A stretch of DNA of 64,000 nt from Notolepis coatsorum (Eukaryota; Chordata; Actinopteri; Aulopiformes; Paralepididae): contig OZ020589.1 of assembly GCA_963971535.1 (NCBI GenBank), positions 93,065,182-93,129,181 on the forward strand, in the 5' to 3' direction. The position numbers and the translations under genes are program-made. Shown piece by piece: positions 1-64,000 of the stretch; position 1 is the first letter of the stretch; every line of letters starts with the position of its first letter. The notes beneath the pieces are model-generated. The model was not told the DNA's origin and did no database searches. It worked only from the letters and a program-made list of their open reading frames with translations.

Positions 1-352
1 GGGAATCAGTCATATTCAAATCAATCAGGTTAACGTCACTGCTCAATTCGGTCAATGAAGTGTCTGCAGAGGTTATTGGCATGCTACCATTGCCGGCATT
101 AATCGCCCTTCGTTCTTTCTTTTTCTGTTTTTTTATTTGGTTACGCAATCTATAACGGCCTCCTTTCCTATACTTAAATACAAGGTTTTGTAAAGGCCTG
201 AATAACTTTGGCCATTGCTTCTTCACTTTTATTGTGACATTTCCAGTCATTGAAATAGACAGATTGTCTACCTTTGTTATTGTTATTGCATCTAAACCTT
301 TAGTTGCTCCTATCAATGTTCCACTAAGGTGAACCTGTTGGGTATTCGACAT
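1..352 (-). CDS. gag: Gag, N-terminal part (copy A), runs off window
   Basis: An uninterrupted frame runs from an ATG at 352-350 to the window edge, about 117 codons. Its protein lines up along its length with the N-terminus of Gag in the complete copy at 39516. Shared stretches include DNLSIS, VTIKV, FRPLQNLVFK, NQIKKQKK or TQIKKQKK, and MPITSAD. It carries a few extra residues after the start and a short insertion near residue 60. The basic IKKQKK stretch may bind RNA or membrane, which is inference. The frame stays open although the DNA has diverged visibly from copy B, which suggests past selection on the protein. The zinc-knuckle region would lie outside the window. It would be translated from an mRNA spliced from the donor at 5619 to the acceptor at 580. 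Confidence 0.75.
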   Translation of the reverse strand, partial: MSNTQQVHLSGTLIGATKGLDAITITKVDNLSISMTGNVTIKVKKQWPKLFRPLQNLVFKYRKGGRYRLRNQIKKQKKKERRAINAGNGSMPITSADTSLTELSSDVNLIDLNMTDS

Positions 353-612
353 TCTCACCACTTTCACGCACTCGCAATATTACCGTTTGGAAAAACAAGT
401 TTCTCTGTGTTTAAAACTATTTTTACAAACTTGAGTTAAAAATCACTCACACTTTCAGATTTTACCGGTGCAGACAGGAATTGACAAGACGCTTATCATA
501 CTATACCCCGGCTACAATAGCCAATTTTCCCCAGTTGGAGTTGGAATCGTCAGAACTGCCTCTGTCTGCCCCCGAGCAACTGTGGAGAAAGAAAGAAAAA
601 AACATACACTTA

Positions 613-1158
613 GGGCCCGCGTCCACCTAGCGCATATTTCTCCGTGAAACATGCTGGGAGTGCGCCGGCAGAGCTGGCTTGAAGCGCATCTTGTAGATGA
701 CAGAAATAAATCTACAGCCATGCCGCGGTTTTGCACATATTATAGCATATTTGAATAACTTTATTGTATATTAATTATATATATAGTTATTGCCTGACAC
801 CACAGTTCGCCCTTTGCTTTTTATTAGCTTTTTAGTAGTGTATTCGTGTAGTTATTATTATTAGTTTTGTCGCGAATCTCAATGGTCTGTGGGAGACAGC
901 CAGACAGGCAGGCAGCTCCGGTGTCAGGTTACAAACAGAGTGGTAGATGAATGGCTGTGATTGGTTCTCTGAAAATGAGCTCCAGCGCATCGCTCTGAAA
1001 GTTCAGAAAGTTTCAACTTTCGGCCGCACAAAAAAGCTGAGAAAAGAAGCCGACGGCAGCGCAATTCCTAGAGGCGGCCGCATGCGCTCCCTCCCCATTG
1101 GAATACATTGAAAACAGATGCGTGCGGTCAGAAATATGCGCCAAGTGGACGCGGGCCC
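613..1158. mobile_element. PIF/Harbinger-type MITE (546 bp)
   Basis: Terminal inverted repeats begin GGGCCCGCGTCCAC at both ends and extend about 30 bp with few mismatches, into GCGCATATTTCT. A 3-bp TTA duplication flanks the element (610-612 and 1159-1161). Copy B keeps the uninterrupted target (TACACTTAATTA on the reverse strand of about 39255-39266), which confirms the insertion. A TTA/TAA 3-bp target is typical of the PIF/Harbinger superfamily. There is no transposase frame, so it is non-autonomous. It sits about 30 bp upstream of the splice acceptor of copy A, in the likely branch-point zone. Confidence 0.85.
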
Positions 1159-2994
1159 TTAATTAGCAGTGGTATTTCCCTTCACAATCCATCATTATCT
1201 TTAAGCATGGAAATGTCGGGCATCTCTATACTAATATCACTTTAGAGAGAGTTAGTGCAATTTATTTGAATCATAACGACACAGCCTTAGCCTTTTTCCA
1301 TTGTCCAATTGGAAAACTGGATTTTTCCCAATCTCTTGTCGTGTCCTCTCACACGACTCTCTGAGGAACACAATTCTGCATCAATCTCCCCTCCTGTTCC
1401 AGTATGGTTGGTCCTCCTTCAGAACAATCAGAATTAGTTTTACAACCTATCATTTCTAAACATTTGTAATGGATATGGTACTCTATTTGACTAAAATTTC
1501 TTCTTTGCTTAATGTATTTGTCATCTTAATCTCATAAAATATTGTAATTGTCACTGACAGCTTAATGCCTATGTGTAGATCTAATTTTAACATTTCCTTC
1601 TATGTGTAGCGCTTTTTATTTCTATCTGAGAAAGTCTAAAATGTATTCCTTGCTTACATCACACTTCACATAACAGTATTCACATAATTTATTCATAATT
1701 TATATACATACCCCCTTCTAACACCAAATCTTAGGTGTTAACCTCACCACATCATCTCACGAGGAAAAAAATAAACCTTCAGTGACTCATACCACTGAAA
1801 CCCCGTGCTTCGCACAGTGTCCAGCTATCCATGTTATAAACCATAGACCCCAGCACCATACTACCGCAATATTCCCACAGATCCCTGACTTCCAAGGACC
1901 TGCCACCACTCAGCCCAAAGCAATTCCGCTACAGTTTCGAACCTGAACGAAAACACCCCCGGATCCCTTTATAAGGAATATCACCAATATTGTCCCACCA
2001 TACACGTACACAGATGGGTAGCGCCCACACGGCACCCAGCTCCCACATCCGCCCCATCAACACTTCCCTGCACAAACCTATGCTAAAAATTAGAAGCAAG
2101 TATGGAGCTAGCACCTCGTCTAAATGAAAAAATATACACCATGCCCACTTAAACCTGAACTAAAATCAACCATGTCCACCTGAACCTGAACTAAAATCAA
2201 CTCACACCCAATATGGCTTAAAGCCCAACGCTTTCGCAAACGCATGCTTCAACCGCTACTACCACACCTCTTCCCCTACAAAATAATATACAAACCTAAG
2301 CAAAAAATTGAGAAGATTGGCATCCGAATAGGAAAACCCAATCCCCACTATTAGAGGGGGGGATTAGTAACCTGTTCTAAACACAAAAAATACACACTAT
2401 GTCACTATGTACCCCAAACCCAGAACTATAATTAACCTACAGACTACCTAGCCCCACCTAATCCAGTACATAAACAGGAAATATCAATAAACAAATAAAC
2501 AAGTCCACACTTTACTCCCAAGCCCCTATCGTAAAGGCATCAACCAAACAGGAGAAAAGGAGAGAGACTTAGAGCTCACCGAGCTCCTATCACTGTAAAT
2601 TGCCCCCACCTAACCTAGTCTGAACCCAACTGTACATCTAACCCGTAGGAGCCACTAGGCACACTGAACTCAATCACTGGAGAGGGAGAGAGAGAAGGAG
2701 AAGGAAGGGCAAGAGAAAGAGAGAGCGCGTACCACTGTACCACATCGCACTCCCACATGCACACCTGTGCTCCTCCAAATCCACCTACCGCATCGTTCCA
2801 ACCACTCCAAACGCAACACCAACAACCTAACAATGCCTGCCCCATTCCCTAAACCAACATCTCCAGCACCCAAAACCGGCCATAACAGTGTAGAACGGAC
2901 ACAGTCCCAAGCCTAAAGCTTCCTCCATTAACATTAAATTGAAAACATAACCCTTTAACTGAATATCAAATAGCAAGCCACCTTAGATCCCAAC

Positions 2995-3420
<426 letters not shown>

Positions 3421-5725
3421 AGGATAAATGAAAAAGACAGACTTAGAACTCAAGCGGCAACACCGCCCTCTGCTGTAACGCTCTAACATCACCCCTACTA
3501 CACTACAATACCCACAACGTCCTGTAGGAGGTGTCTTCCCCATTCTACAACAAGTGCGTCATCACGCAGCCAACCATACCTACGTCAAACCCACGTGGTC
3601 CCTTAACATGAAACTACACGCCCCAGAATCCTCTTACCCCGGACGTTGCACCATGCTTACCCACATGATGGTCTCGTCGCCTACCACCAACTATATCACC
3701 ACAAATTGCTACCACTGCTCATTAAACCAACCTATCACCAATATAATAAAGTTATTGTAATTCAAGAGATAAGACCTCTTGCATAAACGACACAACAGGT
3801 GAAGAATTGTACCTAAACTAGAACGGGAGCCTAAGCCACAGCTCTACTGCCCCCTAGTGCATTTTCAACCAAACACCGTCCACACTGATCACGGCTCTCA
3901 TTCTCCAAACACATTTCACTCACAACCTAGTACGCATGCGCAGGCCTTTTTTACAGCCAATCAAATACCCCTATCCATAATTACATACAACATTAAAAGT
4001 ACACAATCACACTGCAATTCACACGACGCATTAATATCATTGATATACGCTTCACACAGCAACATCACCCGTTCACAATATTAGCATTGAACAGCCCCAG
4101 CAGCATGTAGCATGTAGCATGTAGCTAGGTAGCCTTAGCCACCGTTAGCCACGCCATAGCATTCGCCATCTAGTAACAGTGGCCGCAGTAGCCTATATTA
4201 GCTCCCAACACCGCTCGTTAGCTTGCAGCTTAGCCTAGCTTCTTAGCCAGCCTAGCTTAGCATACGCTCCGAGCGTAAACGGCAGTCTTATTCCTTTCAC
4301 GGAGCATCTATAGCAGACCACGACGGCAGCGTTATAATGACGTCACCCATTAACTGGACTTTAATCCAACATAAGCGCTATTTTTACAGATAAAAAAATA
4401 TAAAAACATTACATACGCGAACAACTTCCGGGTCAGCACTTGCTAGTTTGAACTCCAAACCTGACCAGTCGTTTAGCACCCGCCATTGTTCTAGCCTCTG
4501 CTTAGAACGACTTCCGGTTCAAAGTCTTTGTTGTCTTCCGTTTTCGAAAGACTAGCTTGACCTTTAGCTAGTCGATAGCTTGAGCGTTAGCTCGAGCGTT
4601 AGCTCCATTATTATCCTAGCCTTAGCTTTAGCATTACCACACATTGTTACTTTTTTCAATAGTTTCCCCGTACACATTTCTATCGCAATAAAAGCGTCCG
4701 TATTACAATACCCGCAATGAACACTTGCATAGTAAACAGTATAATTAAACAATTCGTTGCTAAGAGCTTATTGTACCCGTTTGTCGCGGCGTAACGTATT
4801 GAAATAAACGCCCAAGCTAAACACGTTCTATCGGGATCTTCACCGATCTTTGCCTTCTGAAATCAACCTTCTCATGGTCAACAGGCAAGCCCCGCATCCC
4901 CCTAATCAACCCTTAATAACGGATAGATTATGGCTAGAACAGCTGATATCCCTCAGAGAAAATCCCCTCCCCGTAAAAATACCGGGGTCCGGCTAAACTG
5001 GGTGATATTTTCAAAAGCCTACGTGTTCAGCTTCGGAAGGCCCCTCGTACGCTCATTTCACCACTACGTTAATATCCCGCGACCCGTAACGAACACATCA
5101 TATCGGCGCCTTCTTTACATATCCATCTGATCCCGTGATCTGTACAGTTGTGGACCAGAGCCTGAAAGTCCCATTCGCGTCATTGCCGACGTTCTATGCC
5201 GCCACTCCCTGCCGCTTGAGATTCGCCAGTAAGCGGAGGCCTGGCGTTAACCCAGCAATCGCACACTCTCATAATCCACCCACTGTACAGTACACGAAAA
5301 AAATAACTCATCATACCATACACCCCTGAAAAGACATGGCCCGTCCTTCCCGAACGCAAAGACGAATTTGGCCACGATCAAGAGCCATTCGTCAAGCGCA
5401 GCCCGGTTCTATCAATTACAGAGTGGCGTCCTGGACGTCCCCGCTTTAAATTGACCCATGCCTAATATTACCTGTCGAACGTCACGCATCCCTGCTACCC
5501 CATCATTGCGCCCACCAAGATCCCCGCGACAGACACGGAGCTCCGGCGGGCGTCCTCAGCAACCCCATCCCACCTGGACGCCTCGTCGTCGGCATAATCG
5601 CCTTGTGTCTGTCACTCACCTGATTCACGTAGAATTGCAGAATGTCCCGTGGGTGATCCAGATCATCCGGCGCTGTAGAGTCACGAACCCCTTGCTCGTA
5701 TGCCGAAAAATTCACGTTCCAGCTA

Positions 5726-5741
5726 GGGTCAAACGGCACCA
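5726..5741 (-). other. primer-binding site of copy A
   Basis: On the minus strand TGGTGCCGTTTGACCC lies just inside the LTR, starting with the TGG expected to pair with a tRNA CCA end. Copy B has the related TGGTGTCGCGACCC at the same place. The primer tRNA was not identified. Confidence 0.6.
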
Positions 5742-5744
5742 TTT

Positions 5745-7135
5745 ATCGTAAAAGGAATAAGGGTTTTACCTTAAAAAACCATCTATCTGATTTACTCTGC
5801 GTTGTGTTTCTAAATTCACCTTAAAACCTATTTACTGATAAAACCAACACGGTTTGTAAGACGGCAGTGGAGCAGGAGAATGAAGAGGATTCTTTTTCTC
5901 AGATCTGTTTTAATTCAAAGTCAAGAAGTACAAGATATTCTCTGAGTCCAAATGAGTATACTGTGCAATAATATTAATGTACCAAACACTATGGCATTTG
6001 TCATCAATACTAGACTAAGAGAGTAGATTAAAGAATAATAATCTTCAATGGAGCCTTAGTGGCGGAGCGTCGTTGAGTTGTTGATTTTCTTTGTTTCAAA
6101 GAGCTTCTTCGTCTGTTTCCCGCTTGCCGTCCTCTTCCAGGGGGGGTGGTGTGTGTCTTCTGTGTTTTTGTGTCTTCCCACACCCCCCTTTTATCAATGA
6201 GCCGAAACTCCTCAACGTGAGGTCATCAGTGACCTCACACAAATGGTTTCATCCAATCACCAACATTCACAGTTCAAATCTCAATGTAGGTGGGACTTAG
6301 TCCAACTGTTTCATTTTCATTGTTTCAAATCAAATGGATATTTACTAGTTAAAATTAGACTTAATAATTTTGGTATCAAGTCTCAGAACCTTCATGGTTG
6401 AATGCTGCTTACTTCCCTAAACACATACATTATATTTTTGTCTAAAAAGTATTTGATTCTAGATGAAAATCACTGTTTTTCTCATCAGTCTAGTTTTATA
6501 GCATTTTAATCATTCCTTTTAGCTTAAGTTGAATAGCTACTAACAGTTTATACTTAGTTATCATTAAAATATGTCCCACTTGATTCAACCAAGGCTCAGT
6601 TGCATACTTCAATGATTCTTCTCCTATATATAACATTGTTTCATCTCATTCCATTCATCAACCTTTATACAGTTCAACAGTAATAATTGCAAGTTATTTT
6701 CACATTAATTGTAAGTATATTAAACCAGTAAAAATACATTTAAGTTCCTTAAAAGATAGTTCCTCCTATATACCACTCATACCAACTGTCTGCATCCTGT
6801 GTCACAAGGCAGCTGGGTAAGAGATAACAACTTCATGATATGTGCTCATCTTTTGTTCAACACTTGGCCAACACCCATTGTAAACAGTTCTTATTGACCA
6901 CCTACTGTCTCACGCTCACATTCCAAGTCGCTTCACACACACTCTATCCTGAGAGCAGCCTTGATTACATCCTGCTCCTAGTATACTTTGCTGTCTCTAA
7001 CTTGGCCCTTTTGACCCCCTTTGGTTGACTGAATGGGACAGCTGTTTTCTGACCAAATCCTATGTGCTTTAAACCTTTTCTCCTAGGGACATTTTCCAGT
7101 GTGTGTAGGAGCTATATTTATCAAATTCTACGACA
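5745..7135 (-). repeat. LTR of copy A (approximate ends)
   Basis: Non-coding AT-rich sequence of about 1.39 kb following the primer-binding site on the minus strand. Its outer end on that strand begins TGTCGTAGAATTTGATAAAT, which aligns with the LTR start of copy C (TGACGTATATTCTGC). The inner end lacks a clear CA. Candidate TATA-like motifs (TATATAGGAG on the minus strand) occur near 6630 and 6765. Promoter position and target duplication are not established. Confidence 0.45.
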
Positions 7136-7458
7136 CTTATCTTGGAACCACTGAGACATAATCTATGACACTCCGAGTCCTGAACGTGCTGGTAATATGT
7201 CTTAAGTGCCTGAAACGGTCGCAGAAATTATATGATCTGATATCTGCTTGGAGAATGGCATTCTGTCTTAAACTCGAAAGCGCGTTCCCGTTCAGGTCAT
7301 TTGCATACAAACCACGCCCCCGACAGTCCTTATAAAGCAGTCAATGGGCAGTGTGCAAATTCTCGCTGAAATGTCAAAGCGACGCTCTGACACGGGAGGA
7401 AGCGCACCTGCCTCTAAGCAACGGCGTAAGAATTTCACGAATGCTGAAATGGAGGTGG

Positions 7459-7583
7459 GGAACCCTTGTAAACAAGACAAACGTATTCCTCTGGTCTGCA
7501 TCCTCTTAACAATTGTGTGTATTGAGCTGTACTGTATTGTAAATTCTGCAATCTGTTAATAAAGTTTCCATTCATTAATTCAG
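7459..7583 (+). mobile_element. LINE 3' tail insertion (CAAT-tail family)
   Basis: Contains GGTCTGCATCC, TTGAGCTGTACTGTA and TGCAATCTGTTAATAAAG, a 3' end seen many times in this window. It interrupts the Myb/SANT frame after EMEV, with a short AGGT repeat at the two edges. Confidence 0.6.
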
Positions 7584-7670
7584 GTACTGATATCGGGAGT
7601 GGAGAACTATAAGGGGGTTCTTTTCAGTAGCGTCAGCTCCGGTTACAGGGGCACCCACAAACGGGAGGTA

Positions 7671-7737
7671 TATTGAGCTGTACTGTACTGTACCCATTCT
7701 GCAATCTGTTAATAAACCTTTCAATCAATCAATCAGG
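7671..7737 (+). mobile_element. LINE 3' tail insertion with CAAT repeat
   Basis: A 67-bp copy of the same tail, ending in (CAAT)n. It splits the Myb/SANT frame between REV and WAQIT. It is a severe 5' truncation, as is usual for target-primed LINE insertion. Confidence 0.6.
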
Positions 7738-8128
7738 CATGGGCCCAAATCACCGGAGAGGTGAACGCTGTATCCGGCGAGGGGCGCACAGCCACCGAGC
7801 TGAATAAAAAATGGGTCGACATAAAGTCATCCTGCAAGCACCTGCGTGGCCTGGACCTGCGTGTCCAGGCCATTATAGGCACCACAGCGATCGCGGGTGT
7901 AGACGGTGCCGACAGGAATGAGACGACGCGCGGGGCTGGGCACCGTCTCCTGTTCTCAGCAGCCAGCATGTCTCCCGTCCCCGAAGGATCCGATACAGAC
8001 ACAGACGGTAGGAGTCCCTCCCACAACAGGTGCATCCCAATAAATTAGAACAGGGAATATATTGATTGCCTCCATGCACAGTAAATCTTGCAGTGTCAAA
8101 TGAAGGGAGTGTTAACACTTTACTCTAT

Positions 8129-8380
8129 TTAGAGTTGATTTAACATTAATTGTAGTTGGGAACAAATACGCAAGATGTACTGTACATCCAGCAGGTCCGC
8201 GTCACTCTCGGCGAAGAGATCAGCGTGGTCCCTGTACTGGCACTCCCTATTCATTGCGCGTTCGTATCGAGCATAATTATGCTGGACGTTACCCATAATT
8301 GTATGTGTAAGCCTTGGGTGCAGAGTTGACCATTTAAGCATGGCGCGATTAATCACTGTTAATTGGATGCCAGGGTTCAA
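8129..8380 (-). pseudogene. possible Harbinger transposase N-terminal fragment
   Basis: The minus-strand frame contains NRECQYRDHADLFAESDADL, which resembles the R-E-R-x-x-R-D-x-x-D-P/L stretch near the start of fish Harbinger transposases. No DDE catalytic region follows. Its position tail to tail with the Myb/SANT remnant suggests both came from one element. The match is short and made by eye. Confidence 0.3.
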
Positions 8381-8399
8381 TGTACACGATTGCAGGTTT

Positions 8400-9190
8400 A
8401 TTTGTCACACGCAACATCGTACCGGTAAGATGAGCAGTGGAATGTTTATCCACTGGCTCTTATAATGTATACAATAAGCAAATGTCCCAAACTATAAATG
8501 AGAACAACAATAAAATTATAACAGAATTATGTGGCTGATGTATTTATTTATTCCGAGTCATTTGCAGTGTGTGTAGTGCTATTATTTATTTTTCCGACAT
8601 CAAATAACGTAATTTCTTATCATACAAATATTGTCATATTCATTTTAATTGTGATTAAGTAATTAATTCCAAGGAGGCCTGTAGCGTTGACGTGAAGGAA
8701 TCACTATGAGAACACAGTCTGTCAAGTTATAATACAAATTTAAATTAGTCAATCAATCATGAGATTTGATCTCAGGAAAATTTGGGGACTCCCACTCCCA
8801 GCCCTAATATATCTTAAATGGGCCGAAATCTGGCTAAGATGAAATATTTTGTCGTAACTTCGTTCGGGAATGAGACCCATTGTCCCAAGTGCATTTAGTG
8901 TTAGTGCAAATAAATTAATAAATATAAATATTTCAGTGACAGTCCAGTGAGTTAATGGTAGGAGGGGGGGGGGGGGGCGTTGACTTGCAAAGGATGAAAT
9001 AGTGTATAGTGCAGCAATGCAAGTCCGGTTCACAGTTATTGTCAGTAGGAGTTAGATCATTTTGTGTACTGTACTGTGTAGGGACTGTCCTGCTCCACTA
9101 GGGGCAGGCTTTTCTCATTCACTAGGCTGGGGGCGGGGCTGGCTTTTCTAATTCACAGGAGCGATCTTTTCTACCACAGTGCACGTTGGC
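8400..9190. other. non-coding interval with a G14 run
   Basis: No gene recognised. AT-rich sequence with a 14-base G run at 8964-8977 and short direct repeats (GGGGC, TTCACTAGG) near 9110-9170. Confidence 0.5.
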
Positions 9191-9196
9191 TTTGAG

Positions 9197-10007
9197 AGTT
9201 GTTTGATTGATTGAAAACTTTATTAACAGATTGCAGAATGGGTACAGTACAGTACATAGATGTAGCAGTACTGTCTATCTGTATGTCATGTATGTCATAT
9301 ATGTCCTGATGAATTGAAAATGGGGGACCCTGATGTAAACAAGACGAAAGTCTTTCTCTGGTCTGCATCCCCTTAACAATTGTGTGTATTGAGCTGTACT
9401 GTAGTGTACCCATTCTGCAATCTGTTAATAAAGTTTTCACTACCCACTTTCAAAAACACTCTCAAAAAACACCTAAGGGAGACTGCAATTCGAAACTGGC
9501 CCCTGTAAATGTCCGAACACAACCCCCTCCAATGTACAGTAAATTACCAAGTATGGTCTTGTCAATATTCCAATGTACAGTTTTGTTTGTACAGTTGTAC
9601 AGTGTCCCCCACCCACCCCTCCTACCCAACCTCCCCCCCACTCCTACCCAACACCCCCACCCAACCACCTCCAATGTACAGTCCCCCCCTCCCCCCACCT
9701 ACCCAATCCAATGTACAGTTTCTACGTCAAATGTATATACTCTTTTTTCTGGACTCTTTTTGTATCACAAACAGTACTGTATTTGCAAATCTGGTATGTC
9801 ATAAATGTATAGATGTAGCAGTACTGTCTATCTGTATGTCATGTATGTCATATATGTTACGATGAATTGAAAATGGGGGACCCTGAAGTAAACAAGACAA
9901 AAGTCTTTCTCTGGTCTGCATCCCCTTAACAATTGTATGTATTGAGCTGTACTGTACTGTACCCATTCTGCAATCTGTTAATAAACTTTTCAATCAATCA
10001 ATCAATA
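9197..10007. mobile_element. cluster of LINE 3'-end copies of the CAAT/ATTG-tail family
   Basis: A reversed tail (TTGATTGATTG, then TTTATTAACAGATTGCAGA) at 9197-9255 abuts a forward copy to about 9443. A further forward copy ends in (CAAT)n near 10007. The sequence between, 9444-9784, has repeats of CCAATGTACAGT and long C-rich stretches. It also resembles the 3' part of the LINE at 52944-53760. No intact reverse transcriptase is present here. Confidence 0.6.
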
Positions 10008-10092
10008 CATCCAGCTTGCAGTGTGTGTAGTTGGCTTTGAGTTGGCCATCTTATCTAGGCAACATTATATTATAAGAGTTATATCATTAAGG

Positions 10093-10124
10093 GTGTGTGT
10101 GTGTGGGGGGGGGGGGGGGGGGGG
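10093..10124. repeat. (GT)n followed by a G20 run
   Basis: (GT)6 directly followed by 20 G residues. The rest of about 10010-10620 has no gene. Parts near 10320-10440 resemble the 3' UTR of the LINE ending near 14440. Confidence 0.85.
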
Positions 10125-10640
10125 TGATACTAGCTAGCTAACTGAATAATGAAGAATAACCAAGTCATGTTTTTTGTATTTGTCACATATAAAGTGGTTA
10201 CTGTATGAGCCCCCTGGGAATGTGCTTCATACAGTAAAAAAATTAAAATAATAGCAAACAATGAGGTAAAAATGCACAAATTTGGTATGGATGTAGTGCA
10301 AATCCGTTTGTAATATATACAATATGGTGTAGTGTCTAAAGTGAGTGTAGGGTGAGTGTTTGTTTAGGAGTGTGTGCAATGAATATAGCTGGATCGGTTA
10401 ATGTTACATAGTCATTGAGCATCCTGATGGGAGCCTTTCAATCTCAATATGAGAGTTTTGCATTTAGATGCCACTTATATCCCCCTCGGAGCGTGAGAGA
10501 AGCATGTGCTCAAACTGAAAAAAGACACACCAAATAGCTTTGGTCACACAGTTACCATATATATTTAAGCTATAGGTCATGACTGTATATCGTGATTATA
10601 TCACAGCTAAGGGGCGTTGCTTGGTCCGATGTGAAGCCCC

Positions 10641-11320
10641 ATGACTGTTGAAGCCCCAACAGTCATCTCCCGCCTCGACTACTGCAACCGCAACGCACTG
10701 CTCACTGGCCTCCCGGCCACCGCCACCAAGCCTCTTCAACTCATTCAAAACGCAGCGGCCCGCCTGATCTCAATTCTCAAACCTATACCGAAGTCGGCCC
10801 ATGTCACCCCACTTCTTAGGGACCTGCACTGGCTCCCCATTGCTGCACGTATCCGCTTCCGGCAAAGGGAACCGCTCCCGCCTACCTCCGGTCAATGGTC
10901 TCTAACTACACACCCTCAAGACCCCTACGCTCTGCATCTTCTGGCCGCCTCAGACCTACTCCTATCCAAGCTCCGGGAGGGTCATCAAAGAGAAGCCGCC
11001 TATTCTCAGTCCTTGCCCCACAATGGTGAAATGAACTACCCACCCCAGTTAGGACAGCCAAATCCCGTCCAATCTTTCGCCGTCGACTAAAGACGCACTT
11101 CTTCAACCATTATCTGAAATGAGAGAGAAAAAACTAACCCTAACTAACCTTACTGTCATGCACTTGTCCTAATAAACTAACCTACACTGTAACACACAAC
11201 ACTTTGATGAACATTGATACTCAGCTGATAGAGTTGTACCCTTCCTGATGACTTGTCGTGCAGAACTTGTAAGTCGCTTTGGATAAAAGCGTCAGCTAAA
11301 TGTAAATGTATAATCACAAT
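10641..11320 (+). pseudogene. L2 LINE 3' fragment, ORF2 C-terminus
   Basis: It encodes VISRLDYCN, LQLIQNAAARLIS and HVTPLLRDLHWLPIAARIRF, the C-terminal hallmark of teleost L2 ORF2. It then goes out of frame: the segment after RIRF is read in another frame relative to the copy at 21745. Small insertions (for example RNALL for NALL) are also present. The 3' end has GGATAAAAGCGTCAGC and AAATGTAAATG. It is 5' truncated and non-functional. Confidence 0.9.
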
Positions 11321-11920
11321 AAATCACGGCCTGAATTTAACTGTTGCTTTTGTAAAACAATCACCAAATATGGCAATATAACTATAGTTTATAAAGAAAA
11401 ATTAGACACATTCCAACCATGTGTTGACATGGCAATAAAGTGTTCTATTCTATTCTATTCTAATGCTAAGTAGTAAATAATTCATGAATACTGTACAAGG
11501 AAATAGGTCCTACTAAAGAAGAACAGTTAAAATGTGCAGGAAAGGTAAAAAAAAAAGAAAACCCAAGGGCTTATAAGCGACCTCCCCTCTTAAACCTATA
11601 TAGGATAACTACACACAAAAAAATTACACATTATGCACAAACACACATGCGCATATCCCTTTCTCATACACACAGATACATACAATACAGCATTATACAA
11701 CTATTATAATGTTGAAAAAAAAAAAAAAAAAAGACTTTACACAAATACACATGGATACTATAGACTACAGGATTTGTAGTTCTTTTTTAAGCTTACTTTT
11801 AAATATATTTAAAGTGGAACATGTTTCTATTCGATTTTGTATATCATTCCACATCACTGCACCTTGATAAACAAATGAGAATTTGGCAACATTGCCCTAA
11901 TTGCAATATATTCTTTGTAA
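11321..11920. other. non-coding interval with a LINE/SINE-type tail
   Basis: AT-rich. Contains GACATGGCAATAAAGTG followed by (TTCTA)n near 11430-11460, a typical retroposon tail, and A-rich runs near 11550 and 11715. No gene seen. Confidence 0.5.
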
Positions 11921-11923
11921 AAG

Positions 11924-14900
11924 GTTCTTGAGGGATCCACCAGAGAGATACGAGTCTGACTACCTCGAGATGTACACGTCAATCACTAATGTGGAAATGG
12001 AGATTTTGGGGTAAGTAGTGTCACAATCAAACATGCTGTAATTAAGATTAATTTATTTTAGTTTTTATGTCATATAGTTTACAAGAAGTCTAACAAAGGC
12101 AACTTTAATATTATAGGAGTGCCTTCAGGAATGTTTGGTCCCTGGATAACTGGAGAGTGTGTTATCCCCCCCAGTGGCGGCAAAAAGACTTCGACAACTG
12201 TGGGCTGGTGGTTTGCTGTGTAAGAAAGTTGTTCAGTGACATATTTGCAAGTCATGGCTTTTAACACTGATTATTAGAAGAGTAATAAACACAATATAAA
12301 TGGGAAAATGTTTAAGTCTATATCTTGTATGAGGTGGGCATAAGCACAGTGATGTAATATAGATATTCTTCATTGTAATGTTATTTAAATGTAATGTAGG
12401 TGTGACATATTGTTGGTATTTTGTCACTTCTTTTTATACTCCAAATACTTTCTTGCAGGCAGCAGAGATGGAGGCAAATGGACAAATTATGGCAAATATC
12501 TATCTTGGTCAAGAGTTGTGGATTGCCATTCGTATGTACCATGCTGCTTGTCTCGCAAGTCAAGATCAGGTAATCATTTAATATTTCAACAGATTATATT
12601 AACTATAAATTAAAGGCCCAAATAATTATATATTTTAGAACTCAAGGACTGCAGAACAGGTACAAAATAGAGTCATTGCAGGATTTTGTGTAGTTAATAC
12701 GGAGACACACTATATTATGAGGAGACAGAGCACCCTGGAGAAATCTTGAATGGAGACATTTGCATCACTGAAGCTACTTGCTACAAAACATATTAATTGA
12801 AAATTATTAAATGTGATATTATTTTATGTCCAGTAGATTATAATCTAGTTTTCTAGTTTTTAATTTTTTATTGATCTTTTCCCCCCTCCTTTTTCCTCCG
12901 ATTTTCTCCCATCCCAATGTTAGTTGTTATGCCAATTCCCAATCCCCTTCCTGGTCGCTGCGCACTTACCCCCCACAGTCGGTCTGGGAGGCTATCACAT
13001 GCTTCCTCCGACACACGCCTAGCCAATCAACCGCTTCTTTTCACCTGGCATCGCGGACTCTCACTGAGAGGGTGTAACGTGTGGAAGGATCACACTACCC
13101 CCATTAGATCCTATCCGCGCTGAGCAGGCGCCCCGACCGAACTGTAGGAGTCGCTGTTTACAACGACCCGGGCCCACCCCGCCAGCTTTCCCACCCTCTA
13201 ATACTGCCAATTGTATTAGTGTGAACGGCCAGCCAAGCTGGTGACAACGCCGGGAGCTGGATTCGAACAGGCGAATCCAGCGTCTCCGGCGTTGGTGACG
13301 AACGCAATCTCCGCTACGCCACCTGACCGCCCGCTAGTTTTCTAGTTTTAAATATATTTTAAATTAATCACAATATTTGCAGTGAGTGGTTGCCATGGTA
13401 AACATCTGTAGAAGGGGTCAGGTCTTGTTCGTTTCCGTTATCAAGACAGCGGTGGAGTGAGCAGACTTCTCTTTTGGTTCTTATATAAATACGGTATGAA
13501 ATACTTGCCAGTATAATTAATAATTTAGGACCTGCTCCGAGGTCATCAATTGGCACACATGCGATGCATGCATGCAATTCGTATCTGCGATTAACCCATC
13601 CCGTCGTCCTTCCCCCCCAAGGGCAGCCGGGAGCAGACAGGCACAACGTGAGCCGCGCCAGGGGACCAATCCAAGTGCTCCTGTCCGTCTTCGTCAAGGA
13701 CGCCACAGCGTTAGCGATCTTGTTGTTGTGCATGTTTTTCCATTGGGTTTATCTTATCGGGGGGGAAACCCTTGCGAGCACGGGGAGAACATGCAAACTC
13801 CACACAGAAAGGCCTGGGAGATACCCCACCTGGGTAACTGGCACCATGGAAACCTGGTCCCCAAGCGGGATTCGAACCCTGGACCTTCTTGCTGTGAGGC
13901 GACAGTGTTAACCACTACACCACCGTGCCGCCTAGTTCAAGTTCAAGTTCTTTAATAGTTGTCATACAGAAGTACAGAATACTTTCATACAAAATGCTTC
14001 TTTCTGTTACGCTCCAGAGACTGTGCTAGACAAGATAGTATCAAATAACATAATAACATAATATAGCATGAATTTAGAAGAAGAAAATGAGGTCACAGTG
14101 TTCGGTATAGACATATGTACAATGTTCTGAGTTACCATATAATATACAATACACAATACTATGCAGTGTACTAATGTACAGTACTATCTAGTGCAAAGCA
14201 GAAATGGGATGAGGTACAATTTTAGGTACAATTTACAGTAAGGTGTACGAGTTGTAGTGCAATCCTTCATCCATAAATATAAAGTGTGGGGAGTGGGTGC
14301 TACAGTGTGTTTGTTTAAAGTGGGTGTGTGCTATAAAGTGTGTGGAGTGGGTGCTACAGTGTGTTTGTTTAAAGTGAGTGTGTGCGTGTGGATGTGTGTG
14401 CTATGTGCGTTTGGTGGTTGTTGTTGTGTAGTGTTCATTCATTGTTCGTTTAGCAGCCTGATGGCCTGGGGATAGAAGCTACTTCTGAGTCTTTCTGTGC
14501 TCGCCTTGAGACTCCGGTATCGCTTGCCTGACCGCAGCAGTTCAAAGAGGCAGTTGTTCGGGTGACTGGAGTCTTTAATGATTCTCTTAGCCTTGCCCTT
14601 GCAACGCTTGTAGTAAATGTTCTGGAGGGTGGGGAGCCCCCCTCCAATTGTGCGTTCGGCTGAACGTGTCACTCTTTGTAGTCTGCTTCGGTCTTTTGCA
14701 GTGCTATTCCCAAACCAGGAGGTGATGTTGCCGGTCAAGATGCTCTCTATTGTACATGAGTAGAAGTTCTTAAGGATCTAGTGAGTCGATGCAAGGCTAT
14801 TAGCTGAGCTTACTTACAGAGTCCCATGGTCTGCGTTCTGTTTGTATCACTCTGGGTTTCTGGTATTGGCAGAAAGGTTGCTTTAATTTAGAGTAAAAGG

Positions 14901-15527
14901 AACTCACAGCCAGCTCTGCATATTTAGTCAGGCTCTTTATTTTGTCAATCATCTCTTTTGAAAGCAAGGTTATGGAGCCTACCTACACTATAATACACCT
15001 AACAAATTCTTTGTCTTGTTTGTTTTAGGAAGTTGAACCTGACGTAAAGGAAGATGGGCAACTACAAAACGGGTAAGAAACAGATCAGTTTCACAGCGAC
15101 ACTTTCAGTTGTACCTGTAATACAAATACAAGTTGGCTGAAGTAAAAATGTTTGCCCAAACTAATAATAAAAGCTATTGATAATTGTTTTCACAACATGT
15201 CTTTTATTTGACACAAAATTAGGAAGTATCAATAAGAGTATTGACAAGTATTGGTATCGATAAGCAGTATAGATAGTGGTATTGGTATAGATAAAATACA
15301 CCAGATTTTTTACATTTTAAAAATACACCAGATTTTTCCGATGGGATGATAAAGACAATTTATGTTATCACTAATTATTAATTTTTTCTTTTATTGTGTA
15401 TATAGGCCAAAAAACATGATCCAGTGTCACACGTGCAAAAAAGACAACCATACAGAATGTGCTGGTGTGAAAGAATTGTTCAGTTGTGGGTGTGACCAGT
15501 TGACAATTCGTCCAGTACATACCGTAG
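11924..15527 (+). CDS. multi-exon gene: Ulp1/C48-like protease region plus half PHD finger (partial)
   Basis: Five exons join in phase: 11924-12010, 12117-12219, 12459-12569, 15029-15072 and 15406-15527. All have GT donors and AG acceptors. Exon 1 gives ERYESDYLEMYTSITN. Exon 2 gives NWRVCYPPQWRQKDFDNCGL followed by VVCC, matching the Gln...DCG-[LV]-x-x-C active-site block of Ulp1/SENP cysteine peptidases, with Asn-Cys-Gly here. Exon 3 continues AAEMEANGQ. Exon 5 has MIQCHTCKKDNHTECAGV then FSCGCD, the second half of a PHD-type finger (C-x2-C, H-x2-C, C-x-C). The catalytic His/Asp region and any earlier exons were not found. It may be a host gene or a transposon-derived gene; Ulp1 plus PHD domains also occur in KDZ-type transposases. 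If exon 5 joins an acceptor at 16086, a stop follows at once. Confidence 0.55.
12850..13335 (-). mobile_element. tRNA-derived SINE
   Basis: On the minus strand the head carries an A-box-like TGGCGTAGCGG and a B box GTTCGAATCC at about 40-50 bp spacing. A GC-rich body follows, ending in a pyrimidine-rich tail near 12850-12900 on the plus strand. It lies in an intron of the Ulp1/PHD gene. The unrelated-looking flank TAGTTTTCTAGTTTT occurs on both sides, a candidate target duplication. Confidence 0.7.
13595..13935 (-). mobile_element. tRNA-headed SINE, V-SINE-like
   Basis: The minus strand begins GGCGGCACGGTGGTGTAGTG and includes GGTTCGAATCCCGC, then GTGTGGAGTTTGCATGTTCT. This head and body are common in fish V-SINE-type repeats. 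Its short frames are not genes. Part of the 3' region recurs in degraded form at about 19090-19210. Confidence 0.75.
13936..14760 (-). pseudogene. non-LTR retrotransposon 3' end with ORF2 C-terminus
   Basis: Minus-strand frame 14738-14439 encodes GNITSWFGNSTAKDRSRLQR, then GLPTLQNIYYKRCKGKAKRI and SFYPQAIRLLN. This is the C-terminal block of a common fish LINE ORF2. The 3' UTR follows to 13936, with TTCAAGTTCAAGTTCTTTAA on the plus strand at its end. It is truncated at the 5' end with no reverse-transcriptase core here. The endonuclease piece at 18140-18357 may be from the same family. Confidence 0.75.
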
Positions 15528-16086
15528 GTGAGTTTAGGTCTGACCGATTAGCTCTATATATGCTATATATGCTACTATAGTGCTATTGAAAGTACGCTTT
15601 TCAATAACTCCCCAACCTTCAAATACTTTGTTTCTGCCCTCTTCTGAAATAAGCGTTAGTGGAGCAGGGATGGCCAAATAAAATTACCTCTGATTTGTCA
15701 TTGTTCAATTGGAAAATGTGCTGTACAACATTTGATGCCAGGATCAGACTACATTAATTCAGCCAGACCTTTACACAATTTGAACAACGACAAATGGGTG
15801 TCTTTACCCCTTGTAGTGTGACATAATCAAAGAACAGCAATGTGGTTTCTGGCGAAGACAAAAATATTGTGTACTAGTCTGATCCTGGCATAAGACAGAT
15901 GCTTTCTAGATTGAAAAAGATAGACACAAGGCTGCACAAAGTCAGATGGTCACACTATTTACCATATTGGGGGCCTTGTCTAAAGATGTCACAATGGATT
16001 GGGATCGTTTCACCCTCTTCTGTTGACTGTGTGAGTCTACTTACTAACAGTGATAATTTTTCAACATATCCTTGACTTTTTTACAG

Positions 16087-17008
16087 ACTGAGAAATGCTG
16101 TCAGAGAAAACAGCGTGGTAAGTCTACTGACTGCAGACGAAATAAGGGTATTGTAGATCCAATTAAATATTTCTTCATGTCTGCCATGATTAGAATACTG
16201 TTTTGGACTGCTATTGTACATTTGTAAATGTAGGTATGTTTATTTGAAATAGTCTTTTATGTTCTCATGCAGGGAATTGATAGAGACCTGAAAAATGGAA
16301 CCCTCATTTCTCAAAGAATGTTCCTACAGCAGTCAGGGTTGGCATCGCGTACTGCTTTTTAAGAAGAAAGCTGAATACTCCATTTTTGGTTCTGATGCTG
16401 TAAGGATACCTTTATGGATAAAAAACTAATTGACGATAACATTGATTGATTGATTGAAAACTGTATTAACAGATTGCAGAATGGGTACAATATAGTACAG
16501 CTCAATACTAACAACTGCTAAGAGGATGAAGACCAGAAAAATACTCGTCTTTTCGAACAAGGGAAGGCGGGGATGCTTTGCTGAATTATTTGATGCTTTA
16601 TACATTAAAACCTTTTTCAGAACTGACAACACTACTTTAGAATAAAGCTAATTTGGGTATAAAACAACAAACATTCCGTGGGTCCATGAAATCAAGTCTC
16701 CCATTCATTGTGGGATCAATGGAGGAACTTAGGACTTTATACCAGATGACATCACAAGTTTAGTAGTTCATGTGCAGAAAAATGTATTGAACTTCCCTAA
16801 GCCATGGAAATAACATAATTGTATTCTTAATTTGGGTGTTGTTGCCCTTTAAGTACACCTTGTATCATGATAAATGCTTTGCATCTGACTCTTGTCCTTT
16901 TTTTTATCTATCTAGACTGAAGAATTGGCAGACACTATCATTAAAGCTCTCCCAAGCATAAGGAAAAATATGGAGATAGACTACATGTTCAATGTACTAA
17001 TGTACTAA
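16087..17008 (+). other. candidate further exons near the Ulp1/PHD gene
   Basis: Three stretches follow good acceptors. About 16087 (TTTTTTACAG) reads LRNAVRENSV to a GTAAGT donor. About 16273 (CTCATGCAG) reads IDRDLKNGTLISQRMFLQQS. At 16916 (TCTATCTAG) TEELADTIIKALPSIRKN runs to a stop at 17006. They have coding character, but the phases do not join cleanly to the upstream exons. They could be the end of the same gene, another gene or a decayed one. Confidence 0.35.
16437..16515 (-). mobile_element. LINE tail, reversed (ATTG repeat)
   Basis: (ATTG)n followed by AACAGATTGCAGAATGGGTA and AGCTCAATAC, the reverse complement of the CAAT-tail LINE 3' end. Confidence 0.65.
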
Positions 17009-17620
17009 GGTTAGAATACATTTCAAATTATATTTTTGTGTCTGTTAAACAAGGTATGTGTATTGTTTGAATTCCAGATATTGAATTTGTGTTTTGCTAT
17101 TTGTTCCAAATTAATGGAATATTTATAATCTTATAAAAAATATGGATTATAGGAAATACACTGGTTAACAAATTAGCTGTTATACATCTAATTTGTCTAC
17201 CGGTATATGCATTAATTCTGATCAATGTTAACAATTATAATTAAAAAGCTATAGGTTAATATACCTTATTATTTGGTAACAAAAACACCTACTAATTACT
17301 TGTAGGCACACATGGAATTGTGGAATTTATTATGTGCTCTCCTTGGAACCAAAATCAGTTGCCACATTTTTTCTGTGATTTAGCAAGCAGCATTATGTTA
17401 CTGGAATGTGCAGAGATTTGATACCGATCCCAAATAAATTGTTTGTATAATAATAGTTTGTTTGCCCATCATTTATGAATTGTTATGATATTATTTTGTA
17501 TTACTAATGTCTGTCCCTCCTTCCCTTAGGCATGTCTTTATATATTGAATAAATATGAAGGCATGAACCGATACCAAGGAGAAGAACTCATCGGAACACC
17601 AGTAGCGGCTAGAAAATACA
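17009..17620. other. non-coding AT-rich interval
   Basis: No frame, RNA gene or repeat recognised. Strongly AT-rich. Confidence 0.4.
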
Positions 17621-17624
17621 AAAA

Positions 17625-17775
17625 GATGATAGATAGATGGATAGATGGATAGATGGATAGATGGATAGATGGATAGATGGATAGATGGATAGATGGATAG
17701 ATGGATAGATGGATAGATGGATAGATGGATAGATGGATAGATGGATAGATGGATAGATGGATAGATGGATAGATG

Positions 17776-17816
<41 letters not shown>
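17625..17816. repeat. (GATGGATA)n / (GATA)n microsatellite
   Basis: About 19 copies of the 8-bp unit ATAGATGG pass into plain (GATA)n at the right end. Tyr-Pro-Ser-Ile-His-Leu repeats in translated frames are produced by the repeat. Confidence 0.95.
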
Positions 17817-17849
17817 CTGCTACATGGTAGATGTAGATGTGGTCGCAAT

Positions 17850-18690
17850 AGGGGGGGGGGTGATTGTTCAGTTCAGTGATGGTTCTTGGGAAGAAGCTGT
17901 TCTGCATCCTCGAGGTGCGGGCATTGAAGGCCCTGTAGGCCTATCGCCTCCCAGATGGCAACAGGGAGAAGAGGTGGTGAGAGGGGTCAAGTCAAAGTAA
18001 AAAAAGTCAAGTCAAAGATTTTTATTGCCATGTATGGACGAATCCACATTGGAATACGGGTACATGAGCAAACACTGTGTAAACAGTACAGGAAAAATAT
18101 GTAAAAACACAGACAGTATAAAAAGGACAAATGCTAAAAATACACTGAGGGTGTATATAAACAGCAATAAGAAAGATGGCTGGGAATTCTTTAGGGAGAT
18201 AAAAGGGGCGACATTTAATGACTAGGCATTCAAGATTAATATTGCAGGTCTTGTTCATGACCGTAGTATCGGTACACCACTTTTCATTCACAAGAAGACA
18301 GATCCCTCCTCCTTTGGTTTTGCCGGTACATTCCTTCAGTCGGTCTGAGCGAAACACAGCGAATCCCGGCGGCAGGACTGCATGTTCGCCAGGTAGATGG
18401 AAGGCAGTGGAGGCTTGAAAGGGCGCTCGCGGAGTTTGACAAGCACCCCGCCTCGCCTGCCCCGGTGTCTGCGTCTTTGACGGCTCCCGTCACCTGCAGA
18501 GGGACATGCAGCGAAGTCCTTGCATCTGAGCTCGGGATTAACGTGGGAAACTTCCCGAACATCGTCGCGGATCTGGAGAAGTATTTCTCTGTTGTATCGA
18601 ACAGTAGTAGATGTCCCGGACACATACACATTTAGAACGATTTCGTGCGTTTCATCCTTCAGGATGCTGCTAGCTCTGCGGAGGCAGCAT
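17850..18690 (-). pseudogene. LINE remnant with APE-type endonuclease piece
   Basis: The minus-strand frame ending near 18140 reads MFRSDRLKECTGKTKGGGIC, then VNEKWCTDTT, LECLVIKCRPFYLPKEF and VYIHPQ. These match the central APE endonuclease segment of fish LINE ORF2 (the GGG-[IV]-C, W-C and IKCRPFY-P pattern). Sequence from 18000 to 18130 and from 17850 to 17990 resembles LINE 3' UTR, so the copy looks internally deleted. The N-terminal side continues to about 18690 out of frame. Confidence 0.65.
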
Positions 18691-18965
18691 GTTCTTAATA
18701 TGTCATCCAGTGTGGGCAGGGGGAGACCGAGGATTTTTTGGGAGGTGTTTATGATGTTTCATGTTAAATTAAAGTTTTTTACTATTAAGTTGTCACCTGT
18801 CATTCCTTAAATACAAGTTGTTTACTATTAAGTTGTCACATGGCATTCCTTAAAACAGCAAACATTTTCCTGAAGGAATTGTATGGGCTAGCAAGCTGGA
18901 AGTCATGAGATTACTTGAATGTAATTCAAGCATATATACCTTTAGGAGTTGAACATGAAGTAGTA

Positions 18966-21500
18966 TTTTAACTTTGGGTGGAATAAAGTTTTAGAAACAT
19001 TTGGGATGAATACACCTTTAAAGCTATTTGTGGGAATACACATACACAAATAAAAACGAAAGAATAGAAAAACATGCAGAACTGATCTCTAATGCTGTCA
19101 CGTCCCTGATGAAGATGAACAGGAGCACTTGGATTGGCAAGGTATTGTATTGGAGCGGACCCACGACAGGATGAAGGATGACAGGATGGGTCAAGCGCAG
19201 ATGACATTTCAATGGCAACCCCCCCAAAGGAATGCGTGTGTGCTGCCCATCTCACATGTGTTACAAATAAAGACTTCATAGTCTCATTTCATTCATTTAT
19301 TCATTCAAACTATTTGGGGTTATAAGCTTTAAAAGGATTTGGGGAAGACACCATAACACAATTGGGTATTCAAACCTTTAAAACCATTTGGGTGGAATAC
19401 ACCTTTAAAATGATTCGGGAAGACACATTTGGGTATTAGAACCTTTAAAACCATTTGGGTGGAATACACCTTTAAAATTATTCGTGGAAGACGCATTTGG
19501 GTATTAGAACCTTTAAAACCATTTGGGTGGAATACACCTTTAAAATTATTCGTAGAAGACACATTTAGGTATTTGAACCTTTAAAACCATTTGGGTGGAA
19601 TACACCTTTAAAATTATTCGGGGAAGACATTTGGGTATTAGAACCTTTAAGACCATTTGGGTGGAATACACCTTTAAAATGATTTGTGGAAGACACATTT
19701 TGGTATTAGAACCTTTAAAACCATTTGGGTGGAATACACCTTTAAAATGATTCAGGGAAGACACATTTGGGTATTAGAACCTTTAAGACAATTTGGGTGG
19801 AATACACCTTTAAAATTATTCGGGGAAGACACATTTGGGTATTAGAACCTTTAAAACCATTTGGGTGGAATACACCTTTAAAATCATTCGGGGAAGACAC
19901 ATTTGGGTTATAACCTTTAACACGATTTGGGTGGAATACACCTTTAACTGTCCTGCAGCCATTTTATCACTGTCCTGCAGCCATTTTACCACTATCCTGC
20001 AGGCTGCAGCCATTTTACCACTGTACACTGTCCTGCTACTGTTGCATCACTGTCCTGCACTGTCCTGCTAACCATTTGGGTGGAATACACCTTTAACTGT
20101 CCTGCTACATCACTGTGATGCACTGTCCTGCTACATCACTGTGATGCACTGTCCTGCTACATCACTGTGATTTTGGTATTAGAACCTTTAAAACCATTTG
20201 GGTGGAATACACCTTTAAAATTATTCGTGGAAGACACATTTGGGTATTAGAACCTTTAAAACCATTTGGGTGGAATACACCTTTAAAATTATTCAGGGAA
20301 GACACATTTGGGTATTAGAACCTTTAAAACCATTTGGGTGGAATACACCTTTAAAATGATTCGGGGAAGACACATTTGGGTATTAGAACCTTTAAGACTA
20401 TTTGGGTGGAATACACCTTTAAAATTATTCGGGGAAGACATTTGGGTATTAGAACCTTTAAGACCATTTGGGTGGAATACACCTTTAAAATGATTTGTGG
20501 AAGACACATTTTGGTATTAGAACCTTTAAGACCATTTGGGTGGAATACACCTTTAAAATGATTCGGGGAAGACACATTTGGGTATTAGAACCTTTAAGAC
20601 CATTTGGGTGGAATACACCTTTAAAATGATTCGGAGAAGACACATTTGGGTATTAGAACCTTTAAAACCATTTGGGTGGAATACACCTTTAAAATGATTC
20701 GGGGGAGACACATTTTGGTATTAAAACCTTTAAGACCATTTGGGTGGAATACACCTTTAAAATGATTCGGGGAAGACACATTTGGGTATTAGAACCTTTA
20801 AAACCATTTGGGTGGAATACACCTTTAACTGTCCTGCTACTGTTGCATCACTGTGATGTACTGTCCTGCTAACCATTTGGGTGGAATACACCTTTAACTG
20901 TCCTGCGACTGTACACCTACTGTACTGCTACTGTACACCTACTGTACTGCTACTGTACACCTACTGCACTGCTACTGTACTGCTACTGTACACACCTCCT
21001 GCACATTGTGATGGGGCTGTCCTGCTAACCATTTGGGTGGAATACACCTTTTTAACTGTCCTGCTACTGTTGCATCACTGTGATCCACTGTACTGCTACT
21101 GTATTATAACCTTTAAAACAATTTGGGTGGAATACACCTTTAAAATCATTCGATTTGGGTTATAACCTTTAACACTATTTGGGTGGAATACACCTTTAAC
21201 TGTCCTGCAGCCATTTTACCACTGTCCACTGTACTGTACAGTCCTGCTACATCACTGTCCTGCTAACCATTTGGGTGGAATACACCTTTAACTGTCCTGC
21301 TACTGTTGCATCACTGTGATCCACTGTACTGCTACTGTATTATAACCTTTAAAACAATTTGGGTGGAATACACCTTTAAAATCATTCGATTTGGGTTATA
21401 ACCTTTAACACTATTTGGGTGGAATACACCTTTAACTGTCCTGCAGCCATTTTACCACTGTCCACTGTACTGTACTGTACAGTCCTGCTACATCACTGTC
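18966..21500 (+). repeat. satellite with ~67-bp unit, mixed with a second 16-bp-type repeat
   Basis: The main unit has the core CCATTTGGGTGGAATACACC, then TTTAAAAT, GATTCGGGGAAGACACATTT and GGGTATTAGAACC, with about 67-68 bp period. More than 20 copies lie between 19310 and 20830, and divergent first copies begin at 18966. A retroposon fragment interrupts at about 19035-19300. From 19940 onward the unit alternates with CTGTCCTGCTACATCA-type repeats and with GCAGCCATTTTACCACTGT. The short frames across it are shadows of the repeat. Confidence 0.95.
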
Positions 21501-21510
21501 CTGCTAACCA

Positions 21511-23015
21511 CTTGAACGTGCTGTATCCAACCAACTTACTGCTTATCTCTTACAGAATGACCTCCTAGACCCTAATCAGTCACGCTTCAGGACTGGTCAC
21601 TCCACAGAGACAGCCCTCATTGCGGTCACGGAGGCACTTCACTTAGCAAAAGCGAAAGGCCTCTCCTCTGTCCTGATTCTCCTAGATCTATATGCAGCCT
21701 TCGACACAGTCAACCACCAGATCCTCCTTGCGGCCCTCGCAGGAATGGGAGTGGCTGGCTCTGCGCTGACATGGTTGTCATCATACCTCAATGACCGCTC
21801 CTACCAAGTGTCATGGAGAGGGACCCTGTTGGCCACCCGCCCCCTGCGGACGGGTGTCCCCCAGGGCTCGGTTTTAGGACCCCTTCTCTTCTCCCTCTAC
21901 ACTAAATCACTGGGTAACATTATCACGTCTCATGGCTTCTCCTACCACTGTTATGCCGACGATACTCAACTCTTCCTCTCCTTCCCTCCCTCAGATATCC
22001 ACGTCTCTGAGCGGATCTCGGCCTGTCTGTCCGACATCTCTGCCTGGATGACGACCAACCACCTCAAACTGAACCTAAGCAAAACAGAATTGCTCCACCT
22101 GCCGGCCAAATCCTCCCCCCTGACCGACCTTTCCATCACAGTCGAGAATGCAGCTGTGACCGCGTCCCCGACCGCCAAGAACCTTGGTGTTGTCCTCGAC
22201 GACCAGTTGAACTTCTCTGCTCACATCGCAGCGACAACCAGAACCTGCCGATTCCACCTGAGCAACGTCAGAAGGATCCGCCCCTTCCTGACAAAAGAAG
22301 CCACCCAACTCCTCGTCCAATCAACAGTCATCTCCCGCCTCGACTACTGCAACGCACTGCTCGCTGGCCTCCCGGCCAATGCCACTAAGCCTCTTCAACT
22401 CATTCAGAACGCAGCGGCCCGCCTGATCTCAAACCAACCGAAGTCGGCCCATGTTACCCCACTTCTTAGGGACCTGCACTGGCTCCCCATTGCTGCACGA
22501 ATCCGCTTCAAGGCCCTCGACCTAGCATACCGTGCGGCAAAGGGAACTGCTCCCGCCTACCTCCGGTCAATGGTCTCTAACTACACACCCTCAAGACCCC
22601 TACGCTCTGCATCTTCTGGCCGCCTCAGACCTACTCCTATCCAAGCTCCGGGAGGGTCATCAAAGAGAAGTCGCCTATTCTCAATCCTTGCCCCACAATG
22701 GTGGAATGAACTACCCACCCCAGTTAGGACAGCCGAAACACTAAATCTTTCGCCGTCGACTAAAGACGCACTTCTTCAACCATTATCTGAATTAAAAAAA
22801 AGAAAAGAAAAAAAAAATTATCTAACCCTAACTAACCATACTGTCATGCACTTGTCCTAATAAACTAACCTACACTGTAGCACTCAACACTTTGATGAAC
22901 ATTGTTACTCAGCTGATAGAGTTGTGCCCTTCCTGATGGCTTGTCGTACAGAACTTGTAAGTCGCTTTGGATAAAAGCGTCAGCTAAATGACTAAATGTA
23001 AATGTAAATGTAAAT
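21511..23015 (+). mobile_element. L2 LINE, 5'-truncated, inserted in the satellite
   Basis: A 1505-bp insertion with an 8-bp duplication GCTAACCA at 21503-21510 and 23016-23023. Its 3' end has GGATAAAAGCGTCAGC and AAATGTAAATG repeats. The satellite resumes mid-unit on the right, so the target is clear. It carries most of the ORF2 reverse transcriptase. Confidence 0.9.
21555..22860 (+). CDS. L2 ORF2 reverse transcriptase, truncated at the 5' end
   Basis: Frame open from before 21745 (upstream codons read NDLLDPNQSRFRTGHSTETA and LDLYAAFDTVNH). Reverse-transcriptase blocks in order are FRTGHST, LDLYAAFDTVNH, GVPQGSVLGPLLFSLY, the catalytic YADD in CYADDTQLFLS, HLKLNLSKTE and LGVVLDDQLNF. The C-terminal L2 signature LDYCNALLAGLP and HWLPIAARIRF follows. 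LDLYAAFD replaces the more usual LDLSAAFD. The N-terminal endonuclease is missing, so it cannot mobilise itself. The end near LSELKKRKEKK runs into an A-rich stretch. It is better preserved than the copy at 10641. Confidence 0.9.
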
Positions 23016-25975
23016 GCTAACCATTTGGGTGGAATACACCTTTAACTGTCCTGCTACATCACTGTGATGTACTGTCCTGCTACATCACTGTAATGTACTG
23101 TCCTGCTACATCACTGTCCTGCTACATCACTGTGATGTACTCTCCTGCTACATCACTGTCCTGCTACATCACTGTCCTGCTACATCACTGTCCTGCTACA
23201 TCACTGTAATGTACTGTCCTGCTACATCACTGTCCTGCTACATCACTGTCTTGCTACATCACTGTCCTGCTACATCACTGTCCTGCTACATCACTGTGAT
23301 GTAGTGTCCTGCTACATCACTGTCCTGCTACATCACTGTGATGTACTGTCCTGCTACATCACTGTCCTGCTACATCACTGTGATGTACTGTCCTGCTACA
23401 TCACTGTCCTGCTACATCACTGTCCTGCTACATCACTGTGATGTATTGTCCTGCTACATCACTGTGATGCTACATCACTGTCCTGCTACATCACTGTGAT
23501 GTACTGTCCTGCTACATCACTGTCCTGCTACATCACTGTGATGTACTGTCCTGCTACATCACTGTCCTGCTACATCACTGTGATGTACTGTCCTGCTACA
23601 TCACTGTCCTGCTACATCACTGTGATGTACTGTCCTGCTACATCACTGTGATGTACTGTCCTGCTACATCACTGTCCTGCTACATCACTGTCCTGCTACA
23701 TCACTGTGATGTATTGTCCTGCTACATCACTGATGCTACATCACTGTCCTGCTACATCACTGTGATGTACTGTCCTGCTACATCACTGTCCTGCTACATC
23801 ACTGTGATGTACTGTCCTGCTACATCACTGTCCTGCTACATCACTGTGATGTACTGTCCTGCTACATCACTGTCCTGCTACATCACTGTGATGTACTGTC
23901 CTGCTACATCACTGTCCTGCTACATCACTGTCCTGCTACATCACTGTCCTGCTACATCACTGTAATGTACTGTCCTGCTACATCACTGTCCTGCTACATC
24001 ACTGTGATGTACTGTCCTGCTACATCACTGTCCTGCTACATCACTGTCTTGCTACATCACTGTCCTGCTACATCACTGTCCTGCTACATCACTGTGATGT
24101 ACTGTCCTGCTACATCACTGTCCTGCTACATCACTGTGATGTACTGTCCTGCTACATCACTGTCCTGCTACATCACTGTGATGTACTGTCCTGCTACATC
24201 ACTGTGATGCTACATCACTGTCCTGCTACATCACTGTGATGTACTGTCCTGCTACATCACTGTCCTGCTACATCACTGTGATGTACTGTCCTGCTACATC
24301 ACTGTCCTGCTACATCACTGTGATGTACTGTCCTGCTACATCACTGTCCTGCTACATCACTGTCCTGCTACATCACTGTCCTGCTACATCACTGTGATGT
24401 ATTGTCCTGCTACATCACTGTGATGCTACATCACTGTCCTGCTACATCACTGTGATGTACTGTCCTGCTACATCACTGTCCTGCTACATCACTGTGATGT
24501 ACTGTCCTGCTACATCACTGTCCTGCTACATCACTGTGATGTACTGTCCTGCTACATCACTGTCCTGCTACATCACTGTGATGTACTGTCCTGCTACATC
24601 ACTGTCCTGCTACATCACTGTCCTGCTACATCACCTGCTACATCACTGTCCTGCTACATCACTGTCCTGCTACATCACTGTAATGTACTGTCCTGCTACA
24701 TCACTGTCCTGCTACATCACTGTGATGTACTGTCCTGCTACATCACTGTCCTGCTACATCACTGTCTTGCTACATCACTGTCCTGCTACATCACTGTCCT
24801 GCTACATCACTGTGATGTACTGTCCTGCTACATCACTGTCCTGCTACATCACTGTGATGTACTGTCCTGCTACATCACTGTCCTGCTACATCACTGTGAT
24901 GTACTGTCCTGCTACATCACTGTGATGCTACATCACTGTCCTGCTACATCACTGTGATGTACTGTCCTGCTACATCACTGTCCTGCTACATCACTGTGAT
25001 GTACTGTCCTGCTACATCACTGTCCTGCTACATCACTGTGATGTACTGTCCTGCTACATCACTGTCCTGCTACATCACTGTCCTGCTACATCACTGTCCT
25101 GCTACATCACTGTGATGTATTGTCCTGCTACATCACTGTGATGCTACATCACTGTCCTGCTACATCACTGTGATGTACTGTCCTGCTACATCACTGTCCT
25201 GCTACATCACTGTGATGTACTGTCCTGCTACATCACTGTCCTGCTACATCACTGTGATGTACTGTCCTGCTACATCACTGTCCTGCTACATCACTGTGAT
25301 GTACTGTCCTGCTACATCACTGTCCTGCTACATCACTGTCCTGCTACATCACTGTGATGTACTGTCCTGCTACATCACTGTGATGCTACATCACTGTCCT
25401 GCTACATCACTGTGATGTACTGTCCTGCTACATCACTGTCCTGCTACATCACTGTGATGTACTGTCCTGCTACATCACTGTCCTGCTACATCACTGTGAT
25501 GTACTGTCCTGCTACATCACTGTCCTGCTACATCACTGTCCTGCTACATCACTGTGATGCTACATCACTGTCCTGCTACATCACTGTGATGTACTGTCCT
25601 GCTACATCACTGTCCTGCTACATCACTGTCCTGCTACATCACTGTGATGCTACATCACTGTCCTGCTACATCACTGTCCTGCTACATCACTGTGATGTAC
25701 TGTCCTGCTACATCACTGTCCTGCTACATCACTGTCCTGCTACATCACTGTGATGTACTGTCCTGCTACATCACTGTGATGTACTGTCCTGCTACATCAC
25801 TGTCCTGCTACATCACTGTCCTGCTACATCACTGTGATGCTACATCACTGTCCTGCTACATCACTGTGATGCACTGTCCTGCTACATCACTGTGATGCTA
25901 CATCACTGTCCTGCTACATCACTGTCCTGCTACATCACTGTGATCCACTGTCCTGCTACTGTTGCATCACTGTCC
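23016..25975 (+). repeat. minisatellite of CTGTCCTGCTACATCA units, ~2.9 kb
   Basis: A 16-bp unit CTGTCCTGCTACATCA alternates with a 10-bp spacer CTGTGATGTA. A frequent higher-order unit is two 16-mers plus one spacer, 42 bp. Because 42 is divisible by three, frames stay open and translate to a 14-residue repeat (MYCPATSLSCYITV). This is not evidence of a gene. Blocks with CTGTGATG joined directly to CTACATCA recur at intervals, suggesting larger duplications. Confidence 0.95.
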
Positions 25976-26339
25976 TGCACAGTACAGGACACAAAATGAT
26001 TTAACTGCCTCTCGTTATTGTTGTAATGTGGGAGTGGGAGTTATGTCACCGGGGGTTGGGTGCGGGGGGGGTGGGATGCGGGGGGGGCAAGTTGATGTTG
26101 GTCATTGAGCAGCATGACAGCCTGTGGATGATCTGATCTTTACTGTTTTATATGATTTAACGAGTGGTGGTCACTGCTGTTTTCAAGTCCAATTGTTCTC
26201 TAAGATCGTCAAATGCGAGGGGAGCACACAAATTTATAAAGCAAGACATTAACTTTTAATGGGTAACATACTCCGTTATAATCTCATACAAATAGCAAAT
26301 TGACTGGCTTAATGCACAAAGAAAACAACACATTTGGAG
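25976..26339. other. non-coding interval with G-rich stretch
   Basis: G-rich at 26040-26095 (GGGTGCGGGGGGGGTGGG). Sequence at 26100-26150 resembles a LINE 3' UTR (GTCATTGAGCAGCATGACAG). No gene. Confidence 0.4.
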
Positions 26340-26540
26340 TACAGTCTTCCTTTGTACACATAAACAGTACTGTATATTTGTAGATCTGGTCTGTCATAAA
26401 TGTCTAGATGCAACAGTACTGTATTTGTCATGTATGTTATGATGAATTGAAAATGGAGGACCCCTTAACAATTGTGTGTATTGAGCTGTACTGTATTATA
26501 TCCATTCTGCAATCTGTTAATAACATTTTCAATCAATCAA
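26340..26540 (+). mobile_element. LINE 3' end, CAAT-tail family
   Basis: Contains TTGAAAATGGAGGACC, TTGAGCTGTACTGTA and CATTCTGCAATCTGTTAATA, then (CAAT)n. Sequence from 26545 to 26890 shows no gene. Confidence 0.65.
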
Positions 26541-26897
26541 TGGCCAGTGTTTTTCCAGAGGAAGACACAAAGTGTTTTCTTTTGTGCATTTGCCCCCTCG
26601 TTGTTTATTATCACCATGGTCGGCTGGCTTGAACTTGAAGTTTAGCTTAAAACGCATGCAGCTTTATACTTTTACCACCTTGAGACTTTTTTCGATTCAG
26701 CAGCATCCTTTTATTTCTAAAAGAGAGACCATGTTGAGTGGCTTGTATTTTCATTGTAGGCATGCAAGTTAGATTACTGTATCTATGGAGGACAAACATG
26801 TCATGTCCAAATGTCATATCTAGCTGTCTGTACAGGCTATTTAATGGCACATTTTTATATTCCTTGCACAAGGCTTAATATTTCTCTTTTCTAACAG

Positions 26898-27475
26898 GGG
26901 CGAGGGGGAAAAGCAGGAAGCTCAATTCCGGAAGTGGTGTGGACTGGTTGGGGAACTCCGCTCAAACCTCCCAAAGTCTGTGCCAGTACTTGTGGTCACT
27001 GCTACCGCATCAAAGAGGAACAGACAGGGATCAAGCACATGGGACTGACCAACTGTGTAGAGATTGTCCAGTCTCCAGATCGGGCCAATATCAGGCTGGC
27101 ATCAAAGAGGGTGGTGTCAGATCCAGTCAAGACATTCTCATGGCTCTGTAAAGAACTCATGCTTGGGGAGCTCCAGTAGCTCACCACGTACCACGAGTGC
27201 TATTTCAGCGCCGTGGACAACCGTGCTCGTCACGGATCTGGGGCTGAGCGCGTTCGAATCCCGGACGGCAGCCGTGCCTTTCCCAGAGTGTCTTCCCCCC
27301 CATCTGAACCCTTTCAGCCTGCTTCTGTCGGTCGAACTTGACCAAGTATGAATGCGATGAAAAAGCGATAAACGCTAAAAGAACCAGCTGACTGGTCAAA
27401 GTAAAAAAAAAAAAAAAACTCATGCTTAAGGGACCCAGCACAGAGAAGATCTTAATATACTGCAAGAGCATTTGA
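26898..27475 (+). pseudogene. RecQ-like DNA helicase exon remnant, split by a SINE
   Basis: After an acceptor (CTTTTCTAACAG) the frame reads EAQFRKWCGLVGELRSNLPK, then VPVLVVTATASKRNRQ. The VTATA stretch fits helicase motif III of RecQ-family enzymes. A frameshift near 27025 follows, after which it reads NCVEIVQSPDRANIRLASK and FSWLCKELML. A SINE at 27165-27416 interrupts. The frame then resumes in register as LKGPSTEKILIYCKSI, which fits the next RecQ block (IYC-[RK]-S), and stops. The Polinton-like element begins 6 bp later. Frameshift, SINE and stop make this a pseudogene or dead exon. No other helicase exon was found. Confidence 0.6.
27165..27416 (+). mobile_element. tRNA-derived SINE with poly(A)
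   Basis: A 252-bp insertion starting GGGGAGCTCCAGTAGCTC. It has a B-box-like GTTCGAATCCC and an A-rich 3' end. An 11-bp duplication AACTCATGCTT flanks it (27154-27164 and 27417-27427). The duplication falls inside a helicase frame that reads through when the SINE is ignored. Confidence 0.85.
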
Positions 27476-28019
27476 CACATTAGAGAGAGAAGTAGGACCC
27501 ACCAAGTGTCAGACCATATATGGAAAGTTTGATTGATTGTAACCACGCCCCTTTTTGGAATTTGGATCGTTCTGATTGGTCGAGAGATTTAAGGGGGCGG
27601 GACTTAGGGTAGGTTATTTTGAGATGATTTATGACCCCCTAGGGCTTCTCTGATTGGTCTAGGATGTAAGGAGGCGGGACATCCGGTTTTGAGGGAGGGA
27701 CATCCGGTTTTCGGAAGGGGAGGAGTTTTTTTTATTTAATTTTTTTCAGAAAGTGTGTATTCCCTGGTTTTGCAGAATATGTATTTCCAAAAGTTTTCAG
27801 AATATATCTTCACAATAAAAGTTTTATTTTTTTTTCAAAAAAAAATCCTTCAAAATAAAAGATTCAAATTTTTTTTTTAGATTCAAACGTTTTTTTTATT
27901 TTCAGATTGTATGTATTCCAAGGTTTTCACAATATGTATTTCTGTATTTCCAAAAGTCTTAAGAATATATCTTCACAATTAAGAATATATGTATATCTTC
28001 AGAATAAAATACATTATGT

Positions 28020-28290
28020 GTATTCCAAATGCTAAATGTAAGATACAATGTGTGTTTTCTTCAGAAAATGCATTTATTTCAAATGTGTGTGTGTTTTCTT
28101 AATGCCAAATGCTAAATGTAAAATACAATGTGTGTTTTCTTCAGAAAGTGCATTTATTTCAAATGTGTGTGTGTGTGTTTTCTTAATGCCAAAAGCCAAA
28201 TGTAAAATACAATGTGTGTTTTCTTCAGAAAGTGCATTTATTTCAAATGGTGAGTGTGTATTTCTTAAGAAAGTGCATTTTCTTCCAAGT
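28020..28290 (+). repeat. ~80-bp minisatellite in left inverted repeat
   Basis: Three to four copies of a unit containing GCTAAATGTAAAATACAATG, then TTTTCTTCAGAAAGTGCATT and TATTTCAAATGTGTG. The matching array in the right repeat is at 52040-52335, with different unit order. Confidence 0.85.
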
Positions 28291-29199
28291 GATGTTTGTA
28301 TCTTAAGAATACCCTCTCCCCAAGCTCTGTTTGACTCCACTCTGTAGGCTGTCTCCTCTCTCAAATGTCTCTCAGCAGATTGAAATGAATCGCTGCAGGT
28401 TCTCTGAAAATTCTGATAGTGACAAACCCCGTAGATGTCATAGGAGGCTGGAGAATGACTACGGCCAATGAGATGACTCAAAACCATCTGCCAAAAGCAG
28501 ATTTATGACTCTGCGACTTCCCGTTTCTGTAGACCACACAGTCCCCCCAAGGTGTGTGTATGTGTCTGTGTGTGTTTTCCAAAGTCTTAAGATTTTTTGT
28601 ATTCCAAATTACAAATGTATGTGTCTAATGTGTTTAAGCAAAAGTCTAAATAAATGTAAAATACATTTTTTTTGTATTCCAAATTACAAATGTATGTATG
28701 TCTATATATTAGTTTCTTGGATAAAGACATAATCTTTATACACTTGTGTTTAAGCAAAAAGAAAATTACAAATGTAATTTGTAAAATTAAAAGTGCACCA
28801 TTACATTAGCATGCAAGGGTCTAGGGTTTGAATTCTTTGAATTCTAGATTCTTTAAAAAGGTTGCATTACAGTGTTTTATATTATACACATAAATTATTT
28901 TAGAGTTATTATTAAAAGAGTTGGGCTGAAAATATAAAGTACAGAAAAGACCTATGTGTGTCTGTGAGGCTACGTCTCGGTTCGGGGGTGTGAATAGGGC
29001 CCTCTCTTAGGTGCTAAAACACAGCATGGGAGGCGTGAAGATTAGGGCACATGTAAACTCAACACACATTTACAGTCATCATTCAAATGGTTTATATCTT
29101 TGTAACATGAAAATTAGTGTATACTCATAGCATATTTTTAGTTCACACAATGTGTACATGTTTTCACACATATTTTAAAAGATTTCCCCATAAACATGC

Positions 29200-29312
29200 A
29201 TTATGTCCTAATAAACTAACCTACACTTTGATGAATATTGTTACACCGCTGACAGAGATGTATTATAATTATAATTTGGATAAAAACGTCAACTAATTGA
29301 CTAAATGTAAAT
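29200..29312 (+). mobile_element. L2 3'-tail fragment in left inverted repeat
   Basis: TGTCCTAATAAACTAACCTA, then TTGGATAAAAACGTC and GACTAAATGTAAATG match the L2 3' end seen at 22850-23010. The inverse copy lies at about 50947-51085. Confidence 0.75.
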
Positions 29313-29761
29313 GGTGTAATACCAACTAATTGACAGTTTGGGTGGTGATTCTTATTTTCTTATTTCGTAAGACTAAAATTAAAAGGCTACAGATCATAGA
29401 AAGACTTATGTCTTGTTTACATCAGAGTCCCCCTTTTTTCAATACATCCAGACATTTAGGACATAGCAGATTTACAAATACAACACTGTTTGTGAAAACA
29501 GTCCAGAAAATATATGTCCAAGCTGTTTTAACTGTTTAAATAGGGTATTTCAACCATCTTTAATTAAGACTTATTTTGGATATAGATCACTTCAAAGCCT
29601 GAATGTCCATATACTGTAGCAATGGTAAGCATGCATTTTCAGGTCAACCCCCCTTTTTAGCACGGTTCAGACATCGCCACCCCTCTTTTAATGTCACAGT
29701 AACCTGAAATAGCACAGAGTGTGGGGAAAAGGCCTTATTCAAAATAAAAAACTTTGAAACT

Positions 29762-31060
29762 GTACCCATTCTGCAATCTGTTAATAAACTTTTCAATCAA
29801 TCAATCAATCAATATATGATTAGGTATAAAAGTTAAAGACATGATAGCTTAGAGTTGGGGCGAAAATATAAAGTGCTGTAAATATCTGTCTTTTTGAGGA
29901 TCTGTGTCTCTGTTCGAGGGGGTATGTGTGTAGGGGCCCTGTTATAGGTGTCAAAACGCTGCAAGGGGGTGTGAAAGTTTAGGGACCAAACAACCTCTGT
30001 ATATTTGCTTGTAATACTCTGCATTTTACTCTAAACAAAACTAATAAAGTCTGTATTACAGCTAACTCTTTAAGTTTCAATAGTTTGGATTTAATACATA
30101 ATTCATTGGTATGTTCTCTTAAATCTACATTGTGAACTATTCTTACTGCTCTCTTCTGTAATATAAATAAGGGCTTTATGTTGCTTTCATACGTGTTACC
30201 CCACACTTCCACACAGTAACTCAAATATGGTAGGATGAGTGAACAATATAATATTCGCATAGAATTATAATCAAGCACATTCTTTGCCTTGTTCAAAACA
30301 AAACACTCTTGGCTACCTTATTTTTTATGTACATTATATGTGGCTTCCATGTCATTTTCTCATCCAACATAATCCTTGGATTCCATTGTCAATACATAAT
30401 GCCACATTGTCCTTCTCTCGATTAGTAAATATCATACATATCGTTTTTCCAAATTTAGGGATAGCTTATTGTTATTAAACCATATCTTAAGTTTACACAT
30501 TTCATTTGTAATTTGGAATACAGAAATTTGTATCGACAGCAAATAAAACAAATTGCAATATGTTTGACACTTCACATATATCATTAATATATCAAATAAA
30601 AAGTATGGGCCCCCAGGACCGAACCTTGAGGGTCACCACATTCAATATTCATACATTCAGATGTGTAACCAGAGAGTTGTACATATTGTTGTCTATTTTC
30701 AAGATAGCCACTTAACCAGTTCATCGCCACCCCCGCTCACACCGCATGTTTGTAATTTAGAAATAAAAATGTGATGATCAATCGTATCAAATGCTTTTTT
30801 AAGTCAATAAACACCCCTATTGTGTAATTCCTTTCATCTACGGTTGTGGTTATTTCTTCATATATATTCATTAAGGCTAAGGCTGTTGATCGATTTGCCC
30901 TGAATCCATACCGACTCTCACTCAGAATCTAAGAATCTAAGAATCATGAATCAAGAATCTTGGAAAATTGTGAAAGCAAAGACACTGGTCTGTAGTTGGT
31001 AAAACTGTGTTTGTCCCCAGATTTAAATAGAGGAATAATAATTATTTGAAAAAATTAATA
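29762..31060 (-). pseudogene. LINE reverse-transcriptase fragment in left inverted repeat
   Basis: The minus strand carries the same LINE piece as 49225-50520. The C-terminal frame (30296-29979) reads MNKAKNVLDYNSMRILYCSL, then ILPYLSYCVEVWGNTY. Upstream reverse-transcriptase blocks are present but broken. A CAAT-tail fragment abuts its 3' side at 29762-29818. About 4 of 105 residues differ from the right copy. Confidence 0.8.
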
Positions 31061-33410
31061 GAAATTTCCCACAGGGATAAGGTTTATCTTATCTAAGTGT
31101 GCTAGTGTTTAATAGTGTATAGGGACATAGTGTGTAATAGTGTAATATTGTCATAGGGTAGTCATATAATAGTATGTAATAGTGTTATATAGTATAATAG
31201 TGTGTAATACTGCAATAGTTTAATACATTATTTTGTTTCCTCAAACAGACATGTTCATGTAACTTGCATCAATCCAGTTTTCAGTCGCCTTTTCAGTCAC
31301 CTTTCAGCCAGTTGAAGATTTGTAGCTTGGTCCAGAGTTTTTTTTTACCTACCAGATAATCTGTAGCAGGCTAAATGTGAATAAAACACATTGAAAGCCA
31401 GGTCAAGAGGCTAAAAGTGAGGTTAGGTTTCTTTTTCAGAAACAAATCGTGCTTTTTTTTTCTTTGATTGTCAAGGATAAACATAAATTATAGACATCTA
31501 AAATCATGAAACAGGTCGATTTTTAGTAGATTTAATCAATAGTCAGAAGGATAATGCTATTTTAGTCAAGGGTTGAGATATATCACCCCCATGACACATC
31601 CCTATTTTGTAAGACAACCAGTTTGATGTTGTAATTTCAGTGATTAGGCTCGTTTGCCTGTATACATTTTTATCAATCTGCTTTTGGTGTATTTTTTAGG
31701 TGTTTGGTTATGTTTTTATCTGTCATTTTGATCAGGTCTAGCTAAAAGAGGGGATTTATGATCTCAAATGACTAAGGTTTACCAATTGTCATGCATGAAT
31801 TTCAACTCTAACGTGTTACATAAGTAAAACAAACTATTTGCAAACACCATTGTTCTAAACAGTGTATCTACTATAGACAGTGTGTATTTATATTTTAGCT
31901 AAATGTAAAAAACATGAGAACACAATCCTAGTGAATTCTGAATTTGATGTTTATTGGTTGAATGTCAAGGATAAACATAAATTATAAACATCTAAAACCA
32001 TGAAACTGACTGATGCACTTAAAACAGACATGTCAACATTTTTTTTACCTGTTTGCATAATGATAAGGTATAAAAACAAAATGCTTCAATACAAATGTAT
32101 TTTTTAGAAGTTTAGTAATATCAAGCCCCAAATGTATTTTCTTTAACCTGATCTAAGCTACATTATACAACTCATTTATGAATTACTTTGCAACGTCTAG
32201 TTTTTTTTAGCCCCCCAGAGTTTTATGCTCTCAATATTATGGATATGCATTAAATCCTACACACAATAGGAAATATTCAATCAACTCAAAGATGATGGTT
32301 CTAAGGTATATAAAATGTAATTCACTCATCATAGTTAGTGTATAGTATGGCTAACATGTATGAAAGTTGTTGATACAATATTATAATTCATAATTATGCA
32401 GAAAAAAGCTAAATACAGAGTATTACCGGCGAGGTTGTTTGATTTTTGTCCTGATGATTGAAGGAAATTCATTTTAAGAACTATTTAGCATGAAACATCT
32501 TAATACAAAGATGTATTATAACCATGAAAATAATGCAATGTTAGGTTTTACCATGATTTTAGTGTTCACAGATAGGAATGTATCATTCACATTCTATTAT
32601 CCAAATGTACTCTGAACAGACTTGTGAAGTTAGAGATAGGAATGTATTATTCACATTCAATTATCCAAATGTACTCTGTTTGAGTCAAATTTACTCTGTG
32701 AAATGTACTCTGCGAAATGTACTCTGCGAAAGTTCCCTGCAGTATGCAGGGTTTTACATAGACTACTAGCAAAAACAATTCATATTGTTTCAGTGTTGGC
32801 CTGGTTGATAGCTACATTGTCGACATATCTTATTTTTTATTCTTATTTCATTGTATAGTGAATCCAGGGGTATAGTGGAGCGATTATATTTTGTTTTTAT
32901 AATATTTTATAATATCAAAACATGTCTTATGTTCTTATATATCTATAAGCCAGAATGATGTAAAAAGAGTCCTACTAATATATTTCACTTAAAAAACGTG
33001 TACAGAAAGATAAATATCCGACTCCTGCTATGGGAATTACACCTTTTTCTATACATAGCAAATGTGTTGGTATGCTTTATTGTAACCGTTTGACTGTTTG
33101 ACTGTTTTTAGTGCAACACTACTGTCACCAACATCTAAGAAGGGTCTAGGGTTATCTCCTCAACAGTAGGTCTGAGGTGCATTTAAGTCCTATTGATAGG
33201 TTTTTCGATACCTTTGCAAGGATATGTATGACTGTGCAGCATTAATTTATTTTAAATTTGGCAGACTTTATGGTATTTTATGTTTTATTTATGATTGTGA
33301 TACTTCTTATTGAATTGTTTAAAGAATATGTGTTTAACCCAAGGGGTGATTAATGTATTGTAGGACCTTACAAATATGATTTGATCCCAACAAGTGGTGA
33401 CATTTCGAAG

Positions 33411-34689
33411 TGTGGTAGATTTTAACATAGATCATTCTAATGGGAGTTCAAATTAAACTAATGTGTAGAAACAGTCGAAGTGGAACACTTGGCCCTCAAA
33501 CTATAGTTCATAGATTGTGTGTGTGTTTACAGAGACTGATTGACATTGTGGCCACACAGAGGTCGATTTACATATAGAGTGAGTGGTCAAATAATTCTAT
33601 TTACGACAGGAACCTGAGGGCCATCTGCCAGGCCAAGGAAGAGCTTAAGACAATGGCTCTGTCGATCGGAACAAAGGACCAATAGGTCACATAAACATGT
33701 TATCTCGCTGGAGTCTCCTGTGACACACACTTAGAGACAGAAGTCTGAGGAGGAAAGTTTAAGCTCCACTATTGCTGTAACTAAATGTATGTTTAAATCC
33801 TTAATTTAAGGTCCAAACAAGCTGTAGCTATTTCCTGGTATATTGTACTTGTAATCTTGAATTCTGAAGCCATATTAAACTGTGTAAAATCAGATGATGT
33901 AAGTTAAAATATAAATAGAATAGGCTTATTTACATTGGGGTAAGAATTCTGAGGTAGTTAGTTTTCACTTAAAGTGAAAATAAGTCACTATGATAAGAAA
34001 TGTGTTCAAGGATAATATCTCTGTGTTTAGGTGATCAATTACAATTCAAATATATATGTTATGAAATCAATAATGCAATGTATGAAAGTAGATTGTTAGA
34101 TTAAATGAAACAAATGAAAGTATATTTGACTGTGTAAGGACCGCCTCCGTTTGCATTCAAACATAGAGAGGCGGTGATTGGACAAACCACAGCTTATGAT
34201 GTCATCACAACGAGACCCTGCGCCTTGAGATAAAATGAGATGTTGTGATGGGAAGAGACACTCTTGAAACCCAACTCACAGGACAACACCTCTTACCACC
34301 GATCCACACTCAAGGCGGGCAGGTCAGCAGAAGAACAAAGGACATCGCTTTTGGAGGGAAAACTGAACTATACTTTGATCCCTAGCCAAGGGAACAAAGC
34401 CATCATCAACTATCATTCTTCATCTACTATAAATATTAGTCTGGTTGTTATCAAGACGGCATAGGGTCTTTGATCACAATTATAGCATTCGTTATTGTAA
34501 TTTGTATACAACTCTTAACTTTGATTAAACAGCTGTTGTTATAACCTTTTCCTCCTGAATTCCTTCTGCCTGCACCGCTGAGAAGATATAAGTAATTCCC
34601 AGAGCTTTAGAGTTATTGAAACAACGCAGAGTACTAACCACCCGGTTCTGATACAGAGCAGAACCGTAATAGCTTGGGAATCCACTTCA
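33411..34689 (+). repeat. 5' LTR of copy B
   Basis: 1279 bp, beginning TGTGGTAGATTTTAAC and ending GGGAATCCACTTCA. It has a TATA-like GATAAAATGAG at about 34229 and a polyadenylation-type ATTAAA at about 34523. It differs from the 3' LTR at about seven positions (for example ATGGCTCTG against ATGGGCTTTG near 33655). Confidence 0.92.
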
Positions 34690-34692
34690 TTT

Positions 34693-34706
34693 TGGTGTCG
34701 CGACCC
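34693..34706 (+). other. primer-binding site of copy B
   Basis: TGGTGTCGCGACCC begins 3 bp after the LTR. Its TGG start would pair with a tRNA CCA end. It is related to but distinct from the copy A site. The tRNA was not assigned. Confidence 0.6.
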
Positions 34707-34812
34707 ATGAACAAGCGGCGGCCCAGGACGAGAAATTATTTTTTTCCTTCACTCATCGACCTCATCAGCGGTCGACGGAGGACACGCTGCGGGAGCTTCG
34801 TTCCTGAGAGAG

Positions 34813-37800
34813 GTGAGTGTTGGAAGGAGAATGGGCTGTTCTGTTCGAACAACAAGGGGTTGGGAAAAGCAATTGCTTCATGTGAAATTATGTGAAGTAA
34901 TTAAAAGACCTCATGTTATTGTAATATGATGACGTATTGGAGGCACAGGCTATCTGATTATTGGCAATGGTATTAGCGTCGCATGACGGCAGATGAAAGG
35001 CTTTTCTGGCTAGGAAGCACGGTAAATCTGGTGTGTGCGACAGGGGCGCGTTCTGAGTATATAAAATCCCTAGAATTATTCTCAGGAAGAGGGCGCGGTA
35101 ATGATTGATGATTTGGTGGTTCTGAATGGGGAGAGAGCTGTGTATAAGATGGGCTCTGTTGCTATTTAGAACAGTCAAATCAGGTATGGTAAAGATGCGT
35201 GGGAACCTTTCATGATCAGGGAACTTGGTTTGTGCGATTACAGGGATAACACGTAGTAATTAATAGAAGGTAGGGGTGCCGGCGTGTTCAAGAGGCTCAA
35301 TAATAGAATGGTTTGCTGGCTGATCGCGTGATAGTCAGGACGTGTCTGCAGGGACCTATTCGGCCGAATTAAATGAAGATGTGTGTTCGTCCTTAGGCAT
35401 GCAATCGAATTGGGTCCGGAGATCCCTTTTTAATCTTGAGCGAAACCGGCGTGTTGATTGAATTACGTGCGCTGTGATACGAAAACATTGTGCTTAAAAA
35501 CAATTCGGTCGAGATGACTGATAAGTACTTAGTGGGAATTCGATTACGAAGCTGTGGTAAGCTTAAACATTCAGTATAAAAGTGTGTGCGATTACGTTTG
35601 ATCTCGTGTTTACTAGTCGCGCTGCTGTGCGACGTTCGAGAGACGATAATATGTGCGTGAATGGAGGTTTGTATTTTTTATTTGTAGTTAGGAAGCGTGT
35701 ATGGATGAATGGTTGGAGAATGGCTATGGTTAGGTATGATTGGTGGTACGTGTGAGAGTATTGTTGTATTATTATGTGATTTAAGTCACCGGTTAGCCGT
35801 GGGGAAATGTAATGATAACGCCGGTTTTTCGGGGCCCGTGGAACGCAGCAGCAGTTAGCTACTGTATTAGCCTCTGAGGCGACCGGAGGATGCGGCGGAC
35901 AAATAGGTGTAGGTTCAAATGTATAAGGTCGATCGATAGTGTCTTGGGATTACGGGGATGTGTTAGGCACTTAAAAATTTTCATATTCGTGGCGGATAAA
36001 ATAGTTGTATAATGTTTTAGGTGAACGGGATAGTATGTTGCGGGGACCCGGAAGTCGTTCTGAGCTCGCCGGTGGTGACGACAGAGGGGTCAAACTAGTG
36101 TTTTGTGGCGGCCTGTAGGCTGTTATGTTTTTAAATTTCTGTTTAGATCGCTACACTGACGTTTTGAGGGGATTAGGATTCTGTTGTGGGGAATGTGGTG
36201 TTATATTAACATTGCGAGGAGACGGCCCGCGCGGCGAAACGGGTCGATGGGTCGTTGGGGAACGTTTTTATGGGATCATGGGAGAAGCTAAGCTAATGCT
36301 ACCTAGCCGCGCTAACGGCTAAAGCGGTCGCTGGTTGTGACGTCATAAGGGTGCGCGGTCTGGCGGCCTGCGACGGAGCTAACGAAGCTAATATGCTAAG
36401 CTAACTGTGCTGACGTCATGGCATGACGGGGCTCTCGGGATGTCTCGCGATGGGACGTCCATCTTAGTGGGGGCGCCGGCGTCCATCTTGGGTGGGGCAC
36501 CAAGCGTCCGTTGTTAAGGGGAAGGTGGAGTTTATTTAGGAAAACGGTAGGGGGCGGAAGAGGACAGGATGAGTATTTTTGGGTTCTGCTCACAGAACGT
36601 TTTCATTAGGGGGTTAGTGTACTGGTAAAGTGAGATTAGATTGTTGTGCTTTAATCTGGTGGTGGATTGTGGGGCCTTGGCCCCCCCTCCCCCTTGTACG
36701 CTCTCTCTCACACACACCCCCCCCCTCTCTCTCTCTCTTTCTTTCTCTCTTTCCTTCTCTCACCCCCCCTCTCCCTCTCTCTCTTTCCTTCTCTCACCCC
36801 CCCTCCCCCTCTCTCTTTCTTTCCTTCTTTCACCCCCCCCCCCCTCTCTTTCTTTCCTTCTCTCACCCACCCTCCCCCTCTCTCTCTCTCTTTCCTTCTC
36901 TCACCCCCCCCCTCTCTCTCTCTCTTTCTTTCTCTCTTTCCTTCTCTCTCTTTCCTTCTCTCACCCCCCCCCTCTCCCTCTCTCTCTTTCCTTCTCTCAC
37001 CCCCTCTCCCCCTCTCTCTCTCTCACCCCCTCCCTCTCTTTCTTTCCTTCTTTCACCCCCCCCCCCCTCTCTTTCTTTCCTTCTCTCACCCACCCTCCCC
37101 CTCTCTCTCTCTCTTTCCTTCTCTCACCCCCCCCTCTCCCTCTCTCTCTTTCCTTCTCTCACCCCCCCCCCTCTCTCTCTCTCTCACCCCCTCCCTCTCT
37201 CTTTCACCCCCCCCTCTCTTTCTTTCCTTCTCTCACCCCCCCCTCTCTCTCTCTCTTGCTCCTTCCTCTCTCTCTCACTCTCTCTCTCTTCCCTCTCTCT
37301 CCCTTTTGCCTCCCCCCTCTCTCTCTCTCTCTCACCCCCCCTCTCTCTCTCTCTCCTCCCCCTCTCTCCCTCTCGCCTCCCCCCTCTCTCCCTCTCCCTC
37401 TCACCTCCTCCCCTCTCTCTCTCTCTTATCCCCCCCTCTCGCTCTCTCCCTCTCGCTCACTCCCTCCCCCTCACTCCCCTCATGGGTATGGGCACAGACT
37501 ATGTTGTGATGTGGTGTGGTATGAACGAGGGCTCTCGTTCCCACACCGCCTCTCTTCCATATTTTTTTCCCCCCTCGGCCCCCCCGAAACGCTCTCTCTT
37601 TCTCTCCTAGTTTGGGCCTGTATATAAATGTGGTTTTCTTTATGGGTTTCAAACGCGGTGTAGTGCTAGGTTTATTGTTTATTGCTGTTTACTGTAGGGT
37701 TCAAAGGCAGTTGGTTGAGTTTGGGACTTATTTAGTGTATGTTGTTGTTCCATATTCAGTTTTATTGTTATTTTTAGGGAATTTGTAGTGCTGGTAGTGG

Positions 37801-39288
37801 TATTGGCTGGCGTTAGGGCAATGATGTCGTACTCAACCGGCGATGGGGCCGTGCTCTCTGGCTCTCTCCAGGTCTCTGGCCACCTTCCGGTCTCTTGACT
37901 TAACGGAGAAATGTAGTGCTGCTGACCCGGGGCAACGCGGGTTCAGGTTGACGAAGCTGCATATGGACCATATGATGTGGTCCCTGGGTGGCGGCCGGTC
38001 GTGTTGAACCAGTGGCGCTACGCTTTGGTCGACAAGGCGCTCGTACTTCTTCCCTTGCATTTGGACGAGCTCCGGCTGGTAAGGCGGGGGCTCCGTGTCA
38101 GTATTTTTTGTGTGGCGTTCATGTTGGTGGGCCGTAAGTCGGAGCATATTTACTCTGCTCGGCTGCGCCTGCGATGGGGGTGTGGGTAGACAGTTCGTCG
38201 TAGCTCACTGTCTGCCTCCACGCCTTGACGGGGATGCGCTATGTGTGCGACTCGTCGATGCTCGCTGCCACACTGCGCACATTTTTCATTTTAAACGGGG
38301 GTACGGGGACTGCTAGACGTCGTGGCGGGGGTGGGCTCGCTGTCTGCCACCGCGCATTAACGGGGATGCACTATGCGTGCACTCGTCAAAGGCTCGCTGC
38401 CACACTACGCGCATTGGGTTATATTGTGTGTGGGTATTTGGGTGACTGTGGTTACGGTGGTTGAGTGGTGTCAGAGGTGCTGTATGTGTGTGGCAGTGGT
38501 TGTGAGTGGAATTAATTTTGGATATCCTTGTGTAGGAGGCCCGGGGTTTCGCGTTCCAGGTTGCAAACTGGGGGTGACGCCGTGGGCCACAGGACGAGTT
38601 GACCAGTGAGATGTCATTGGTCGGCAGGGATTTCAATGTGGGGATGGTGTCGGCACCTGTGTTTATGAACGGGTTGTGTGACACTGTTCTGAATGCACGG
38701 GGACTTCAGTGACATAAGGCACTGAAAATTGATTTCTGTTCTCGTGAGGAGCGCGTTTTAACACCTAAGGGGTTAGGTGTTACGGGGGTAATATAGAAAT
38801 TGTGTGGTGAAATATGTATGTTACTGATATGTATAATGTAATATGAGCGGAATACATTGTTAGGCTTTCACGGACAGAAATAAATATAGTTACACATACA
38901 CATAGTCATTTGCAAAGAACAATTAGAGTAAAAGTGAGATTATTCACCTAAATTACCATGTCCAATACAGATGTTTAGAAATGATAGGCTGTAAATAACA
39001 AATTTCTGATTGACCAACAGAAGGAGAAGGCTGATGCAAAATAAGTTCCCCAGAGTTGTGTTAAGGAGGATCATGACAACGGGATTGAGAGTTCTGGTTT
39101 TCCAATGGAGACAACTGAAAAAAGATTAAGGCTGTGTCATTGATAAATCAAAAACGAAAATTGCACAAATGCTCTCAAGTGATTTTAGTATAGGAGATGC
39201 CCGACATTCCATGCTTAAAGATAAATGATGGATTGTGAACGGGAAATGTCACTGATAATTAAGTGTATTTTTTCTTCTCTCTTCACAG
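34813..39288 (+). other. leader intron of copy B
   Basis: The donor is GAGAG|GTGAGTG at 34812/34813, 120 nt after the primer site start. The acceptor is TTTTTTCTTCTCTCTTCACAG ending at 39288, shown here in part as TTCTCTCTTCACAG. Exon 2 then runs 227 nt to the gag ATG. Size (4476 bp) and both splice sites match copy A. It has no credible gene. Splicing is inferred. Confidence 0.65.
36700..37480 (+). repeat. 780-bp polypyrimidine (CT/C-run) tract
   Basis: Nearly pure pyrimidine on the element's sense strand, with (CT)n, CCTTCTCTCACC and C-runs. It yields three long Ser/Leu/Pro-rich open frames over 280-328 codons that are artefacts of composition. It lies mid-intron, as the GA tract does in copy A. 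Confidence 0.95.
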
Positions 39289-39515
39289 CTGCTCCAGGAC
39301 GGGCGGCCAGCACTGACAATTTCGAACCCCAACAGGGAAATCGAAGAGACTGTTGAAAGTCGGGGGGTATAGTATCACACAGCGAAGTATCAATTCCTGT
39401 TTGCACCAATATAGAAGTGTGAGTGAAATTAACTCAAGTTTGGTCAAAATAGTTTCAATACAGAGAAACTTGCTTTCCAAACGGTGACATTACGAGTGTT
39501 TGAAGAAAGGTGAGA

Positions 39516-40706
39516 ATGGAAAATACACAGATAGGAGCAACTGGAGGGTTAGATGCACTAACCATAGAAAGGGTAGACAATCTGTCTATTTCAACGACAG
39601 GAGAGGTCACAATAAAAGTGACGAAAAAATGGCCAAAGATATTCAGGCCATTACAGAACCTTGTATTTAAAGGAGGCCGGTATAGAATGCGTACCCAAAT
39701 TAAGAAACAGAAAAAGAGATTACGAAAGGTGATGAAAGGAAATAATGCCGGTAGTGGGGTAATGCCGATAACCTCTGCAGACATTACATTGACCGAATTG
39801 AACAGTGACGTTAACCTAATTGACTGGAATGTGATCGACTCCCCTCTAGTGTCCAGTGTGACGGAGGGACTGGAAATAATGTCTTTAACCCCGCCACAGG
39901 GAGTCGTTGCAGCAAGCGACCCAGAGACAACTGTATTACCCGAGTCGATCCACGCTGAAGTGTCCGTTGCGGGAGACTGCCAGTTAACCAAGGGACAACG
40001 AAATCGGCTGAGGAGAGCGATACATGAACAGTTTTTACAGCCCACTTGTGTCTCGTGCCCAGGTTTTCTCCACCCCCACCATCAGTACCAAACTGAGGGA
40101 TGTGGCCCGATGACTAGGAGTCAGTCAGCAAGGGCCAGGGTGGAGGAAGAGGGGAAGACGTGCCTCCCTCTAGAACGACAGCTAGCCGAGGCTAGACAGG
40201 TAGTGGAATACCTCCAAGGCCTAATCCAGTCCACACAGCCCGGAGGGGAGACAGGTTCCAATGGAGAACCAGATGGCCAGAGACGGGCCCAGTTGGGGCC
40301 ACAAGGGGGTCCTGCGCCGGAACAACAACAAACCCCAAGAGGGAGACAGTGGCAACCACGAGGAAGAGGTGGAGGCAGAGGCAGGAATCCGAATGGATAC
40401 GCGGTGCGGCGGATGGAGTGTTGGTCGTGCGGGACTCTCGGACACCTTTCTCGGGAATGTGCTCAAGGGACTGTGACTGAACCAAATAGGTACGTGGCTT
40501 TCTCCTCAGAACAGGCTCCAGGGAACCATGGCGATGATGGCATACAGCCAGGACATGCTCGGGGCCCGATGACCCCAGTGTCATCCGGTCACAGGCGACT
40601 GACCCACCGGGTCCCACAACCCGGGGGAGACCGCCAGTGTTGTTGGATCTGTGGAGTGAAAGGTCATTTTCAAAGGTCATGTCTGCAGAGGCCACCGGCA
40701 GAATAA
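39516..40706 (+). CDS. gag: Gag with two zinc knuckles
   Basis: 396 codons from the ATG at 39516; the preceding in-frame GTG at 39510 is not a likely start. The N-terminal ~110 residues are the part shared with copy A (DNLSIS, FRPLQNLVFK, basic IKKQKKRLRK). A middle region has MTRSQSARAR and a short helical ERQLAEARQVVEYLQGL. Then comes a Gly/Arg-rich RNA-binding-like stretch (RGRGGGRGRN). Two CCHC knuckles follow: CWSCGTLGHLSREC near residue 308 and CWICGVKGHFQRSC near the end (C-x2-C-x4-H-x4-C). Gag should bind and package the RNA. No clear major homology region was seen, so the retroviral subgroup is open. It stops at 40704-40706, followed by no pol in any frame. Confidence 0.85.
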   Translation: MENTQIGATGGLDALTIERVDNLSISTTGEVTIKVTKKWPKIFRPLQNLVFKGGRYRMRTQIKKQKKRLRKVMKGNNAGSGVMPITSADITLTELNSDVNLIDWNVIDSPLVSSVTEGLEIMSLTPPQGVVAASDPETTVLPESIHAEVSVAGDCQLTKGQRNRLRRAIHEQFLQPTCVSCPGFLHPHHQYQTEGCGPMTRSQSARARVEEEGKTCLPLERQLAEARQVVEYLQGLIQSTQPGGETGSNGEPDGQRRAQLGPQGGPAPEQQQTPRGRQWQPRGRGGGRGRNPNGYAVRRMECWSCGTLGHLSRECAQGTVTEPNRYVAFSSEQAPGNHGDDGIQPGHARGPMTPVSSGHRRLTHRVPQPGGDRQCCWICGVKGHFQRSCLQRPPAE

Positions 40707-42896
40707 AAATATATGCAACTGACTAGGGTAAAGGTGGGATATATTGAATAATAGAAAATGCTCCTAATTAGATTAGAATAAAAATAGAATAAAAAATAAA
40801 TAGAGGGGTTAGGTGATTAGATTATGAATGGAAGTTACTAAAAACGGATGTATGAGTGACTGACAAATGCATGAACTAATCAGACTAACAAGAAAATCAA
40901 ATGATGTTAAACAGTTAATATTGACACTGCGGAAGCTAGTGGTCAGTGAATTATCCATGCTTGGTCAATATTCAGATTGGTCAAAGGGTGGAGTGCATGA
41001 ATAGGAGATTAAAAAGACCCATAGTTGTTTCTAGTTTTTTATAGTATTGATAGATGTGTATTAACAGTTATGAGCAATAGATATAGGTGTTTATTTACTT
41101 TTATTTTTATTCATTTGATTTCCCTTTTTGTTTCTTAGTTAATACGGGGGTGTATAAGCCTCTAGATGATAGGTTAAAAATGAGCTCAAAGTAAAAAGAA
41201 AAAGCTCACAAGTTTGGATTATTTTTTCATTTATTGGTTTGGCATGGTTTTTCTTTGTATGTTTTGTTTTCTGTTTCCTTTCTTTCTATATATTTTTTTC
41301 TTAGGGTACCTGGCAAGCTGGGAGTGATCTCGACACATCAGGACTGGGTAGTATATGTCTGTAAAATGGACTGGGAACAAAGTGGATGGACATGAGCTGG
41401 TTCATGGATTTTTGTTCTCCGCCCATTGAACACCCGGTTTTAGGGGCTGGGGGTGTGTCGTGATTGGTGAAAGTGTTGGGAAGCATGATTCTCTGTACAT
41501 TAATAAAGCTCAATAGGTTTGGTCGCTATTGGCCAAATTAGTCTTTGTGTAGGGTGTGAACATGTGCAATTGATGATTGGCTTGTGGGGGACTCCGTGGG
41601 CTTGATGAAGGCTGGCGGAGAGTGTGGAAGATGTGTGTTTAAGGCGGACTGTGATTTGTTGCCATACACACAGGATTACTGGGAGAGTGGATGTGTCAGT
41701 GCTGACCGTCCGGGCCGGGGTGCAGCTGTCCAAAGGACGAAGGTAACGATGTTTGAATGTATATTCCACATCGAAGGGTTATGACAGCATAATATAATGA
41801 GAGCCATGTGAATTTTTCAGAATTTTGAAAATTAATGATCTAGAAGCCATGAAATATATAGATAAATGATTTGGAAAAGAAAGTTGTCAAAACTCAGACC
41901 AGTAAAGAGAGTCTGAGGGAGGAAAAGTATGGATCCTCAATCAATTGTTGTGGTAGAAGTGACCTGCACTGTCCCGAAACGAAATCTATATTCACTGCAG
42001 GATACAAATGGGAGACTGGGGAACCAGACACTGGCTAGTGTCTACCCAGGTTCCATGGGGAACCACAACACTGCGGGTACCAAGAGAACCAGGAGAAGCC
42101 TACCTCTCAGGCCGGGAGAGTTCCGGCCAACGCAGTGACCGGGTCTTGAGGCTTCAGAGGGAAACGACAGGCAACCAACGAGGAGACAGGCGGCTAGGCC
42201 TCAGCAACAACTCCGGCTGTCAACAGACGCAAGGCCTTAACCATTGACCAGGGGGTCTACAAGGGAAAGGGGGGAGCTGCTATCGCCCCTATAATCCAAG
42301 GGTCAACAGGGGTTGAGCAGCCAGCGACGACCTCCCCACCGCTGTGACAGCAATAGAAAAATACAGCAGGGGGTTCTACCCCCTAATAGAGGTCAACACG
42401 AGTCAAGATGTTCTCGACAGAAGATGGGGTGTGATAAGAAAGGCAATTTGCTTTCTAAATTCCACCTCCCAGAATGGGGGGTCGCATCCAGCAGTCGTGA
42501 ACTGCACCAGCTCTGAGAAATAAAGAAAAGGCCGGGTCAATCTAGAAAACATTGACCCCCCTCCTCACTGCTCCAAGTCAGAATTTGACAACTCACAGTT
42601 GAAACCAATGGAAATTGATCTTGGTACGAAAACAGGTTGTTAAAGACTGTACACGGGATCACAAAAACTGAAACTGCTAATAACGGTGTTATATTGAATT
42701 TATAATTATACATAAGAAAGAGATATAGAAAACGAATGTTAGGTTGAATTTTAGGATCTGAGTGTGGCAAACCATATGTATTTTATCCCAGTATGATTTA
42801 AAAATTTCTTAAATTCTTATCCAGAAAGTAGTGTGTAGAAATTAGGATCTATGTTTAAACATAATTAAGGATAGATAAACTATCCGAGTGTGGAAA
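40707..42896 (+). other. 3' internal region of copy B, no recognisable pol or env
   Basis: AT-rich to 41500, then mixed. Short frames at 41929-42138 (MDPQSIVVVEVTC) and around 42313 have no family match by eye. No YxDD, DTG/DSG or integrase HHCC pattern was seen. A strong purine run GGGAAAGGGGGGAGC lies near 42263-42277. The stretch 42100-42680 matches 59953-60700 in copy C, including CATTGACCCCCCT and AAGTCAGAATTTGACA, so it is a conserved family segment. Confidence 0.6.
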
Positions 42897-44176
42897 TGTG
42901 GTAGATTTTAACATAGCTCATTCTAATGGGAGTTCAAATTAAACTAATGTGTAGAAACAGTCGAAGTGGAACACTTGGCCCTCAAACTATAGTTCATAGA
43001 TTGTGTGTGTGTTTACAGAGACTGATTGACATTGTGGCCACACAGAGGTCGATTTACATATAGAGTGAGTGGTCAAATAATTCTATTTACGACAGGAACC
43101 TGAGGGCCATCTGCCAGGCCAAGGAAGAGCTTAAGACAATGGGCTTTGTCGATCGGAACAAAGGACCAATAGGTCACATAAACATGTTATCTCGCTGGAG
43201 TCTCCTGTGACACACACTTAGAGACAGAAGTCTGAGGAGGAAAGTTTAAGCTCCACTATTGCTGTAACTAAATCTATGTTTAAATCCTTAATTTAAGCTC
43301 CAAACAAGCTGTAGCTATTTCCTGGTATATTGTACTTGTAATCTTGAATTCTGAAGCCATATTAAACTGTGTAAAATCAGATGATGTAAGTTAAAATATA
43401 AATAGAATAGGCTTATTTACATTGGGGTAAGAATTCTGAGGTAGTTAGTTTTCACTTAAAGTGAAAATAAGTCACTATGATAAGAAATGTGTTCAAGGAT
43501 AATATCTCTGTGTTTAGGTGATCAATTACAATTCAAATATATATGTTATGAAATCAATAATGCAATGTATGAAAGTAGATTGTTAGATTAAATGAAACAA
43601 ATGAAAGTATATTTGACTGTGTAAGGACCGCCTCCATTTGCATTCAAACATAGAGAGGCGGTGATTGGACAAACCACAGCTTATGATGTCATCACAACGA
43701 GACCCTGCGCCTTGAGATAAAATGAGATGTTGTGATGGGAAGAGACACTCTGGAAACCCAACTCACAGGACAACACCTCTTACCACCGATCCACACTCAA
43801 GGCGGGCAGGTCAGCAGAAGAACAAAGGACATCGCTTTTGGAGGGAAAACTGAACTATACTTTGATCCCTAGCCAAGGGAACAAAGCCATCATCAACTAT
43901 CATTCTTCATCTACTATAAATATTAGTCTGGTTGTTATCAAGACGGCATAGGGTCTTTGATCACAATTATAGCATTCGTTATTGTAATTTGTATACAACT
44001 CTTAACTTTGATTAAACAGCTGTTGTTATAACCTTTTCCTCCTGAATTCCTTCTGCCTGCACCGCTGAGAAGATATAAGTAATTCCCAGAGCTTTAGAGT
44101 TATTGAAACAACGCAGAGTACTAACCACCCGGTTCTGATACAGAGCAGAACCGTAATAGCTTGGGAATCCACTTCA
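42897..44176 (+). repeat. 3' LTR of copy B
   Basis: 1280 bp, the near-identical partner of 33411-34689. It is preceded by GAGTGTGGAAA, a weak polypurine-like run also found before the LTR of copy C (AAGTGTGGAA). Confidence 0.92.
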
Positions 44177-44331
44177 GAAGTCTTAAAGGGATCACATTCA
44201 CATAGCTGAATATAGTTGCACAACTGGATAATATTTGTATTATTACTAGGATGAACTTAAAATCATTCAAAACAATTATTACATAACAATTATTACAATG
44301 AAACGCAGATGGGTATATTATAAAATATTTA

Positions 44332-44793
44332 TTAAAGAATATTACAAATCATGCTGCAACCTTTTTTATCAATAATATAAGCGTGCATAACATCAATAAT
44401 GTGATTAATATCTAAAGTTTCTAAACACTTATGATTTTTCAGCTTAAAAGCCGTAACATCCACTATTACTGTGTATAAACATAACAGGTGTGCTCTGTTA
44501 AAATGACCATTCATATGATCTAAAATAGTAACTAAGCTGTTTTCAGATAGAAGACTTTCATCCTCTGAGAGTGTCTCTATCATATATTGCCAATTATTTA
44601 ACAAGCCTTTCTCTCTCACCAGCTTCAACATATTTTCAAAAAGCCTTAAGCGCAGGCTATTGACATTCCCGGTTACAGTGTACAAGTGGGCATCGTTGAC
44701 TTTATTAGCTATAGCATGCTTTAAAAGCAATGCGATATCATAGTTTATAGAGGTCGTAATACAGCTGGTAGTCCTACTGAAGAAATTCCCCAT
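44332..44793 (-). CDS. Bcl-2-like protein (possible viral-type apoptosis inhibitor)
   Basis: 153 aa, starting MGNFFSRTT, an N-myristoylation-type start. The N-terminal ~51 codons lie in the unique core and the rest in the inverted repeat. The C-terminal half resembles the Bcl-2/E1B-19K core. HFNRAHLLCLYTVIVDV could be the BH1/alpha-5 segment (NR in place of NWGR). IIDVMHAYIIDKKGC could be alpha-6 with BH2 (W-I-x-[DE]-x-G-G-W pattern, with Y and C in place of both Trp). No C-terminal membrane anchor is seen. Bcl-2 homologues occur as accessory genes in many animal DNA viruses. An AATAAA lies just after the stop on its strand. The family call is by pattern only; it could be another all-helical protein. 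Confidence 0.45.
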   Translation of the reverse strand: MGNFFSRTTSCITTSINYDIALLLKHAIANKVNDAHLYTVTGNVNSLRLRLFENMLKLVREKGLLNNWQYMIETLSEDESLLSENSLVTILDHMNGHFNRAHLLCLYTVIVDVTAFKLKNHKCLETLDINHIIDVMHAYIIDKKGCSMICNIL

Positions 44794-44963
44794 TTCCTAT
44801 GCTACGATCCCGATACTTTAAACAACAGGTGATATAGGGTGTGTATTTCTGTATGGGGGTGGGGATGAACCTGCGGACGGGTCTGTATGACGCTATAGAT
44901 GTGTAGGATAGAAACCTATATATTTAGAGAGTTCCCTCTTAGAGAGACCCTAAAAAAAATAAA
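44794..44963. promoter_or_regulatory. divergent promoter region between two core genes
   Basis: 170 bp between oppositely facing starts. On the plus strand a TATA-like CTATATATTTAGAG lies at about 44918, about 45 bp before the ATG, followed by AGAGTTCCCTCTTAGAGAGA. A G-rich stretch (GTATGGGGGTGGGGATG) lies in the middle. Promoter use is inferred. Confidence 0.4.
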
Positions 44964-45569
44964 ATGGCGAGCAGTCTAGCTACATCTACTATACGCACGT
45001 CAGCCCTAGTAGCGCATTTTAAGGCAGAGTTACTTGCACCATCCAAATTTGGTAGCGTGTTTTATAAAGAGATATGGCCCCTCAGGGATGGGGTCCTCGG
45101 ATTCTGTTATGATGTTAAATTTGAGAGAGTTGTCTTCTACAAGACCTCCTTGGAAAATTTCCAGGGTGTTGGAAGAAGATCTGAGATAGACCTATCGGAG
45201 ACGGAATTTTGGAAAATGAAAAAAGATTCATATGAGGCTATGGATGGATTAGTGGGTAGAACGCTTAAGGACGGGCATATATTCACCCTGGTAATAAGCT
45301 CAATAGACTACGGGTATGTGTATTACGGGCGGATATCTATAAAAAGTACTCTGGCTTTTGGTGTAGAGACTAATCTAACCATCTTCTCAAGGTTCCTTAA
45401 TACAAGTCATGAGTATATCCTCTTCTCAGTACCGGTAACGGCCTGGTTAGAATGTCTACGGACTTGCGGATTGGTTACTAACGCAGGGGTTAAGGTGAGG
45501 ACAGACCTGGTTCATTTAAAAAGACGTCTATTCCCATACACCGAATCAGAGGAGATGGAGTGCGATTGA
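44964..45569 (+). CDS. uncharacterised 201-aa protein of the Polinton-like core
   Basis: The start MASSLATSTIRTSALVAHF fits an ATG in good context (AAAATGGCG), about 45 bp after a TATA-like box. It looks globular, with mixed charge and several beta-like stretches (FTLVISSIDYGYVYYGRISI, TNLTIFSRFL, EYILFSVPV) and an acidic end ESEEMECD. There is no signal peptide, membrane segment or metal motif. It ends 92 bp before the next gene on the same strand, which has its own TTTAAAAAG upstream. I do not recognise the family. The clean frame in an element full of dead sequence suggests a real, recently functional gene. Confidence 0.7.
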   Translation: MASSLATSTIRTSALVAHFKAELLAPSKFGSVFYKEIWPLRDGVLGFCYDVKFERVVFYKTSLENFQGVGRRSEIDLSETEFWKMKKDSYEAMDGLVGRTLKDGHIFTLVISSIDYGYVYYGRISIKSTLAFGVETNLTIFSRFLNTSHEYILFSVPVTAWLECLRTCGLVTNAGVKVRTDLVHLKRRLFPYTESEEMECD

Positions 45570-45660
45570 CCCTCATCGAAGGGGCGGAGGATGGGGCGTG
45601 TCAACCCTAAATCCTCCTTTAAAAAGACTTACAGTGCATTTGTAGTTTTAGATAGCAATC

Positions 45661-46464
45661 ATGACTTTCCCCCCACAAGATCTCTACACTGACTCCACAT
45701 ATGGGTTGGAGTCGGTAGAACCCTGCTCTCCGCTACCGTACATTCCTCTAACCTCTACTACATCGCCGGGGGTACAGATACCTGCCTGTCTATACGATAC
45801 CCCCACCCCCGAAGCACCAGACCTGTCATCACAGGAGACCATCGTCGACCCCCTCGATGCAGAGGCCGTTTACACACCCCTACTTAGCCCCTGGCGATCA
45901 CACACACCGGAGTTGGGGTACCCAGAAGAAATACCAATCGTTGAGGCGGCCATGAAATCACCCTCGCCATCGAGAAGGCTTACATTACTACCTGTAATGG
46001 TTGATGAGAGATCTGGGTTCATGGACTATCTAATGATAGGTAGTATTAAATTCGTTTTGGCCGAAATACTGAAGTCTTGTATCGTTCGACATCTAAACGA
46101 GCACTGTTACGGCTGTAGCATACAACATCCCAGTCAGAGGCACCATGAATGTCTGTTTGAAGCATCCCTGTATTACGGGATCAATGAAGCGGCATTGTTG
46201 TCATTGCTATGGAGTGGTCAGCTGATACCGACAATATCAGCCCTTTTGGGGCGTATGAGCTTATCCATCCCATCACCGTTACGCCTGCAGGGGATCTGCG
46301 AGGGGTTGCTTTACGAGTTCCGAACAGTTAAGAATAGTGAATGTCTGAAAGAAATGATTAAGGATATTCAAGAAGATTCCCCCGAGATCAACGCTGACGC
46401 AGTCTACGGATATGTAGTTAAATTCATGTCCACATTGCCGAAATTGGCAAAAGTGTATCCCTGA
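45661..46464 (+). CDS. 267-aa protein with Cys/His HPSQ motif
   Basis: The N-terminal ~120 residues are rich in Pro, Ser, Thr and acidic residues (TSTTSPGVQIP, DTPTPEAPDLSS), probably disordered and possibly an activation-type region. The folded part from about residue 115 holds HCYGCSIQHPSQRHHECLF, that is C-x2-C-x3-HPSQ-x2-H-x-C, a plausible zinc site. It is followed by helices (YYGINEAALLSLLWSGQLI, YGYVVKFMSTLPKLAKV). I believe similar HPSQ proteins occur among fish virus-like element genes, but cannot name the family. AATAAA follows at about 46488. The right inverted repeat starts 37 bp after the stop. A regulator role is speculative. Confidence 0.65.
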   Translation: MTFPPQDLYTDSTYGLESVEPCSPLPYIPLTSTTSPGVQIPACLYDTPTPEAPDLSSQETIVDPLDAEAVYTPLLSPWRSHTPELGYPEEIPIVEAAMKSPSPSRRLTLLPVMVDERSGFMDYLMIGSIKFVLAEILKSCIVRHLNEHCYGCSIQHPSQRHHECLFEASLYYGINEAALLSLLWSGQLIPTISALLGRMSLSIPSPLRLQGICEGLLYEFRTVKNSECLKEMIKDIQEDSPEINADAVYGYVVKFMSTLPKLAKVYP

Positions 46465-46511
46465 TAGATGTTTGTTTATTTCTGAAAAAATAAAATGGTG
46501 TTTTTGAAAAT

Positions 46512-46811
46512 ATGTTGAAGCTGGTGAGAGAGAAAGGCTTGTTAAATAATTGGCAATATATGATAGAGACACTCTCAGAGGATGAAAGTCTTCTATCTGA
46601 AAACAGCTTAGTTACTATTTTAGATCATATGAATGGTCATTTTAACAGAGCACACCTGTTGTGTTTATACACCGTAATAGTGGATGTTACGGCTTTTAAG
46701 CTGAAAAATCATAAGTGTTTAGAAACTTTAGATATTAATCACATTATTGATGTTATGCACGCTTATATTATTGATAAAAAAGGTTGCAGCATGATTTGTA
46801 ATATTCTTTAA
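46512..46811 (+). pseudogene. second, N-terminally truncated copy of the Bcl-2-like gene
   Basis: It encodes 99 residues from MLKLVREKGLLNNW to the stop, identical in protein to the C-terminal 99 residues of the gene at 44332-44793. It lies inside the right inverted repeat, which begins at 46501. The first ~51 residues are missing and replaced by the tail of the HPSQ gene region. It could be translated from its own ATG but lacks an obvious promoter. AATAAA follows the stop at 46811. Confidence 0.7.
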
Positions 46812-49224
46812 TAAATATTTTATAATATACCCATCTGTGTTTCATTGTAATAATTATTATGTAATAATTGTTTTGAATGATTTTAAGTTCATCCTAGTAA
46901 TAATACAAATATTATCCAGTTGTGCAACTATATTCAGCTATGTGAATGTGATCCCTTAAAGACTTCGAAATGTCACCAGTTGTTGGGATCAAATTATATT
47001 TGTAAGGTCCTACTATACTCTGGTTAAACACATATTCTTTAAACAATTCAATAAGAAGTATCACAATCATAAATAAAACATAAAATACCATAAAGTCTGC
47101 CAAATTTAAAATAAATTAATGCTGCACAGTCATACATATCCTTGCAAAGGTATGGAAAAACCTATCAATAGGACTTAAATGCACCTCAGACCTACTGTTG
47201 AGGAGATAACCCTAGACCCTTCTTAGATGTTGGTGACAGTAGTGTTGCACTAAAAACAGTCAAACAGTTACAATAAAGCATACCAACACATTTGCTATGT
47301 ATAGAAAAAGGTGTAATTCCCATAGCAGGAGTCGGATATTTATCTTTCTGTACACGTTTTTTAAGTGAAATATATTAGTAGGACTATTTTTACATCATTC
47401 TGACTTATAGATATATAAGAACATAAGACATGTTTTGATATTATAAAATATTATAAAAACAAAATATAATCGCTCCACTATACCCCTGGATTCACTATAC
47501 AATGAAATAAGAATAAAAAGTAAGACATGTCGACAATGTAGCCATCAACCAGGCCATCACTGAAACAATATGAATTGTTTTTGCTACACCTTACATTTCG
47601 CAGAGTACATTTCACAGAGTAAATTTGACTCAAACAGAGTACATTTGGATAATTGAATGTGAATGATATATTCCTATCTGTGAACACTATAATCAGGGTA
47701 AAACCTAACATTGCATTATTTTCATGGTTATAATGAATAAAAATACATCTTTGTATTAAGATATTTCATGCTAAATAGTTCTTAAAATGAATTTCCTTCA
47801 ATCATCGGGGACAAAAATCAAACAACCTCGCAAATACTCTGTATTTAGCTTTTTTTTCTGCATAATTATGAATTATAATATTGTATCAACAACTTTCATA
47901 CATGTTAGCCATACTATACACTAACTATGTTGAGTGAATTACATTTTATTTACCTTAGAACCATCATCTTTGTGTTGATTGAATATTTCATGCTGTGTGT
48001 AGGATTTAATGCATATCCATAATATTGAGAGCATAAAACTCTGGGGGGCTAAAAAAAACTAGACGTTGCAAAGTAATTCATAAATGAGTTGTATAATGTA
48101 GCTTAGATCAGGTTAAAGAAAATACATTTGGGGCTTGATATTACTAAACTTCTAAAAAAAAAAATTGTATTGAAGCATTTTGTTTTAATACCTTAGCATT
48201 ATGCAAACAGGTAAAAAAAACTATGTTGACATGTCTGTTTTAAGTGCATCAGTCAGTTTCATGGTTTTAGATGTTTATAATTTATGTTTATCCTTGACAT
48301 TCAACCAATAAACATCAAATTCAGAATTCACTAGGATTGTGTTCTCATGTTTTTTACATTTAGCTAAAATATAAATACACACTGTCTATAGTAGATACAC
48401 TGTTTAGAACAATGGTGTTTGCAAATAGTTTGTTTTACTTATGTAACACGTTAGAGTTGAAATTCATGCATGACAATTGGTAAACCTTAGTCATTTGAGA
48501 TCATAAATCCCCTCTTTTAGCTAGACCTGATCAAAATGACAGATAAAAACATAACCAAACACCTAAAAAATACACCAAAAGCAGATTGATAAAAATGTAT
48601 ACAGGCAAACGAGCCTAATCACTGAAATTACAACATCAAACTGGTTGTCTTACAAAATAGGGATGTGTCATGGGGGTGATATATCTCAACCCTTGACTAA
48701 AATAGCATTATCCTTCTGACTATTGATTAAATCTACTAAAAATCGACCTGTTTCATGATTTTAGATGTCTATAATTTATGTTTATCCTTGACAATCAAAG
48801 AAAAAAAGCATGATTTGTTTCTGAAAAAGAAACCTAACCTCACTTTTAGCCTCTTGACCTGGCTTTCAATGTGTTTTAATCACATTTAGCCTGCTACAGA
48901 TTATCTGGTATAGGTAAAAAAAAAAACTCTGGACCAGGCTACAAATCTTCAACACAGTTGGCTGAAAGGTGACTGAAAAGGTGACTGAAAACTGGATTGA
49001 TGCAAGTTACATGAACATGTCTGTTTGAGGAAATAAAATAATGTATTAAACTATTGCAGTATTACACACTATTACACTATTGCATGATTACACATTTGCA
49101 TAATATTACACTATATAACACTATTACATACTATTATATGACTACCCTATGACAATATTACACTATTACACACTATGTCCCTATACACTATTAAACAGTA
49201 GCACACTTAGATAAGATAAACCTT

Positions 49225-50520
49225 ATCCCTGTGGGAAAATTCTATTAATTTTTTCAAATAATTATTATTCCTCTATTTAAATCTGGGGACAAAGACAGTT
49301 TTACCAACTACAGACCATTGTCTTTGTTTTCACAATTTTCCAAGATTCTTGATTCATGATTCTTAGATTCTTAGATTCTGAGTGAGAGTCAGTATGGATT
49401 CAGGGCAAATCGATCTACAGCCTTAGCCTTAATGAATATATATGAAGAAATAACCACAACCGTAGATGAAAGGAATTACACAATAGGGGTGTTTATTGAC
49501 TTAAAAAAGCATTTGATACGATTGATCATCACGTTTTAATTTCTAAATTACAAACATGCGGTGTGAGCGGGGTTGGCGATGAACTGGTTAAGTGGCTATC
49601 TTGAAAATAGACAACAATATGTACAACTCTCTGGTTACACATCTGAATGTATGAATATTGAATGTGGTGACCCTCAAGGTTCGGTCCTGGGGCCCAAACT
49701 TTTTATTTTATATATTAATGATATATGTGAAGTGTCAAACATATTGCAATTTGTTTTATTTGCTGTCGATACAAATTTCTGTATTCCAAATTACAAATGA
49801 AATGTGTAAACTTAAGATATGGTTTAATAACAATAAGCTATCCCTAAATTTGGAAAAACAAAATGTATGATATTTACTAATCGAGAGAAGGACAATGTGG
49901 CATTATGTATTGACAAAGGAATCCAAGGATTATGTTGGATGAGAAAATGACATGGAAACCTCATATAATGTACATAAAAAATAAGGTAGCCAAGAGTGTT
50001 TTGTTTTGAACAAGGCAAAGAATGTGCTTGATTATAATTCTATGCGAATATTATATTGTTCACTCATCCTACCATATTTGAGTTACTGTGTGGAAGTGTG
50101 GGGTAACACGTATGAAAGCAACATAAAGCCCTTATTTATATTACAGAAGAGAGCAGTAAGAATAGTTCACAATGTAGATTCAAGAGAACATACCAACGAT
50201 TTATGTATTAAATCTAAACTATTGAAACTTAAAGAGTTAGCTGTAATACAGACTTTATTAGTTTTGTTTAGAGTAAAATGCAGAGTATTACAAGCAAATA
50301 TACAGAGGTTGTTTGTTCCCTAAACTTTCACACCTCCTTGCAGCGTTTTGACACCTAACAGGCCCCCTGTTCACACCCTGATCCTCAAAAAGACAGATAT
50401 TTACAGCACTTTATATTTTCGCCCCCAACTCTAAGCTATCATGTCTTTAACTTTTATACCTAATCATATATTGATTGATTGATTGAAAAGTTTATTAACA
50501 GATTGCAGAATGGGTACAGT
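49225..50520 (+). pseudogene. LINE reverse-transcriptase fragment in right inverted repeat
   Basis: Translated blocks in order are YRPLSLFSQFSKIL, YGFRANRSTALALMN, GVFIDLKK (then a frameshift before the expected AFDTIDHH), NWLSGYLENRQQYV and GDPQGSVLGPKLFILYIND. The catalytic box reads FAVD in place of FADD. The C-terminal LILPYLSYCVEVWGNTY block follows. It is a Jockey/CR1-type non-LTR reverse transcriptase with stops, a frameshift and a lost catalytic Asp, so it is dead. An ATTG tail fragment lies at 50465-50520. Confidence 0.8.
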
Positions 50521-50946
50521 TTCAAAGTTATTTATTTTGAATAAGGCCTTTTCCCCCGACACTCTGTGCTATTTCAGGGTACTGTGACATTAAATGGGGG
50601 TTAGATGTGCATGTTGGTAAGGGAAGTTGACCTAAAATGCAGGCTTACCATTGCTACAGTGTATGGACATTCAGGCCTTGAAGTGATCTATATCCAAAAT
50701 AAGTCTTAATTAAAGATGGTTGAAACAGTTAAAACAGCTTGGACTGATAGACCCTTACAAGTTATCACAAACAGTGTTGTATTTGTAATCTGGTATGTCC
50801 TAAATGTCTGGATGTAACATAAATGTCTATCTGTATGTAAACAAGACACAAGTCTTTCTATGGTATGTAGCCTTTTAATTTTAGTTTTAGTCTTACGAAA
50901 TAAGAAAATAAGAATCACCAGCCAAACTGTCAAATAGTTGGTATTA

Positions 50947-51085
50947 CTTTTACATTTAGTCAATTAGTTGACGTTTTTATCCAAATTATAATTATAATGC
51001 ATCTCTGTCAGAGGTGTAACAATATTCATCAAAGTGTTGTATGTTATAGTGTAGGTTAGTTTATTAGGACAATAGCCTGTTTATG
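50947..51085 (-). mobile_element. L2 3'-tail fragment in right inverted repeat
   Basis: Inverse counterpart of the L2 tail at 29200-29312, slightly longer because of small indels. Confidence 0.7.
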
Positions 51086-52039
51086 GGGAAATCTTTTAAA
51101 ATATGTGTGAAAACATGTGAACATTGTGTGAACTAAAAATATGCTATGAGTATAATGTTGTACATTACTTGTACATGTTACAAAGATATAAACCATTTGT
51201 ATGATGACTGTAAATGTGTGTTGAGTTTACATGTCCCCTAATCTTCACGCCTCCCATGCTGTGTTTTAGCACCTAAGAGGGGCCCTATTCACCCCCCCGA
51301 ACCGAGACACACACCTCACAGACACATAGATCTTTTCTGTACTTTATATTTTCAGCCCAACTCTTTAATAATAACTCAAAAATAATGAATGTGTATAATA
51401 TAAAACACTGTAATGCAACCTTTTTAAATAATCTAGAATTCAAAGAATTCAAACCCTAGACCCTTGCATGCTAATGTAATGGTGCACTTTTAATTTTACA
51501 AATTACATTTGTAATTTTCTTTTTGCTTAAACACGAGTGTATAAAGATTATGTCTTTATCCAAGAAACTAATATATAGACATACATACATTTGTAATTTG
51601 GAATACAAAAAAAATGTATTTTACATTTATTTAGACTTTTGCTTAAACACATTAGACACATACATTTGTAATTTGGAATACAATTATCTAAAGATTGTGA
51701 CATTTGACATCTGGCATTAAGAAAACACACAGGCACACACACACCTTGGGGGCCGTTTTTTCTACAGAAACGGGAAGTCGCAGAGTCATAAATTTGCTTT
51801 TGGCAGATGGTTTTGAGTCATCTTATTGGCCCTAGTCAATCTCCAGCCTCCTATGACATCTACAGGGTTTGTCACTATCAGAATTTTCAGAGAACCTGCA
51901 GCTTTTCATTTCAATCTGCTGAGAGACATTTGAGAGAACACACAGCCTACAGCAAACAGACAGAGAGAGGGTATTTCTTAAGATACAAACATCACTTGGA
52001 AGAAAATGCACTTTCTTAAGAAATACACACTCACCATTT

Positions 52040-52335
52040 GAAATAAATGCACTTTCTGAAGAAAACACACATTGTATTTTACATTTGGCTTTTGGCATTA
52101 AGAAAACACTCACCATTTGAAATAAATGCACTTTCTACTCACAAACACACTAAATGTATTTTAAATTTGGCTTTTGGCATTAAGAAAACACACACACATT
52201 TGAAATAAATGCACTTTCTGAAGAAAACACACATTGTATTTTACATTTAGCATTTGATATTAAGAAAACACACACACATTTGAAATAAATGCACTTTCTG
52301 AAGAAAACACACATTGTATTTTACATTTAGCATTT
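52040..52335 (-). repeat. ~80-bp minisatellite in right inverted repeat
   Basis: Reverse-orientation counterpart of the array at 28020-28290, with an extra variant containing CTACTCACAAACACACTAAA. Confidence 0.85.
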
Positions 52336-52943
52336 GGAATACACATAATGTATTTTATTCTGAAGATATACATATATTCTTAATTGTGAAGATATATTCT
52401 GAAAACTTTTGGAAATACAGAAATACATATTGTGAAAACCATGGAATACATACAATCTGAAAATAAAAAAAACGTTTGAATCTAAAAAAAAAATTTGAAT
52501 CTTTTATTTTGAAGGACTTTTTTTTTTTTGAAAAAAATTAATAAAAAACTTTTATTTTGAAAACCGGATGTCCCTCCCTCAAAACCGGATGTCCCGCCTC
52601 CTTACATCCTAGACCAATCAGAGAAGCCCTAGGGGGTCATAAATCATCTCAAAATAACCTACCCTAAGTCCCGCCCCCTTAAACCTCTCGACCAATCAGA
52701 ACGCGTGGCTACAAAAAAGGGGCGTGGCTACAATCAATCAAACTTTCCATATATGGTCTGACACTTGGTGGGTCCTACTTCTCTCTCTCACATTAAGCCT
52801 TTAGCATAAAAAGGAATAGGAATACATTTGCACCCACTGATGTGTGGCATGTAAAATCAAGATATGTAGATACATAAGCTTTCTAATTGACATTTGTCTA
52901 GTGTTTTTCTTTTCCTAAATCAAACTGACTTTTCAGGGATATT

Positions 52944-53760
52944 GATTGATTGATTGATTATTGTATTAACAGATTGCAGAATGGGTACAATACAGTACAG
53001 CTCAATACACACAATTGTTAAGGGGATGCAGACCAGAGAAAGACTTTCGTCTTCTTTACACCAGGGTCCCCCATTTTCAATTAATCATAACATATATGAC
53101 ATACAGGTAGACAGTACTGTTGCATCTAGACATTTATGACATACCAGATCTACAAATATACATTACTGTTACTATTTATGTGTACAAAAGGAGTATAAGA
53201 AGAGAGTATATACATTTGAGGGGGAAGAAACTATACATTGGAGAAGGTTTGAGTAGTTTAACATGATTTGTGGAGCTCCCTCTGGTGTTGTGGTCGTGGT
53301 ATTCACTGACTTTTGGGAAAGTATTTTGACATGTACATGGGGGGATGGGTACCTTAGTGGTGTAGTGTATCTTGTAGACCAGGCCCATTGCAAGTTGCTG
53401 TACTCTGTCGTCTACTGTCTCTAAGCCATCCTAGGTTGTCAAAATGGGCAGGGGTGAGGTGGGTTTTAGGAGTAAGGTCAAGCAGTAGTCTGACCAGTTT
53501 GTTTTGTGATGTTTGTAATCTTGTTTTTAGTGTCTTTGAGGTGCTTTGGTACCATGATGTGCACACATAGTCGTACCCTTGAATGAGTGCTCCTGCTAGA
53601 GTCTTCACTGTATGCTTGTATGCCGTGACAAATAAAACTCTTGACTTGATTTGACTTGACTTGAGGGTATTCTTGTTTACCAGAGAGGAGAGCCGGTACA
53701 AGAATATTGTTCGTTTGGTTGGTTGACTTTTTTGATGTATATGTATGCCTGCCTATACAG
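52944..53760 (-). pseudogene. LINE 3' end with ORF2 C-terminus (ATTG-tail family)
   Basis: The minus-strand frame from 53701 reads SLVNKNTLKSSQIKSRVLF, then GYDYVCTSWYQSTSKTLKTR, VRLLLDLTPKTHLTP and FDNLGWL. It then shifts frame into a segment with HDHNTRGSSTNHVK. The 3' UTR has GGGGGACC-type and AGACCAGAGAAAGACTTTCG sequence and ends in (ATTG)n at about 52944-52958. It is probably a parent type for the many tails in this window. A short tail CAAATAAAACTCTTGACTTG near 53630 is a separate insertion. Confidence 0.75.
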
Positions 53761-53983
53761 TGCTTGTCCATGTAGGGGCTTTGATTTGTCCCTATACACT
53801 GTTTTTTTTTATAGATGCATGAATGCCTAGTGAATTAATGTAGTATGTTTAAATATATATTCGCTTTAATGTCCTTCTATTTTTCTGTTTTTCTGGCTTA
53901 AACATCTAGCTCACGGACTACAACTGAAAACTAGCAACCCTGCTAATGTTGGCATATTTACAGTTTTTAATTAAGTCATAGAG

Positions 53984-54358
53984 CAGCAGTTCCCAAACTT
54001 TTTTGGCCGTGCACCCCCTGTCACCTCCCGACCTAGCTGACGCACCCCCCAATGGGTTTCTGTTAGAAAAAAATTGTTGCTGGTCTCCGTGCACAGATTT
54101 GATTTTTTATTTTATCTCTTCCCACAGCGACTATGGATAGGGAATTTCTTTATTTAATTAAAATGTTCACGACAACATGGATGCATGTACTCTGCCAGCA
54201 TGTTTAATATCCATAATACTAAAGGTTTGACTAAGATTTGTATGACATTTTATTGTAAAAGAAAAATTATAATTTTTCTTTTTTTTTTACCACCATTAGC
54301 CTTTTCATGTCACGCACCACCTAGAGGGCGCTCGCGCACCACAGTTTGGGAACAACTG
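53984..54358. mobile_element. hAT-type MITE (375 bp)
   Basis: Inverted ends CAGCAGTTCCCAAACTTTTT and AGTTTGGGAACAACTG lie within an exact 8-bp duplication TCATAGAG (53976-53983 and 54359-54366). Both features are typical of the hAT superfamily. It has no transposase and is non-autonomous. Confidence 0.92.
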
Positions 54359-54366
54359 TCATAGAG

Positions 54367-54875
54367 GATGCTTTATTAATCCAGAAATTGCAAAGAATTT
54401 CTAGTACACTTGATATATAATACGATGAACTGCGGGCACTTACTTTTATAACATTGACTTCTAACAATCTGAATCTTACAGGATTAATAAATGAACATGA
54501 AATAATTATTCAAGTTAATTAACGTTCACTTTCAACGAGTGTCTAAATGGACAGTCTCCTAAATCTCCCAGCCTTTTGTACATGTACTAGTATCGTGAGA
54601 CGGCGATAACGAGGTTGTTTCTGGGGAGAGTGCATTTTCATGAGCACCGTGTCGTGATTGGTCCGTTCGGAGGCAGCTTTCAGGGGCGGGACATTCTACC
54701 TGATTCACACTTTCGGCCGTAGTGCTTTACCAGGCTTTTTTTTTTTATCTCTCGAGATAAAGCTGGGAACGAGGTTAGTGTAGGGGGGGAGTTCAAGGTA
54801 ACGGGAAGTTAACGTACGCTATGGCTATGCTAAATAAATGACCAAATCAGTTCACAGTTCACAGTTGTAGTCAGT
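54367..54875. other. non-coding interval
   Basis: No gene seen. GC-richer at 54590-54720 (GTGATTGGTCCGTTCGGAGG, GGGGCGGGAC), which could be promoter-like or repeat-derived. Confidence 0.35.
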
Positions 54876-54945
54876 GCCGCCTGGGAGAAATGCGAGGCCC
54901 TGTGCGAGATTTAAATGCGAGCCCCCCCCCCCCCCCCCCTAAAAG
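54876..54945. mobile_element. fragment of the CAGGGCC MITE family with a C18 run
   Basis: GCCGCCTGGGAGAAATGCGA and GGCCCTGTGCGAGATTTA match the start of the element at 56594. The copy then runs into a C-run and is truncated. Confidence 0.7.
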
Positions 54946-55130
54946 GTAAAAAGAAAAAAAATGCACACAGTCAACATATTCTTAAATAATAGTGCTGCCT
55001 GAGGCTGGGCATGATACAGTCAACAAATATAGCAAGAGAGAGAGCGAGAGAGAGCTCCCGTTCTACAGTCAATATACAGTGTTATCGCTGCACAGACCCG
55101 GCAATGCCCCTGACCCTCCACCAGAGCAAG

Positions 55131-55132
55131 GC

Positions 55133-55214
<82 letters not shown>
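55131..55214 (+). repeat. (GA)n microsatellite
   Basis: About 40 GA units. The arginine/glutamate and serine/leucine frames across it are artefacts. Confidence 0.95.
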
Positions 55215-55216
<2 letters not shown>

Positions 55217-55600
55217 CATTGGAAAGAAACAACCCAAAACCATAGCAAATTGAAATGCTATTTGGCCCTAAACAGAGAGTACACAGTGGCAGAATACCTG
55301 AGCACTGTGACTGACCCAATACTAAGAAGATCCTTGACTAGGTACAGACTCAGCGAGCACAGCCTAGCCATCGAGAAAGGCCGCCATAGGCAGACCTGGC
55401 TCCCAAGCGAAGACAGACCCATTGCACACAAGATGAGGTGGAAACCGAGCTCCACTTCTTAACAACCTGCCCACTATACCAAGACATATACTTCCCACAA
55501 AGCAAACACCCAAAGAGACTTTGAAAACATGGACAATAACTCAAAACTCCCATACCTACTGGGAGAAATACAAGAATGTGAAATAAAGCCCATTTGAATT
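55215..55600 (+). pseudogene. Tx1/L1-type LINE ORF2 C-terminal fragment
   Basis: The frame reads LNREYTVAEYLSTVTDPI, LRRSLTRYRLSEHSLAIEKG and RHRQTWLPSEDRPIAH. After a frameshift near 55430 it continues EVETELHFLTTCPLYQD, then ENMDNNSKLPYLLGEIQE. The RYR-S-H-L-x-I-E-x-GR then ...E-x-E-x-HFL-x-x-CP-x-Y pattern is the C-terminal zinc-like domain of fish Tx1-group LINEs. It is truncated at both sides. Confidence 0.7.
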
Positions 55601-55604
55601 GAAG

Positions 55605-55880
55605 AGAGAGAGATAGATAGAGCATGTCTGTGTGTGTTAGAAAGAGAGAGATAGAGAGAGAGCATGTCTGTTTGTGTGTGTGTTAGAGAGAGAGCATGTA
55701 TATGTGTGTTAGAAAGAGAGAGAAATATATAGAGAGAGCATGTCATTTTGTGTGTTAGAGAGAGATATAGAGCATGTCTGTGTGTGTTAGAAAGAGAGAT
55801 AGAGAGAGAGAGCATGTGTGTTTGTGTGTTAGAGAGAGAGAGCATGTCTGTGTGTGTGTTAGAGAGAGAGCATGTATGAG
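55605..55880 (+). repeat. GA-rich minisatellite with GCATGTCTGTGTGTGTTAG units
   Basis: About seven irregular copies of a 40-50 bp unit, GAGAGCATGTCTGTGTGTG then TTAGAAAGAGAGAG. Confidence 0.9.
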
Positions 55881-56129
55881 AGAGATAAGCAAGACAGCTA
55901 AGATGAGCCCCTAAAGGATATTCAACTTTTAATGGAAGAACAAAACAGAAGGAAAAGATAACTTCACAAAGGCAACATGAATATACATAGATCCAAAAGG
56001 ACAAAGATCAACACTTAAATCCAAAGAGAAGAGGGTCTATACCAGAGAAAACAAAGTAGCAAGGAGCCAACGGCCGACATCAGCTAAATAGGCTAACTGC
56101 AAATAGAGTAGCCAGGTACTGACACCAGG

Positions 56130-56345
56130 TACACACCGTTAGCTACAACAGCTAGCCGGCCCGTTTGGCTCAATATAACGTTAGCTACGTTAGCTAGCCG
56201 GCCCGCTTTGGCTCAATATAACATTAGCTACAACAGCTAGCCGGCCCGTTTGGCTCAATATAACGTTAGCTACGTTAGCTAGCCGGCCCGCTTGGCTCAA
56301 CATAACGTTAGCCAACATAACGTTAGCCTTAGCCATGATAGCTAG
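56130..56345 (+). repeat. tandem repeat with GTTAGCTAGCCGGCCCG units
   Basis: Units of about 45 bp with TAGCTAGCCGGCCCGTTTGG and CTCAATATAACGTTAGC are repeated four to five times. A (GA)n run follows to 56386. CCGGCCCG runs could form hairpins. Confidence 0.85.
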
Positions 56346-56350
56346 CCGGC

Positions 56351-56386
<36 letters not shown>

Positions 56387-56593
56387 TCCACAGCGGGAAT
56401 AGAATAGAGTGCATTAAAAACTCACCAAACGTCCAAGAAGATGGAGACAACCGCGTGGAGTTGATGAAGTTCATCTGCCAAACGACCGTCCTCTTCATCT
56501 TGGCATCTCTCTCGGTTAGCTAGCGCTAGTTAGCCTTTAGCTAAGCTAGCTACTAGCCGACATCATGGCTATCCCGACTGAACCACACGTTAG

Positions 56594-56725
56594 CAGGGCC
56601 ACCTGGGAGAAATGCGAGGCCCTGTGCGAGATTTAGATTTTTTTTTATTTTTTATTTTGCGAGGCCCCCCTTCCCGCGAGGCCCTGTGCGACCGCACTGC
56701 TCGCACACCCCCTGAGGCGGCCCTG
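56594..56725. mobile_element. 132-bp MITE with CAGGGCC ends (hAT-like)
   Basis: Begins CAGGGCCACCTGGG and ends GAGGCGGCCCTG. An 8-bp duplication CACGTTAG flanks it (56586-56593 and 56726-56733). Inside are repeated GCGAGGCCC and an A/T run. An 8-bp target fits hAT. Confidence 0.85.
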
Positions 56726-57129
56726 CACGTTAGCACTCGATATTATAACGTAGCTAAAGCTACTGTAACTAGCTGTCCCTGCCTTTAGCTAAGCCGACAT
56801 GGCTAGCCTGACTGAACTGTCTAACATGCAACAACTTTCATCTTCAGTCCATCTGCTGAACGACCGTCCTCTTCGTCTTGGCTGGCATAAGCATAACCTC
56901 CAATGCTGCACGCGCGAAATAGTCAAACGCAGCTGACGCACGCCGGCCGACTGTACACATGTAACCCCTCCCTTCGTTGAAACCAATAGTATGTCTGCTG
57001 CAGAGCCCCAGAGCTCCAATAGTGAGTATGTCTGCTGCAGAGCCGCAGAGCCAGAAACAAGTCAGACACATTCTACAAACATGTCTAATGTGAAATATAT
57101 AAGCATATAAGCAAAACTAGATTTTAGGT

Positions 57130-57316
57130 CTGTGATGAAAAAGGGCCTCGCGGGAAGGGGGGCCTCGCAAAAAAAAAGAAAAAAAGAAAAAGAAAATAAA
57201 TAATAAATAAAAAATATATATGTCTTTTTTTATTTTTTTTGTGCGAGGCCCCCCTTCCCGCGAGGCCCTGTGCGACCGCACTGCTCCCACACCCCCTGAG
57301 GTGGCCCTGGTTGTAG
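57130..57316. mobile_element. rearranged copy of the CAGGGCC MITE
   Basis: Begins with inverted internal sequence (GGGCCTCGCGGGAAGGGG), then an A/T-rich stretch, then TGCGAGGCCCCCCTTCCC to GAGGTGGCCCTGG. It is partly palindromic, unlike the 56594 copy. Confidence 0.6.
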
Positions 57317-57529
57317 TCTCACGTTCTTTCAAGAATACTCGACAGTGACAACGGCTAAAATAATGACTGGAGACAGAGGAGGAAAAATATTAGTTCTAGA
57401 TTTAGGTACCACAAACACCGCACCAACCAACTATCAATTCGGTGGCGGTGTTGGAGAGAATTTTTTTTTACAAATGTACAAAAAAGTTAGGAGTCTAGGC
57501 CTTTTCTTCTCCCCGTTATTGGCGTTAAA

Positions 57530-57625
57530 ACAGTTCCTCTCCAGCTGTGTGGTAGCTACTGCAGAAACAGTTCCTCTCCAGCTGTGTGGTTCTGCAGAAA
57601 ACAGTTCCTCTCCAGCTGCAAGGCC
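57530..57625 (+). repeat. three direct repeats CAGTTCCTCTCCAGCTGTG
   Basis: The unit occurs near 57530, 57569 and 57602 with CTGCAGAAA spacers. The surrounding open frame from 57345 (119 codons) has no family match and is probably chance. Confidence 0.75.
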
Positions 57626-57795
57626 CACATTGCAGACATTAGACATCCTAAAAAGAAATGATAAGAAAGTAAAATCAATATCTGTTGTAGGCTTTATTTA
57701 CTAAAACACACATTCAGGTGAGTATAGTGCTTTCTCCTTCACATGTAGGCTATGGTAAATGTATACATATTTCCCAATATAGGCCATATCGCCCC

Positions 57796-57796
<1 letters not shown>

Positions 57797-57834
<38 letters not shown>
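57797..57834. repeat. (CA)n microsatellite
   Basis: About 19 CA units, with a shorter partner region near 57917-57940 in a partly duplicated flank (GGTAAATGTATACATATTTC occurs at both). Confidence 0.95.
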
Positions 57835-57836
<2 letters not shown>

Positions 57837-57981
57837 GCTGTACTACTACAAACTGCAATTTTACTAACACAGGTAGGCAATGGTAAATGTATACATATTT
57901 CGCCATATGGCCCCTACACACAGACATACACACACACACAGTAGCTGTACTACTACAATTTTTTTTACTAACGTTACATAC

Positions 57982-58088
57982 CCTGGTCCATCTGTCGCTG
58001 TTGTTTCTGGTGTTGATGTTGTGTATATCGCACCGTCGTCATGAAACATTGTGGGTATTTTCATTACCCTACTTGACCGTCTTGACAT
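57982..58088 (-). CDS. possible first coding exon, function unknown
   Basis: The minus-strand ATG at 58088 opens MSRRSSRVMKIPTMFHDDGA, then IYTTSTPETTATDGP, and meets a donor GG|GTATGT at 57981/57980. Upstream on that strand lie CRE-like TGACGTC/TGACGTG motifs near 58200-58220 and a G-rich repeat at 58285-58345, as expected for a promoter. No following exon was identified and the protein is not recognised. It could equally be chance. Confidence 0.25.
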
Positions 58089-58284
58089 CTTACTAATAAT
58101 CAGCTGCGCAAATAAAATACAAAACTACTAAAACACTTCTCAAACGAAGTCACATCCACTCGCCAAAAAACAACTTCCTCAAAAGATATTCCAGAGTTAC
58201 CGACGTCACCACGTTGTGACGTGTACGTTTGAGAACACTACCGTAATGACAGAGAATTGGGACGCTTGGAATCTTACACAACTC

Positions 58285-58380
58285 TGTCGCTTTTCCGGGA
58301 GCGGGTAGCGGGAGCGGGTAGCGGGAGCGGGGAACATAGGACCCTTTTTATCGCAAGCGGGGAACATAGAACCCGGGGAA
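58285..58380 (+). repeat. GGGAGCGGGTAGC repeats
   Basis: Three copies of GGGAGCGGGTAGC or a close variant, then two of GCGGGGAACATAGA-like sequence. Confidence 0.8.
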
Positions 58381-58399
58381 CATAGACATGCTCCCCCAA

Positions 58400-59737
58400 G
58401 AACGTTGACGCCAGTTAGTTTAGCTGGCTATGGTACCACATCGTCAACATGAAGCTAGCTAATATTAGCTGCAGGCCTGGCGTGGCTAGTATGCTGGTAC
58501 TAAACGAGCAGATGCCGGTGGCTGGAAGTATCACCCTCCTTTGTAACTTTATACTGGCTACTTGGTGCTGTGTACAACAATAGCCTGTGCCATTCTCTTA
58601 CATCGTTTACGAGGCCCTAATCTGGAGTCCGAGTCAAGTCTCAAGTTAATTTGTTAAAGTGAAAATGTGAGAAGATACATTTCATTATTTTAATGGGACA
58701 TCACAGACTCGAGTAAGTCCATTGGTTTATAGCAGATTTTAAGATCATCAGTTATCAGCCTAACCGGACTAACTGGTCTGTAAGAAGGTCTTTGACCAGT
58801 TCAAAATTAGCCAAAATCTACATCCGTAGTCAAGGCACATACGTATGTGGATATCCAGCAAGTAAGAAATTGGGAGAACAAAACAAGTTTGATATGAGAC
58901 ATTTCTATTTAATTATGTTCTGACAGTTGTGTGCATCTAACACGAGGACAGAACATTGCTAAAATATTGACATCTAGTGATGAGATTAGTCCCTTTAATT
59001 AGACATTTGCATGTGAAGAATACTGGTGGTAAAGACAGATAGTAGAGTAGCTGATGTGTAAAAGGCATCACAAAAGATTGCCTAATGACTCACTTCTACA
59101 TAACAAATATAATAAAGATTGAAACTATTGAAATTTTATTAAATTGGTTAATTTTCATAGAATCAATTAAGAAAATCCTTTTTCCAGTGAATGTGTCAAG
59201 ACTTTGCTAAACATTATTTCGAATGCGCCTCCCATCATGCAGATGTCTCTAATTTGCCTTGCACTGAGTTTCCCCTGAACTACTACAGAAACTCTGTACA
59301 ACAATTGCAACTGATATCCCTAAATAAAAAGGTTTCTATAAAATGTGGCAGCCTTTTCGGGACTATTTGGAAGATCTTCCATCCGACTTGATTGAATGAC
59401 CATTTCAATGATCTCTCTATTTGCTCCATTCTAGTAATGTTGTGTTGGGGTCATTTTGTATCGGTGTCTCTGAATGTTTTTTCTTGGTATGTTTGTTTAT
59501 GCATGTAGGTGCCTTTATTACTAAGATCTTATCTTACATATTTACAACAGAGTTACCATAGGTATATATATACACTCATATATTGTTGCTGTTGTTGCTG
59601 TCTTGTAATTGTCTTTGTAGTCATTTTGTACGTTTTGAATATTGAAAAATCGAAAATAAAATATATATTTTTAAAGACGAAAAAATTATAATCGCACCCC
59701 CTTAAAACCAGCATCATGGCATCAGGTGTAAATTATT
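58400..59737. other. non-coding interval
   Basis: No gene or mobile element recognised. Short frames near 59191 and 59509 lack family features. Confidence 0.45.
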
Positions 59738-62420
59738 TGACGTATATTCTGCTATATTTAAGCTCATGCCACGTATTGAAAATGGTCTCTGAATGCTAAA
59801 TATAAGGTGGGGAGAATTGTCCCTGAAACCTAACCCAGAATTGGTCAAAACAGATGGCTTTTCAGTCATAAAAACCACTAGGGAGTCAAAGCTCGAGGCT
59901 CTACATTCTTACACCAACAGATGTCGGTGCTGATAATAGAAAACTTTGTGACCAGGTCCTGAGGATGCGGAGGGGGAACGAGAGAGGCCAAACGTCAAGC
60001 AAGATACGGGAGAGGAGCCTTCTCATCTGACCTGCTCCGGCTGTCAACGAGAGGGCTCCAAGACCAGAGCACCTGTTCGGATGACATCGAACGAGGGGGG
60101 TTGATCCCTTATCAACTACCAGGCGGAGAGTGGAGAGAATCACAACCTCTCCCACTATTCCAATGGTCAATGGGGGTCAAGCCAAAGACGGCTGTAGGAG
60201 ACAGCACAACCTTCTCATCACCCCCACGAGGTCTAAGAAACTGTCATCCGAGGGAAGAGCTCCTGGTTCAACCGACAGGCCATACAGCAGGGGTCCTATT
60301 GCCCCTATTGAGTGACAGCTCGAGGGCCGAGAGAAGGAGCAGGGGAGGGATCAGAGGTCAACAAGGCGGCTTTTGATTCCACCTCCCTGTTTGAAGCCAA
60401 AAATTGTTGGTGGCACTAAGAGTGGGATCAGCAGTCTCAATCTGCACCCTCTCTGAGAGGAGGGGAAGGGGTTGGCAGGTCAAACTGGTGAACATTGACC
60501 CCCCCTCTCCCTGTTCAAAGTCAGAATTTGACACGCCAAATGGAAACCAGTGGGAAATGTATCCTGGTAAAAAGTCTGATAGATATCAGACGGGGATAAA
60601 CAGGTGTCAAAGACTGGACACAGTGAATGAAATTGGACTGAAAATAAAAATGTTTGTGAGTGGTGTTTGTGAGTGGTATAATTATAGGTAGGAAAAGCAT
60701 GTTTTTTCGATTTTTTAAGGTAAAAGTGTGGTTTGGAGTGTGTATTTTTATCCAAGTGTGGTTTGAAAATGTTTAATTTTTTATCCAGGTAGTGAAAACA
60801 GTCAGCAGAAAACATGATCTAAATTTAGCATATATACTGGCTAATTTGTGATAGAGTGTCTCTACCAAAGTGTGGAATGACGTATATTCTGCTATATTTA
60901 AGCTCATGCCACGTGTTGAAAATGGTCTCTGAATGCTAAATATAAGGTGGGGAGAATTGTCCCTGAAACCTAACCCAGAATTGGTCAAAACAGATGGCTT
61001 TTCAGTCATAAAAACCACTAGGGAGTCAAAGCTCGAGGCTCTACATTCTTACACCAACAGATGTCGGTGCTGATAATAGAAAACTTTGTAATAAATATAG
61101 GCATTTTATTAAGTAAGTTCTACTGTGTGCAAAAGGAAATGCTAGGCTTTATACAATTAATGTTTGATTAGGTTGGCAATTAAATATACTTTAAATCTGA
61201 TTAGACTAAGGTAACTTTGTTTCTCATAGATTGTGTGTGTGAATACAGACTGTGGGTGCTGTGGTTCAAACGGCTGAAAACAATGGGCTGGGCAGATCAC
61301 ATGCGCCTGTTATCTGCTGTGGGGTCTCCTGTGAGCTACATGTAGAGACAGGTGCATTGAGGAGGAGCTAAGATTTACTATTTTAGTAACTCAAATATAC
61401 TTTCAAATGTGTTATTATATACTTAAATTAGCGTGAATTGAACTGCAAATAATTCTGTCACATGGTGCTAATGATGCTGAACGGAATAATATGAAATATG
61501 CTGTGTGTAGGACAAAGAATCACCGAAGTTTGCCATTAAACCTTTTCTGAACCAAACTGAACAATACTCAAAGTTCTGAATAATAGCTGCTTAAAATGGA
61601 CATAGATTTAAGCTAAAAGAAATGATTAGAATCTGTAGAAAAGGACTTGATGGTAAAAAGACAGTGATTCTTGGTTAATATAAAGAGAAAAACTATTCAA
61701 ACGTGATATCTGTGTTTAGAAAATCAATCAGAATTCAACTATGTATATCTTGAGGCTTAATACCAAAAGTATTAAGTTTATTTTAGACTAATCTATTTCT
61801 CTGATTTGGAACAATGTAAAGGAGCGGTTGGCCACAAAGGACAACCCACTTTCAAATTCAAAACTTAGAACACTCGTGATTGGAGGAGAACATATGCTTG
61901 ACGTCACTTGGTGCCATCACGCCGAGATTCTCTGCTCATTGATAAAAAGGAAACGCTGGGAAAGCGCAGAAGAGACTCTCACTCAGACTCACACAGCCAC
62001 GGAAAGACACAGATACGGATCACCATGGAAACCTGAAACCAAACAACCACAGATCGATCAAGGAGAGCTCCTGGCTCCAGACAAAGAACTTGACTGAATT
62101 AGCTAAAATATCCAATGCTGCATTGAACATTCTTTAATGATATGGACTCCTCTCAGCAGAAACTCATGCCTGAGTTTGCTGAAAGCCAAACCTTTAGACT
62201 AGTTATGCGTTGTTTTTTATACAATTAAACGCATCTATGTTTGATTTGAGCTCTGTTATCAGTCTACCATTCCTTTCATTCCACCGCCATCGAAGGCCGA
62301 GTCTTCTCTTCTACCGGGTAATACAGCAAGTAGAATATGTACACAACAATGCAGAGTACACAAATAGTGGTATGACTATACGATCACAAGACAAACTGAA
62401 TCATTTTACCAAAGATTCAA
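59738..62420 (+). mobile_element. LTR retrotransposon copy C, internally deleted
   Basis: Starts with the first ~215 bp of an LTR (TGACGTATATTCTGCTATAT to ATAGAAAACTTTGT). It then jumps directly to 3' internal sequence, 59953-60877, related to 42100-42890 of copy B. The full 3' LTR follows from 60878. The two LTR starts are almost identical. LTR features shared with copy B are CATAGATTGTGTGTGTG, ATGGGCTGGG or ATGGGCTTTG, TCTCCTGTGA and GATTGGA near a TATA-like GATAAAA. Gag, leader and most of the 5' LTR are gone. The right end, near 62420 (GATTCA), is approximate. Copy A has a similar LTR start. Confidence 0.75.
60878..62420 (+). repeat. 3' LTR of copy C (approximate right end)
   Basis: Begins TGACGTATATTCTGC after AAGTGTGGAA and is about 1.5 kb. 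ATTAAA at about 62224 lies at a place equivalent to that in copy B. The short frame at 61828-62097 has no known function. The zinc-finger exon acceptor lies about 90 bp beyond its likely end. Confidence 0.6.
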
Positions 62421-62512
62421 TATTGAAAAAAATTCATTTGAATCAGGAATTAGTGAATCAAATCTGTGTTGATACCAGCCCTGCTTTTTATATTTTTTTC
62501 TTTTTCCTCTAG

Positions 62513-64000
62513 ACTCCCTCACCTTACAGCTGTTTGTCTGTGAAGAGGAGGTTCCTCCTGGGCAGCGGGAGAGGAGTTCCAGTCTGGACCAGGAGGAGCC
62601 AGAGCCCCTACAGATCAAAGAGGCGCAGGAGGAACTCTGGACCAGTCAGGAGGGAGAGCAACTTCAAGGTCTGGAGGAGGCCGATATCATCAAGTCAACA
62701 TTCAATCCTGTCTCTGTGAAATGTGAAAATGATGGTGAACTATTACAAGATCTGGCGGAGAATGATGGCTTCAAGATTACCTTACACCCTGTGAAATGTG
62801 AAAACGACGATGAGAATACTCTATTCTCTCAGCTCGGCCTAAGCCAGGAATCGGAGCTCTTACATATTAAAGAAGAACTACATCAAGGGCCGGAAGAAGC
62901 GGACAGCTCCAAGATCACAGTGTACCTAATGAAATCTGAAGAGAACAATCTGCATTTCCAGCCTCTTCAAACCCAGGGGACAAAAACAGAGAAGCGTACT
63001 CTTTACCCAGCACCTCAACTGAACAGATGAAAACCAAAGCGGTCAGTAACTTGGATCCAGCTGGTCATTTAGAACCAACTAAAGATGGCCAGCTGCTCTC
63101 TTCAGATTATTTTGGAACTGAGACTGAAGAAAGTGATGATGACTGTTCTGGAACTGAGACTGATGATGATTGTTCTGGAACGGATACTGATGACAGTGAT
63201 GATGATTGTTCTATGTTCTGGAACTGAGACTGATGACAGCAATGATGATTTTTCTGGAACTGAGACTGGTGACTGTGATGATGACTGTTCAGGAACTGAG
63301 ACTGATGACGGTGATGATGATTGTTCTGGAACTGATACTGATGACGGAGATGATGACTGTTCAGGAACTGACACTGATGACGGTGATGATGATTATTCTG
63401 GAACTGATACTGATGACGGAGATGATGACTGTTCAGGAACTGACACTGATGATAGCAATAACAGTTCTGGAACTGAAGTTGATTACAGTGATGAATGGAA
63501 GAACAGCAGGACACCTCAGTCCGATTTAACGATGCTAAAATCAAAGACGATGAAATAATCTAGTTTGTTTAGCAGCAGATCTATGGAATTGTCCCATGAA
63601 CTGAAATCATCCAGTCACATCATGTCCACACCTTGTTGTAAAGTGTGTGGAACTGGAACATATTTTCCTAATAAGATATCTTTAATGTTTCATATTCAAT
63701 TGCATTCTAATGATTGTGGATTATGTGGAAAACATTTAGATCCCACAGAGAACATGACGCTTCATCTTGAAGCTCATAGGACATGTACTAACGATATTGA
63801 GATTGAAAGACATACGAGTGGTGATATAATAAAGAAAACATTTCTTTGTTCAGTTTGTGGAAAAGGGTTCCGTGATAAATGGGCCCTGAAGAGTCACATG
63901 ACAAGTCATACAGGATTCAGGAGAGAGACCATTCAGATGTTCAGTTTGTGGCAAAACATATACTCGAAAGCAAACCATGAAGGTCCATATGAGAAGTCAT
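62513..64000 (+). pseudogene. C2H2 zinc-finger gene with several lesions, continues past window
   Basis: After a strong acceptor (TTTTTTTCTTTTTCCTCTAG) the frame reads LTLQLFVCEEEVPPGQRERS, LQIKEAQEELWTSQEGEQLQ and two KCEND repeats. This is the N-terminal linker type common in fish C2H2 proteins. The frame is lost near 62975. The next frame carries STEQMKTKA and NLDPAGHLEPT, then the acidic repeat. A 7-bp insertion near 63212 shifts frame again and TAA stops at 63556. Downstream are zinc fingers: CKVCGTGTYFPN, CGLCGKHLDPTENMTLHLEA and CSVCGKGFRDKW. After another 7-bp insertion near 63920 comes CSVCGKTYTRK, cut by the window edge. As read it cannot give one protein. Assembly error is possible for individual shifts. 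Confidence 0.75.
63105..63475 (+). repeat. 36-bp coding minisatellite, acidic SGTxTDD repeat
   Basis: About nine units of TCTGGAACTGATACTGATGA plus GATGATGACTGT-like sequence translate to SGT[ED]TDD[GS][DN]DDC. This expands the acidic linker normally present once in such zinc-finger proteins. Confidence 0.85.

What the first reader, a model, noticed from the sequence alone, without database searches (positions are those of the whole stretch)
27482..52788. Polinton-like element that is almost all inverted repeat
Seen: matching ~6.3 kb inverted arms, AG-starting ends, exact CACATT 6-bp target duplication, and a unique core of only 1858 bp. Known: Mavericks/Polintons make 6-bp duplications and have inverted ends, but normally carry 15-20 kb of replication, integration and capsid genes with shorter repeats. 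Inference: a defective, near-palindromic derivative that keeps only accessory genes, like a defective viral genome fixed in a fish chromosome.
Basis: partly seen in the sequence, partly recalled or inferred. Interest (0 to 1): 0.9.

Follow-up and report, generated by a model that had tools for sequence, protein, structure and literature searches.

The report
Palindromic satellite of a vertebrate Maverick
This is one aging copy of a large family of mobile DNA elements made almost entirely of two mirror-image halves; they lack the genes to copy or move themselves and appear to borrow them from complete virus-like Maverick elements in the same genome, so they look like a genomic counterpart of a satellite virus.

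Summary
In detail: AG-starting ends, exact 6-bp duplication CACATT, ~6.3 kb inverted arms, 1,858-bp core; a young LTR retrotransposon interrupts the left arm. It is not a one-off relic. The genome holds on the order of 200 related loci or more (capped lists) and also complete Mavericks (five measured, 15.5-16.7 kb; PolB, integrase, protease, ATPase-like). Five palindromes tested carry none of nine core Maverick proteins; the window keeps divergent homologues of two accessory genes plus ORF3; four younger copies carry an intact tRNA-Glu gene in each arm. Ends are shared with complete Mavericks: for 12 of 13 copies the most similar other copy is of the other class. Arms within young copies differ 0.02-0.19%, between copies 1.3-2.5%; 197 of 212 variable sites agree in both arms, so arms are re-copied from each other. 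ORF1 and ORF2 come in exchangeable types inside a conserved backbone. Best reading: a helper-dependent, palindromic Maverick satellite maintained by arm-to-arm copying. Mobilisation by the complete Mavericks is inferred from shared ends, not shown. Host species and helper copy number were not established.

The parts
27476..27481 (+). left 6-bp target-site duplication CACATT
   Evidence: read directly
52789..52794 (+). right 6-bp target-site duplication CACATT
   Evidence: read directly
27482..27826 (+). left terminal segment shared with complete Mavericks (AGAGAG... end)
   Evidence: blastn about 90-93% to class B ends
52559..52788 (-). right terminal segment matched by complete Mavericks
   Evidence: blastn 93-94% to C6 ends
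27482..33406 (+). left arm, outer part
   Evidence: inverted-repeat pairs; distances
33407..44176 (.). LTR retrotransposon inserted in the left arm only (LTRs 33407-34689 and 42893-44176, 99.4% identical; zinc-knuckle ORF 39510-40706); borders to within a few bp
44177..44642 (+). left arm, innermost 466 bp
   Evidence: pair I4, 99%
44643..46500 (.). unique core, 1,858 bp (cargo slot)
46501..52788 (-). right arm
44332..44793 (-). ORF3, 153 aa, spans the arm/core border; no Pfam or PDB match; 150 copies listed genome-wide
46501..46811 (+). C-terminal part of ORF3 repeated in the right arm
44964..45569 (+). ORF1, 201 aa, homologue of the Maverick accessory gene next to the TIR (43% aa)
45661..46464 (+). 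ORF2, 267 aa, homologue of the second Maverick accessory gene (55% aa; CYGCSIQHPSQRxHECLF motif)
33019..33036 (+). 3' 18 nt of a tRNA-Glu gene whose 5' part is deleted (left arm)
47317..47334 (-). same 3' tRNA-Glu remnant with the same breakpoint (right arm)
29979..30296 (-). 105-aa LINE-like fragment (label recalled; its relative in L011 has no Pfam match) in left arm
50006..50323 (+). mirror copy of the LINE-like fragment in right arm

Best explanation
A non-autonomous, helper-dependent relative of Maverick/Polinton elements: a 'palindromic Maverick satellite'. It is about 14.4-14.5 kb of mostly non-coding, mirror-image arms around a ~1.9 kb slot holding two or three small genes. Complete Mavericks in the same genome supply protein-primed polymerase and integrase in trans, recognising the shared AGAGAG ends (inferred from shared ends). 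During extrachromosomal replication the displaced strand can fold on itself, so that one arm is rewritten from the other before integration with a 6-bp duplication (arm rewriting shown by concerted changes; the extrachromosomal panhandle route inferred). Ends are shared with those of the helper, and cargo types are swapped between palindromes (sharing and cassette borders shown; recombination as cause inferred). The window copy is an old insertion that stopped homogenising and later took an LTR retrotransposon in one arm.
For: (1) Exact 6-bp duplications in 10 of 11 elements of both classes whose two ends I read; the exception is C35. (2) Complete Mavericks: PF03175 8.9e-39, rve PF00665 7.6e-12, Peptidase_C5 2.5e-7, an ATPase-like match below Pfam's cut-off. 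(3) None of nine core Maverick proteins is found by tblastn (E 1e-3) in the window element or four other palindromes; the same nine match 4 or 5 of the five other complete copies at 89-100%. (4) Ends intermixed: the nearest other copy is of the other class for 12 of 13 copies over 330 bp, 11 of 13 over the first 100 columns; no segregation by class (14,885 of 20,000 label shuffles reach the observed difference). C27:71.78M (palindrome) and C21:12.02M (complete) are identical over those 100 columns. (5) Arms: within copy 11/5885, 1/5871, 3/5818, 1/5924 differences; between copies 1.33-2.52% with 27-53 indels; 197 of 212 variable columns agree in both arms of all four copies. (6) The same partial tRNA-Glu deletion in both window arms. 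(7) The window arms differ by 3.4% and the LTR element is in one arm only, so homogenisation did not persist in this chromosomal copy. (8) Cassette borders.
Against: No direct evidence of trans-mobilisation, of an extrachromosomal form or of packaging. ORF1 of the palindromes is saturated at synonymous sites against the complete elements, so the complete family seen here is not the recent parent; an unsampled Maverick family might be the helper. Genome-wide integrase and PolB counts were never obtained. C35 has 228 bp of flank inverted with the arms instead of a duplication, and a rearranged centre. The window's own ends are not close to any sampled complete copy (nearest 9.6% over 100 columns, 10.6% over 330 bp). 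ORF1 dN/dS reaches 0.93 between some types, so selection on it is weak or diversifying. The tRNA deletion lies between two CGAC repeats, so an independent repeat of it in the second arm is not impossible. Chromosomal gene conversion in the younger copies is not formally excluded; only one decayed copy was read at length.
Confidence: 0.77

Rival explanations
1. Second segment of a bipartite Maverick: the palindrome is a stable partner carrying genes (ORF3, alternative ORF1/ORF2, tRNA-Glu) that benefit the complete element, like VD1/VD2 of bidnaviruses, rather than a parasite.
For: Shared ends; few stops in the listed matches: ORF1 14 of 150, ORF3 2 of 150; ORF3 not found in the two complete copies searched, tRNA not in the five scanned; similar total length, 14.39-14.52 kb (three) vs 15.52-16.74 kb (five). 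Bidnavirus VD1 and VD2 share terminal sequence and are packaged apart (PMC4938981, passages).
Against: The complete element has its own ORF1 and ORF2 homologues and the core genes, so it does not obviously need a partner; cargo types vary between palindromes; the listings favour best-matching, hence intact, copies and some matches are partial.
Confidence: 0.12
2. Chromosomal inverted duplication or recurrent arm-to-arm gene conversion at fixed loci, without mobility.
For: C35 shows inverted flank, as a chromosomal fold-back event might leave; palindromes can convert (recalled).
Against: Exact 6-bp duplications at the window and 9 of the 10 other two-ended copies; 150 listed ORF3 copies on 22 contigs; the one old copy read has unconverted arms.
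Confidence: 0.03
3. Assembly artefact (hairpin or strand-switch reads).
For: Very high within-copy arm identity in young copies; the odd C35 copy.
Against: Window arms differ at 3.4% and by indels; in 8 of the 10 pairs the inverted match starts at the element's end and does not run into the flanks (C35 runs on; C8:185M was fetched incompletely); no N in the ten loci checked. Reads were not available.
Confidence: 0.03
4. An inert decaying defective genome: made by chance, amplified passively once, now fossil; arm identity merely reflects youth.
For: The window copy itself is old and interrupted.
Against: Youth alone cannot give 74-140 substitutions and 27-55 gap runs between copies that both arms of each copy share; shared ends and cassette exchange need repeated replication.
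Confidence: 0.05

Closest known systems
Vertebrate Maverick/Polinton elements (PMC8097293, passages read)
   Same: (AG)3-type ends, 6-bp target-site duplication, accessory genes outside the core modules, similar length
   Different: Intact ones have seven or eight conserved genes and TIRs of 46-1,447 bp; this has none of the nine core proteins tested, and arms of ~6.3 kb
Bidnavirus VD1/VD2 (PMC4938981, passages read)
   Same: two non-homologous molecules sharing terminal sequence, PolB on only one, panhandle instead of hairpin
   Different: exogenous, ssDNA, two-part genome; here integrated, and the complete element looks self-sufficient
Transpovirons (PMC3671162, passages read)
   Same: small linear elements with few genes, associated with a larger virus and exchanging genes within its mobilome
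   Different: apparently linear plasmids of mimiviruses; not integrated palindromes with 6-bp duplications
Polinton-like viruses carrying tRNAs in cryptophytes (PMC12220804, passages read)
   Same: tRNAs encoded by relatives of Mavericks
   Different: protist elements with their own gene sets; no palindromic form in the passages read
Teratorn (PMC6431247, passages read)
   Same: fish element with long inverted repeats
   Different: piggyBac-herpesvirus fusion of 41-182 kb; unrelated genes
Galileo/Foldback-type transposons (PMC4168063, title in a listing with start of abstract; arms recalled)
   Same: long, variable inverted arms (recalled)
   Different: P superfamily; ends here are Maverick ends

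Membership tests
Maverick/Polinton, autonomous | 6-bp target-site duplication | tested here: met
   window and 9 of the 10 other two-ended copies
Maverick/Polinton, autonomous | (AG)n//(CT)n end motif | tested here: met
   motif as in PMC8097293
Maverick/Polinton, autonomous | protein-primed PolB, rve integrase, ATPase, protease, capsid genes | tested here: not met
   tblastn of nine core proteins, no match at 1e-3 in the window or four other palindromes; the capsid protein among them is assigned by position only
Maverick/Polinton, autonomous | TIRs of 46-1,447 bp | tested here: not met
   ~6.3 kb arms
Non-autonomous Maverick derivative / satellite | same ends as a complete element in the same genome | tested here: met
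   family-wide; the window's own ends are about 10% from the nearest complete copy
Non-autonomous Maverick derivative / satellite | dispersed copies with own duplications | tested here: met
Non-autonomous Maverick derivative / satellite | mobilised in trans by the helper's proteins | not testable with these tools
   inferred only
Non-autonomous Maverick derivative / satellite | recently derived from that helper by deletion (a common, not a necessary feature) | tested here: not met
   accessory genes 43% and 55% aa, dS about 2 or saturated
Bipartite virus segment | partner cannot complete its cycle without it | not testable with these tools
   complete elements look self-sufficient by gene content
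Chromosomal palindrome | inversion without mobile duplications | tested here: not met

The most novel reading that the evidence does not exclude
A vertebrate genome hosts a living two-component virus-like system: complete Mavericks and a long-lived palindromic satellite (or second segment) that shares and exchanges ends with them, rewrites its two arms from each other during replication, swaps allelic cargo genes, carries its own tRNA-Glu, and keeps non-coding arms as filler so that its genome still fits the helper's capsid.
Probability: 0.35. Interest if true: 0.92.

Novelty: new variant of a known kind. Interest (0 to 1): 0.82.

Why it matters
Maverick virions had not been observed as of PMC8097293 (start of abstract). 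A satellite whose ends track those of complete elements, and whose length stays near theirs despite being mostly non-coding, is indirect evidence that Mavericks replicate outside the chromosome and may package DNA by size. The mirrored arms record arm-to-arm copying site by site, which makes the replication mode of these elements testable from sequence alone. The exchangeable ORF1/ORF2 cassettes point to a specificity or conflict function (speculative).

Tried and rejected
Protein identity of the cargo: Pfam, PDB by sequence or profile and a search of 5.8 billion proteins with ORF2 gave nothing credible; apolipoprotein A-IV (E 0.14, 0.88) and SEC13 (E 0.16, 1.7) were set aside as weak matches. 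I suspected a Bcl-2-like fold for ORF3 and a PC4-like fold for ORF1 from recalled motifs; AlphaFold2 on single sequences was too poor to test either (pLDDT 41 and 31), so neither is claimed. IMG/VR: no ORF2 relative, one 30% PolB fragment. Rfam at gathering cut-offs on window 27000-53200: nothing. Literature: the listings showed nothing that I recognised as a palindromic or non-autonomous Maverick; the phrases nonautonomous/non-autonomous polinton/maverick and 'defective polinton' were in no held paper, 'polinton-derived' in 3. Only the held open-access library was searched. Searches looked for panhandle repair of terminal repeats; the passage used is on AAV (PMC11575299). A virophage paper was read in passages without use (PMC10328495), and an animal-virus preprint likewise (PMC11071296).

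Size-matched packaging is kept only in the novel reading: three palindromes and five complete elements are too few for a test. The pieces L039, L043, L045, L048 and L049 lack a tRNA but do not cover its place in the arm.
Full report
What was claimed and what is there. The window holds an element from 27482 to 52788 with ends AGAGAGAGAAGTAGG...CCTACTTCTCTCTCT and the exact duplication CACATT on both sides. Its arms pair from the ends inward, the innermost pair being 44177-44642 with 46501-46966 and 1,858 nt between them. The left arm is broken by a 10.77 kb insertion, about 33407-44176, whose two 1,284-bp LTRs are 99.4% identical and which carries a zinc-knuckle ORF. Without it the element measures about 14.54 kb. 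The core has three ORFs: ORF3 (44332-44793, minus, 153 aa, spanning the arm border), ORF1 (44964-45569, 201 aa) and ORF2 (45661-46464, 267 aa). None has a Pfam or convincing PDB match.

Other copies. The window lies in a 3.42 Gb genome. A search with the terminal 361 bp scored 40 of 1,160 first-look candidates. The matches fall at 28 loci, which I sorted: 10 palindromic (class A), 17 with Maverick interiors (class B), 1 unassigned (L036). Sixteen ends were sorted from 1.5-kb pieces only. Ten two-ended elements were fetched in halves. Class A: C7:113.18M, C27:71.78M, C21:85.46M with arms of about 6.4 kb, and C35:55.19M (6.33 kb, flank included). Class B: C6:90.34M, C21:12.02M, C23:41.82M, C13:69.48M, C27:115.07M, with TIRs of 1.05-1.13 kb, and C8:185.15M, fetched incompletely. 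A search with ORF1 listed 150 matches (header 151; 543 candidates), 14 with stops; a search with ORF3 listed 150 (750 candidates), 2 with stops (stops counted by me from the listings, some ORF1 matches partial). Both lists are capped and favour the best copies. Seventy of 150 listed ORF1 have a listed ORF3 on the opposite strand within 3.5 kb, 65 of the 70 offsets being 625-839 bp; 76 of 150 listed ORF3 have no listed ORF1 within 20 kb. Together that is on the order of 200 loci at least, allowing for several listings from one locus.

Duplications. Exact 6-bp duplications flank the window copy, C6, C7, C27:71.78, C21:12.02, C23, C13, C21:85.46 and C27:115.07 and C8:41.15M (CATGTC, read). C35 is the exception: its inverted repeat runs 228 bp into flanking sequence and its centre is rearranged. 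The right end of C8:185.15M was not examined. That is 10 of 11 examined.

The complete elements. The C23 copy encodes DNA_pol_B_2 (PF03175, 8.9e-39), an rve integrase (PF00665, 7.6e-12), an adenovirus-type endoprotease (PF00770, 2.5e-7) and an ATPase-like protein (best match 9.9e-5, below its cut-off); a 435-aa ORF in the capsid position has no Pfam match and no PDB match. PolB is one open frame of about 1,400 aa in four of the six copies and broken in C13 and C8. Two accessory genes lie between the TIR and the integrase; they are the homologues of the window's ORF1 (43% aa) and ORF2 (55% aa). Reverse check: of eleven class B proteins, both accessory ones match the window, only the ORF1 homologue matches C7, C27 and C21:85.46, and neither matches C35; none of the nine core proteins matches any of the five at E 1e-3, while each of the nine matches 4 or 5 of the five other complete copies. 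ORF3 has no match in the two class B copies searched. Against the window, blastn pieces over 200 bp from class B lie only in the outermost few hundred bp; a tblastx of another arm against two complete copies was printed only in part.

Shared ends. I compared 24 ends of 13 copies (6 class A, 7 class B). Over 330 bp the nearest other copy belongs to the other class for 12 of 13 copies; over the first 100 columns, for 11 of 13. Between-class distances are not larger than within-class ones (0.0687 vs 0.0722; 14,885 of 20,000 label shuffles reach the observed difference). C27:71.78M (A) matches C21:12.02M (B) without a difference in the first 100 columns; C21:85.46M (A) and C13 (B) differ by 1.6%, C7 (A) and C6 (B) by 3.0%. 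The window's ends (9.6%) and those of C8:41.15M (10.9%) are not close to any sampled copy. Cargo genes diverged to synonymous saturation (ORF1) or dS about 2 (ORF2, dN/dS 0.11-0.15) while ends of several A/B pairs are near-identical; end exchange, or a common pool of ends, is the simplest explanation.

Arms evolve in concert. Within copies the arms differ by 11 of 5,885 (C7), 1 of 5,871 (C27), 3 of 5,818 (C21:85.46) and 1 of 5,924 (C35) sites; between these copies by 1.33-2.52% and 27-53 indels. Of 212 ungapped variable columns, 197 agree in both arms of every copy; pairs of copies differ by 74-140 substitutions and 27-55 gap runs that both arms share. The window copy has 165 sites where its arms differ and 101 where both its arms share a difference from all young arms: a phase of concerted change, then a phase of independent decay. 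The one-armed LTR insertion says the same.

The tRNA. All four young palindromes carry an intact tRNA-Glu(TTC) gene in each arm; the nine gene copies read are identical. Rfam gives 58.3-59.7 bits against a cut-off of 29 for nine genes in L011, L013, L021, L023, L024 and L056-L058; L032 has one by ARAGORN. The ten class B halves scanned have none. In the window the 5' part is gone in both arms with the same breakpoint, leaving 18 nt at 33019-33036 and 47317-47334. The breakpoint joins two CGAC repeats, so recurrence is not impossible, but copying from arm to arm fits the rest of the data better.

Modular cargo. Eleven further cores were read (L048-L058). ORF1 comes as type I (window and others, 82-100% aa), type II (L048, L049; 65-68%) and type III (L056, truncated, L057, L058; 48-50%). 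ORF2 is of the window's type in L049, L052 and L053; a proline-rich ORF stands in its place in C7, C27, C21:85.46, L048, L050, L051, L054, L055, L057 and L058; L056 shows neither. In 100-bp blocks, types I and III are 60-82% alike inside ORF1 and 88-100% on either side; the two ORF2 forms are near chance level inside, with 91-100% before and 97-98% after in the window comparison. L048 and L049 have more diverged or unalignable flanks, so sharp borders are shown for types I/III and for ORF2, not for type II. dN/dS of ORF1 is 0.29 between window and C27 and 0.40-0.93 in comparisons with L048-L051; ORF3 full copies give 0.15-0.77. Frames mostly stay open over such distances, but selection on ORF1 is weak or diversifying.

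How it most likely works. Shown: dispersal with 6-bp duplications, missing core genes, ends shared with complete Mavericks, concerted arms, cassette borders. Inferred: the complete Mavericks' polymerase and integrase act on the shared ends; arm rewriting happens on displaced single strands folding into a panhandle, as described for AAV ITR repair (PMC11575299, passage); a panhandle is also proposed for bidnavirus termini (PMC4938981, passages). Palindromes (14.39-14.52 kb, three copies) stay close to complete elements (15.52-16.74 kb, five copies). PMC8097293 reports about 10% variation around ~17 kb, suggesting a constrained genome size (passages). That the arms are packaging filler is speculation built on this.

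Limits. Genome-wide counts of integrase and PolB could not be obtained because the genome search did not complete. Structure prediction of single sequences did not inform.

Noticed in passing
L011:5650-5721, L013:5673-5744, L021:5634-5705, L023:5675-5746 and mirror copies: Intact tRNA-Glu(TTC) gene in each arm of four young palindromes, identical in the nine copies read, not found in ten class B halves; preceded by ATGCAAAT (an octamer, label recalled) and followed by a T run.
   Followed up: partly
L023/L024 (C35:55.19M): Palindrome whose inverted repeat extends 228 bp into flanking sequence, with ORF1/ORF2 lost and an extra tRNA-Glu copy near the centre; chromosomal fold-back or assembly fault, unexplained.
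   Followed up: partly
window 33407-44176: LTR retrotransposon with 99.4% identical 1.28 kb LTRs and a zinc-knuckle ORF, inserted in the left arm.
   Followed up: yes
L051:2-1126: In one palindrome the proline-rich ORF2 runs on in frame into the arm copy of ORF3, giving a 375-aa open frame.
   Followed up: no
C24:52452747/52453900, C8:121167608/121168778, C35:92488732-92498260 (coordinates): Loci with two ORF1 or several ORF3 copies close together, possibly nested or double-core palindromes.
   Followed up: no
window 23071-25941 and 19356-20828: Long tandem arrays (16-bp unit, ~197 copies; 68-bp unit, ~22 copies) to the left of the element.
   Followed up: no
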